Shown here piece after piece: positions 1 through 64,000 of a DNA stretch of 64,000 nt. The position numbers were made by a program, and so were the translations under genes. The stretch is from Thysanoteuthis rhombus (taxonomy: Eukaryota; Mollusca; Cephalopoda; Oegopsida; Thysanoteuthidae): the NCBI GenBank assembly GCA_963457665.1, contig OY735207.1, positions 45,597,679 to 45,661,678 of the forward strand, read 5' to 3'. Positions within the stretch are counted from its first letter, which is position 1, and each line of letters begins with the position of its first letter. The notes under the pieces are model-generated. The model was not told the DNA's origin. It saw only the letters and a list, made by a program, of their open reading frames with translations, and made no database searches.

Positions 1-443
1 TAAGATAGAAGTGTTTTTCTGACTGGCTCTAAAAAAGAGTGCAACATGAATCATAAGATTTCACTTTGATTTGTCAAGGTATGTAGCTTTTAGAATCAAT
101 TGATAGATAACCCTATTCAGTCAGAATTACTTTCACCAGACAAATACGAAAAAGATTTAAGAATCAATGAGAAGTGAGGAAAATATTTCGTTAGTTTTGA
201 TAAGACATTCCTTCGACCGATTCCTTAGATCAATGTGTTTTAGGGAGCGATCTGAAACATGCCACGACTGTACAGATCGAACAGTTTTTCTTCGGTATCT
301 ACTTTACAATTATTAGAAACAGAGTTTTAATTTCAATATATGCTAACCTTTTAAAGCGTTTAATGAAAAACAAAAAAACAATTTTATTAGTCATTATGAA
401 ACCTTTTATGAAAATCACGTTAATAGTTTTGAGTTTTCAATAC
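1..443 (-). other. Intron after E20, partial
   Basis: AT-rich sequence without recognisable coding or repeat content; probably the next intron of the IP3R-like gene. Confidence 0.5.
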
Positions 444-588
444 CTTTTTTCTTTTTTACCGGGTGTTCTGGGAATGGTACGTCCCGTCGTCCGTCCAAAA
501 GGGTCAACAATGGCCCCATTAACTGCCTGATGTCATCCATGTCCATGTAGTAACCAAATTTTACAAGATGTTGCAGAAGTCGTAATAC
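444..588 (-). CDS. IP3R-like exon E20 (last exon in the window)
   Basis: Starts in phase 0 after [28 protein letters not shown] followed by [14 protein letters not shown] matches [20 protein letters not shown] and following residues of IP3R1. Two donors are possible: after 460 (CCG then GTAAAA, phase 0) or after 444 (AAAAAAG then GTATTG, phase 1); the longer form adds a Lys-rich tail. The gene continues to the left of the window. Confidence 0.88.
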
Positions 589-3260
589 CTTTGAGATACA
601 ACGAGAAAAGAAACAATTAGATACGCAGTTTTCTGAAATAATGTAGAAGTTTTCGCTCTTGAAAGCAAAGAAAACCATTCAAGACCGACTATGAATATAT
701 TTTGGGGGCGTAAGAAAGAGCTGCAAATATCGTCGGACATCGACGACAAGACCCCAATAAGCGTCAACTCAACACAACGAAGCTGGTTGACACTGACAGT
801 GGTCTTATCACCGAAGTTCGACGAGTTTTCGTCTTGCTTAATCCTATTTGGGTATAAACATTTTTCGCTGAATCCCCGTTGGATAAAATAAACCCATTGA
901 CAACAAGTCATCCCTTATGTATGTTTAATTGGGAATATGGAACGTTTGCTTATTTTTAAAAAATCTTTTGAATCATATGTTAACTAATTTTTTAATGTAC
1001 TTAATTTCTAAAAAAAAAACATTAAAATTATTGAAACAGTTTTAACGCTAATTTTCACTAATCCTTAGCTCTTTCTCTCCACCTCATGATTTTCGACACA
1101 CAATACCTACTCATCCACCAAATTCTATGCTTCATCAACTCTCTGCTTTATTATAAAAAAGGATGGTTCCCGAAAAAAAGCAGTGATTATGTATCATATA
1201 CTCAGTATTTATAAAACTTTATTATAGTAGTATACATACATATTGGGCCTGCTTCATGGCCGAGATAGTTGCATATCTATAACCAGTACAAATGGTCAGT
1301 GTTCCAGCCCAACAGAATCCAAGATTTCAAATGTTGATTTTCAAGGTGGGTAAGCCCCAATAAGAAGGTTGGCCCCAGCTGCATTAAGCTTAGTAAATAA
1401 TCATGGGCCTGATTTGATGCTAAAATAGTTATGTATGAGGTCTGCCTGGAATGTATCCAACTGTTTTGGATATCCCAAGAACCAATTTCGCGACCTTGAT
1501 GTGACTTGGCATCCCATCAGGAGGGCCCTCAATACAAAGGCAGGAACAGTAACTCTTCTGACAAAGGTCTTCACAAAACCTGCCCACTCTGCAGATCTCT
1601 GGAGTGCCAAACATCACATGTCAGCTCCCCCTATACTTAGATTTGGGCACCTGCAACTTCTTGCTTTTCCGAAAGAGATTTCAGGCCGTGTACGAGATTA
1701 GGGAGAGTGCAATGAGGCAGCTGATGACGATCTTCAATGAGTGCTTAGCAGGCTGTTCTGGGACGCTGGGCTGAGTGAGGACCAAAGGTACTTAGTGTGG
1801 GAGGTCCCCACGTGTACGCTAAAAGGGAATAAGGTGCTATTTCCGCGGCTAGGATATCTTTTTGTTAATACTAATTGGCTGGATACTTTCTGATGGACCT
1901 AGTATTTTCCACTCGTTACACAGATCAACGTTTGAGGCCAGACAAAAGCAAAGACTTCGAATACTGATATTTGAGGCTGGCCAGCCTTTCTGCACTTGGA
2001 AAATTCGTACCAGACAATCTTCTTTCATTCAACATTTAGTCTTGTTTGTGTTAAGCGAAGCTTAGTTAATATGAATAGAATACATACATAATGATTTTTC
2101 CTTTTGGGCGCTTTTTTTTTTGCTTTGTTGAATCATTGACTAGTTATCATAAATATCGTGTTGGAATGAATATATATCAAAAGAAAGTTTGCAATTTTAC
2201 ACATAGCATGTCTCACCTGTTCAATGAGGAGATTGTGTCCCACCAATGAAGCTATCATGATACAGTTCTGACCGAGGAAATTTGCCAACCAATCTCGCAG
2301 CACTGGAAAAATGGTCACGAGATCCTTGACCACCTGAAAAGGTGCAAAATATTTTAAACCATGGAAAAAAATTCCTGAATTTCTTCGGAAATCGCAAGCC
2401 TGAATTAAAAAAAAAATGTCACGAGAGAAAAGGTTCTAATAATTGAATTCCAAATTAAAACTTGAGAATAATCAGATTGTGTAATAATATTAAGAATGAT
2501 ATACCATCATTATAATTTTTTCTAGAACATCTAACTCAAAAATTTAAAGCATCAAAAATCAAATGTGAGGATTAAATAGACCGATTTGAATCAGATGTCA
2601 ATCAATGTATCTAAATTAACACTGTCAATAAGTTTTAAAAATCCAACAGAAGGTTGAAAAGATATGTGCATAAATAAGAATAACAAAAATGCCTATTAGA
2701 AATGAGAAATATATTGTTCAATTGCAATAATTTAATAAAGTTCTCAAGGAGATACAATAGTCTAGAGAGCAAGAGTTGCGTTTTTTTAGAAGAAATGTGT
2801 GAAAATAAAATAAAATAAAATAAAAAATTAAAGGAGAAGAAAGAAACCAATGGTAAAGAGAGACATGTACTTAATTAAAAGAAATAATTTATTTTGAGTC
2901 AAGATAGCAATGACGTAATTTAAAATCATGGTAAGTCCTCTGTGTGGATATTTGTCGGATCTTTTAAAAATAATGCTAGGAAAAGAATCAGAATCGTGTA
3001 CATTGCATCACTATCAATGTTGTCTATAAAACGCATCATTTGAGAGTCATTATATATTTGACGCCAAGCACAGAAATATCAACAAAGAGAGTGGCTCTTT
3101 ATAAGTGTATTAGAAGAGTTTGAATATATGTAAATCAAAGATTTCGGCATAGCCTCTCTCAAGAATGATTGCTGGTGAGGATGAAAATATGATAACGTGC
3201 ATTATAGAGGATCAATGATTAACTTAATTGTTTTATTAGACTAACACCATAGACTGCTGA

Positions 3261-3344
<84 letters not shown>

Positions 3345-6300
3345 GCATCATACTCCCGTCTGTTCTTTCGTGTTACAGTAGTCGTATTTACGAATTCACA
3401 TATCTTACCATAAACTCACTACTGATCAAATGGTAATCAAATCGTAACTGCTGTTGTGTGTCTAATCTAATTGTATTCTCAGGGATGGCACTTCCTGTTG
3501 TCGAGTCGATTCGTTGATGTGTGTCGGAAGCCTTAAGTACTTATGGAGTCTCTCTGGTTGGGGAGACGCCGGAATATGCCTTTTCGTTCGTCGTGTTCGT
3601 TGAAAAATCTTTGGAGGTTAACTTCTTGAGGTACGACCGAGAGAAGGACCGTGAACAGTAAAACGTTGTGAATTGCGGATGTAACTCTTATCCTCTATTC
3701 CGATTGTAATAACTAAGTAAACATGATGTGTAGATAAATGTAATCTCTCGTTCACCCTTTGTGTTAGGCAAGTGACTCCCTATTTCAGAACACGAAACAA
3801 TACTCGGACGAAAAGCGTTGTATGTGGGGAGATAGAAAACTATCAGTCTTTTCATATGTGCGTGTGTGTTTGTGTTTGTATGGTCAATACGAAGTCGCTT
3901 TTCATTTTTCTGGGTCAACGTATTTCTGCCCCCTGTCTGTGGAAATCTTGTCTCTCTCTCTCTGGCTGGTCAGCTATATATGTGCATTTTTTATCTGCTT
4001 TCACGTCAGTGTTAATTAGCCTCACACTGGTCAGATGCCACAACGAGAAGACAGTTTACAGTCTTCAATCGAAACATTCCAGGCACACACACGTAAAAAG
4101 ACAATTTTCTATCCTGAAAGCATGCACGCAGGATAATAAATACGACATTCCATTGTTATACACTTTCAAATAGACTTGGGTTATCAATTCACACTAATTT
4201 ACACTTGATAACATTTTAGCAGATAATCTCAAAGATCAATGATACAAATAAACAATACTCAACTTACAACTTGTTTTAGCAAACGTGGGAAGGTATGTGT
4301 GAGTGATTATGAATGTGAATATCTTTCTGGCATTGATATCAAACACTATTTTACTTGTGATCCCTAACAACATTCAATTACCCACGCCATTAAGAATAAG
4401 ACTGACTTAAAATAATTCAAATTCGTCAGTTAACTTTCGGTGTCAATAGAAAGACATTTAGCTGCAAGATACATCGATGAAAATTGTTGCAATATTACAC
4501 GAATTCTTAAATGAATGCATTATCAATTATAATTCATTTTTTATCAGTATTTTTTTCGATGTATTTCTGTTAGTTTTTAGATATTTAGACCGAGACTTTC
4601 GTTAGTAAATATCTTGGGTTTCAAAATTCCAATATTACTACCACTACTACGACGTCTTCGTGTCTTCGTGTCCTATTCAGAAAGGCAGCTGCTCTTGACA
4701 GCTAGTGTCTCCTGTGGATGAAGGACGCAAGTTAGAGTTTTTACCTAAAACCTTTTCTTTATTTCATATATACGCTGCTTAAAAATAAATGACTATTTGG
4801 GCGTTGCGATAAAAGCCAATAGGAATAAGATCGGAGAAATATTTAAAAAAACAAACATTATCACTGACAATGCTGAATTTAAGAAATCCAATTGATATTT
4901 TTCGAGGAAGTTTTATTTTCAATTTGTTACAAAATTTCAACTGACCGTATTTTTCTTTGTGAAAGCATTTCTTTCTTCTTTTCATGAAAAGCAGAACTGG
5001 AAGAGACTTCCCTTTTGCAAACATTCATATTCAAATCATGAACAGGATTTTTGCACATTCAAATGTTAGTATTAACAATCTATTTTCCGTTCACATAGAC
5101 GATACATACTAGCTTGATTTTATATTAAGAAAGAAACCGTTGAATTGTTCACAGAAATAAAAAAAAGTAGCGCCCTAGATTCTGCGCAAAGTTTACTTTT
5201 AGAAGTGTTGATACTAATCTTTGAAAGAAATCTTTTTATGAGTGCAAACAGGATGATTTAGCGACGTATCAATCAGAGAACCAACCTGAGTGAAAAATGA
5301 ATATATAGAGACCCGATTGTTCTTTTGTCGTCCACTAATACACACTGACATAGCATTATAATTCTTCTTTTCTAACACAGGCACTTATACAGTCATAAAA
5401 GTTAGGCTTAGATTTATTTTCCATTCGTCAGAAACTGTTCACTGAAGTCAGCGAACAACAAACTTTTGAGTGTGGAGCAAAAATAATTTTGTTGCATTTT
5501 ACGACATTTTTGCTTGCATCACAATGGACACTCTGGTATATTGAAACAATGGCAGAAAAAAAAAGCAATTCGGATTCACTGAAAAACATTTTATCTATTC
5601 TAAAATCATAGGCCAACGAGCCCCCACCTTCGGGCAAAACGGTCTGAGATTTGGGGAAAATCAGTGTAATTCGGGCAAAATTGTGTAAGATTTTGGGCAA
5701 ATGAAGCACTCCTTCCCTTAACCAAAGATTTCCCATACGACCATGCCTTAAATTAAAACCACCATCCTTGGTTGATTTCGGCATGAATTCACAAAGTTGT
5801 TTTGAAAAGAGATTATAAATTTAATTCGTGTTCTTTGATAAGTTTAAAGATTTAAAGGAAAACAGATGACTAACTCGGCAGTCTAATTAAATAAATGCAT
5901 CAAACTGGAATTAATGATATATTTGCCAAGCTTAGCTAAATCTGGTACAAGTAGTTTGGCACACAATAAGAACCGAACTCACTACCCGTATGGATTGGTC
6001 TGCGAGATCAGCTTTTTGACCATTACCCTATGGTGGGTACCCAACTGGAATGACTAATAGTAATGGATTAAATAAATGTCAAGTAGGAGATATCATTAAG
6101 ATTTGAGAACATAATGAAGATTTCTTAAAATTCAGTTTTGAAATCGTGTTCTGTTTAGATTGATGCTCAACTTGCAAAAACGTTTTTGTTATCAAAATTC
6201 TGTCAAGTTGTATATCTTGATGATTTCAATTTTTTTAAAAATTATAATGTTGTCACATGAGTACTTACATTCGATTAAGGATTGTTTTTAATCAGAGTTA

Positions 6301-6436
6301 TCAGAACTAAAGTCTTAATGGCAACTCGTAAAAATTTTAAAATCGTTACTAATCGAGTAATGACTAGTAGAAATGCAAATAGTAGAATACCCCTGTAGTT
6401 TTGTACGCAATCTGTACTGTTATGTACAGAGAATGA

Positions 6437-6469
<33 letters not shown>

Positions 6470-8289
6470 GTACAAACAAACCACATTTTATAGACTATTT
6501 TTATGCACAGACTCGAAATGACAAGGCGATTCAAAGACATATAACAAAACATTCTATGACAATCGAGAATGTAGTTTTGTAGAATGGATATTTTGTAAAG
6601 CATGCCTACATACGTATAAGCGTATGTGCATTCCAATGTATACAGCAACCCAAAATAAAACATTTTTTCTGATCATATGACTACATCACATCAGTGTTTA
6701 CCCAGACATCTCAATAAAGGGTTTCAAAGTCATACCGACAATGCAAAAATGCATCATTCTACCATACAATGATGTACTCTTTATCGTGTAATTAATATAT
6801 TAGAAACCGACAACCAAATCTGTCGACATTAGGATTCTTCAGTTTTTTTTTCAAGCTTGACCGAATGGATATGTATGTATCACGCGTAGAGGCAGCACCT
6901 ATGGAACTAGACAGCTGTGAATTGAAAAAAAAATCACTCCTCATCAGGTCCAGAAAATTTTTTTTTCTCGTTTTTCGAAAATAACCCCCACCAAAAATAG
7001 ACTTTCTGTGCTGCATTCAATCTGCAATGTGAGTTAATTTCAAATTGGTACCCTACTTTGTGTCCGGCTGCATACACGCGTTTTTTTTTAAATTTTGGAC
7101 TTAAAAAAGGCGAGAGAAGTAACTGATTAATTTATCATCCCCTTTTCCAATTCTTGAATCGATCACCCCCAATACGGCATGCTGCCAAAAGACATTGGGC
7201 ACGTGACAGTTTCTATTTGGCGACTAACCAGACCTGTCATATGTTAATGTTATAATTGTATCTACATTTGAAGCTGTTGTCAACGATAACCTATGCGCAT
7301 ATACTGTTTTTTTTTCTAATTCCGAAAAGCACTCATATAATTAATCAACTAGATTTCTTTGAAATACTTATAAAAAAAGTTTAAGCATAAAGCCCAGTGC
7401 CACTACGGTGTTCGCAGATCTACCAATCACTTTTCTTGGTAATCTGGTGGATAATATATAGAAACATGATGCACATCACGACTAGGAAAAAGTATATACT
7501 TTCATTCAGTTATTAAAAATCTCAGAACGGGAATTATCTCTGACTTGATCAGAACGGCGTTTCAGCAGTTAATTCAGCTTCGAAATAAGTAATTGAGTCT
7601 TCCTACGGTTCATATTCATTTGTTAAAATCTTGATCTATTTTAGGACTGTTCTTTCGTGTTTTACTCTGATGATAAATCTGATTTTCTGATCCACTGGTA
7701 TAATTCTGGTGATTGATACTGAACGAAAAACTCAAATCAATTGATTTGAATTTTTTTGTTTTCTAATATCTAGTGTCTCTAATGCTTTTTCAAAATTGGT
7801 CAATAATTTCTGATAAGAGGTCCAAGCATTAGATTTACATGAAAACTAGAGGAAATAATTAATTTGGGTATTTTCTCTCCCGCTAAAAGATGTTTGGATA
7901 AACACTGGTCGCAGATAGAAAGACATCTACATAAATTTTCATGCAAATTCAACATTCATGGAAATTCAAGTTGTTGTTACTATTTTGCTGAAGACATTCC
8001 AGATGACAAATATAAGTCAAGAATACATGCAAACGAGATTAAACAGTGTTGTCTGATCTTTACATTAGGATGATGATACAAAAAAAAAGGAAATGGTGGA
8101 CGTGATATTAAGCAGTTGACCGTATTAAAAAAAAAGATTGCTTTTGATCGCCACAGGAAACAGGATAAGGTGGTGGGAGTGAACAATGGGTGAAAAAGTA
8201 TGACATCGGGAGAAATATGAAAAGAAACATGGGTCAAAAAGTACATTGAAAATAAAGGAAGCAAATAAAAAAAGATAATGATTGGACGG

Positions 8290-8353
<64 letters not shown>

Positions 8354-10223
8354 AAATACGTGTTTTAACAAAAAGCAATAATGGGGGAAAAGATGAGATC
8401 AATTTGGAACAGACACAAAACTGAAATGCGACTAAAAAGATTTTCGGAGTGAAGCCTACTTCGTGGCTGAGGTAGTTATGCAATTCCCAATGAGGATTGA
8501 GTCCAAAGAAATACTAAGTCTTGCAAGTACTCCCTCATTAGGAAGATCAACACAATACAACCTACGTAACTCGAATGTAACTTCATTTGGTCTCTAATAG
8601 TAGAGAACAAACCTGATTATCTAACCAACGGATTTTGCAATTTTATTTCTGAAGTTCATTTTTGGCATTCAATCTGTTGGTTGTGATTCGAAAATCAAGA
8701 AGAAAGTGATTGTAAGAAGTCAGTTATTAATGTGAAAGTGTTGCTGTCAGAATTGGGCTCTTATTTATATAATGTAATGCCTAAATGTGTACAAAAAGAT
8801 AGGTATTTCTTCCATCTTCTGGTCGTATCAAAGAATTTGTAACTCTAAAATTATCAAGTTGCTCCAGCTTTTGCCTAATGTTACAGAAATCCCAGAAATG
8901 CCCTCGAAAATTATCCAAATATTAATTGTTTGTGAAACCAGTCAATTGTAGAAAGTCGTTTATAGGACTCAAGAGAATTCACAAGCTAAAAAATGGCTTC
9001 GACGTGGACTTACAGAATCGAACACTGGTCTTTGTTTAAACGCAACTTTCTCTCCTTGTTACATACAGAAAAACGTTATATGGGACACTAGCGATGAAAA
9101 ATGAATTTATCACGAATATCGGAAACGAAGAAAAACCTATGTCTACATACAGGACGGCCTTCAACACTTCAACCTAAACAGAATCTGCTGAGAACACGTT
9201 ATCTTCTGTGATTCAAAGGGAATTCTTTATAATGAATTGCTGGAATCAGGACTTATTGTTACTGCACAATGCTTCAGCGAGCATTTAGCTCGCTTGAATG
9301 ACGTATTTGAAGAGAAAAAGACCTTTTTTCCTGGGCAGGTGGTTTTGCTGCATGACAACGCCCGCTTTTATGTTACCAACGGGACGCAACAAACAATCAC
9401 AGAGCTAGGATGAGAAGCTCTTTCTACAGGCGGCGTCAAAGATTACTCAAAGAGTTAAGCAAATCAACACCAGAATAATTTTTTTGATGATAGGGTGCAA
9501 AATTTACCTGGAAAATGGTTTAAGCTCATAGAAAGCAAGGAATAATAATTTGATGACTGGACAATGATATCATGAATCTATATGAATGAAAGATTTTGTT
9601 AATAATGCTTGGAACTTTTAAATCGATCCAATATATAATCAATATCTCATCGCTATGGATAAGAGGTAAAAACTTCATTTTGGTTATTTACGTTTAACAA
9701 AAAAAAAACTTTGATAGATCTAGAATATATGAATAAGTACGCGGTGCTAAAAAATATGGCACTTACTCTTGGACCTTTAATAGCTGGTCAGTCTCATTAC
9801 TAGTGGGCTCAATTCTCACTAGATTTTCACATCAAATATTCAAGTATCATTCTTTTCAACATTATGAATCAACAGTAAAAGCAAACCACTATATTAGAAG
9901 CAACAAATCTCGAACCGAATATAGAATACAGCTATAATAGAAACCTTTTTTCGTAATGTATTCTCTAAACGTACGTTTTAACGTTTTAATTAACATTTTC
10001 ATGCACAAAGCCAAGATTAATGAGTCTATCTAACATTTCCTTTGCTTTGGAAATAATTTGTATTACAATTTTCTTATCTTGATGTTATGATCATGGTATG
10101 GTTCATTCATAAAAAAAAACAAAGATTAATCAGTAAGTATGAATGTATGTGCAATCGTTAAAATTGGCTTGCTCTCTTGTTTTGAACTTGCTTGGAGTTA
10201 CCTATAGCGAGGAAAATCAATTG

Positions 10224-10315
<92 letters not shown>

Positions 10316-13300
10316 CATCATCATTATTATTATAATAAATGATAATAATGTTATTGTATGTAAGTATGTGAAAAAGAAAACATAAAAAACACTGAAGTTG
10401 ATAAACGTTATATAGGTTGTTATTCATACTACGATAAATCTATAGAAAACAACATGTACGTCTGAATTTCTCTACTTACTATGCCTTTTAAAAATATATC
10501 GGGTGACATTGATATCGGCAAAATTTAGTAGTGTTAATATATATTTCTATGAATTTAGGTTAAAGCTCGAGTCAATAAATTCAATTTTATGAAGTTATGC
10601 TTCATAATGCTGCAACTCTAACTTTAGAGAGAGAAATGTTACTGTGTTGTGATTAGAGATGAGTCTTTCTAAGCTAGCAATCACTGCATGTTGTTGCACA
10701 CAAAAACATAACAATACTCCCATTAAATAAGACCCCTCGACTAGTAGCTTTGATAAACTTATCCAATCAAATGATCCAAGTTCTCGCATTCCAAATACTT
10801 GTGTATAGATACATTTACACAAAAACAAAGAACTGCACGTTCTATGTTTGGACCACGATCGAATAACGTATTAAGATTAGTCCGTATTCAGCTCCCAGGA
10901 TAGTATATAATTCATTGTAGCAATTTATCACAGCATTTTATAGCTTTATTAATTTTGTATCTTTCATCTATTTATGATAAACATCTAAAATTTCAGTCAG
11001 ATTTTTTTAGTGTTAATCTTTATTATAAAAGAAAGTCTCAACCGCCTTGTCGGCGAGAGCTTATTTTGGTATTTTGGTATATGCTGATATAATAGAATTA
11101 ACATGCTGGAATTACACCCCACCATCAAAAGAGTTGTCATTTTGATCATTTTCTAAATGAGGGGTATACGGAATTGGAATCAGTACTAAAAGTGCTTACA
11201 TTTGAATTTCGGGGGGACTTTTAAAATCTGCATATTGCCACTGATCGAGTTTATGCTATTATGACCAATAAAGCAATCTCATACATTAGTACTATTCCTA
11301 TTTCAGAAATAGATCTCATTGCACGGTTTTATTTACAATGAGCTATAAAGGCTTTATTTTGTGAACTTCGCAAATTCAGATTGTTCAAAAAACATTGCCC
11401 AAATATTTGTTTATTCAAAAGACTGTCGTATTTACTTCTTGGCAACTTTGACAACTCAGTTAAAAAGAAACCAGAACATTTTGAAGCGTCGCTAATTGCA
11501 CTGATTCTAGAAGTCACCCATTCTAGTTCTAAATTGCAGTTTTCTTTCTCTGGTTTCTGTATCGAAGACAAACTTGTAGAATTTTATATTTAGAGCGCCA
11601 TTCGATCGTGGCCGACGCATAGAACGTGTAGTTCTTCGTTTTTGTGTAAAGATATTTATACACAAGACATTTTTTATTCTACACATTGATGATTAACAAA
11701 AATACAGATAGAAATACAAATTTTGGTTGATTTGCTTTGCTACTATGGTATCAAAATGAAAAACACGTCATAGAAACTCCTAAAACTTCATGTCTGATCA
11801 TCACACATTAATTAAGCTCAAGATGAGTTGAGACAAAAAAAAACTTGAATAATTAAAAATAAACTACCTAACGAGATACCCCATTTCTAGCGGGTATATT
11901 GCAGTTTTTATATAAATACACAATAAAGCAAAATTTCAACATCTCCCATAAATTCTGCGTCCAATGCTTTAAAAAATATTTATCAACATCATGGTTTTCC
12001 CTAAATCGTTTCAATTGATATCAATTGATATATCCGTTTACATACGATCGTAGTATATCATGTAATAGTCTACATATTCTTGAATTAACCAATATCCTTA
12101 TCATTAATTTTTGACTCGTCTTTCGTTTTATTTGTAATACTCTTTATTACCTCTGTTAACGAAGTCAGAGAGGTATATTCATGTGGTCGTGTCTTTCAGT
12201 CGGTCTGTCAGTCTTATCGTCTGTGCACAAGATATCTCCAAAAATACTCAATGAATTTCAATGAAATTTCGTGAAAGAGTTAGAAAAGTGACAAAGAAGA
12301 GTTGGTTAAATCTGAGGGCGGATCCAGGAATCCTTTTTGAATGAGAAATATTTTTCCGTTTTTTTCCCATACATTTACGAACATGCCCATTTCTGTCTAC
12401 ACGATTCCCCTAAAAGTTCTCAATGAATTTCAATGACATTTTGTGAAAGGGTGATAAATGGGACATGAAAGAAGTGATTGAATATTACTTCCACTTGCAT
12501 AAGTATGCACTCACTCAGTACTTTCTAGTTACCCGAAGTACAAGATGTAATAGTCTACGAATTTCTGTGAGAACCAGTGAAAAAATGTTAGTACTACGGT
12601 TATTGAAGTGTAAAAACACAATAGAATTTAAGTGTCAGTTTTAATCAATAAATATAAATTTTGACGCTATAAGTGTCGTCTTTTTGTTCAGGTACCCATT
12701 CTTTGTTCATTATCATTAGATTTTAGATAATACAAATTCTGATTGAACTTACCTTATTTGAATTCGTTTATTATCTTTATTAAAAACCAGATTTATGATA
12801 CGGTTTTTTCATCAAACTGAACACGTTATAGGGCCAGGGACCAGGCATTATCATTAAAATATATTCAATGGAGTTATTTACCCTGCAACAAAAGTTTTAC
12901 TGCTAACATAGCAGTGTTAAATCCTCTGCAATACTTTTTTTCTTTACAAAGGATTCGTAAACTATAATTGTAAAAGAATGTGTATAGGTTTTGAGTTTGA
13001 GGCAATATTAACATTCACAGAATCACAATCACTTCTCTATTCTAATTCTGAACTAGAATTGCGATTGTTTTAACGACATACCTATATCACTGTGTGTGCG
13101 TGTCTACGATTGGGTCTATTCATGCTTATGTGATTGAAAGCAGAAGACAGAAAAAACGTTCAACAAGGCCTCTGACACAGGTCTAACGTAAGCCATTAAT
13201 ATTTGGAGAATAAAATAGTAACAAAAATCAAAGTCACAGTATCAATAATAAATATGCAATTTCTTTAACAAATTAGCGGGTATTATTTGTAATTTTGAGA

Positions 13301-15018
13301 AGAGTCATTATCATTCTAGTAATTTCTCGGACAATCGAACACATTCTTTGTTTCATTTATGCTGTTCCCATAACATTTCAGCCGATCCATTTTTCGACCT
13401 TTTCAACGTGTAACCACCGTTTGGGAAGAGAAAGTTTATTTCCGGTTGTCTGCAAATATCTTTTTGGTTTGCACCACCGGAAAAAGAGACCATATCTTTC
13501 TACACCCGAAGGAGACCGTTGAAAAGATAGACCAAAGCGTTGTGGGAACAATACAAATAGAACAAAAAATGAGTTAAACTATCTGAAAAGTCTTTAGAAT
13601 CAGCGGGTTATTTGCACCAGCGCGTTTCTAGGCGTCTACTAAAATGTAAACAAAATATAATTTCTTTACTTGCCACACAACATTAAAATTTGCACTTGTT
13701 AATAGCTGTAACATCTAAAAGCGTACAAAACAATTAGGGTTTAGTATTTGAAAAGTAATTCTAAATTAAGAAACGTTAACACTTAAAGCGTCGGGTAGAA
13801 TTATAATGCAGGAGTCTTGGCCTTTGATTTGAGTGAGGCCCAATTAAGACCGACAAAAAGATAAGGGAACCCTGTTTATTCACGAAGACCAGCAGGTAGA
13901 GGACAGAGGAGAGACCGATTTCTACAAAAAGGGACAGTGCCACATTCAGTCAGGGCTAAGCTTATAATCCAAACATCTTACTGTTTGTTTGTGTTTTGAA
14001 AATAAGGAGTCACTTTCGGTCGAAATAAAGAATCAATGACAGATATTTTCCTGTACACCGTGTTTGTCTCGTTGTTCTCACGGGGTATCTGATGGTTTAC
14101 ATCCCTGGTTCCACCATAACACGTTTTATTTTCTCGGCTGCAACAGCTTATCTATAAGTCACCTTCTGAGGATTCGATGCTCTCAAATACCACCGAAAGC
14201 GACAACATTTATCAATTTGACACACCATGCCTCTTTGATTCGGTAAACGTGGTAACGCAACTGAACCAAAGTTATAAATATATCACAGATAAAAAAAAAA
14301 ACAGGAAAGTTATTTGGAGCAAATAAGTAATTATTGATTAATTATGAACCCACAGTGCTAGCTTGTTACACTCAAACGTTAGGAAATGTTTTGGGGATGG
14401 AGGAACTTCAGTAAATACATAGAAACGGGATAAAAGGGAGTACCAGGTTCACTTCCGTTGTAAGAAAAGCAAAGATAAAATAAAAAGAGAGGCTGATTAT
14501 GGATCAAATTGAGAAACATGAATAATAAGATTATGTAAAAATTTTTTTCGTGTATATAGTTTACTTTTCATTGATACCCTCTGGAAAGGTGTCAATACAC
14601 TACTCCCTATAGGTAACCTAACCAAGCTCTCCATATCCATAACAACCGATTCTTAAAAATGCCTACCTCCTCTGACTAGTACAACCAATGAAATACCCAT
14701 AACTGCTGCAACTACTTCCGACAAAATATCCAACCAAACCACCACAGATTCCTACACACGCATGAAACAGTCCGGATCCACTATCATGGCCTCTCATTTT
14801 TATTTCTATTTTTGCTTTCAAAGCAAAACATCTGATTCTAAATTTGTTTTCTACGGACACCTAACCTTTTAACCACTAAAAGGTATACACATACCTCTGA
14901 TGATCGAAACCCTTTCCGAAGCCTATATGGCAAACTAATTAATCCATTTATGAATGAATCAATTAACAAATAAAATCTCTATATAATTTTAATTCTGAGT
15001 TTGTCTCATTTCCTATTG

Positions 15019-15111
<93 letters not shown>

Positions 15112-16323
15112 CAACGAATCAGAAGACTGCTGGAAACTAAAAATATCACTGTTCTTACAAAAGGAAATGATCAACATTATTTCCCAGATTCTTGAACCAA
15201 TTCTACCTACGTATATCATCAAAATAACACGCAATAAACAGAATAAACAAGGAAAAAAACATTCATTTGCTTTGCAATAACTACATCAATATAAAGATAT
15301 AAGAATAACCGAAAGAAGATTTATTTTATGCCTTTCATGTATAACTTAGCACAACCTGATGTGGCCCATCACATTTTTTCTCTGTTGTCTTTATTTAACG
15401 AGAAGGACGCATGTTTTCTATAAAAATCTTCCCCAACTGTACAGTGGGTGGAACAATATTGTGTTCATTTAACAATGCTTGCATGATAACAAAAGAATAC
15501 GAACGGATAGACAATGCCTGTGTCTGAGACCTTGTGGGTATTTGGTGTGTTGTCATTATACAAATAACATGACAAAGGAAGACAAAACGAACCACGAACT
15601 GGGGAGGGTTTCAAGTATGAGAAATAAAGAAAGGAGGATAAAAAGGAGACGGGAGTTTGCTGATGTGGAAGCAAACAGGAATATATTTGTCCTACCTCTG
15701 AGGCTCCTTCACTTTCGCTGCGGCACAATGGAAGCTGAGTTTGGAAGGGTTTGAAGCACAACAGTAAATAAGGAACATGTTATTAGTAACCAGGCTAAAT
15801 CTGAGAGCAGAATAACCACATTACTTGGAATTACCAAAGAAGGCATCACCTCCTCATTAATTCTGAAGCTAATGATAAGTTTTCAGGATTGTGAAAATTC
15901 GGTTCAATCTTATCATCGACAAAGCAATTAAGATTCTTGATATTTACTAAGGCTAGATCTGTACAGCACAAACCAAAATTGGGAAATGGTAGTAGTAAGA
16001 CTGTTTTGTGCCAATACTCCATGTAGGGATGTCTTTCAGATTTGAAAAGTCAAAATCCCTGCTTTCCACTAAGCCCGAATACCAACTTCTTGCTCGGATG
16101 TGAGATGAAGTAATTCAGTCACGATGCAAGAATAGACTTTTTCTTAATAGTTAGTAGGCTTAGATGATTGAACGAAAATGCTATGTGAAGCGAAATGGAA
16201 ATAGGAAGATCGTGTTTTGTCAATTTCCCCAGCAAAGAGGGCTTTGAAATCAGCATCCAAAATTCGAGATTTTGCTATTCCATGATTATAAATCTCCTCC
16301 CCAACTGCTAGATCGGATATCCT

Positions 16324-16418
<95 letters not shown>

Positions 16419-19400
16419 ATTGCCATGTCTTACCGGCAAACGTTTCTGTCTCACCCATCTTGTGTCTGGTCTTTTCTCATAGCATTTACTGTCCCATGGA
16501 CCCTAGTCCTTTGCTCCATCTGTTCTTATCCTTTCTTGCTAAGTCTCCGGCCCATCTCCATCTTTTTTTCTGTGATCATTTGTATAATGTCTTCCACTCT
16601 AGTCTCCCCCCTGATCCATGTTGCTATCTTGATTTTTTTCCCAATCTTTCAAGTTATCTTCATGTGTCTGTGTATGCTTGCATGTGTGTATGTGTGTGCA
16701 CACGTGTGTGCACACGTGTGTGCATGCATGTGTTTGTGTATGATTTCAGACAACGAATGTTACTTCCTGTAACTTTTTTGTTAAAAAAAAAAAAGAAGTC
16801 ATTTATTGTTAGTTGTCTGCACCATTGCCCTTGCTAGGTAACAAACGTCTGGGTACTTTCCGACCAGAAAATATTAATGATCTGTTAGTGCCATAAACCC
16901 AATTTAAAAGGGTTTATGTATAAAATGTTGCAACTGGGAAGAAAAAATTGAATAAAACTGAAGAGACGAAATATCTCATGTATACTGGATATCTCAGACT
17001 AATTATGATTATGGTTGGGTTATTGTATTGGTATTCGAAGTCTTCAGAAATCTCTGAACCAATCTTTCATATTTAACGCAAATTCAACCATTATTATAAT
17101 CCAGATTTTATAAATGAAATAAATATAAGTGAAATATAAACTGCATATTTTCCAACCCGTAGTCCTTGACTACAACTGCTGAAATAAACATGCCAGTAGG
17201 TTAATTGATTTTTAGAAGGGCATTCGATCAATTAAAACATTTAGCTAATTCCCTACGTCCCTGAAAAAATTATGTAGATCAAACCTCTGAATTATTGAGG
17301 AGGCAATGGAAAGCAGATTTCTATACAAAACAAGTAAAAATGAATGAATTAAATAAAGTTCTATACAACAGAAAACACTGATGAATAAACGAAGCATATT
17401 TATTAAGATAATGTAGCAAAAGCAATAAGCACATAACATTTCCAGATGTAGATACGTTTTTGTAAATAATATCACAAAACTAATGTTTTTGGTGTCGAGT
17501 AGACTCGAGAAGAACCTTTTGGGATATGAGTGGGAACCTGGGAAATTGAAAATGATTGATGAGAGCATTAAGGGAGAATTTACAAAATCTATGAAAATGG
17601 ACAAAAGTCATATGAAAATATACATTCCAATGACAAAAATCTCAAAATCAATAATAGATACATGCTATAAAAAATGATCTTTTTAAAGCTAATCCCCTGC
17701 ATCATCTATGAACTTATTTTAATTCAGTTTTTAGTGACGTCGGCAGAAGTATGCGCTCTCCAAGAGCTTCCCAGTCCATTCTGGTAATGCCTGAAGAAGC
17801 AGTGAGAGTCATATATCCTAGTTTAGTGGAAAAAAGCGAAAAAATGGTATTGTGAGAACAAATTAAACTAGAATTTACTGATACCGGATAACCCCTTGCA
17901 TAATCAACCAAATGAGAGCAACCCCCCATGGGTCGAATAAAAGATTCGATTCTAAATTCTTAGAGGGTTACTAAATACGAAAGGCACCGGGAGAAGCTCA
18001 AAGAGTACAGCGTTCATAACAGCTAGTAAAATGAGAACGGATAAATTAGTGAATTATCCGAAAACGTGTTTTATCTTTCTTATCCATAGATTAGAATAAC
18101 TACTCCAGCTTCGAACGCTTGAAGAATTAAAAAAAAAAGATTCGCTGGGCAGGTAATAAAGGAGATTAACTTGAATCGCTTTGCATGTCTCTTGATGTAT
18201 CTAAATGATATGTTTAAAACTAAATTCATTAGTTAACGGGCTTGGGATTGAACGATCCGAAAAATTCAGTACATTTACTTGGATTCACATGCTTAAATTC
18301 TTAGTAATAACAACCAAACATGATTACTTACATATTGGCTTTGTTCCCTATCTGAATCTTTTGATCCGACATACTCGTACACGAAGCAGATGTTTGGGTG
18401 GTCAAGAACTGAACAGTTGTTGCTTACATCAATAAACAAACCTGGGAAGAGGAACAGAACAACAAATGATCAACAGACATTAAGACGCGTTAAATGCTTT
18501 TATATTGTCGTTCAATTCACCTGAAAACCAAGTATGTCAGTAAAAATGATTAGTGGATTCTCTAAACAAAATGGACACCAATGAGCCGCTTGATAAAGGT
18601 CATTTCATGGGTGGTCTACATTCAAATTATCGTCAAAGAGTTTGGGACGATCATTCCAGATATTAAGATCTGGAAAAAAACTGTTCGATGATGAAAATTG
18701 TATTTAATGAATCTCAAGCCCAGACAAACGAAGATGGCTGTTGCAAAATCTTTAAAATCCAAAACATCGTTGAACGAAAATACAAATTCAAGAGTTTGTA
18801 TGGTAGAATGATAATCGATTCCACTGTGAAACAAACAGAGTTTTAATCCAAGTGATAATAAGTTACTAATTTCGAGATTCGAATTCTACAACGCCTTGAA
18901 GAATTAACGCCAATAAATTGATTTGACGTTCAATAAATCTTGGCACGTATTAAGCAAACATTTTTGATGTTGAATGAACAACACCTTTTTGGGGTCATTT
19001 TCTTAATTCCACCCTCACAGAATATTTTATCTTTCTCTGCAAAGAACTGACTTAGATACCTTTTGCAGTCTTCCAAGGAAACTAATTCTTTCATTAAAGG
19101 AATTTTCAGCACCCTAAGATTAATATTTCAAAATACCCATATTGTAGCTTCTTGTTTAGTAATGGTTAGCACGTTCGTCTTGTATATCATTACCAATGTA
19201 GCAAGTTGTATCTTTAATTGGTGTTGAACACGTGACCTTATCTTAAACTGAGCCAAGTTTAGTGAATATATATGCATATGAATTATAAATTGCATTATAT
19301 TATAGAAAAACTTATTTGAAATGATCTCCCGTTGTTAGATGGTTAATATATCACTCAATTTAGACAACGTAAATAGAATAAACGAGGAGAGAAAATGGTA

Positions 19401-19762
19401 TCGAACCTGCCACCAATAGGGTAGCCACTTCAACGTAGCGATGCTCTTACCATTGAGTTAACGGCCGCTGATAATGCAAAAGCCAAATAACTGCTTTCAA
19501 CCCGAATTCTCATCTCGTTTATTCTCTCTATTCTATTTCCTGCAGCGGCCCGTTTTTGTTCAATTGTTTATTCTATCTACGTTGTCTAAATTGAGTGATA
19601 TATTAGCCGTCTGACGACAGAAGATCATTTCAAATAAGTGTCTATATAATATAACGCAATTTGTAATTCATTCTGTCGGACCAAACATGTCCGTCCCTTA
19701 GTACACACAGACGCATACACACAGGCACACACACACACACGCTCACACACACACACACAAAT

Positions 19763-19845
<83 letters not shown>

Positions 19846-21948
19846 CAACCTGTTGCATATTGAGGGTAAAATAAGAATGAATAAATGAAAGCTGACATTA
19901 ACCTCTTATCTATTTAAGAACCAAACACAGACACCAGACTTTATCTAAACACCCACACCCCACCACATGTCCCTTGTTTTCCACCCACTGTGTCAGAGGC
20001 ACCTCAAAGCCTGACTCTATGAACTGCCTTCCTTTCTCTTCTCTCTAAAACACAGCCACTTTTTTTCATATAAATATGTATATATATCTTACAGTAAAAT
20101 TCCCGATAACTGAGGTTCAAATTAGTAAAACTTGAAACAAATAGCCAAAATTTGTTTCCATTTAAATCTTCTTGGAATACCGTTGTATTTATTGAGTGTC
20201 TGTAGGTTTATAGGTAACAATAAAAGCCTTCAAATACTGACGCACTTTCGTCTAAATATATAGTGAAACAGTTTTCGCTCGATGGACTGTATTTCGTTTT
20301 AAAATGAATGTTCAAGGTTATAAAATCATAATTGAACATATAATACCTGGACAAAGTTCAAAGATTAATCGTTGACAAAAGTTCAAAAAAGAGCGTGATT
20401 CAAAAAAAAAAAAAAAGAGTTGAACAATCCATCATTTCATTTCCTGGTTCAGTTTGTCAATTCACTTCTGTCACAACTTCCATGTTACTCAAAGTAGATT
20501 TGATAAAATAACATACAAAACAAAATATGTTTACAAATAAGACGCTGAGAAAAGAATTGGATAGGAAGAGCAAGGCAAAATCAGTCCGTAGTAAGATGTC
20601 TTTTCTTTTCAATCAAGACATAGCAGAAACTAACTTAGATATTCCAATGATAAATTCCTTGGGTGCATTGGCAGCGCCAAGCCCGGGCTTCAAGCCGCCG
20701 TGTCCCGGGCTCACTAGATCAAGTCTTTACTCATATTACCTATGTATAAAACCTTTGCCTGTCCTCATAGTTTTCTGGTCGAGCTGTGCAAAATGATGGC
20801 GCCGCCACTGCATGGGTGGTCCAACGGAGATGTTTCCAAGAGACTATGCTTTCTATTACTCAAAATATCCTGAACCAAGAACGGAATAGCGTGCACAGAC
20901 AGGAGGGGGCGACGTCCTTTGATGTTTATGATGTTTTTTCTCACGATAAAAACATATCCTATTGTCTGTCTTCCGTCTCGTGTGAATTCAGTGTTATCTA
21001 TACGCCCGTTCATTGGCAACGCGTTCCTTTCGAGAATTCAATTGGTGCCATTCCGGTTTAGATGCTTTTCTCTCTGTAGCCTTCACCGAATTTTATCCGG
21101 TCGTTCTTTGAATGGAAGCGAGGCAAGGTTACCCAGCGCTGTCCAGGGAAAAAACATCTTGGAAGACAAGTTGAAACTCTTATTCAGTCAGATGATTTGA
21201 GATAAACTTTGCGATTTTTATGGGATATCTGAGTTTTTTAAATTAGTTTTTATGAAGGTTGATTTGAAGAAAAAATATTTTTGATGATATTTTAAATCAA
21301 ATTTGTTCGTATCTATGAAAAAATAACCGTGGAAATCGTATCTGTACCAATAGCTAAAACGTTTAATGTTTTGAAAAGTGTCTCCACCATAAGTTGTCGG
21401 TTGATCAAGGACAGTTTTCTCTTTGATAGTTATTTCAGGGATTTCACCAACGTAAAACAGCTAAAAACATTAGTTTGGATAAAATATCATTTCACGGTTA
21501 CACCTTCATTTGAACTTGGTAGTATTGCAAAAAACAAATTTAAATTTTTGTTAAAAACAGTAAAAAAACTTACAGATTACTAGTTCGCAGAACTTTGCCC
21601 GAATAGAATGGGGTAGTAACTCCGACTGCAGACAGAGAAAACAGTCTTCCCAAGAAAGATATCCATATTCCCGCGTGATTACGTGAATTGCAAAGTCGTT
21701 TCGACCCTTTGTATAAAAATGAAATTCGGTTAGTCATTTTAAACATGAAAAACTACGCGGACGATTATAATGAAACTATTCCAAAACTCATTTAGTGATA
21801 AAATTTCACAGGTAATAAAGCTAAATTTTCAACATTATGTCGATGCTCTTTTAAAAACAAACCAACATACGAGAAACTAATAACTTACCTGACTAATTAT
21901 ATCACAGGTAGAATTCGTAGAAAAATACGTCAGAATTATTAGTCACTC

Positions 21949-22018
<70 letters not shown>

Positions 22019-23760
22019 TCACTGTGAATTCTGGCGATAGAGACTATGTTTTGTTGATAAAGCACCGAATTTAGCAATTTTTACCAAAAAATATTTTAAC
22101 AGGTTTCAACATTCAATTTGTTTGTTGTGGATTGAAAATTAGGAAAATGGGGTTGTCAGAGGCAAGGAATGAAAGAAAGTATTACTGACAGAATAGGGCT
22201 ACCATATGTCTAACGTAAATGCATTGCCTGTAATTTTTCTATATAATGGCATTGCAAATGATTTTACCATACAAATATACTGTAAGTTATTTTATCATTT
22301 TACGGTAGAAACACCACAAAGAAAGTGATTGCCAGTGGCCAGGAATTAAGGTTGGCGTTATCGAAATGATATGGCTATAATACATATAATTCTGGATTTT
22401 TCTCCTCTTTATAATAGCAGCGATAAACGACAAGTTTGTTTTTCAGTTATTTAAAGAAAAGGTTTTATTTTTAAGTTTCTACTTTAAAAACGATTTATTT
22501 TCTTTAATTATTGTCGACTATTTACGGTAGTTTTGAAGGCAACAAGGAAAGGGATATTCCGGGAAGATGAAAACACTTACATAGCTAAGGGCTTTAAACA
22601 AATCCAATTGATGCATTAAGAACATGTATTTCTCCTCGGCGTAAATGGGACTTTCAGGCTAAAAAAAAGAAAGATAAAAACAGAAGTAAATCGATGAAAA
22701 GTGATTTGAAATGTATTGCATTTTTGAGACGACGTAGAAAGTGTATGACAAGTCTGACAGAGTAGATGTTCTGGTTTCTAAAGTTTTTTCTTTATGTCAA
22801 AGTGAAAGATAAAATATACAAGCAAAATATTCATATTATATACAGAACCTAAAATACATGGATTCAAGAAATGCATTTTTTATGACTGCTGCTTCGTTAA
22901 TTTTCCTATATGACTATTTTAGTGTCAATAATATCAAATTGAAAGGATAGCTAATTATAATTAAGTCACTTCTGAATTCTTACGAGCTTGCCCTCCACAC
23001 CATCACTTGTAGGTACAAGCACGTATTAGAAATGGTTTGAACTTGAAATCTGGTAAATTGGAAGAACGTTTGAGGAAAGCTGTTAAACTTGCAGAAAAAT
23101 TGGATGTGAAGCGACAAAATTCTTTGAGTGAAGCATTGGAATAAAGAAAAAAAAACTTTTTCAGGGCAAAGAAGTCTACTGATGATTTTGCTGCAATACA
23201 ACGCTCGTCCACATGCTTCAAACGATTATGGAGATAGGATGTAAAGTTCTTCGATATGCGACGTATTCTCCAGAACTCTTGCCTCAAGACTATCATTTGT
23301 TTCACTTCATGCGACTCTACTTCTTTTGTCTGAAATTCCAACAATTCGGTGATATCGAAGAATTCATTGAAACAAAACCAGAATTGTTCTCTTTCGATGG
23401 AATGCGTAATTTAGCCCAAAGATGGCATAAGTAAAGGAAAGCCAGCGGAAAATATACCTTGCTTACTGAATTATAATGTCATGAATTTACATGAATAAAA
23501 CATTTTGTTGAGAATGTTGCGAGCTTTTGCATTAATTAATATTTACATCGATCAGTTGTTATTTTGATTTCTGACGTTATTCCAAATTACCTCATACCTC
23601 CCAGTTTTACTTACTTCTATTGGAATCAAAACTCAGTCATTTCTCACTGTTTGATTATAGAGCACAACAATATAAGCTAAAACAATTATAACGTAGAACA
23701 ATATAAGGTATAACAATTACAAAGTATATCAGCGTGTATGACTTATCACCTCAACAGGTA

Positions 23761-23841
<81 letters not shown>

Positions 23842-23845
23842 CATT

Positions 23846-23889
<44 letters not shown>

Positions 23890-23894
23890 TATAC

Positions 23895-23942
<48 letters not shown>

Positions 23943-24473
23943 GATGTTAGAAATAGCCATATATGAGTATGTTGTATTCTCTCATTCATAGAAGCACAAA
24001 CGGAATGTTAGTAGTATACTAGACTAGCAAAAGATTTTTATTTCTGTAGTGAGTTCGGTCCACATTGGGTATTCTCTCCTAATGACAGTACACGTGGATT
24101 TACATATTCATTGATTGGGGAAACACTTAATGTTTACCTGTACATTACTGGAGCGCATGCTGATAAAATTTAGTCGATAGGTTCAAGAATGCCTAAGAGC
24201 GATCCAGTTTTAGAATCAAATATCTTCACAACATAAGACTGGCATTTGTCATGGAAAAAGAATAAGATTTAAGGCTTTTATTTGCTTTCATGAATGTAGA
24301 AACAAAGAAAAATGAATTGACAAAAGGAATATTCCGTTTAATGATAAAATTTTGCTATAAATGGAAAAATGATGAAATGTCTGTGCTAAAATATTCCAGA
24401 CTCTTGTATAATAGTCTGAAACGACATCAACTTTTAGAACATTATTTCCTGATTCAAACTTTCTGGTATAAAG

Positions 24474-24545
<72 letters not shown>

Positions 24546-27500
24546 TCAGTATATATATAGATGTATATTCATACACTCACACACATGTATATTTAGTATA
24601 TATGCACATGTAGTTAGTTATTTATATATAAATGTTTATGAAAGGCATGAGAGCGTCACATTTGCGTTTCCCTCATTGCATCAAAGAAAAGTGATCATCT
24701 TACATCAACGAAGGAATACAAAGGTACCCAAGAGTTTCCTCCATCGATCGAGATGTAAACAATATTCGGTTTTTCGTTAATGTTTTGTCCTCGGTCCAAA
24801 AGGTAGATGCTGTCCTGAAATGGTAATTGGCACAAACATTAGACAAAAAAGATTATTATCAAAAAAACAAACCAAAAAAAAACAAACAAAAAAAAAACAC
24901 AAAAGAACAACAAAAAACCGATGGGCATGCGTTGTAATTCTCTTCCCAGAAAACGAAGTATACGGATTCTTTCTTTCAATAAAACACCCAATGTAAAGCG
25001 GGTGTGTTTCGTCGTCTAATCTGTGAACTGATTGTGAACGATATAATAATGAAGCGACCAACAAGATGCCATTAACCCAAATTAAATCGGCAACTTCCAT
25101 TTTTATGCTTATAATCAGATACTCAAAACGATATCAATTGTTGTTGATAATTTCTGACGTATAAGTTGAAACATCGTTTATCAACAAAATCTTTCAGCTT
25201 CACATCGTGATTCTCGTTGCCGTCGGCATGGTGAAAGTTCTCATTATTTTTGCGATAAATGCCCACCTGAAGAGTGTTAATGCGAAATCAATTTATTAGT
25301 CACTGACCGGATCCAAAACAATGCTGTTCGGTTTATATAAGCTGCAAATGCCATTCAGATGAAGGGGCTTCGCCGTGAAATAGCGATCAACGGTCTAGTC
25401 TATCCGATCATTATTACTGTAGTGGGTTCAATCCCTATTGATTGCTCTACACTTATGGCCCTGTGTCAGACTAAGCTAAGCTTTACAAAATATCTATCGT
25501 GACCTGATTGATGGCTTAGATAGCAAATATCTGTAGCATTCAAAGTAAAAATAAACAACTGTTTAACTGGAAAAAAGATCCCTCTGAGCCATTTTTAGAA
25601 TATGGCCAATTTTTTCCCAATATTCATTTTTATATTGCTTATCCTTTCAGTGAAAACAGTTAATTTAATTAAGAAAGATGGCAACTCAATTGCTGCAAGT
25701 GGTAAATTCATTTAAAACACCATGGCATCATCACGAGAAGCTTATGACTCAGTCAATCGACTGGTATCGATAGAATTAATGTTGATTTTAAGAGTTATCT
25801 AACATTATACATCCTTTTACGTAGCTCAAAATATTCACCCGCAGATTTCATAATTTGAAATCCATGATACGAATGTTTACCCTTTGTGTTTGCATGAAAA
25901 GATTTCGATTCGTATCCAGTCAGATCATTCGATCAAGAATATACAGTTTGAAAATTTGAATGAAAACGAAGAATGAGTTAGGCCAGATTAGTTTAGATTT
26001 ATTGAGTGAACTGATCGTTGGGACACTTACAAGAAAACTCAGTCTGAATGACATATGTTTGGTATTATTAGTTGAAATCTTCATGCACATGTTTTAACCA
26101 CACAGATATAACAAATTTCACAAAGTGCAAAAACTGACCATGAAGATGTTGAAATGCGAAGAAAAAAAATTTCCAAATTGAACAACATATTCAACAAAGT
26201 CGAATTGTTATTACTTGTTTTAAATCGCTTTGCTCGTAGCATGTTCTCTAACATGACTGTTAACATGCACTTGACAACTGGAATATTTGAAGGAAAGGAA
26301 CTTTACTCTGCTTTGAAGACAAAGTTTCTGTCTCACTCGTGACTAATTATAACGAGACTCCACTAAAATTGTTAGGATTAAAACAATCGATATTGGGGTT
26401 TGGCTTTCTGGGTCCATCTAACACCTTAAGGTTGCGACTGAAACTTATTGGTTCAATTATTTTTTCCTTCCTATGAAGTGGACCTTCCTAAAAAATAGTA
26501 TTTGAATTCTTGGCTTCTATCAAGTCTCGAGTACCTCAACCTCCCTTATCATTTTCAATTATATACACAAATGATCTGAACTTTGACACGGAGACATCTC
26601 CTTTTCCATCGGTAAAGATAAAAAAATCAAAGCAACAATAACCTCGCATCATCTCCTTTAAAAAAATCATTTTTCCCATTTGACAAGAGAAAACAGTCCC
26701 TCGAATCATGTAACGGAAATAAATACGTCCCAGCTTTCAAAATTTTTTTGTTCCCATATTGTATATTAAATTCACCATTATGTCTGATAAATCTGATCCA
26801 TTTCATCACCTTTATACATTACATAATTAAAAAAAATGATTTTAGTGTGGTGGGAATCCCTTGTGTGTTTCAATTTGAAAATGTATTGAGAATATGGCGG
26901 AGATCTTTATCAACAAGTATTTGTAATTTCAACTACGCTAACTGAACTTAGAATCTGATATTTGAGATAAACAACTTGTTAGGATGAAATGGAAGTCTAT
27001 TTTGAATTCTAGGTGTTATAAAAAAAGACTTTAAAAAATATCATAGCAAAGAGTCGTCTTTGTTAACATCTTGTACTTGTAAAATCTGTAATTTCCTAGT
27101 ACATAAATCTCAACTTTGCACTCAAAAGTGTAAACCAATTGTACTTGTTCTTATTTCAGATGAATTCCCTTTTGCTAGTATTTTCAAGACAAATATTAAA
27201 AGAACTCGGATTATCGATTCAGTTATTAGATGAAATGACCCTGTGAGTATAGATGAGAAATTTGTCAGAATACAACTTAAAAAGATTTTTTGTTCTGGAA
27301 CAAATGAACCATTTTCGCAAAAAGTTTCATTTGTATCAAAATACATCGAGGAATTTTCTGAATATGTTATTTAAGCAGTGAAAAAATAGGGGAAATAAAG
27401 AGATAACGTACGAGTTTTTAGGAGAATTGCGGAAAAGAAGAACAAAAATATTTGAAATAAAGCAGACGATGAACATCAACGCGACAAAAATCAAGAAACG

Positions 27501-30500
27501 GATCACAAAACTGAAAAGAAACAGATGATAAGTCTACAAAGCCAGGAGAAACAAAAAATGAAAACTTTTACAGGACAACCTATGTATTTGTCAATTATAT
27601 CCATAGATGTTATCATAAAGGCTGTGTATCACAGTAAATAGGATTAAAACACAATCTAAATTTTCATTCTATTTGATGTTTCGCATGCATTATTATGACT
27701 GAAACCCAAGTGAGACATTCACTGATTAAAATAGGACCAATAAATAGATTTCAATCGATACAACGGAACAGGGAATGGGTCAGAGTTATTTTAGTGATGA
27801 AGTTTGTTTTTTTAGGCTCAGTCATAAAAATAATCGCTTTGGGGGAATAAATATCAACACAGATACACACTTCTACATCTATGCGTAAACAAGTTATGAC
27901 ATATGTACATATAATAACAATTTCAGTGCAAAGACACATGCGATATTATTATACCTATCTACACGACTACAAACATTGAATAAATACGATGCATGCAGTA
28001 CAAATGTATGTCTAGGGCCATATTCACAGATATTGTAACCACTTAAAAAAATATGACAAAAACGTAAAGGGAAAGTGATAACTCTCCAACTTGACATAAT
28101 CAGAATTTTCGGAGTGAACAAATTACTCATTTTTCAAATCTTAAACTCATTAGATTACAAACGCGAGTGTGTGTATGTTTTTTTTTAATCGCACCAATTC
28201 TTGTACGTTTAACTTCCTTCAAGACAAAAGCAAAACAAAAAACAAACAAACATATTTAATTGGGATTATTATATTGAGTTTTTATCATTATTTGATGAAA
28301 AATTATCAGCCATTAATGATTTTAGTCTAGTATTCATTTATTCTTAATTACTAATGACCGTACAGTGGCAGTCGTGGTAAAAAGCGACTAAAATCGATAT
28401 TGAAGGAATACTAGTAAAAAAATTAGTGTTGGTTGACGATGCTTCATCTAATATTAAAAAAAAATCAGGATATTATAACTACTGATATTCTTAGTGTATA
28501 TAAACAAAATATCAACGATGACGGTGCTGAACATTAAAAAAAAAAGGAATAAGTCTATATGGTTCTTCAATCGTTGGATCTCGTAGCTCAAGCGGTAGAG
28601 TAGCTGTCACGATGAAGCAAGCTTCACCAGGAAAAAAATGGTGTTAGTTTCAGTCTCACCGAGAGCTTATTCTTTATTTCCAATCTGTGCTATTTACTAA
28701 ACGTCGTATAATGACGAAGAAATGAAGATGAGAGAAATACTAATTTGGAATTAATATTCAATTCAGTAATCAAGATATAAAAGGTGCAAAAGAAGATTGC
28801 TTGTTTGGAAGAAAGGTTTATTTGTGTGTAAATCTTAGAGAATTATCGATCACTACCTTAAATGGAACAATAAATTTCTCGATCACATCTTTATGACTTT
28901 AAACATTGATTTATCTAAGCAAGTAAAAAAAACTTGGAAGCTTGAATCCTTTAGCATTAGTATTGTATATTTTACGATTGCAAGATTAATATCGGTACAC
29001 AAGGTTGCATTTGAAAGGGTCAAATAGCCTACTATTTTTAAAAAAAATCTGAGATATACATTTAAAAAAAGCATTTAGGATTTTTGGGTCGTATTTGTCA
29101 CACGATCCCAAATGAATTTTTACATTTTTACACACCAAGAAGAATTAAAGAGTACATTTACTTACTTAGAAAAAAATTATATACATAACTTTTTAGTTCA
29201 AGTAACCGAAATGTGAGACGAGTAGTGCTGAAAATGTGAGAAAGTTCTCTAACAATAGATTCTCTAAATGCGACAAATAAGTTTTAGAGATATTTCCTTC
29301 TTTCTAGAGGATTGATTTTATAAGCATATTCATGATTTAATTGTTAGAGACAAAATGGCCAATACAAAATAGACTAGAGAAGATTAAAATTGAAAATATT
29401 GTTCCTATGGACAAGCAAAAAGTTGCATTTTTTACGCCCTGTCTTATTGTTAGTCATTTCTATTCGATTTCTTTCGGTGGACGAAAAGAATAAAGCTATG
29501 GTCGTGATCCAAACACCTCTCTCTCATCTTCAAACAGTATACAGCCAAGCCTAAATCCTCAAAGAGGATTAGCGCTTTTCTTTAATAAGGCTGCTCACTG
29601 CAATCTTCATTCTTGTGCGAGGTAGTTAAAAATTATTCAACTAGAAATAGGTGGATAAAAATAAGAAGTTTTCTTTACATAAATTAAGTAGTTTAACTAT
29701 CATTCTTTATAAAACTTGTAGGTTTGACCCAATGGTTAAAGTGGTGATCCGCTGACGTATTTGTTGGTTTCGATTTCAAGTGTAGCAATCCACCAACCTA
29801 TTGAAATAGACGTGAAAACTACGCGAGGAAGAGTTATTTTAAAACTACTAAAATTACCTGCAAATAGAAGCAAGTTGCTGGGTATAAAATTTTCAACCCA
29901 GCGTCATCTGGATTTGAACATTAACCAGCGTTGTTGCATCACCTATCTGTGAAATTGTTAATAGGCAGAGAGAAATGTTTCAATCAAGACTGACCAGAAC
30001 AGTCAGGAGAGTTTTTTTTCCGAAAATATATATCTCCAAAAGTTTCCAGGCAACTGCTGTAGGTATGGATTCAAAGTACTGGATGATATCTCAGTTCCTT
30101 CGAGGCGAATCTTGCAATTGTTTTAAGGTTGATACTTCAGGCTTTTAACGCTTTCATAACAAATACAGTCTGGGAGGAATAGATGCAAATTCAAGCACCC
30201 ATCACTTTACTACTTCCAGATATAAACATGCAAAGTGGTAAATTACGCACTAACATTTCCTTCGGTACAGGATGAATTGCGCAATCGACATTCATGAAAA
30301 CGCACGAGAGAATTCAGTGCATGTAATACAGAAGAATGTTCATATGGAAGTCCATGTCATTATTACAAGGCCATAGGCTTGTGTTCTACGAAATGCTATT
30401 TGAAGACCTTCAGAACTTTGGCAGCAAAGTAACCGCCAAGAGTACACTTTGCATTGTAGTTAGAGAATTTACTATCCACAGAATTGAATTTGGCACATGC

Positions 30501-33500
30501 CCCAATAACTCATTACATTTATTTATCTACTATCTACTTATACAACCCACGGTATTACAGGTAGGATTTATTAAACAAATACGTCAAAATCGCCATTCAC
30601 TCACTGGATTATATACGTAAAGACGCAGCGAATTCTAGCACTAAGGAAAAAATGAAAGAATAATCACTTTTTATTTTTTTCGCTGATTGCATTTGGATCT
30701 GTGGGATTTGAGTGGGATTTTCGTGTTACTTCCGACTGATTGTATTGTTATTCGAACATTGCTTCAGTAAGTTTTACTAATGTTCTGCTCTAATAAACTA
30801 TATACTTGAATTGATGATTGAAAACCGAATTTCGCAATCGACAAAAAATCTGTTTTTAGTTAGTTTCAGTTCTCAATCTGTATGTTATGCATTGGAAATT
30901 ATGAAGAAAGTGGTTCTTAGTGATAAGAAATTAATGCAAGATTTACATCGGATAGGGATATCATATATATCATATGAAATCATTGGTAATGATTCTAAAG
31001 TCGAACTGAATCAGAAAATCAGGAAGAAAGGGTCTGTTAATGTAGGCGTTACTGACGTAATTGAGCTATTAGGTTTACAATAACGAATGCACTATGAATG
31101 ATTTTATTATATTAATGTATTGCTAATTATCTTTCTATAGAAATGCATTGAAAACCAAGAGTAGTATTTTTGTGGTCAGGAATTGAAGCAATCGTTACTG
31201 ATAGAATAGGGCTGATATATGTATAATTGTTGATCAAGTAAACTTGACTACAGTTGAATATATAAACATCGACCAAGGACCAAATGTCTAATCATATGCT
31301 GTATTCTATGTCAACTGTACTTATACTAATGTTTTAAAGTAATCGTCATGCTTATTATTTTAAAATTTATTGATCTTAATTAAGAATTGTTGCTCCATTA
31401 TTTACTAATAAAACAAAATTGGAAGAAATGAATTATTCAAATCAATATACAATTTCGGGTGACATGCTGTATATACTAAATTTTTTGATAGATTACGTAG
31501 ATACATCAATAAGTGTAATAATGAATAAAAGCATTTATTTTATACAATAGACATTTATTTTTCAACATAATCTACTTCCTTGTCAAAACACTCAGTTCAG
31601 TAGGGAATATCATTCACATAGAACGAACATTATACGGTGAAAATTCTAGATCAATATTCGGCAAATGGCTCCGTGTCACGCCCCAGACTTATTTATCCAC
31701 TCCTATAAGTGGTAAGGAGGGGATATTTTTGGATAAGATATCATTCACGAAGCCCCCCAGAGGATTGAACTCGTTAGTGTCAATGTACTTTCCATTGAAA
31801 CTGAAGATTTTTTAATGGATTAATAAATAACAAAACCCAAATAAGCTCTTGTATTCTGGTTTGAAAGAGGAACGGTTTGATTTCATATCAGAATGGTATT
31901 TTTTTTTCACTAGTAGATCTGTAGAATCCGCAGACACCGAAATGCAAAGATAGTTGAATAAACAGGTAAATAATAGAATTTGAATACAAACTGGGCGATG
32001 AGTGGAAAATGTACTTTTCAAAAGACACCCCCGAAGAAAATTGAAAACGAATAAGAGACCAACCTGGCTGCTGTTGGGTCAAGCTCTATACCTACTTCTA
32101 TACTGATTGAAGATGATTATTGCAACTTTTTCATTGCATGTGTAATGAATAAAAACATGTATATTTTGTGTATAAATGTATTCATTTATTAGAATTAAAT
32201 AAGCCCGTTCGTATCTGAATCATATACTTTTGTTGACATTCAAGACTTGTAAATTTAGCTCAGTAAGACAGCTTCCTTGGTCATGAGTTATAATCATAAT
32301 AGGAGAAAGTGAATTTTCCTTATCGATTCACATGACTAATTTTGGTGAGAATAGTTCTTGTCCTCATTGTTACGGAAGAAAAAGAAAAGAAAAATAAAGC
32401 CGACTCCAGTTTGGGAGTCAAGAGAAGCAAAACGAGAAAGTAAAAAAACACGAGCAAAATAGAGGGAAGTGACTGTGCTCAAATCCGATTGGACAACTTT
32501 AAAACAAAAGAACGTAAGAAGATTGCTGGGGGGCTAACAGCCAAAAATCAGAAGGAAATATTTTTTTCAAAAGAGGAAAATAAAAACAATATTCAATATA
32601 TGTATTTAAAACGAGAATTAAAGCAAAAAAAAAATTGTATGTGATGAACAGAAGAGTTTTATTCAAAATGTGCACAAGCCAAAAAACAAAAAACAAAAAC
32701 AGCAACAACAACAAAAAACTACCCCCAAACTGGATATTCCGAAATATGTTGATTGATAAAAATAACAAAGCAACCAAAGTGATCCTTGTAAATAGAGAAC
32801 TATGACTCCCCAATAAAGCAAAAGAGGACGGGAAAAACCAAAAAGCTGGAAGACAGAAAAATTGGCACTTTGATGATGGAGACCATGAAAAAAGGGCCAC
32901 AAATAAGAAAGGGTCAGTTCCTTGTTGATCGTCCAAATCTATACTTGGAAGATCATTTCTGACCAGACAGAAGCAGATACGATGCCCTTGGCATTATTTT
33001 CTACAGTTTGAAACAGTGAGATCAGGGTTCGCCCTTTGATCAAGTCAAGTGCTTTCATGTCCTCACAACAATAGTTGCAAGGACTAATAAGTTTTTTTTG
33101 AGGATGTTCCTGCTCTACAGGTTCGCGAGGGTGGTTCCCCGACCTTATGTAACATCCTGTTTTCATGTGGGTTCGGGTAAATAGGAGTGTCGGGAATGGG
33201 GTATGACAATTGTGGGATAAGAAATGATAGCTTTAAGTATTCGAAAAGTCAAGCTGACTGTTGAAGAAATTCGGGACAGTGAGGGTAAGGAGATGTTTCT
33301 GAATTTGGGAAAGACTGAAAGCAAAAAAAAAAAAAAGTGTTGATAAGCAAAAAGAGAAACATTGGACTGCAAACGTGTGGCAAAGTAAGAAAAAAAGGGA
33401 GGGAGAAAGAGAGGAAAGCAGGGGGGTATAGAAAGGAAGAAACAGAAAGAGGAAAAGATAAATAGAAAGGGAAAGCGAGAATTATAGGGAAAGAGAAAAA

Positions 33501-33679
33501 GAAAGGGGTAGAGAGAAAATAAAGAGCGAAAGACGGGAAAAGTGAAAGCAAGAGAAGAAGAGAGAGGGAAAGAGAAAGAAAGAGAGATAAAGATGGAGAG
33601 AAAGATTGAGAGAGAAAGAAAGAGAGAGAGAGAGAGCGGGAGAGAGAAAGAAGGAAAGAAGGAAAGAACGAAAGAGAAA

Positions 33680-33710
<31 letters not shown>

Positions 33711-33761
33711 TATGAAGGGAGAGAGAGAGAGGAAGATAAACAAATAGATAGATAGATAGAT

Positions 33762-33798
<37 letters not shown>

Positions 33799-36700
33799 GA
33801 GACAGAGAACGAGAGAGAGTATAAACTATAATAAACAGAAAAAAGTGAGATAAGATGCTAATCAGGTTAAAAAAAAGAAACATCTTCCTTAGAAGGGTGA
33901 AAACAAAAGAAAAGGCGCAACATGATTATTACGAAAACGATGGATTGTTAATTGTTGGGAAATACTTTGACTGGTTCAAAAGGGACGAAAAAAAGAAAGG
34001 TCCAATTTCGTGTGAGGCTCTAAAGTGTAATCAAATATTTATTGAAACTAAAAACAAACATGTCAGAAACATGCATGATCGCTTAGCAACCAAACACCCA
34101 TGACAACATCTCTTATTGTGCGAATCCCTCATCATTAAGATAAATTCGTTCAATAAGAGCGTAACCATCTTTTTGGAAGAAAATACTATCATAAGCTTGA
34201 AGTTCTTATCGTCTCTAGACGAAACCTTGCATAAATGCCCGGAAAATATTTTACATCAAAGCTTTGTTCACTTTTTATTGTGTTTTTTTTGTTGCTCGTT
34301 AAGGATGATAATAGTGGAATAATCAATGTTGTTACATGCATCATTTCTTAGAATTATCTGAATTATTCTTTCTATGAAAGGATAAAACATAACAAAGACA
34401 GAAATAAGCAAGATTCTCAATATTGTTTTGGCACGATATCAGAGAAAAACAATAAATTCAATTTTCTGATGGGCAATTCAATCTCTGTCAGATGAACGAT
34501 TGGTGCAAATGACATTCTTTGAAGAAAACATGGAAATTTCCATTGGAAATAGATTAAAAAGTCGTTGCTGAACTGTTTTTTTTTCATTTCTCAAATATTC
34601 CTATACAAAATCTTTTATGAGCAAATTTCATTCTCTAATCGATTGGGATTAAGAAATTTCCTCTCAAAAATGTTGAACAGGAAATTTTCACTTCAACTAT
34701 GTTTAGTCAGAGCAATGTACTAAAAACAATATAATCGTCCCCTTTTTGTTGGGATTAATCATGCCTCGTCTTCAAGCTGGGCAGGGCACAAATGCCTCGT
34801 GATTACCCTAGCCCTAACAGATGCCAACTTCGAAGCGGTACTTTCCCATTATACTAAAATGATTAGGTTCAGCGGGTCAACAAGAGGTACAAATGATCTA
34901 ACAGAAAATGGAATCGGTGACTCTGGTGAGATAGTTTGTATTCACTTCGCACTAAAAGCCTTCGGAAAGGCATGAATCCACCCCCACCAAACTAGGGGTA
35001 AATAGAATGATAGTTGGAGCTAGCACAGAGTTAGCACTCCGGGCTCGGAAAAACCTAGTTGTTACAAAAAATAGTCGGATCTCCATGGATCGGCCGAGAC
35101 AGAATCATAGACACATGCGTCGTATTACACGGGAAGTAACTTTCTTTTAAATTTTTACACAAGGGGTGTTTGATATAAGATGGAAGTAAGTCGGAAGAAC
35201 ATGCGTGTATCAGTATTTGATTAACCAAGTTCATCAAATAGTCATACGTCTTCTTTTTAAATATTCGACACGAGATATATCCGTTCAGACTGTTTCAAGG
35301 ACGTGAAGAAATATCAATACTAATAACGATTACACACAGGTGTTTTCCTATGAGTTGCTCTTTTTTTTTAATCAGGCAACTTTTGTTGAATTTGATGTGT
35401 GGTTGCTAATCCGGGTGAACGAAAAATGGGTGCCATTCCAATTTGCTAAACTGTATTAAGAAAAAAAAATTCTAGGAGGCGACAGCAGCAACGACAGCAT
35501 TTCTATGAGCAGCGCTCAGCCAAAGGCTGAAAGATTTACAGGCTCTATGAGTCTAAAGCCCAGGCTTGCGTGCTACAGAGCCTGTGCTAGGAAATACCAA
35601 CAATGATGCACTGACAAGGGCCAGTTTTGGGACAGGCTGATTCCAGTCTTGAGTGTAGGATCCGGTTGTGTTTGACCATGGTGCCTAGACAAAACCATGA
35701 GAGTGGAAAAAAATGTAAGAGACAAGATTACAGGGGAAAGTTACAAAATGACGCAGACTTACCGTTCAAGCAATCGAAATGTTATTGTAGGCGTCATTGC
35801 TTTTTGAAAAACCACGAAAATATATTTATTACAGCACATTATCCATGGTACATAGAGGGAGAATAACGGGGAAAGGCAAGAGTCAGAAATAACAAGATAA
35901 CGCTTGAATCATGAAATTGAAAAGAATAACCAATGAAACAATTCAGAAAGTTGGCATTTACTTTCTGTTAACAAATAACAAAGGGTACAGAGATCGAAAA
36001 CTTGCTGATTTTGTTTAAACATCAAAGCAATAGCAATAACATTATTATATGATTGATGGTCAGTTGATACATATATAAATACACATCTAATTTTCCTTCA
36101 TCGTTGAGCTGATGTATAATGCATAACAGATATACCATCTATGGTAGTTCAAATGTAATCAACATCTTTTAAAACGATTCTCTTCCTGCATTCGACGAAA
36201 AAAATACCAAAAATCAGAAAAAAATGTTCAGATTCAGAAGAAAGTTCTAAAATACATCAAACATATCATATGTATATATATGAAGTATAGTTTAGAACCA
36301 AACAGGCACAGACGAAAAGTTGATTGGTGGGCAAGATCTTTTCCTGGCGGGTATCTGACTTTTTGCCATGACGTCATATTGCATAGATATGGTGAGAGGG
36401 GGAAATATCAAATGTCACTGATTTTCAAATGTTCTCTTCGATCGTCATTTTAGTAGAGAGCGGCACTAAGTCAAACTCCTTGAAACTTACAAAAGGATAT
36501 TATCCTTTTCCTGAAATAACGTATATCTTTTGTAGAAAAACTATATTATATTACAAATGTTTATTTTGGTATATTACTCATACATACACACATAAGCATG
36601 ATTCATTGAGATACACGAGAAAAGATATCTTGAACAGAATGAGGAAACAAATAAAAACTGAACATTTTTTTTAGATAATGTGTAAATGCATCTGGGCGTC

Positions 36701-39700
36701 TGCAGTGTAGTGGTTATCAAGCTCATCTTGAAGACCAATTCACGAGTCTAGTGATCTCTATCCTCAATGGGTGCCCCACTATAGTGGCTTTGTGCCAAAA
36801 CAATAAGCTTAGAAAATAACTGGGCTAGCTTGCTTAGTCAGATAGTTGCGTGTATCCCACCGTCGCTGGGGGTTGTTTTCCAAGCAGATTTCCAAGACAA
36901 GCAAACTGTCATCATTTTTTTTAGATTGTCGCAACACTGTATTCCTACAACCAAATGACTGTATGCCAAACTAAGATAAACTTAGTAAATACCATGTAGA
37001 ATTACACCTGGAAGTAAACGCTTATAAACATGTTATTCACCTTCTTAAGGGATACATTTGTATAAATGTGGGAAAAAATTCTGAAGATTTGTTTACCTAG
37101 ACTTGCTTGTATTAAAAATTAGACATATTTGGTCGGACATAATGAATGATCAAATTGCTTTATATTTTATAGAAACTTACTTAATGTATCGCTTTCCGTA
37201 GACGACGTAAATTCAGCCACATTCTCTTTATTCGTTTATTCGAATTTACTTCATCTAGGGAGAGTGATACATGAACCGAGTAATAACGGGAGATCATCTC
37301 AAATGTTTCTATATAATATAACGCGATTCGCAATTCATAGACAGGCTTATAAGAAATGGGAAAGTGTTTTCCGTATTGAGATGGTTTCGTTGCTTGCTTT
37401 GTATACCATTCACTGGTGTAGTGATTCTGATCTTCCCTTTATCCAACAACTATGACACTGTGTCAAACTAAGATAACTATAGTAATTGAAAAAAAAACAT
37501 GACGATTATATATCATATAATAGGAGATGCCTATGTGTGTAAGTATATTGTATCAAATGAACTGAATATATGAATTGATACAGGAAACAATCCAATTCAG
37601 AATAAAGATTCAAACAAAATGCTATTTTGAAGACATTTGATGAACCTTTTTCGTCTAATTTAAATATTACATTATTACACTCGAAATGTTTTGACAACGT
37701 AGAGAATAATGATAAGAGTTAAAGATTTACTATGATAATTGCTTTTTTTTCACAGATTCAGTATCAATGAGAATACAATTAGATTTTATTGAGGGATTGT
37801 GAGCCCTTAACAGAAATGAAGTCTACCCACGAGAGAACGTATCAGGACTAATTTGCAAGTATGATTTCAAATTAGGATGTAATGCTACTTAAGCTGCTGA
37901 TAATGACAACAATGCATTTGGGGTGGGCCCTACGACAGTGCAAACTGTTTCTGGTTGGTTCAATAAGTTTAGCTCTGGGAATATAGACACTAATAATAAA
38001 ACTCAGGGTAGGCCCAAAGCAGTTTACAATTATGAAGAACTATTGACAACCTGTTCTCAATTGTGAAGAATTATCGACAACCTGTTCTTAATTATGAAGC
38101 ATTATCGACCTGAAAAGAAAGGTTTTGGAGACTATGGGTTTTCAATAGCGGAAATATCACACCATCTGAATGCAATAGGAAATCTTAAGGGGCTGGAAAA
38201 CTGCTCCCTCCATCAACTGAATAAAATGTTCTATGACAGTGCAAAAGCTCTCAGCTGACTTTGCCTTAGCTTAGGGAATTTGGTTATGAAGTCTCGCAGT
38301 ATCATCCATACTTACCTGACATTTCTCCGACAGATTGTCATTTTTTCAAGCATTTTGAAGGTACAGTAATAAGCCATAATTCGTGTTTATACTGAATCTA
38401 TGACGACTAAACCTGGAAGTTTTTATAGAGTTGGGATATCATTATCGCTTGAAAAGTTTATCACTTCAAATGGATCATATTCTAAACATTTATCGTTTCC
38501 GTAGCTTATATCATTCATTATCTTACTATTCAGTAAATGACATTTCATATGTAACATCTAATACTCGTATCTCAATTACTGGTTGAATTGTTCTTTATTG
38601 GATAAAAATCAATGTATAACTACATGAATTTAAGCTTTGGTAGTGTTTCATGTGACAGTAGTGACACAATGATTTTGTGTCCACGTAGTTTCATGCAGCT
38701 GTTTACTTGTGAACAGATTCATCTTCAAGCCAACGTTTTTTTTTTGTAGATTACCTTTACCAAAAGATTTCCGACAACTATGATTTTAATCTCTCAATTT
38801 TGACTCGATTAAAGTCAAGGGAAATATCGTGAAGTGTACGATAGCCAGCATTTCTGTTCAAGTTAAACACTGTTAACGATCTTGATTGGTTTTGTAATTT
38901 ATATCCACAGGAATACCGAATTCTGTTTTTTACGACTTCGGCATTTATCAAATTTTGCCGAGAGTCAGGAAAATGGAAGATTACTCACGTCTGCTATTTT
39001 TATGAAAAAAAAAAAAAAAGATCGATACAAATCTCACTATCCCTCGTCCTGTAAAATACTCCCAAAAGATTATTTTTTAAGCACGATTCCCACTTATCAG
39101 GAAAATTAAAATACAATAATGACAAAAACAGGAAATTCCTCGGATTCCGACATTTTTATCATTTAGAAATCCTTTTTGTTGCGTATCAAGAAGTGCGTTC
39201 AAAGCATCATTTAGTTTTGTACTTCTTCCAATGATTTTTTACAATCTTATCCCCACTAAAAGTGCAGAAACATTGGTTTTAGAACTTAGTGTTCATGGGC
39301 AATTATACGATAACAGGTATAAATCAGGATAAGATAGATCATTTCTGGAGATGGCAAACTACCCCAAATATCTCCAGGTTGGTCCGATTACGTTTTAATT
39401 CTTAAAAAAAAAAAATCATTATTCTACACCAATTTCTCTGCCTTAGTTGTATTTTGCTTCTGCACGGAACTCATATCCGGTACGGTTGACTAAACCGAAG
39501 AAAAATTGCAGAATCCTGATGACAGCAACACACACTCATAAACATCTCTATCTCTAACTTTACAATTTGCTGTAAATTTATACTAATAGACTTATCAACC
39601 TAGCAATATTGTTGATAAAATCAATTAGACATGCTTTATATAATTTCACACATGTGTAGAATAAAGTTTCTGGGGTAAGATCTGAACCGATAAATATTCC

Positions 39701-42700
39701 TTTACGTCGGCAATTCTAGGCAAAGTCGCCATATTGTTTCATCTCTGTGACTGATGATTGTGAATTCGCAATTATTTTCTGTGATAAGAACTAAAAGATT
39801 TCTTGTCTTTGGTCTTTGGTAGTTGAAATTATATTCATGATTTTTCTATAGAACACCATGAAAATTTAACATAAAGGTTTCTGTCAGAATTTTAGAGATG
39901 AGAAATATCATTATTATACATTGATTTATTTCAGTATAACAGTACGCTCACCATTGAGTAGATTCCTGGTAGATATAGTCAACCCACTAACACTTAAGTC
40001 TCCATCGAGTGTTAAGAAATCTATCCAATATGGAGAGACAATTAGAAAAGCTCCAATTCATTCCAGCTAAATAGTGTGTTTGGACGTTGTGAGTCTGTCT
40101 ATCAAGGTATCCCACAGATTAGGCCTTATCAGTTGATTAGGAAGAACTCGAATCTGAAAGTTTCATGAAAGAACGTACGAAGAACCTCGAATCATCTGGA
40201 AGAAGGCAAGGCTATGGGATCACCACAGTCTCGAGTGATTGCAAATATATTCTAGGAGCATGCTATCGAATACAACAGGACCCTGAGAAAGGCTGTAGGG
40301 CACAATGATTGAGACTTTGTGATTAATCAATATAAAGACAATAAAACATTGTCTACCAATGTTATTTCCAAATTAGATATGTTTCATGGATTATACATTG
40401 GGTTAGACATTTCTCGGAAAGGTTCCATTATGGGTATGACGACGCCAGAATTAAATGGAAATTCTGATCCACTTACCTTATATGTTCGTAGCCAGTTTTG
40501 TACTATGTAACTTTGATTATTAGGGATGGCCACATCAGCACACACACACAAGACTTGCAGCAAATCAAGGAACCGATAATTCTGTTGAATTGGCAAATTG
40601 AATAAAAAAGTTAGAAATAGTAAACTTTAAAACAAAATAGGAAATAAGTGAAATATATTTTACCATCACTGATTGTATTCGGCCATCAAAGTTATATTTA
40701 TTCTCGATTGTGAAAGATAAATTTGATACCTGTGCGCTTATGACTGAATATATATACATATTGGTTTGTTTTTGTTTCCTTATGTACTTTGTACGGACTA
40801 AAAAAGTTTTGTTTCGTGGTACAGCACACTGTCTGTTACAGAAACAGCATTGGGAGATTGAAATCTTGAAGTAGCTCCAAAAGTAAAGCTAAGAAGTATT
40901 GTAATTCTATCGATGAATCTGCATTCTTACGTAATTACAAAATATTTCTTCCGTATTTGACTCTTTTGAATTTGAGAATTTTCATACTGATCAGTAGTAG
41001 ATCTGCAAAATGTCTCTCCATACAACAAAATACGTCCATATTTCTTTCTTTTTTTTCTTTTGCTGGTCATTATTCATTGTAAACATTCTGAATAACAGCC
41101 TTGGGAATTACACAGCCTATCACACGTGCGCACAGACACACACATACATGCACACACATACACACACACTCACTCACGAGCATTTGCATCTACATATCCG
41201 TATGGATTTATACCTTCTTAAATAAAAGTTACTTACAGGGTTCTCTAAGAGCAAACTGATGAACTTGTCGATGTTGGAATGTCCAATTCGGTCCACAATC
41301 TTTCTGTTATCACGGATTAATTCTACTATCATCTGAGCAACATTTAAGCCAATTCCTCCCTGAAATGAATAATATTAATATTGTTTGCATTTAACATGAC
41401 TTCGCCTAATTATCAAACATACTTGAAATTACTAAATTTTCTTTGGTAAGAGGACATCGGTATAAGTAAAGCATTAGTACATTTCTCTGCTACCGATGCT
41501 TTCGTAAATATAAAAATGCTTAAAAGATAAGAAAATGCACGAATTGCCACCAAAAAGTTCGAAGATCTTGAACAGCAACAGCGAGCCAATTGTGATGTAA
41601 TACATTCTGCAACGTGGCTTGGTAAAGATAAAAGTTCTGGATATGAACATGTACAAAGCGACCAGTTATCTGTGTTAAGGAAGCATTCATGCTCGGGAAG
41701 CATTTGCAAGGTATTCGTTAATCCTTGTCTTGGAGCTTCAAGGTACTTAGGTCGGGCGTTACAACCATGTTATCGGATGTGGTCAGATGATTTGAAATAA
41801 GAAGACCTTGTACCCAATTCGATTCAAACGATTCGGAATAAGGAAACCCCTTGTCTGACCTCTTTTTTTTTCTTATTTATTCTAATATAGCGAATGAAGC
41901 GAGCGCTATCAACCACAGAAAAGCGAGTCGTCTGTTTTCTACGACACTCTCAAAGACTAAACAGAAGTTCATTTTCTCTCTTTCAGTAGTATGGGCTTTT
42001 GCCGCAAATTTTTGTCGGTAGTATTTTTAGTATGAGTCAGTGTGATGGCTCACAAGGAGATTACTTCGAAGGAGGTGATAACTTTGTGTGTAGGAATCAG
42101 ACTTACTTTCTGTGAGAACTGTGTTTGGAAGAAATCAATGTACTTGGCGAAGTACAGGGCATTCTTTCGGCTCCTGCCGATCATATAGGCGTGCAGGACA
42201 TCATAGCACTCTTTGAATATACGAATCAGAAGAGGTGCTTCTTCGTTGTCGGTCAGCGGGAACTGAAGGATTTTCACAAAGAGATCAATCACCTGAAAAA
42301 CGGAGCAAGGAAAGAAACGGAGAAATATATAGTTGGAAAAATCCATTAGAGAGATACATTCTGAAAAAATAATGCTTCGTTAAAATACAATTGAATTAAG
42401 AAAAACTTGGTAGTTTGGTTTAATCGATGACTTAGAGATAGAATTCATAGTCGATTTAGACATATTAAGTCAGATTAATATAAATATAGAATATAACGTG
42501 GATCTTCTTTGAACCTTTTGGATGTGAATGAATTTTTTTCATCGTATCCGTTTCGATCAAGTCAGTTCTCCGGAATAGTTTTTATATTTTCTACATTTTT
42601 GTACTGAATAATTTTTTGTTCTTAATGATTTCTTTTGTTTTTCTGATTCATTTCATTACATTCAGCATTAATTCAAATATATTTGCAATGTTTTTATGTT

Positions 42701-45700
42701 GTAATAAATCTAATGCAAAATTCATTCTTTACTGTAAACGATCGATTGTTATTTGATAGATTTAAAATGCTTCCCTAACTTGTTTCTTCAGCGCAGAAGT
42801 TGTATTTATTATGGAAAATGTCTTCTATTTCCGTTCTTGGTTCTTGATTTAATTTTCTTTAAGTGTAGTTACTTCTGAACTATTTCCTATTAGAAACCGA
42901 CAACAAGAACTGTCTACATAGGTTTCTTCAATTTTCAAGTGGTTCTGGCTATCTGTCTATGTGTTATGCGAACAGGCCGCACCAATGGTGCTAATGGATG
43001 GAAAATTTGAACATTTACTTCTTTATGTGTCTAAAAAACTTTTTTTTTTCAAAATTCCATCAAAAATAGGATTACAACTGGAGGCTCAATTTACGATGTA
43101 AACTGATCCTGATTTATCACCTTTTTGTGTTCCGCTGCATTTACACTTTATCTGATTAGGGCTATTTTAGAGGTCACAGCCCAACAAAAGGCGAAAGAAG
43201 TAATTTATCCATTGATAACCCCCTTTTCCAATTTTTTTCAATCGATTACCCTGGTAAAGTATGCTGCCAAAAGACTTTGATCACTTGAAGGTTGGTTTTT
43301 ATTTAACGAATAATCTTGCCTATTTCATACTTGAAAAAAAAAATTCAAATGGTTTCTCTACATTATCTTAATTACCTCAAAATTTAATAATCCACTAGTT
43401 TTGTATTAGGTAATTATAGTATAGATTAATCTTTTCATCTTATCAATTCCATTTGAGGTCTTATTAAAAAATGATTGAACTTGTTCAAATGAAGACTATA
43501 TTGTTTCGAATGGTGAGTAGAATATATTTTTCATCTGCAAAAATGTTACTTTTAAGTGGAACATTCAATTGTTACTGATATGGAAACACATATAAAACTA
43601 TCACAGTTCATTATATAAATAAATATTGAATAAAAATACTTCTTTTATTAATTTATAGTACTTAAACATCTGAATGAAAATGCTACTTTGGAAAAAATAG
43701 ATTCCATGAAAAATTTGGATTTGCATGATCAGTGACATTACAAAAGCTACCATCACATCTACCTGCATAAGTAACATTTCTTATTTGTTCGCTTATAAAA
43801 GCAAAAAATTAAACGTTCGTATACGAAGAGGATAATCCAAAAAGCAAAATGTTATTTTCGTTTAAAGGTCTCAGAATCGTGTAAACAAAACAACTTTAAA
43901 GAGTTTTGAAAGATAGTAGAGGTTGCTTTGCAATCTAGACACAATCTAGATACACTGTATCACATATTTATCCTTAAACTTGGGTTCTTATAAACACTAA
44001 AGAAATTCTAAAGACTTGAATTAGACAATAGAAAAAACATCCTTACTCGGAGGTTTCGCATCAATTTTTGTCTGTCTTTGTTTGGCTCACCATCCGGAAG
44101 CATAAATGTTTTCAATTCTTTTATCCCCTGAAAATAAACATAGTTCAAATTTGATAACAACGATCACTGAACATTCAAAAAATTGATTTTTTAGTGCCAC
44201 TTGATGAATTACAGTCAATGTACATTTCTGTTATGCTAATCATCATCTTTTGTAATTACTACTAAAAAGACCCTTTGAGAATTGCATGCATAGTCTTAAG
44301 AAAGGGACACAAAATAATTTATTCATTTTTAATAGCACAGAAATATATCATACACAATTTTCAATCCTGGCTTACCCATTCACAGATCATTATCCCTAAT
44401 TTTTAAAAACGGAAGACAAGAATATTCGTGATAAATTCCTTCGTTGTCGTCTGTTCGATTCATATACAGGAAAGCCTGCTTGGAACCGCACGCCATACTA
44501 GTACACGCGATTGATCATCATCATCATCCTCATAGCATCCGTTGTTGGACATAGATGTTACCCAAGGTTCGCCAGACCTCTCCACCTCTCTATGATGGGC
44601 GTTGTGTAGCCAATACTTACTGAACTCGTCTATTTTCTGCCGGCAAAAGTTTCGCATATGATCTCTGGAGATCCACATCGTAAATCTTAGTGTCAATCGG
44701 TTATCTGTCATTTTTGCAACATGACTAACCCATTGCCATTCGAGTTTTCTAATGGATTCTATGATATCCCTGACTCCTGTTTTTTCTCCTCTTATGTACT
44801 GTGATGTCACGTAATCTCTCCATGTGATGTTGAACATAATTCGCTCCTGTTCACGTTGCATGGTTCTCAGTTTGAGAATCGATTTTTTGATCAGGTTCCA
44901 TGTTTAAGCTCCATAGGTGACTACCGGTAGGATGTATTGGTTTTATACAGTTCTTTTTAGGACTAATGGGATTTCCTTGTTCTTGAAGGTTGAGAGGAAA
45001 ATTATAAAAAAAAACTATCAGGATTTATTAAAGGACCTCAATGTGGTTGCTTCCAGGAAGGATGAGAGATAATGAATAGCATTTAAGGCCAAAACTGATG
45101 AGTTACTGTAAGTATCTACATGACGAATTCATGCAACAATATAAAAATTATATATCTTGTGAAATCTAATTATTTCACTGAAATACTTGTAAAGTTTTGA
45201 CACCTTTCAATATTTTTGGTATTGTTTACATAACTTAAGTTTATGTCCAAGCTTTTTGACAACAAAATAAAGTTTTTTTTTTATCGGCTTATTTATTTAA
45301 TACACCCCAAAGTCTTTTAAATTAAAGTTTTTTCCAACATTAAGATGAAATTTAATAACGCATAGAATTATTTTAGTTATTCATAAAAAGATTGGTATCT
45401 CAGTTTTCTACTAAATATTATTTAGAAATGGTTCCAGAACATTATACACATTCTCCATACAACACACCATTTACCTAGGACGTATCTCACATGTGGTTCC
45501 GGGCTTTACTGTCCTTGAACCAGTCATTTTTGCAGAGTGTAGACTCGTCTGTTACGGCATTAAACTATAGTGTTTCAAATCTACCGTTCGAATTCTAAGG
45601 TCGAATAAGCGAGTATTGTTACTACAGGTTCTAGAAGCCGATACTTGTGATAGATTTATATCTAATCAAATACTCGTTTTGCGAGACAATTAGATTTCAA

Positions 45701-46663
45701 TGATTTATAAGCAAAGTGATAAGGGTATTTCTTCATTGTCATCATATTCATAAACACAATGTACGGCGGGGGAAATGAAATCGTTCCAACATGAGAAAAG
45801 TTTTGTATCTGCAAAGTACCTTCTTGAGTGATTTGAGTATAAACCATAATTTACCATTATAGAACAACTGTACGATGTACTGCTGGCTTGCATATGCACT
45901 CTTTCATAACAAAACTCTTTGTCAACCTCAGACTTAACATTTCATAAGGCCTGTACGATTAGCTTCTCCGTTGGGGACTTTGCAGTCCTTTAATATTATG
46001 GATTTTACACCACCTCAAACTAAGTGTGTGTGGTTTTTGAAAACTTTGTCAAGAAGAGGCTATTGATCTTGATAAAAGATTAATGTTTCCGTAATCATTG
46101 ACATCCGACACTATTCTGGTCGCAATGGTTCGGAAAACAGATCAATTATTAACGAAGAGAATGCTTATTGCCTACAAGCATTTATATGGACTTGGGACTA
46201 TGCTCAGCCTTATATCTTTTGGCTTGGATCTGGTTCTTGCGATCAGTGTTCAAATCTGGATCATACTAAAGTTTCTAAATAGGAGCAAGCGTTTTTTTCT
46301 TGTTAGTTGAATCTTTCAAAGAAACATCTAAGCTAAAAATATAATTTTGAAAGTGGAGAAAATGCACGAAGGTCACATAGTATACGATTAATCTTACTCG
46401 TCAGACAAGTAATAAATAACTTACTTCAATGATGCCATGTGTTTTGCGAGCGGTGAGATGATGGCCAGGTTTTTTCTGCAAGAGAAACAAAAAATGATTA
46501 ACGATTCTCGTCTTTTCTATTACCTGCTTTTGTCCGTAGTAAAATTACGAAGATTATTTTTCAATCGTTTTCTTAATCATGAAAATATTTTTACTCCAGA
46601 AAAAAGCCACTAAATTTTACTATTCATATTAAGACAAATATTCTTTGGTATGGTTCGAATAAA

Positions 46664-46756
<93 letters not shown>

Positions 46757-49700
46757 ATAGATATTGAAGCAAATAATAGATTTAAATCAAAGATCAGGCC
46801 ATGATAAAGTAAAATCTAGCGTTTATTCAATCGTAAAGTAACCATATTCAATGATTTGTTTCTACATGAAGAATAAAAGAAATCAGAACAATTTTCAATT
46901 TTAGAAGGATTGACCATAGTACCAGGGACCCTTTTCAAGCACTGTGCCTTACCATTGTACAAAGGCAAGAATTGAGGTGCCCGGACACTACGATCCCATT
47001 ATTTCGTCTATCCATTTTCTTATTCTCCTTTATATCACCTTCGCAAGTTTTTAATAACCCACTTCCGGCTTGCTGGGTCCGTCGAAGTTTCACCAGACTC
47101 CCGCTAAGTGTACATTTTGGGAACACATTCCCTACTCTGTTACCTACCTCTCGTGACGCTGGCCAAAGGGTCAAGTTTCTTCCAGTTTAGAATTATGATT
47201 GTCCTTCTCTTAAACTGGTTACCAGCCAAGGCTGGAGAGCCCAGTCTGTCCTGCTATTTATCTATAGCTGGTGGACGGTGAATTCATCACTTTCCCCAAT
47301 TATGAGATGAACACCGATTTCCCTTCCCGTGCCATTGACAGTTAGGTCACCCCTTCTACATCACCATGATGTACATATCAATTCCAATTTTCTGACTATT
47401 TGATAAATGAGAAATATCTTACAACTTTGATAAGATTGAACAACATTGGGACCATTCCGGCCACAAAGTTGAAATCCCGTATATCTTCTTGTTGTACATA
47501 TTGCAACGTGTAAGCGTCATCATAAAGACTCTCATTAGTTGCCGAGATCTATCAAAAAAAGAAGAAAATGGATATGAAAAACAACGATGATACATAAATT
47601 CAATGTTCAGTACAACTAACGAAAAATGAATAATAATAAAAAATACACTGTTCTTATCATTTGTAAAAAGACATGTTTAAAAGAGCGCATTAAGATATAC
47701 AGCAGAAATGTAAAACAAAGACACAAGAACAATAAGTTTAACAATGCATTTACTATGTGTGGTAGTAGTAGCAGGAGAAGGAATAGGAGGTGGGATAGAA
47801 TGACAAGGTTAGTTCATCTGAAGGTCTGGGCCGAGTTTCATTTCAATCCAACATGATACATCTGAGAAAATTGATATTTAACATACAAGAGACTGACAGA
47901 CCGAAAAGTGTCTTACAGAGATGCATAGACGCATCCCCCCCCAATATGACTGTTGGAATGTTAAGACACACATTTTTTTTAAATTATATCTGGATTGGTT
48001 GCTGTTGCTGATCAGGCGAAAATATCTTTTTCTAACCTGGCAACTCGTGAATATCAATATATTCTTATCCTTATTTTGCTAATGTACGAGTTTTTAGCAT
48101 TTCTTTTGCATAATCATTTCATTCATATAAATTGATAACAATATCAGTCAACAATATCAGTTATCTTCCTAGGCTTTTTATGACCTCTCGGTATCTTTCA
48201 GCTGAATTGTGTATTCTATCACGAAAGAACAATGCTGCTTTTGATTCGATGAATTTGTCGAGGAATCTTTGGATGTTTTGAAATGGTTGAAACAGCTGAC
48301 CAGATACAGTGCTACATGGAATGAAACAAATGGTAGCTCGAATTTGATAGGACTTATATTCGGTCATGGTTTTCATCAACAATTTTTAAAAAAAGTATGC
48401 ATTTCCAAGCAATAGAGAGTTGAATAAATTTCTGAGGCACTTCTAAAATTCCTCTAACATTTCGCAAAGATATTTGAAAATGTTGTGTCAACATAAAATC
48501 AATATTATTCTTAATATTGAAGTTAGCGCAAGTTTCCGATGTAATCATATTAAAAATATGGTTTTGCTCCTACTTAAAACATGCCCGGTTAGTCACCCAA
48601 TAGAAACTGTTGGTGGTGATCAATTAAAAACTGGAAAAAAAGGGTGACCAATGTATAAGTGACATTACTCGTTTTCTGTTGGATTAGTAAAATCCCTGTT
48701 TTTAAAAGACAGAAATAAAATTAAAAACAACCGTAAATGCAGTAGGGCACAATTTAGGGACCAATTTAAGATAAACTCACATTATAAATTGAACTCTCCA
48801 CAAAAAACAATTGTGGGGAAAGGATTGTGAAAACAGAAAAAAAACCCCAAATATTTTACCAGCCATTATCAATTTTCAGCCCCCCAGCTCGATTGGTTTG
48901 ACCTGTACGCGCGGTACATACATTTATAGCCAGCCAGCCCATCAGCCCAGCTTAAAACTGAAGGGACCTATGCTGACAGCTTTGGAGACAGTTTTGGTTG
49001 ACAGTTTTTAGTAATTGCTTCCGCTTCCGTTGTACTTAAAAAAAACTGATTGCAAATATGTGCCTCTATGCTTGACAATATCTTCGATTCTATTGAATAT
49101 CAAGTTATCGAATAATTACATATTTTCCACTGGAAAAAATCTTCGATACTATGATTTAACATCAGTCAATCAAATAGAGTTTGCTGCAACGATGTTTTGG
49201 GCCCCTTTTGGTGTCTTAACGCTGAAGTTATCTGCCTTAAAATAAAAATAATAATGGACATGTTCCCGTGTTTGGGATTTCAACTCAATTCCTTTGAAAA
49301 TGAGGTTGAGTGAAAAGATCAAGCACGTTATGCATGTGTATGATTGATAGACAAAAGAAACGCAAAAACAAAATTTATATTCATATCTATTGAGAAATGG
49401 ACATATTTGATCCGACAGAATTGCGTTATATTATATAAAAACTCATTTGAGATGATCTCCAATTGTGACATGATTAATGTATCATTCGCCCTAGACGACG
49501 TTGTCTTGGGCAAGTGATACATTAACCACGTAACGAGGGGGAATCATCTCAAATAAGTTTCTACATAATTTAATGCAATTTATATTACATATTTATGTCT
49601 GTTATAACCTTAAAAACTACATGGCCGATCTACAGAACATAAAGAATGGAAATATGTATTAAAACTTGGCACAACCTTCATAATTTTGAATACAATAATA

Positions 49701-52700
49701 TTTTCTGTAATTCAAAGTAGATTGTTTTTTCACTAATTCTTTTAGGATCAGTTTTGAGAGAACCGTTTTCACACAATTATTGTTTCTTTGAATTTGGGGA
49801 AAGTTTAGTATCAAAGTACTCAATATGAAACAATATGGTTTTCTGTTACACAGTTCAGTACTTAGTTAAAACAATTTTTTTTGTGTTATTAAACTCAGTC
49901 TTCTCTGGTGCCTCATCATATTCCTTATCATTTCTGGGATCCAGCATAATTATAAGACATTCAAAAAGTATTATCTATTTGAATAATAATCAGGTTATTG
50001 TCACCAACAGTAAATTTAATCCCTCTCTGACTACCCACTACAAACTTCATTTTGTGGGTATTTTTGAGCTTCGGGCGTACACTTCAGTACCACAGTTAAA
50101 ACCACGAACCTTTTTCTGTTAAGTGGCTTTTCATATCCAACCCTGATCCTTCTTTTCTTAGTTTTCGTGTTCAATGGGAAACTAATTGATTATTAAAACA
50201 TTAACCAGCATTATAATAGCTGTTTACCTTTCGAGTTGCGGCACCGTCCCACCTGAGACTGCTCATGGACTGTTCATCTGGATCTCTGGACGAATGTCTT
50301 TCATAATCTTCATCTGGAAATTTACAAAGGAAAATGTGCATTCATCAATTCAGTGGTTTGAAGCAACAGCCAGCATTATATTCTCTCATTTCAAGATTTT
50401 GATTCATGAGATAAATCAGATACATTAATCTGCTTACAAGATTCTGATGTCGTCTCCGATATCAAAGGAAGATAGGAAATTAATCCTGAGTGATATGTTC
50501 AGTAATGTAGTTTGACTACACTGGGTCATAGTAATGAGTTCAAAACGACACGTCAGTATTACATGAGGGCAAATGAAGGCTAAATCTAATAACGTGACGT
50601 AAGTAAACGTAAGGATTATGCAGCTTTTACCATGAAAATGTATATATAGGGACCAGCAAGCAATTTGAAGTCCATCAGTCAAATAGAGGAAAATCAAACT
50701 GGGAGAATGTTGAAACATTCAAGACTTTCTTTTGAGGGTGAGACAAAAGACTTCCTTGTTTGACTGAAAAGGATCTTCAGCTCTGGTTCGATCTCTCATT
50801 GTCTCTCCATTATGCATTAGAATGAAAAAAAAAAGAACTCTCAGCCATAACCAAAGCAAATTGACTTTTATTTTCTACCGTCTGCAATGAGATGAAGAAG
50901 ATGATTGGTCAAAGAAAGTAGAAGATATCAAGCTGCTGTCAAACCTATGTTTCATTACATTTGGTTAGTAATTCGATCTTAATATATCTACTTTCAAAAC
51001 AATAGCAATTGGATTTCGTGGAAAGCTATGCAAAAATCAATTTCTAAACAAAAATAAAAAAAATCCAGCTTATTTTGGCCAGATTATGAACAATGTTAGT
51101 GTTTAGTGTGATTATTCGAATAATTTGAGTGGGTTACATTTATTCATATCGCCATCCAAGAGTGAGTTACCTCATTTAAATTTCAAGAGCAATATTGAAA
51201 GCTAAAATACATTATATTTTGTTTTTATATATTTCAAGTGCCACAATTGAGCATAAATATTTGGGAAATACTCAGACACAGTATAAACATTGCTCTATCA
51301 GCTTCGGTGCAAAATAATATTGTAAAACTTCAAGATAACTGATGTATATATTGCATGAAAAACTGACTTTTACATGTACTTAATAAATCACCTTGAAGAA
51401 AGAATTGCTAGTTGAACTTAGTAATTTCTTTTTTTTCTGGATGATTGGAATTGAACTTGAGAAATCTTGGTCTTCAGTTAACTTCTATGTTCACCACATT
51501 GTATCCAATGTACTTACATTGATAAATCATGTGAAAAGGATGATTTCCAGTGTTTTAAAACAGCTTTGTTTCCAAGTTGTGCCTTGCTGTATATTTTACT
51601 AGTGACCTTTGTTTAAGACCAAGACTGATGAGAAGACCAGTTTAAATCTTAACAAAAACAATGGTTTATCATCAGATTGAACTCTGACACAAGAAGGATT
51701 ATATTACCAGAATGTACCAGAAAGGGTGGTTCAAATACTTATGAAACTTCCTTGGCAGGAGTATATAAAGTAGTTGCTGAGCCGGTGTACTGTTTTCAGA
51801 TCACTGATGCTGTCAGGAAAACTCAAGTGTCACATTTAACGTTTCAGTTTGCAAACAGAAATACAAGGAACTACTCAGAAGAGTCCAATAATTTCTGTTC
51901 GGAAAATGTACTCTTTTATATTTTTACCGAGGGTTCATTTTGAGAACATAGGAGGTTGAGAAGTGAATTCCTGAAAATGTTAATGCAAATACGATGAAAT
52001 AATCGAATGAGGTTATTTCAGTATGAACCAGTTTTTTGCCTGCTGCTTACCTCCCTGTGTCACTTTCACCGACCATAAAACAGATTCCGCTTTTACGATC
52101 TTCCTACCTTTTCTCGTTTGAGGATCGAGCGCATATCGTACAATACAGAGTGATGCTATGGCGGGAGGCCTGTTATAATACCTTTGTAAAATATCATTCG
52201 TGAATCAGTTGCTCATTATATTCTGCATTAATGGAACTAATATTGGAACTTGTGATGTAGAAACATGACAAGAAGCCACGAAAACGGCAAATAATACGGG
52301 AAATCAATGAAGCAATCATTTATTTTAGTATCAGCATAAAGAGTGCCCTACCAGCTTCGATTACTTTACATTTATGAATATCAAACATCTCAAGTTAGTC
52401 TGCCAGGAAAAGAAATAAGGATACTTGAGTACTAGGACAAATAGTTAATCTCTAAGGTTTAGCGTTGTTTTGGTGGCGGGAGGCCTGTGATTCAGTTGCT
52501 TAATTGGATAGCTTTCTTGCATTTGTGTGATCGGTGATATGCAAGTATGAATATTCTTTTGTCAACAACAGGTCTATTGTTGTTTAATATAAGCAAAAGA
52601 TTATATTCCTGTGGGCGATTTTGATTCTGGTATAGTTGTATAGTATAATGATTTTGCACTGTGGAAAGAAAATTGAATTTTACAAAAATGGTCGGAAAAC

Positions 52701-55700
52701 ACTTTTGACTCTGAAGGTGATATTATAAAAATTTATGTTTGATAAAGAGTTTACCTTTGAGTGCGTGAAGCCAACAGCCGCTGAGCATGTGTTCAATCCT
52801 CGCATAACTTTCGTACTGAATTTGGTCTCTCTCCTATGAAAGAAAAAAATTGATTATGTTATGTAGTATTGCTAGAGCAAGTTGCGATGCACACCGAATG
52901 TTCAAGAATATGCCTTTAAATGAAAAAACAATCATTTACTATTCAGTCTCACACAACCAGAGGAATTCTCCAGCAGAAGAGAATAATAGCAAATATTCTC
53001 CAGATATAACATGAAAAATGTTCTCATCAGGAAAAGCTTTGGATCTTTGCCTAAACTGCATCTAGATAAAAAGATAATGAATAACAACAGACAATTGAAC
53101 TGAACTACCGTGTTTGTATACAAAATGAACCACTCGGGATTACAATTACCAGAGGTCATTTTCGATATAATGAACAATGAAATCAGGTAACTGGTTTTGA
53201 TTGTTATCATTATCTCGTTTTTCATCACAAACATCGACTCAGCTCCCATTTAGTTATAAATCTGGGTTCACTATTGTCGGTTAATACTGTGGTAAATTAT
53301 ACAATTCTATCATAATACATGCTTACTAAAATTATCTTTTTCTGTTACAAGGCCAAAAGGAGGAAATTAAACTTAAAAAGATCTTGTTGGGACAATTTTC
53401 CCAGCAGGAATAGCCTTGAAAATCAGCACTCAACATCCTGACTATAAGCTTTGGCTCAAACACCGACTACTAATATTATTTTCAAAAAAGTACAAGTAAA
53501 GTCTATTTAAAGATCAGTATTTATTAAGCTAAGATTAGTACGTCATAAGGCCAAATGAGGAAAATAGGGGTATGAAAGATTGTATTGCGCCGGTCTTATA
53601 TGGAGATGATATTGAAAATCAAATATTACTTGAGCATTTCTCTGTGTTTCAAGTTTCCAAAAGATAAACCCACGGACAGCATGTTGGGTCTGCCTCGTAG
53701 TTGAGATAGTTATATATTTTCCATCGGTGTCAGAAGTCGATGTTCAAGTCCTGAATTTTTTATTTTCGAAGCAGTTGGGTAGGCAGGCTGGCTCAAGCCA
53801 CTTTAAAAACAGGCGCTACATAGATTTTCCCAGTAATCTTTTGTTATTGTTGCTCCGAGGTTCAGAGGACGTATCCGATTTACAAAACAAACTTTCATTT
53901 TGTATCTACATTTTTATACACAGTTGACTAAATAGTTTGTTAATGAGAATACAATTACTAGTTGAAACTCACGTCGGGAATTTACCGAACTCGATTCATT
54001 AAACCTTCCCCCGAGTTATATTGAGGAAACACGCTTACAAAAGGGACTGATTATAGTTCTTATATCCTGTGTGCATTGTAGTTTTATCATCTTTCGTGCA
54101 CAGCTCAAGAAAATGTAAGTAAATACGGATGGAAAGATTGCAAATTTTGTGGAACGTAATGTGTTTTCTTGAAACCTCTTCTCAATTTGGAAGAATCTGC
54201 ATAAACTTTACATAAACGTCTGAATCAAGAGATAAATGAGAAGAAACAAGAGAATGAACGAGTTGCGCCACTGTTTATGATATTTTCCAGATACCCGTGT
54301 TTAATGAATATTATCGCCAGAAGGAGCTCTTTTGCGATGGAGGCTCAAAGAGCCAACGCAAAGGAAAAATAAAGAGAAGAGAAGACTTATTTATTAAACC
54401 CTCTGCTAAAAATGAAAATGAACACTTAGAAGAGAAGACTCAGCATAAACATACGTCAGTCAGAGCTTGTGTTTTGCCTCCATTAGTCACTAAAAAAAAG
54501 ATTTAGTGTCAAAACAAACGGTATTTGATAGTCTTTAGTTATTACTCTTTCCCGGTATGAGTGGAGAATGCGGAACACTCTTCATTAGGATAAATTTCCT
54601 TGCACATTCAGCAGCTAATTGAGTATACTCTAAGCTGTGTAATTAGGGTGGAGGTAACCTTTTCGGTAGACTTGCATCCTACAAAAGAAGTTGGTCATAA
54701 AAACAAATTTGTAGGTATAAAGTCCTGGTTTCGACCAGACTTGAGATTTGCAAATGTCGCTGAGTTGATGCATGGAACAGGAACTAGGACATATGAACGG
54801 CCGTCATACTCTAATGGGCGGTGTCCCTTAGGAAACATAACGCTTACCTTAGTTCACCAATCAATTCTTTTTCGCCTTCAATATAAAAACGGGAGAGCAT
54901 CTCTTTATGAAGGCTGCTGCGTTACAAAACGAAACTTATCATTTCGTGGTTGTTACAACTACTTCAAGTACAATTCAGAAAATTGTTTTTCGAAAATATA
55001 GATATTTGTATTCCTTTGTTTGTTTACTATAATATCCCAATCCAGAGCTTGGATCAAAAAGCCTATAGCCTGACACGGTTATTAGCTGAAAATTTTGCTG
55101 TATAATGTTGTTTTGGTGCGATTATTGGATAATCGATGGTATAAGCGCATCGACAAGGAAGGAGATTATCTTGAAAAATAAATATTTGTCGTCTAAAATA
55201 AACGTTTTTTTTCCATCATTATGTTACGGACTTATTGGTGAATAGCAATTTGTGAGTGGTATCAAGTTTCATTTGATAAATGCACATTGGATTCCAGGAA
55301 AAAATACGCTATGAGAAAAATAATAAAATATATAAGTAGATGTTATGAAAGGATTTATTAGAGTTGAAGAAAGCAGGTATAAAGTAAATGAAAAATGAAC
55401 GTGCCCACAGCTGTAGGAAAGGAAATAATATCAAAAGAAAGCTAGCACGACGAAGAAATTGATGAAATGAATAGAAAATTCTTATGGAAAATATCTTTTC
55501 ATTTTGATTTCAATAAAACAGATAAACATCTGGTCATCATTAAAAATCAAGTAGTTGGAAGTGTTGCTCTAACTTGTTGGCATAAATCACTCGGATTCAA
55601 GTGGGTTTCTTTATTAAACAAATATCTATAAAAACAGAAGTTTGAAAAACAAAAAACAAAAACAAAAAACAAAAAACGAACATTCATTTGAGTTTACAGA

Positions 55701-58700
55701 TATGTATTCGGCCTTGGCTACCGTCTTATACGTTTCTCCATAAAAGTTTGTGATTTTTTCTAAGGTAAAAATCAAAACATCGACATTAATTGAATATATG
55801 AATTACATTATTAAGCAGACTTAAATCTGGTGTATCTTACCTTTAATACGGAATGAAGACGGAAAACTGTTCGAGGGTCGGTCTGTTCTGCAGTTAGACA
55901 TACTTCACATTTGTTGTTGATGCACAGATATTGCCTGGTGGTCAAGTGTCGAAGTCGAATTTGTTGTTCCCAGTGAATGATGTCACCTTTAAAAGTCGAA
56001 GGAAAGGATAGGTAGTAGAACAAATTGGAATCCAGTTTTTGAACGAATATACTTGCCAAATCTACACTTTCTGGTTCTTGGCATCAACATTACAAGCAGC
56101 TATCATTCTCTAGAGGATAACCTTCAAAAGAATAAATTTGTTTACGCTAGGACGCCACAACAACACTTTACGAGCCTCTTAGGCCATCCTTGTGTCTCTG
56201 GGTTCCACATGTCAACTTATAATTTTTGGTCACTCCGACCACTATACTGATAAGCTACGCAGTCAGAACCCAGCTCAATTGATGTATTTGGTTGATGAGA
56301 CTTTTGCTCAGGGAACTACTATTTTCATGTGATTCCACAGCTGAACAAACCCTGATTTCTCCAACATATTCTGGGGGTAGACCTGTTTTGTACCTAACGA
56401 ACCAGAGGAAGTAAACGCTTGTTCCTCTTATTTATATCTTTAATTATTAATTCTTTACATTTCTGTCTTAGTCCTTAACATTATACGATATAACCGGGAA
56501 TAGCGACCCCGCATGCCATACTAACATGACTTATTATTGTAATATCATTCAAAGAAAATCGGCTCTAGTCAAGTATGAAAGGTTGATTTACCTGGCAATC
56601 GATTACTTTGATTCTATCAAATAACCAGTCATAAGTAAAGCCTCTGAAAATTAAGCTGTATATCGACAGGCTATTGCAATCTTGAAGCATTTTTATTGTA
56701 TTTACCTTGCTATATTCAGGTGTAGGAGAGTCTGAAACTTTTGCTTATAAAAAAAATATTAGGGAGTTAAAATGGAGTTACGGAGAGAAGAGTTCAATTT
56801 TGTTTATAAATCAGTTTTTATTTTATTGATTTTCAAGAATCAAATTGAAGCATAAAAGTTTCCGATGCTGAATATTGCACTAATCGATAAACGGAAACTC
56901 GAGGGAAATCTATTTCTATTACTAACAGGGTAATTCTTTTCTCTTTATCTGTTCATAACGATTGACACTTATTTTGCTGATGAAAGATCTCTTACCCATC
57001 ATTTGATACAATGGGCTCTTCCAACGGACAGTGTTCAGTGGTTACTCTCCTACAATTAAACTCGTAGAAATTCAAATATGTCTGTGAATCTTCCTCGCAT
57101 AAAATGATTTCAATTAGTAATGTAAGAAGCTTCTTTATTTCTATTTTGGTCATTTTTGCGTAACTGTAAAAAAAAACGCTAAAATCTTTTGTGATTATTG
57201 TTAGAAACGTAGTGTTATCTTTAAGATTTTGAACCAACATCGATTGACTTAGGTAAATTGTGAGAAAAGAGTGTATTTTTTTTAACAACGTACCATCAAG
57301 TATACTGGATTCGGCTTCTATTTCCCAGTAAGTGATTCCGGAAGTGGACGGAGACATTGTTTTGGGGCGATGCTGATCCATTATCCGTACCCTGAAGTGA
57401 ACTTGGGGGAAAAAAAAAGCAGTGAAATATCTATAGAGAGTTTTTATCAACACAATTATTTTGAAAATAGTCAAGAAAAATGAGTTATTTGGAAAAGTAT
57501 ATCTACATGATTAGCATAGAATATGGTTTTCACCAATACTAGAATCTGCAAGTCAAAATAGATACAACTAATTGTTTTAAAAAGAATTGCAAGCTGCATT
57601 GCACAGAAAAATCATGAAACTTATCGCTACACTGCATTCTCCTTTCCTTATTCGAATGTGCCAATAATGATAATAATCAAGATTTAATCTACACACTAAG
57701 AGTCTCTATGATGCTAGAAAACTTCCTTTAATATTATGACCAGCATTTTATGTTTATATCTAGTTTCCATTACTCTCTTTATTGAATGTAACAATCAAAG
57801 GTTCATGAAAAAAGTGGAGATAATATATGAGAAGATACAATAAGATATAACGAACAGTCTCGTTCTATACAGTCTTATTCATTTATGATGCGACCTGGAA
57901 CCATAAATTGAAAAAAAGTTTCAGTCCCAAACTTTTGACTCAACAGAAACTCTGCAAAGAGATCTTTAATCAAACCGCTCCGATTTGACCCACAGGGATC
58001 GAAAGTTAAAGTTGCCTCTGCTCCACATGACTTTAACATCATTATGGCAGACCCAACGTTCATAGCAGTGTTGTTGGAAACATTTTATGCAATATTTTAT
58101 CAAGTGAAAATGATAACTTTTTATCATATTCAAATACACGCGCGTTTCTTATATATTTCTTTTGATATGTACAAGGTTCTGTAGCTTTCAAGTATTAGAT
58201 TGACCTCTCTGGTTAAGTTACAAAGGAATAAACTTGAAAGAGATATATCTTGAACTTTGTAAAATAAAACTCAAGTGATCAATTTACAATTTTAGACGCG
58301 TGCACACATGCATATGTGCTATCAAGTATCTGATAAAATCAAAACGTTAGGTGATATCTATCGCTCCCTTATCTATGACTCAACAACATTTGATTTCAAC
58401 CCTTCGGATTTCAAGTAAGCTTAAGCCAAAGTTAACTCTACGAATCAATTCAATTTATTCTAGGATTAACTCAACAGTTGAGCCCGTTCTTTGTTTGATT
58501 TATATAGTCTCTTGATAATACAAGTTTTCAAAATATAATAGATAAATGCAATAGTTTTGCTTCATATAATTATACTTTATTATTGAATAAGCTAGAATGT
58601 ATGAATCATGCAGCACCCAGAGCGAACTATCAATATTTTGTAAGCATATTTGTCCCTAATTTTCTTAATGATCTTGAAGGCTACCCTGAAATCATGGTTT

Positions 58701-61700
58701 TTGTAGAGTCATTGAATTAGGGGCATATTTATTGGATTCATATGATGATGAAAAGTGAAATACCATCTTCGGTTATGCTCTCTTCGAAGAGGCCTTCGGC
58801 AACCAAGTAAGCTTCCAACTCTTTGTGAAACAATCGAATCACAGATCCTCCCTGAAAAAAATTGGGCCTTAGATAACAATAAGAAGGCAAAATAAATGGA
58901 ATCATGCGCACATTTAATAAGATAATTAAAAAATTAATTCAAACTGGAATCAATTCGCTATTTTATCAATTTTGATAAGTTACTCATGAATAGTTCGCTT
59001 AGGTTTAACAATTTATTACAACTGAGAATTTACAATTGATGCAATGGTTATGTTGAATATTCAACGATTTCGCAGATGTTCAACTATCCTTCATAAATTA
59101 CACTATTTAGCTCATATTTCGATCAATAGAATAAAATATCCTTGACTCTCCTCTTGGCCGAGGCAATTGCCATTTCCCCACTACACCAGTAGTATACATT
59201 TGAGTCCAGTTAAATAAACTACAATCTCAAATGCTAATTTTCAAAGAAGACAGACTCTTTCCACTTGGAAGACAGACGCAACACAAGCTTACTATCCCCT
59301 TTTCTCATTGTCTGTCCATGCGCTGTACAAAGCTAACCTTAACAAATATAAATGAAGTATCATTGGCTAACGTTGCATTTCGATTCAAATATAAAAAAAA
59401 TAGCTTTTCTAATTTCACAATGAACTAATACTAGAATTAAAGTGATCAGAGAAAAACAATTAAACTCAGCTTGACAAGTGTGACAATTTTCAACTTACAG
59501 TGTCCAAAGAATAACCCATAGGGATAGTTTAGCATTCAAAATTATGAAATAAAATGTATGGAACTGCGAAATCACCAAGCATTCAGGACATTCCTGTCTT
59601 TCACAAAGGACTACGATCGATTTATTAGTACATTGGATTAGGTTATATAACTGTAAGATAAATGCGTTCAAAAAGGCTCATTAGTCTCATCATTACTTAC
59701 CCGAACAAATTTGGTTTGGTCAGGGTTTATTCTGTGACTTCCAATCAATGTAAAACTCGATCGTTCCACTCCAAGGTTGAGCTCAGATCTGTTGGAGTGG
59801 AAACACTTCACAATTAACACTGATAATCGGAAGTTGATGATGATGAAACTAATACGTTTAAAATATTTGAATTGACAAAGTTAAAAAAAATGAAAGGAGT
59901 GTGCGTGTATGTACATATACACATACATATACATGCACACATAAACACACATGTATATACACATATATTTACTCATATGTATATATACATACACACATAT
60001 ATATAATGCACTCTTTTTAAAATAAAATTCAGCATCAAAATTGCGCTTCATTTTATATGCAAATGGGAACTTCTCGAGGCATTCATGTTCCAAGTGCTGC
60101 TAAAAGTTTGCCCCTAACGCAAAAAAAGTATTTTTACGATCAGAGAAAATCGAAATTTCCCCTGCCTGATCAATGATGTACGATATTTCCTTACCCTTCT
60201 GTGTTGTAATCGATCTGAAATTTGTTACTCGCATGGAAATAGTGTCCAGGGGACTTGATACTTTCAAAAACTATTTGATCGTGAAGTTGAACCTGGAAAG
60301 ATCAAACGAAGAAGTTTCAGCTCAACATCACATGGAGAGATCACTTGATAGCACAGTATATTAAAGAAAACAACAACAAAAAAAACAAAAACAAAAACAA
60401 GGGCCAGAATCCATTAGAAAACGCAAATGGAAATAGTCAGGTTGCAAGAATGTTAGCCAAGCGATGGACATCACGACTCACAGTGTGGATCCCCAGAGAT
60501 TATATGCGAAACTGTGGGTGGCAAAATTTAAGATGATGAGTCGAAGTTCAGAACGATTTGTCTCCGTGACGCCCATGACAGTGATCTGGCGAATTCTAGG
60601 GAAAGTCTACGTCCGACGACAGGCGCTAAAAGGCTGATGATAATGATGTTGCATAACTGTAGCCATATCATCACGCAATGGAAGAATGTTCTAGACTGAC
60701 TTGAATAGATATCCGTGACAAACAAATTCATCGGAGAAAAATGTAACCACTATCCAAATAGCCTGAACAACATCTGTTTCCTATGAAGGCCAAACACTAC
60801 TGGTTTAAAATTCAGTAATCTAGAAAATCTAGAAGAATTGTGCGAATCACTTGGAGAGATCACTAGACAGCACAAGGTGAACAAATTCTATCAGCACAAG
60901 CCAGAATGAGATACATTGAGGCTTTCACTTACAGCAGACCACTAATCCGAGAAGATCTGATCTGATATTGGTAAACATAAAAAGAAGACCTGTCAGAAAA
61001 ATACCAGAACCTTGAGAGAATTTAGCATTATCTTGCTTGCGAAATTAATAAATTATTTCATATTAAAGGTTGAAAACTTGAAAATTAAAAGAGAAAGCAA
61101 AACCAATTTTACAAATTAGAAGAAATTAGCATCTCTTACAACACACGCCACCCACTGCTGAAGAGCTTTTCTTCTGATACGGTAAATTAATGTCTGCAAA
61201 CCGAAATTGGAGAGTAAAATGTTATGAATTCTTAAAATTAAGAGTATGACCTTATTTGAACCAGTATAGTAAATAAAAGAAATTCATAATAAAAACAGTG
61301 GGAAGATGTTTTCTATATTCTTGGTTATGGAAGATTTCAATGTACACAAATAATCATCATGAAAAGGTTAATCTTTGATATGGAAGGACAGATAAATGCA
61401 TAGACGCTAAAACATGGAGCATCTTTGCTGCAACGGAAGCAAAGAATACTAGATATGAACCACTTTATCCCCGAAGAAAAGGAAATTAGCTGAAAACACC
61501 TCATTCGCTTTTTGGCCTTTATAGAAATAAGATCATTCATTTTTTTTCGCTCGGCTCATGTAGAGGAATTAGTTACTGTTCCAGTCTACATTTATGTGTG
61601 AACTTCTCGTACAGTGTGACATGATTTTCTTTATCACATAACTGACTAGATTATAAAAACCTGGATAATTCATTTACTGTAAGCCAAGTACATACTTAAC

Positions 61701-62917
61701 AGAACTGGATATACAACAACCAGAATTTTAATGATGAAATGGAAGTAAGTAATTAAAATACTATTCTTTTAGGCAACGTCTTCGGAGCTAGAATATTAAC
61801 CTGCTGGCTACAATTACCTCATAATTAGATACAAACGATAAAGCGTTAAGGTTTTTGCTTTTATCAAAAGGGTCACAAAGATCAAACCGGTTTAAACCTG
61901 TTTCTTAACAAGATCCTACAAGGTAGTCATTGTCTTATGAAAATGATGTTTTTGATTAGTTTTGCTTTCTGGCTATGACCCTTCCACTTTAAAAACTGCA
62001 TAAACTATTTGGATACAAAACGTGCATCATATGTTATGATGCTAAGCTGTATAGACTATAAGTGTTTTGTCGGGTTGAAACTTGCTCAACAGACTTAGCC
62101 TAAGTTAACAAGATTTGGAAGGCCTAATATAAGCTTTGATTTTTTTCATTCCAAACGAGCATATTTATAATCTATATATCAATAAAAAGAGTAATGAAGT
62201 ACAGAATTGGTAGGAATGGAAATAAAGAATAGTACATGAAAACATCTACTACAACATTCTGTGAAGCATTTTAGTATGCAACGATGTAGGATCATGATAA
62301 ATAAGAATGATCAGATAATAAGATTTTCTATTCCATCTGATAAAGAAGCAGAAATAAAAGGACGTCTAAAATGAAAATCACCAGAGAGAAGCAGATAATG
62401 ACAGAACTTATCTTAAGTGAAAGTTCAGGTGGTTCCCACAGCTTGACAATTTTGGAGCAGAAAAGAAAGAAGCAGATAAATAATATTTAACTGTAAGTTT
62501 AATGTCCTAGTCCAATACGACCCAAAGTCACAAATGTAGACACACAGAGGGCATCAATCTGATTATAGTAGTAGTAGTGTGTGAGATTAGTTTGCTAATC
62601 ACTAATCCATGGATAATCGTATAAAGGTTACGTGGTACTACCCAAAGGTTTCGGGAACCTAAGGCATGAAATGGCTGTCTAAAAGAAAAAAAGAATCGAT
62701 TGATTAATATGTTCAATTTACCTGAGCTGTTGGATAGCACCTTGTAAGATATGAATAGAACCATTGTCGGTTGTACCTCAGCAATATTCGACAATGGTAC
62801 AAGGAAATAAAACCACAGTTTTCTTGTGTAACTTACCACTTCTCCTTCCGACTTAACTTTGTACCTTGGCAAGATTTTGAATTGTGCATTTTTTGCATTG
62901 AATCCATGGAGTGAAAT
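444..62917 (-). CDS. Divergent IP3 receptor-like Ca2+ release channel, partial gene (20 exons, both ends outside the window)
   Basis: Twenty exons on the minus strand, each bounded by AG/GT with GTRAG-like donors in most cases, join in consistent phase into 708 codons without a stop. In order the product aligns with IP3R1 from about residue 165 to 830: MIR repeats, RIH domain with the alpha half of the IP3-binding core, then helical solenoid. Landmarks are VIRLFH (IP3R1 VVRLFH), [12 protein letters not shown] (MIR), NKDRQKLMR (NRERQKLMR), [33 protein letters not shown] (LPYDLRASFCRLM) and [18 protein letters not shown]3R family members are ER-membrane tetrameric Ca2+ channels gated by IP3; the pore domain would lie left of position 1. 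Similarity to canonical IP3R is only moderate, so this is probably a second, divergent paralogue (IP3R-B-like or an IP3R/RyR-like family member). The start codon, promoter and stop are not in the window. The function as an IP3-gated channel is inferred. Confidence 0.88.
589..2216 (-). other. Intron E19-E20
   Basis: Holds a tRNA-like SINE head near 1250 and a moderately GC-rich repeat-like block to about 1850; the rest is plain AT-rich sequence. Confidence 0.75.
1245..1380 (+). mobile_element. SINE-like repeat, TGGCCGAGATAGTTGC head
   Basis: Head CATGGCCGAGATAGTTGCAT, then GTCAGTGTTCCAGCCC (B-box-like). Relatives start at about 8456, 53690 and 59150. Confidence 0.65.
2217..2333 (-). CDS. IP3R-like exon E19
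   Basis: 39 codons, phase 0 to 0, acceptor TTTTCAG, donor [26 protein letters not shown] lies at the place of the FVEEYLRDVVCQ helix of IP3R1, and NLLIEQ leads into E20 as KLTFEV does in IP3R1. The preceding intron is about 16 kb. Confidence 0.85.
3265..3343. repeat. (TA)n microsatellite
   Basis: Nearly pure AT dinucleotide run. Confidence 0.98.
5975..6060 (-). mobile_element. tRNA-derived SINE head
   Basis: Minus strand: TAATGGTCAAAAAGCTGATC, then GGTAGTGAGTTCGGTTCTT as B box. Confidence 0.5.
6438..6471. repeat. (TC)n then (AC)n microsatellite
   Basis: Short compound dinucleotide run. Confidence 0.95.
6801..7245 (+). repeat. Dispersed repeat family X, copy 1
   Basis: About 440 bases collinear with 42889-43330: ATTAGAAACCGACAAC start, then GGCAGCACCTATGG against GGCCGCACCAATGG, ATCCCCTTTTCCAATT, and GCTGCCAAAAGAC near the end. 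No coding content. Confidence 0.85.
8288..8350. repeat. (GA)n microsatellite
   Basis: Interrupted twice by GGG. Confidence 0.97.
8456..8580 (+). mobile_element. SINE-like repeat, same head family
   Basis: CTTCGTGGCTGAGGTAGTTA head, then ATTGAGTCC; diverged copy of the 1245 element. Confidence 0.55.
8650..8790 (+). repeat. Dispersed repeat family Y, single unit
   Basis: CGAAAATCAAGAAGAAAGTG, then TGCTGTCAGAATTGGGCTCT; lies about 190 bases before a mariner fossil. Confidence 0.65.
8975..9605 (+). pseudogene. Mariner-type transposase fossil
   Basis: Across frameshifts and stops, translation gives the mariner order: a [17 protein letters not shown] block, an [18 protein letters not shown] block, then VVLLHDNAR followed by QTITELG. 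The HDNAR motif carries one of the catalytic Asp residues of the DD34D core. The open frames are broken at least four times, so it is dead. No terminal inverted repeats were identified. Confidence 0.85.
10222..10335. repeat. (ATT)n microsatellite
   Basis: About 30 ATT units, ending in ATC variants; produces poly-Ile and poly-Asn shadow ORFs. Confidence 0.98.
12150..12480 (+). repeat. Hairpin-headed dispersed repeat with internal duplication
   Basis: Begins with the hairpin ACCTCTG ... CAGAGAGGT, followed by TCTGTCAGTC, GTGCACAAGATATCTC and CAATGAATTTCAATGAAATT. A second partial unit at about 12385-12480 repeats CTCAATGAATTTCAATGACA and GTGAAAG. It resembles a very widespread marine-animal repeat (CCTCCGCCAAGGAGG, GTGCACAAGATAACTC), recalled from general knowledge. 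Confidence 0.6.
15021..15110. repeat. (TA)n microsatellite
   Basis: One GTA interruption near the middle. Confidence 0.98.
16326..16420. repeat. (TA)n microsatellite
   Basis: Directly precedes dispersed repeat Z. Confidence 0.98.
16425..16700 (+). repeat. Dispersed repeat family Z, abutting a (TA)n array
   Basis: Shares TGTCTGGTCTTTTC, then TTTACTGTC, CCATCTCCATC and later segments with the reverse complement of 63560-63860. Both copies lie next to a long (TA)n array. Confidence 0.7.
16676..16738. repeat. (TG)n / GTGTGCACAC compound repeat
   Basis: Alternating purine-pyrimidine run with CACACGTGTG palindromes; Z-DNA-prone composition. Confidence 0.85.
18332..18441 (-). CDS. IP3R-like exon E18
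   Basis: 36 codons after two junction bases, phase 1 to 0, acceptor CTCTTCCCAG, donor [14 protein letters not shown] matches LHMHVDRD and [20 protein letters not shown] stands in the variable VTPVKYARLWSEIP region of IP3R1. The junction with E17 makes a cysteine codon. Confidence 0.88.
18640..18845 (+). pseudogene. piggyBac-like transposase scrap
   Basis: [20 protein letters not shown] followed by [13 protein letters not shown] and MIIDSTVKQ resembles the piggyBac block 'DR--KIR-vve-LN-kFk-ly-pg--isIDEs-v'. Much has been lost on both sides, and the catalytic Asp environment is only partly visible. Confidence 0.5.
19150..19245 (+). mobile_element. tRNA-derived SINE head
   Basis: AGTAATGGTTAGCACGTTCG A-box-like, then GGTGTTGAACACG B-box-like segment. 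Confidence 0.5.
19287..19662. mobile_element. Palindromic MITE, copy invaded by a SINE
   Basis: Left arm TTGCATTATATTATAG ... TTAATATATCACTCAATT, right arm AATTGAGTGATATATTA ... ATAATATAACGCAA, as in the copy at 49419. Between the arms lies extra sequence including a tRNA-like SINE (about 19385-19470, minus) and AT-rich flanks that repeat the ATAGAATAAACGAG motif in inverted form. Confidence 0.75.
19385..19470 (-). mobile_element. tRNA-derived SINE head
   Basis: On the minus strand GTTAACTCAATGGTAAGAGC gives a Pol III A box and GGCAGGTTCGATACC a B box at tRNA-like spacing. No CCA stem pairing, so SINE rather than tRNA gene. Confidence 0.75.
19711..19842. repeat. (CA)n then (TA)n compound microsatellite
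   Basis: CA-rich run to 19762 followed by a pure TA run. Confidence 0.97.
21574..21706 (-). CDS. IP3R-like exon E17 (solenoid start, LP-LRA-F motif)
   Basis: 44 codons plus one base, phase 0 to 1, acceptor ATACAAAG, donor GTAAGT. GRNDFAI matches DRQYLAI, and GYLSWEDCF followed by [14 protein letters not shown] matches LPYDLRASFCRLML. A second, pyrimidine-richer CAG acceptor lies inside the exon at 21626-21628 in the same phase (see findings); the upstream acceptor was preferred because the 27 extra codons are conserved in the family. Confidence 0.93.
21951..22016. repeat. (TA)n microsatellite
   Basis: Lies in the 0.9-kb intron between E16 and E17. Confidence 0.98.
22085..22400 (+). repeat. 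Dispersed repeat family Y, two tandem units
   Basis: GGATTGAAAATTAGGAAAAT, then TTACTGACAGAATAGGGCTA, then a second unit with GAAAGTGATTGCCAGTGGCC. Relatives at 8650-8790 and 30840-31230. Confidence 0.7.
22581..22658 (-). CDS. IP3R-like exon E16 (helix before the second solenoid)
   Basis: 26 codons, phase 0 to 0, acceptor TTTTTTTTAG, donor [25 protein letters not shown] matches RDILSYYRYQLNLFARMC of IP3R1. Confidence 0.92.
23185..23530 (+). pseudogene. Mariner-type transposase fossil, C-terminal part
   Basis: Contains a degraded HDNARPHA (QYNARPHAS), then [16 protein letters not shown], the mariner YSPDLAPSDYHLF motif with the last catalytic Asp, then [19 protein letters not shown] and LAQRWHK. 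The 3' tail (ATGAATAAAACATTTTGTTG) resembles that of the copy at 8975-9605, so the two are probably the same family. Confidence 0.85.
23761..23941. repeat. (TA)n microsatellite, longest in the window
   Basis: About 180 bases with ACATTTAT and ACAT/GTAT interruptions at intervals. Confidence 0.98.
24474..24543. repeat. (TA)n microsatellite
   Basis: Ends about 160 bases downstream (in transcription) of exon E15's donor. Confidence 0.98.
24704..24814 (-). CDS. IP3R-like exon E15 (small beta insert after RIH)
   Basis: 37 codons, phase 0 to 0, acceptor ATTTCAG, donor [18 protein letters not shown] matches DILIETKLVLSR and [16 protein letters not shown] takes the place of EEVWLFWRDSNKEIRS. It follows the 15.7-kb intron but needs no missing exon for a continuous alignment. 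Confidence 0.85.
25365..25500 (+). mobile_element. SINE with CAGACTAAGCTAAGC tail
   Basis: AGCGATCAACGGTCTAGTC, then a GTGGGTTCAATCCCTATTG B box, then the tail CTGTGTCAGACTAAGCT shared with 36690-36990 and 37385-37490. Confidence 0.65.
26396..26640 (+). mobile_element. LINE reverse-transcriptase fragment
   Basis: [20 protein letters not shown] corresponds to the RT motif SGVPQGSVLGPLLFIIYINDL of jockey/CR1-like non-LTR elements. The preceding bases ([20 protein letters not shown]-like) fit the upstream helix; the downstream ADD box is lost. Confidence 0.6.
28570..28690 (+). mobile_element. tRNA-derived SINE
   Basis: TCGTAGCTCAAGCGGTAGAG is a clean A-box region; GTTAGTTTCAGTCTCA is a decayed B box; a T-rich body follows. 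Confidence 0.65.
29715..29790 (+). mobile_element. tRNA-derived SINE head
   Basis: CCAATGGTTAAAGTGGTGAT followed by a GGTTTCGATTTCAAG B-box-like segment. Confidence 0.55.
30840..31230 (+). repeat. Dispersed repeat family Y, tandem units
   Basis: GGAAATTATGAAGAAAGTGG, then CAGGAATTGAAGCAATCG and TTACTGATAGAATAGGGCTG; at least two units. Confidence 0.65.
33390..33820. repeat. 430-base polypurine tract with nested microsatellites
   Basis: The plus strand is almost only A and G: GGAA, GAAA and GA runs, a short TA run (33690-33713), a GATA run (about 33744-33763) and a (GA)n block. Confidence 0.95.
33945..34103 (+). pseudogene. BED/hAT-type zinc-finger-like fossil
   Basis: [20 protein letters not shown], then a C-x4-C pair and a final H-x6-H (HDRLATKH) resembles the BED finger at the start of hAT transposases (W/YF ... 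C--C ... H---H). Spacings are off the consensus, so this is tentative. Confidence 0.3.
36690..36995 (+). mobile_element. SINE cluster, CAAACTAAGATAA tail family
   Basis: TCTGCAGTGTAGTGGTTATC A-box-like start and GTGCCAAAACAATAAGCTTA tail; a second unit ends GCCAAACTAAGATAAACTTA at about 36965-36985. Confidence 0.6.
37152..37340. mobile_element. Palindromic MITE, diverged copy
   Basis: AAATTGCTTTATATTTTATA ... TTAATGTATCGC on the left and GTGATACATGAACC ... GATCATCTCAAAT ... ATAATATAACGCG on the right fit the family, with a deletion in the left arm. Confidence 0.7.
37385..37490 (+). mobile_element. SINE, CAAACTAAGATAA tail family
   Basis: CATTCACTGGTGTAGTGATT and the tail GTGTCAAACTAAGATAACTA match the units at 25365 and 36690. 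Confidence 0.55.
37800..38480 (+). pseudogene. Mariner-type transposase fossil with N-terminal HTH
   Basis: [29 protein letters not shown] and GRPKAVYN match the paired helix-turn-helix domain of mariner transposases; [17 protein letters not shown] and later [20 protein letters not shown] follow in order. The central catalytic part is deleted and several stops are present. Confidence 0.85.
40477..40581 (-). CDS. IP3R-like exon E14 (RIH domain end)
   Basis: 35 codons, phase 0 to 0, acceptor TTCAACAG, donor [26 protein letters not shown] matches [20 protein letters not shown]; the 'LLQ-LCVC-VA--NQ' form is also close to the RyR version of this domain. Confidence 0.94.
41131..41182. repeat. (CA)n-rich microsatellite
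   Basis: Interrupted CACACA / CATACA run, just downstream of exon E13 in transcription. Confidence 0.9.
41237..41359 (-). CDS. IP3R-like exon E13 (RIH domain)
   Basis: 41 codons, phase 0 to 0, acceptor ATTTCAG, donor [24 protein letters not shown] matches TITALLHNNRKLLEKHI and [11 protein letters not shown] matches DTFVSLVRKNREP of IP3R1. Confidence 0.95.
42107..42292 (-). CDS. IP3R-like exon E12 (RIH domain core)
   Basis: 62 codons, phase 0 to 0, acceptor TTTTTCAG, donor [21 protein letters not shown] matches ILKQIFKILQAPFTD and [20 protein letters not shown] matches [20 protein letters not shown]. Equivalents of the IP3-binding R568 and K569 are kept; Y567 is a serine. Confidence 0.95.
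42889..43330 (+). repeat. Dispersed repeat family X, copy 2
   Basis: Collinear with 6801-7245 in the same orientation; both begin with ATTAGAAACCGACAAC and share ACCCCCTTTTCCAATT and TATGCTGCCAAAAGAC. Confidence 0.85.
44047..44127 (-). CDS. IP3R-like exon E11 (basic IP3-pocket helix of the alpha-domain)
   Basis: 27 codons, phase 0 to 0, acceptor TTTTCAG, donor [21 protein letters not shown] matches SKPNRERQKLMREQN of IP3R1. Equivalents of R506, K508 and R511, which bind IP3 phosphates in IP3R1, are kept; R504 is a lysine. This is the clearest signature for IP3R ancestry in the gene. Confidence 0.95.
44470..44990 (-). mobile_element. LINE 3' end (reverse transcriptase C-terminal region), decayed
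   Basis: Reading minus: [17 protein letters not shown], then [20 protein letters not shown], then [17 protein letters not shown] and a [12 protein letters not shown] tail. This is the 'VL-YG-E-W', 'Q-ame-mlgi-lrDr', 'kwqW-GHvaRm' order found after the RT domain of many non-LTR retrotransposons. It has at least one stop and lacks the catalytic RT core. Confidence 0.88.
45520..45625 (+). mobile_element. tRNA-derived SINE head
   Basis: GACTCGTCTGTTACGGCATT followed by a clear B box CCGTTCGAATTCTAAGG. Confidence 0.45.
46425..46475 (-). CDS. IP3R-like exon E10 (51-base exon)
   Basis: 17 codons, phase 0 to 0, acceptor CTCTTGCAG, donor GTAAGT. The product [17 protein letters not shown] stands where IP3R has KGTITQNERRSVTKLLE, between two well-matched exons. 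The size, phase and splice sites are good; sequence identity is too low to stand alone. Confidence 0.8.
46667..46757. repeat. (TA)n then (TG)n compound microsatellite
   Basis: Pure TA run ending in GTGTGTGTGTGTG. Confidence 0.98.
47423..47548 (-). CDS. IP3R-like exon E9 (beta-to-alpha domain hinge)
   Basis: 42 codons, phase 0 to 0, acceptor TTTGATAG, donor [26 protein letters not shown] matches [20 protein letters not shown] of IP3R1, then MLFNLIKV begins the first helix of the RIH region. Confidence 0.9.
48165..48340 (-). pseudogene. Mariner-type transposase scrap, C-terminal
   Basis: [20 protein letters not shown] followed by AERYREVI resembles the C-terminal mariner block '-W---ES----F---GI--L--RW--VI'. 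No catalytic motif remains. Confidence 0.5.
49419..49582. mobile_element. Palindromic MITE, best copy
   Basis: The two halves are long imperfect inverted repeats: left TTGCGTTATATTATAT ... CATTTGAGATGATCT ... TTAATGTATCA; right TGATACATTAA ... ATCATCTCAAATAAG ... TAATGCAA. The element is non-coding. Two relatives are at 19287-19662 and 37152-37340. Confidence 0.8.
50228..50313 (-). CDS. IP3R-like exon E8 (acidic/serine-rich linker)
   Basis: Phase 1 to 0, acceptor TTTCCAG, donor GTAAAC. The product is low in hydrophobic residues ([16 protein letters not shown] ...), standing where IP3R has the variable DKEEEKPVML loop. Its place is fixed by phase on both sides and by the flanking homologies rather than by its own sequence. 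Confidence 0.78.
52755..52833 (-). CDS. IP3R-like exon E7 (last MIR repeat)
   Basis: Phase 0 to 1, acceptor TTTCATAG, donor [23 protein letters not shown] matches YVRLRHLCTNTWVHSTN of IP3R1, the final beta-trefoil strands. Confidence 0.9.
52834..55840 (-). other. Intron E6-E7
   Basis: Contains a SINE head near 53690. A 133-codon plus-strand ORF at 54600-55001 resembles nothing I know and has no visible splice or start context; probably chance or repeat-derived. Confidence 0.6.
53685..53860 (+). mobile_element. SINE-like repeat, same head family
   Basis: GCCTCGTAGTTGAGATAGTT head, then GATGTTCAAGTCCTG as B-box-like segment. Confidence 0.55.
55841..55986 (-). CDS. IP3R-like exon E6 (MIR repeat)
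   Basis: Phase 1 to 0, acceptor TTTTAAAG, donor [25 protein letters not shown] is a textbook MIR repeat, related to [20 protein letters not shown] of IP3R and even more to the RLRHVTT form common in RyR and other MIR proteins. The tail [13 protein letters not shown] closes the repeat. Confidence 0.93.
57294..57401 (-). CDS. IP3R-like exon E5 (beta-domain phosphate loop, MIR)
   Basis: Phase 1 to 1. The acceptor is CCCCCAAG behind a long T/C tract (57402-57418); the nearer CAG ten bases inside puts a stop in frame and was rejected. [12 protein letters not shown] lies where IP3R1 has FLRTTGRQSA, and TYWEIEAE matches LWEVEVV. The arginine of R265 can be aligned but the following Thr-Thr-Gly is replaced by Val-Arg-Ile and the loop is about five residues longer. 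Confidence 0.88.
58764..58851 (-). CDS. IP3R-like exon E4 (start of the ligand-binding beta-domain)
   Basis: Phase 0 to 1, acceptor TTTTTTCAG, donor [26 protein letters not shown] matches [20 protein letters not shown] of IP3R1. The arginine corresponding to R241 is kept (VIRLFH); the lysine corresponding to K249 is an alanine here. IP3R1 numbering is from memory. Confidence 0.92.
59148..59300 (+). mobile_element. SINE-like repeat, same head family
   Basis: CTCTTGGCCGAGGCAATTGC head, then TTTGAGTCCAG; followed by AATGCTAATTTTCAAAG, which also follows the 1245 copy (AATGTTGATTTTCAAGG). Confidence 0.6.
59701..59788 (-). CDS. IP3R-like exon E3 (MIR linker strand)
   Basis: Phase 2 to 0, acceptor AACAG, donor [24 protein letters not shown] matches NEVNSVNCNTSWKIVLFM of IP3R1, and the loop NPDQTKFVR takes the place of SDNKDDILK. 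The junction codon with E2 restores a glycine. Confidence 0.85.
59905..60005. repeat. ACATATAC-type low-complexity tract
   Basis: Mixed CA/TA run (ACATATACACATACATATAC and similar), about 190 bases from exon E2. Confidence 0.9.
60195..60292 (-). CDS. IP3R-like exon E2 (second MIR repeat)
   Basis: Phase 0 to 2, acceptor CTTTCCAG, donor [26 protein letters not shown] matches the IP3R MIR segment [20 protein letters not shown]; the pattern 'aliphatic-aromatic-HAS' ends the repeat strand (HASNKFQID here, HASSHQLVD in IP3R). Confidence 0.9.
60400..60625 (+). mobile_element. LINE 3' end, second copy, opposite orientation
   Basis: [20 protein letters not shown], then [12 protein letters not shown], matches the [13 protein letters not shown] ... 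[10 protein letters not shown] segment of the copy at 44470-44990; the following bases keep the DEF--- and GKVYVRR-like tail with stops. Only the last third of the other copy is present. Confidence 0.75.
61140..61193 (-). CDS. Possible 18-codon cassette exon between E1 and E2
   Basis: A 54-base open segment between a TTTGCAG acceptor and a GTAAGA donor, phase 0 to 0, so it can be included or skipped without a frame change. It would add a basic peptide with [11 protein letters not shown]. When E1 is joined directly to E2 the alignment to IP3R is continuous, so this would be an insertion in the beta-trefoil. It may be an alternative exon or a chance ORF with good splice sites; I did not count it in the 708 codons. 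Confidence 0.35.
62837..62917 (-). CDS. IP3R-like exon E1 (end of first MIR repeat)
   Basis: 27 codons, phase 0 to 0. The acceptor is a CAG after a T-rich tract and the donor is GTAAGT. The segment [15 protein letters not shown] matches the IP3R segment FYIQPFYKLRSIGDSV just before the second MIR repeat, where strands of the beta-trefoil pack. The preceding exon was not found between here and 64000, so the 5' part of the gene lies to the right of the window. Confidence 0.8.
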
Positions 62918-63244
62918 CTGAAAAGCGAAAGCAGAAGATTTGAAAGGACAAACTAAATAAATCAGAAAAATAAATAAACATTGAAGATTATAAACTTCTA
63001 ACAACAAAATTGAGTAAAACTTTTGTCTTTCAATTTTCATCTCGAATGAAGTAAAACTGACTTCCCCGAATCAAAATATCTACCGTATACATTCATCATA
63101 ATATGGGTACATCATCAAACAGTCAATGATTTTTAAATAACAACAAGCATCCTTCATTAAAACATACAGTGAGGTATTTGCAAAAAAAAAAAAAAAAATG
63201 CTGTTTGTATATCGATATTTTTCTTGGTTGGTGTAGTCTCACAC

Positions 63245-63342
63245 AAATTCATCGTTTGGAATCCAGTCAGAATCGAATTTATTACACCAGGAATGGTCTG
63301 CAAGTCAGGCGTGCTAACCAATGTGTCACGATGAAACCCCAT
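63245..63342 (-). mobile_element. tRNA-derived SINE
   Basis: Minus strand reads TTGGTTAGCACGCCTGACTT (A box and anticodon-arm-like) then AAATTCGATTCTGACTGG (B box-like). Confidence 0.65.
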
Positions 63343-63559
63343 GTTATTTTTTCATAGTCTTCACACTGGCCAAGATAAAGTCGAATTTGCTTTTGGCGCG
63401 AGGAGCCAGCATTTGTGCTGGGCAATGCATAACGATTTGTTGGAAAACATTTGGTATAATACAGAAATTTTATAAAGGAAATTACCAATATGCTTAAAAG
63501 AAGAATGCATAATACCAGCTAGGGTGTCCGGGTGAGAAACCTGAAAACTTACAAAACCA

Positions 63560-63860
63560 CACGGAAGCAGATTCAGAATACCACAGAGGACAATGAAAAG
63601 AGCGATGTTAGGAATAACTGTTAGCGACAGAAAAATATGAACGTTGATCCGAAAGCGGACCAAAGTGAAGGATAACATATAAGTAATTAAGCAACACAAA
63701 TAGAGATGGACAGGGCAAATAGCAAGAAAAAGGACAACAGATAGAGTAAAAGGCAAGTCGATTAGTACCCGTGTGACAGTAAACATAGTGGGAAAAGACC
63801 AGACAAACGATAGACAAATTAAATAGATAAGCTTGTTAGTAAGATATGGTAGCACAACCA
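63560..63860 (-). repeat. Dispersed repeat family Z, inverted copy
   Basis: Reads TGTCTGGTCTTTTCCCACTA on the minus strand, collinear with 16425-16700; a (TA)n array begins about 60 bases upstream on that strand. Confidence 0.7.
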
Positions 63861-63916
63861 CGCTGATCCTGGAAGGGTATGGGAAAGTTCTTTGTGCTGC
63901 AGTAGACTTATGACTA

Positions 63917-63917
<1 letters not shown>

Positions 63918-63988
<71 letters not shown>
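63918..63988. repeat. (TA)n microsatellite
   Basis: Nearly reaches the window edge, next to the inverted copy of repeat Z. Confidence 0.98.
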
Positions 63989-63989
<1 letters not shown>

Positions 63990-64000
63990 AATGTGATCGT

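Follow-up and report, generated by a model that had tools for sequence, protein, structure and literature searches.

A conserved IP3R-like gene pair in Thysanoteuthis rhombus, probably of the IP3RB type, lacks the GGGxGD selectivity filter

Most accounts of animal calcium release name two kinds of channel. On contig C10 of the cephalopod Thysanoteuthis rhombus, a stretch of 64,000 nucleotides (C10:45597679-45661678, the window of this study, part of a 2.73 Gb genome) had been predicted to encode a second, divergent IP3-receptor-like protein, which raises the question whether a real gene lies here and to which branch of the IP3R/RyR superfamily it belongs. Our analysis points to a real, conserved calcium-release channel of this superfamily that is neither a canonical IP3R nor a RyR; most probably it is a molluscan IP3RB present as two paralogues, a reading to which we give a probability of roughly three in four.

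Nineteen exons of an IP3R-like gene lie on the minus strand of the window, running from 62917 down to 444 and adding up to 2,089 bp, or 696 codons plus one base. They form a single frame with 0 stops, and AG/GT borders are present in 19 of 19. The original prediction of 20 exons and 708 codons had the same limits, one frame and consistent phases, all of which we recovered; its count was nearly reproduced, but a 20th exon, for which about 36 bp more would be needed, was not found in our exon search of the window. Spliced alignment of residues 146-900 of a human ITPR1 probe scored 396.5 on the minus strand, compared with 139.3 on the plus strand, 172.2 for the reversed protein and 147.5-157.2 for shuffled proteins (n=4). 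With a low intron penalty, spliced alignment produced many spurious tiny exons, and that version was discarded.

Unless other evidence is named, the minus-strand exons given here were placed by AG/GT borders and frame, and a label in brackets denotes a counterpart among pieces fetched from a second gene on contig C32, available for 11 of the 19. The chain begins in the Ins145/suppressor domain at 62837..62917 (81 bp; L068) and proceeds through 60195..60292 (98 bp; L052) to 59701..59788 (88 bp), which was also found by spliced alignment and has a weak match on C32 (E 0.23). The MIR region starts with GGSVIRLFH at 58764..58851 (88 bp; L047), an exon with a weak donor score of 0.4, and continues at 55841..55986 (146 bp; L045) and 52755..52833 (79 bp; L051). 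Between these, at 57294..57401 (108 bp; L046, also supported by alignments), lies the IP3-binding beta-trefoil loop, where HVFLRTTGRQ is replaced. Splice sites, phase and codon score define the next two, a probable exon with little similarity at 50228..50313 (86 bp) and an exon at 47423..47548 (126 bp) whose QEDIRDFNF resembles, by eye, AEVRDLDF of ITPR1. RIH1 starts at 44047..44127 (81 bp) with the IP3-contact positions K(504), K508 and R511, and extends over 42107..42292 (186 bp; L044), which contains R568 and K569, 41237..41359 (123 bp; L049) and 40477..40581 (105 bp; L048); PDB alignment supports the first two of these exons, and a Pfam RIH match from the genome search overlaps the last. 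Further downstream are exons at 22581..22658 (78 bp; spliced alignment), 21574..21706 (133 bp; L050) and 444..588 (145 bp; L053), the latter two recognised by tblastn to ITPR1, together with probable exons of weak similarity at 24704..24814 (111 bp; best codon score in its gap), 18332..18441 (110 bp) and 2217..2333 (117 bp). For four of the 19, beginning at 50313, 24814, 18441 and 2333, the main support comes from splice sites, phase and codon score. The C32 comparison covered the 14 exons other than these four and 47548; of the 14, exons 44127 and 22658 had no match on C32.

The window holds only the middle N-terminal part of a gene that extends past it both ways. Upstream on the minus strand, three exons join the chain (67756-67641, 65258-65172 and 64169-64092 in window coordinates), and downstream, exons collinear with IP3R follow over about 88 kb to a last exon with a stop near -88343 (C10 ~45509335), encoding RIH_assoc, candidate S1 and S2, S4 to S6 and a zinc finger, CFIC...HVKSEH. 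Neither S3 nor roughly the first 55 residues turned up among the assembled exons. Five domains of the IP3R/RyR superfamily are present in the order Ins145, MIR, RIH, RIH_assoc and Ion_trans, each above its Pfam cut-off on the assembled segments (75.2, 69.8, 92.5, 59.1 and 45.0 bits, respectively). A second RIH domain was not detected by Pfam in these segments, RIH_assoc in the middle segment stayed below the cut-off (14.7 vs 28.5), and no SPRY or RyR repeat domains were found in segments that had been assembled along IP3R. The S6 exon has a second, partial copy at about -86007 to -86078; this copy is decayed, lacks its first half, has no acceptor and was therefore ruled out as an alternative S6 exon.

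The original prediction assumed a single second gene, which is contradicted by a collinear paralogue on C32. There, 34 matches keep the order of the window gene between 48319419 and 48627335 (308 kb), and 28 of 28 fetched exon pieces match the gene on C10, 11 of them inside the window. The two genes are 67.9% identical over 1,331 codons in 33 of 33 segments. With pN (0.204) far below pS (0.813, saturated) and 354 differences at first, 219 at second and 782 at third codon positions, both copies are under purifying selection. A canonical IP3R, sought elsewhere in the genome as a check on the second-gene claim, was found in pieces on C166 (169,722 bp) and C33 (C33:19593383-19594086), with best identities of 88% and 91% to human ITPR1 and a filter exon closest to ITPR2/3; the pieces probably represent a single gene divided between contigs. 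Further Ins145 matches are present on C66 and C379. A RyR is located on C39, its S6 exon matching RyR3 best (E 7.3e-12). Canonical IP3R and RyR thus coexist with window-type genes in one genome, which has four family genes: one canonical IP3R, one RyR and two of the window type.

Compared with known structures, the predicted protein is closer to IP3R than to RyR and branches apart from both. The N-terminal segment matched IP3R1 in the PDB with E 2.2e-41 and the best RyR with 5.5e-20, and the pore segment matched IP3R2 with 1.4e-42 and RyR with 1.1e-31. Identity of the window protein was 37.2% to human ITPR1, 37.9% to the canonical IP3R of the same genome, 29.6% to RyR1 and 69.7% to the C32 copy, whereas human ITPR1 and the same-genome canonical IP3R are 79.8% identical. 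A five-tip tree of RIH1 and pore, built from partial sequences, grouped the window gene with C32 and human ITPR1 with the same-genome canonical IP3R, and set human RyR1 apart, with 100 on both internal branches. On this tree we rejected a product inside canonical IP3R or RyR; the result agrees with the separate branch that had been proposed. With canonical IP3R (ITPR1-3) the protein has in common Ins145, MIR, RIH, RIH_assoc, a six-TM-type pore and a CxxC...HxxxxH zinc finger; it differs in being only ~37% identical in the compared parts, in lacking GGGVGD and in having 5 of 11 IP3-contact residues. RyR belongs to the same superfamily, and one stretch of the gene resembles VLDVLCSLCVC of RyR, but the protein scores lower with RyR, lacks GGGIGD, and SPRY/RyR domains were not seen in the IP3R-guided segments. 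As to the RyR-like parts of the original prediction, exon 40581-40477 with its flanks, taken alone, did match only RyR among IP3R/RyR chains, if weakly (E 0.18); longer segments scored higher with IP3R.

The most unusual part of the gene is the pore, which lies outside the window. Passages in PMC4204029, PMC3194816 and PMC7399828 present GGGXGD as a conserved motif of IP3R and RyR. This superfamily filter is absent here: both copies read CTVTV(I/V)RYGLIGD(M/L)FE at the filter site, without the glycine motif, and CTVTVIRYGLIGDMFE lies inside one exon of the window gene and is the same in C32, which rules out a missed microexon as the source of GLIGD. At this site human ITPR1 has CIVTVLSHGLRSGGGVGD and RyR1 GVRAGGGIGD, and ITPR2 has GLRNGGGVGD. 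The canonical IP3R of the same genome has CIVTSLNQGLRNGGGIGD and keeps GGGIGD; therefore the change is not general in the species. Of the same-genome RyR filter, only the GD end was seen. From the pore-helix cysteine to the FF of S6 we counted 42 residues in ITPR1 and RyR1 as well as in the window gene and C32, and the aligners place the gap differently (five residues in MAFFT, two in HMMER), so that a plain five-residue deletion was dropped. The sequences have L-I-G-D directly after the predicted pore helix in place of the GGG motif, and a deletion with later insertion is indistinguishable from a replacement. In both copies S4-S5, S5, S6 and the zinc finger are well conserved, as is the gate stretch (F/I in NIIFGIIVDTF). 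The short filter of PKD2 is given as LGD in PMC7399828, and L-I-G-D of the window gene recalls that of PKD2-type channels; the likeness amounts to three or four letters only, and the relation to PKD2 is no closer than that of being an ion channel. Our searches of an open-licence library turned up no description of this filter change; it may be known from Alzayady et al. 2015.

The pocket for IP3 is half kept. Of the eleven IP3-recognition residues listed in PMC4204029, R265, K508, R511, R568 and K569 are retained (5/11), R504 is replaced by K, and T266, T267, G268, R269 and Y567 are changed; two aligners pair different arginines with R265. For this count we take the mouse residue numbering of the IP3 contacts to hold beyond the PDB alignment. 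In IP3R structures the loop that is lost here faces the 4-phosphate of IP3, and the residues retained here face its 1- and 5-phosphates. At the calcium site, the three residues of which we take to be E, E and T, the window gene has D, E, T and C32 D, E, N. Given the changes in the IP3 pocket, IP3 binding or gating may be weakened or changed. Judged from sequence, the protein would most likely assemble as a tetramer into a cation channel of the endoplasmic reticulum, with gating running through the coupling of the family's N-terminal and RIH solenoid to the pore. Ion permeation would differ from that of canonical IP3R and RyR, and sensitivity to IP3 might be weakened, altered, or replaced by sensitivity to another ligand or to calcium. 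Tentatively, and with rather less than even confidence, we consider a bolder possibility, namely a third animal calcium-release channel with a pore of its own, in which a short LIGD filter of the PKD2 sort would stand in for the glycine filter and give other conductance and selectivity, and whose pocket, having lost its 4-phosphate side and kept its 1- and 5-phosphate sides, would be retuned to a different inositol phosphate or to no ligand, and which molluscs would have kept, duplicated, beside RyR.

Among functional alternatives, the foremost is a non-conducting partner that would co-assemble with canonical IP3R and damp it, the loss of the filter then being a loss of conduction. Absence of the GGG motif from both copies and change at 6 of 11 IP3-contact residues would fit such a regulatory subunit, yet S4-S5, S5, S6, zinc finger and gate stretch would be less needed without conduction and are well kept in both copies; we regard this explanation as unlikely, at something like one chance in several. 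Somewhat less probable still is a duplicate of the canonical molluscan IP3R that arose within the lineage, evolves fast and only seems ancient. The branch is indeed long, and the five-tip tree stems from partial sequences without outside IP3RB anchors; however, the window protein differs from human ITPR1 about as much as from the canonical IP3R found beside it in the genome, two proteins that are much more similar to each other, constraint on both copies is clear, and an ancient IP3RB branch is already described in passages of the leech study (PMC7992859).

Far more doubtful is a derivative of the RyR lineage that lost SPRY and RyR repeats. Apart from the weak match of exon 40581-40477, it could draw on an S4 stretch that looks RyR-like by eye, but the much higher scores of longer segments with IP3R speak against it, as does the lack of any SPRY/RyR domain in the assembled segments, even if IP3R guided their assembly. 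Least probable of all is a pseudogene or assembly artefact, which might be suspected from the decayed S6 copy near -86007: the 2,089 bp contain 0 stops, the collinear paralogue on a different contig is intact, and pN is far below pS.

Assignment to IP3RB, which we continue to favour, draws on a comparison of descriptions. According to passages in PMC7992859, IP3RA, IP3RB and RyR are the bilaterian types, IP3RB being absent from vertebrates, fly and worm; the leeches Helobdella and Hirudo have two IP3RB genes, ip3rb1 and ip3rb2, of which ip3rb2 is expressed in touch neurons with unknown function, and a limpet is among the species of the tree. The parallel is close in that an invertebrate genome has IP3R-family genes in addition to canonical IP3RA and RyR and that there are two of them, as here. 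The IP3R-B type in unicellular relatives and invertebrates that the original prediction mentioned agrees with these passages. Its suggestion of an under-described invertebrate branch stands as regards separation from canonical IP3R and RyR in the tree; because a non-vertebrate IP3RB subfamily has already been described in leech (PMC7992859, in the passages cited), the branch itself is probably not new, with IP3RB membership judged by description only. The leech result also suggests a possible sensory role.

Passages in PMC9113742 state that invertebrates have one gene each of the two channel kinds, against which stand the four family genes of this genome. If the pore change is functional, the two copies would offer a natural variant for testing the role of the GGGxGD filter. 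An IP3R-B of Capsaspora owczarzaki, reportedly described by Alzayady et al. 2015 and said at second hand not to bind IP3, is likewise an IP3R-like channel distinct from IP3R-A; in the genome studied here, by contrast, RyR and two such genes coexist. This coexistence of RyR with a duplicated window-type channel does not fit the view that RyR replaced IP3R-B.

The window and the genome also showed features apart from this gene. A purine-rich GA/GAAA tract spans window positions 33492-33819 and overlaps long frames on the minus strand (147-220 aa, at 33.2-33.9 kb); neither of the two longest had a Pfam match. At about 44562-44846, the minus strand encodes a peptide that resembles, by eye, the end of a LINE reverse transcriptase; a frame in this region had no Pfam match above cut-off. 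Long AT dinucleotide arrays occur in introns (23765-23941, 16327-16420, 15022-15109 and others). A large haemocyanin cluster at C32:48037888-48172503 lies ~150 kb below the C32 paralogue, and the haemocyanin beta-sandwich family PF14830, which we take to be molluscan, has 52 matches in the genome. Nine of the beta-sandwich matches, at C25:56607734-56625492, score equally (97.0 bits), share one 464-aa open frame and are spaced ~2.18 kb apart, a recent tandem array of haemocyanin units.
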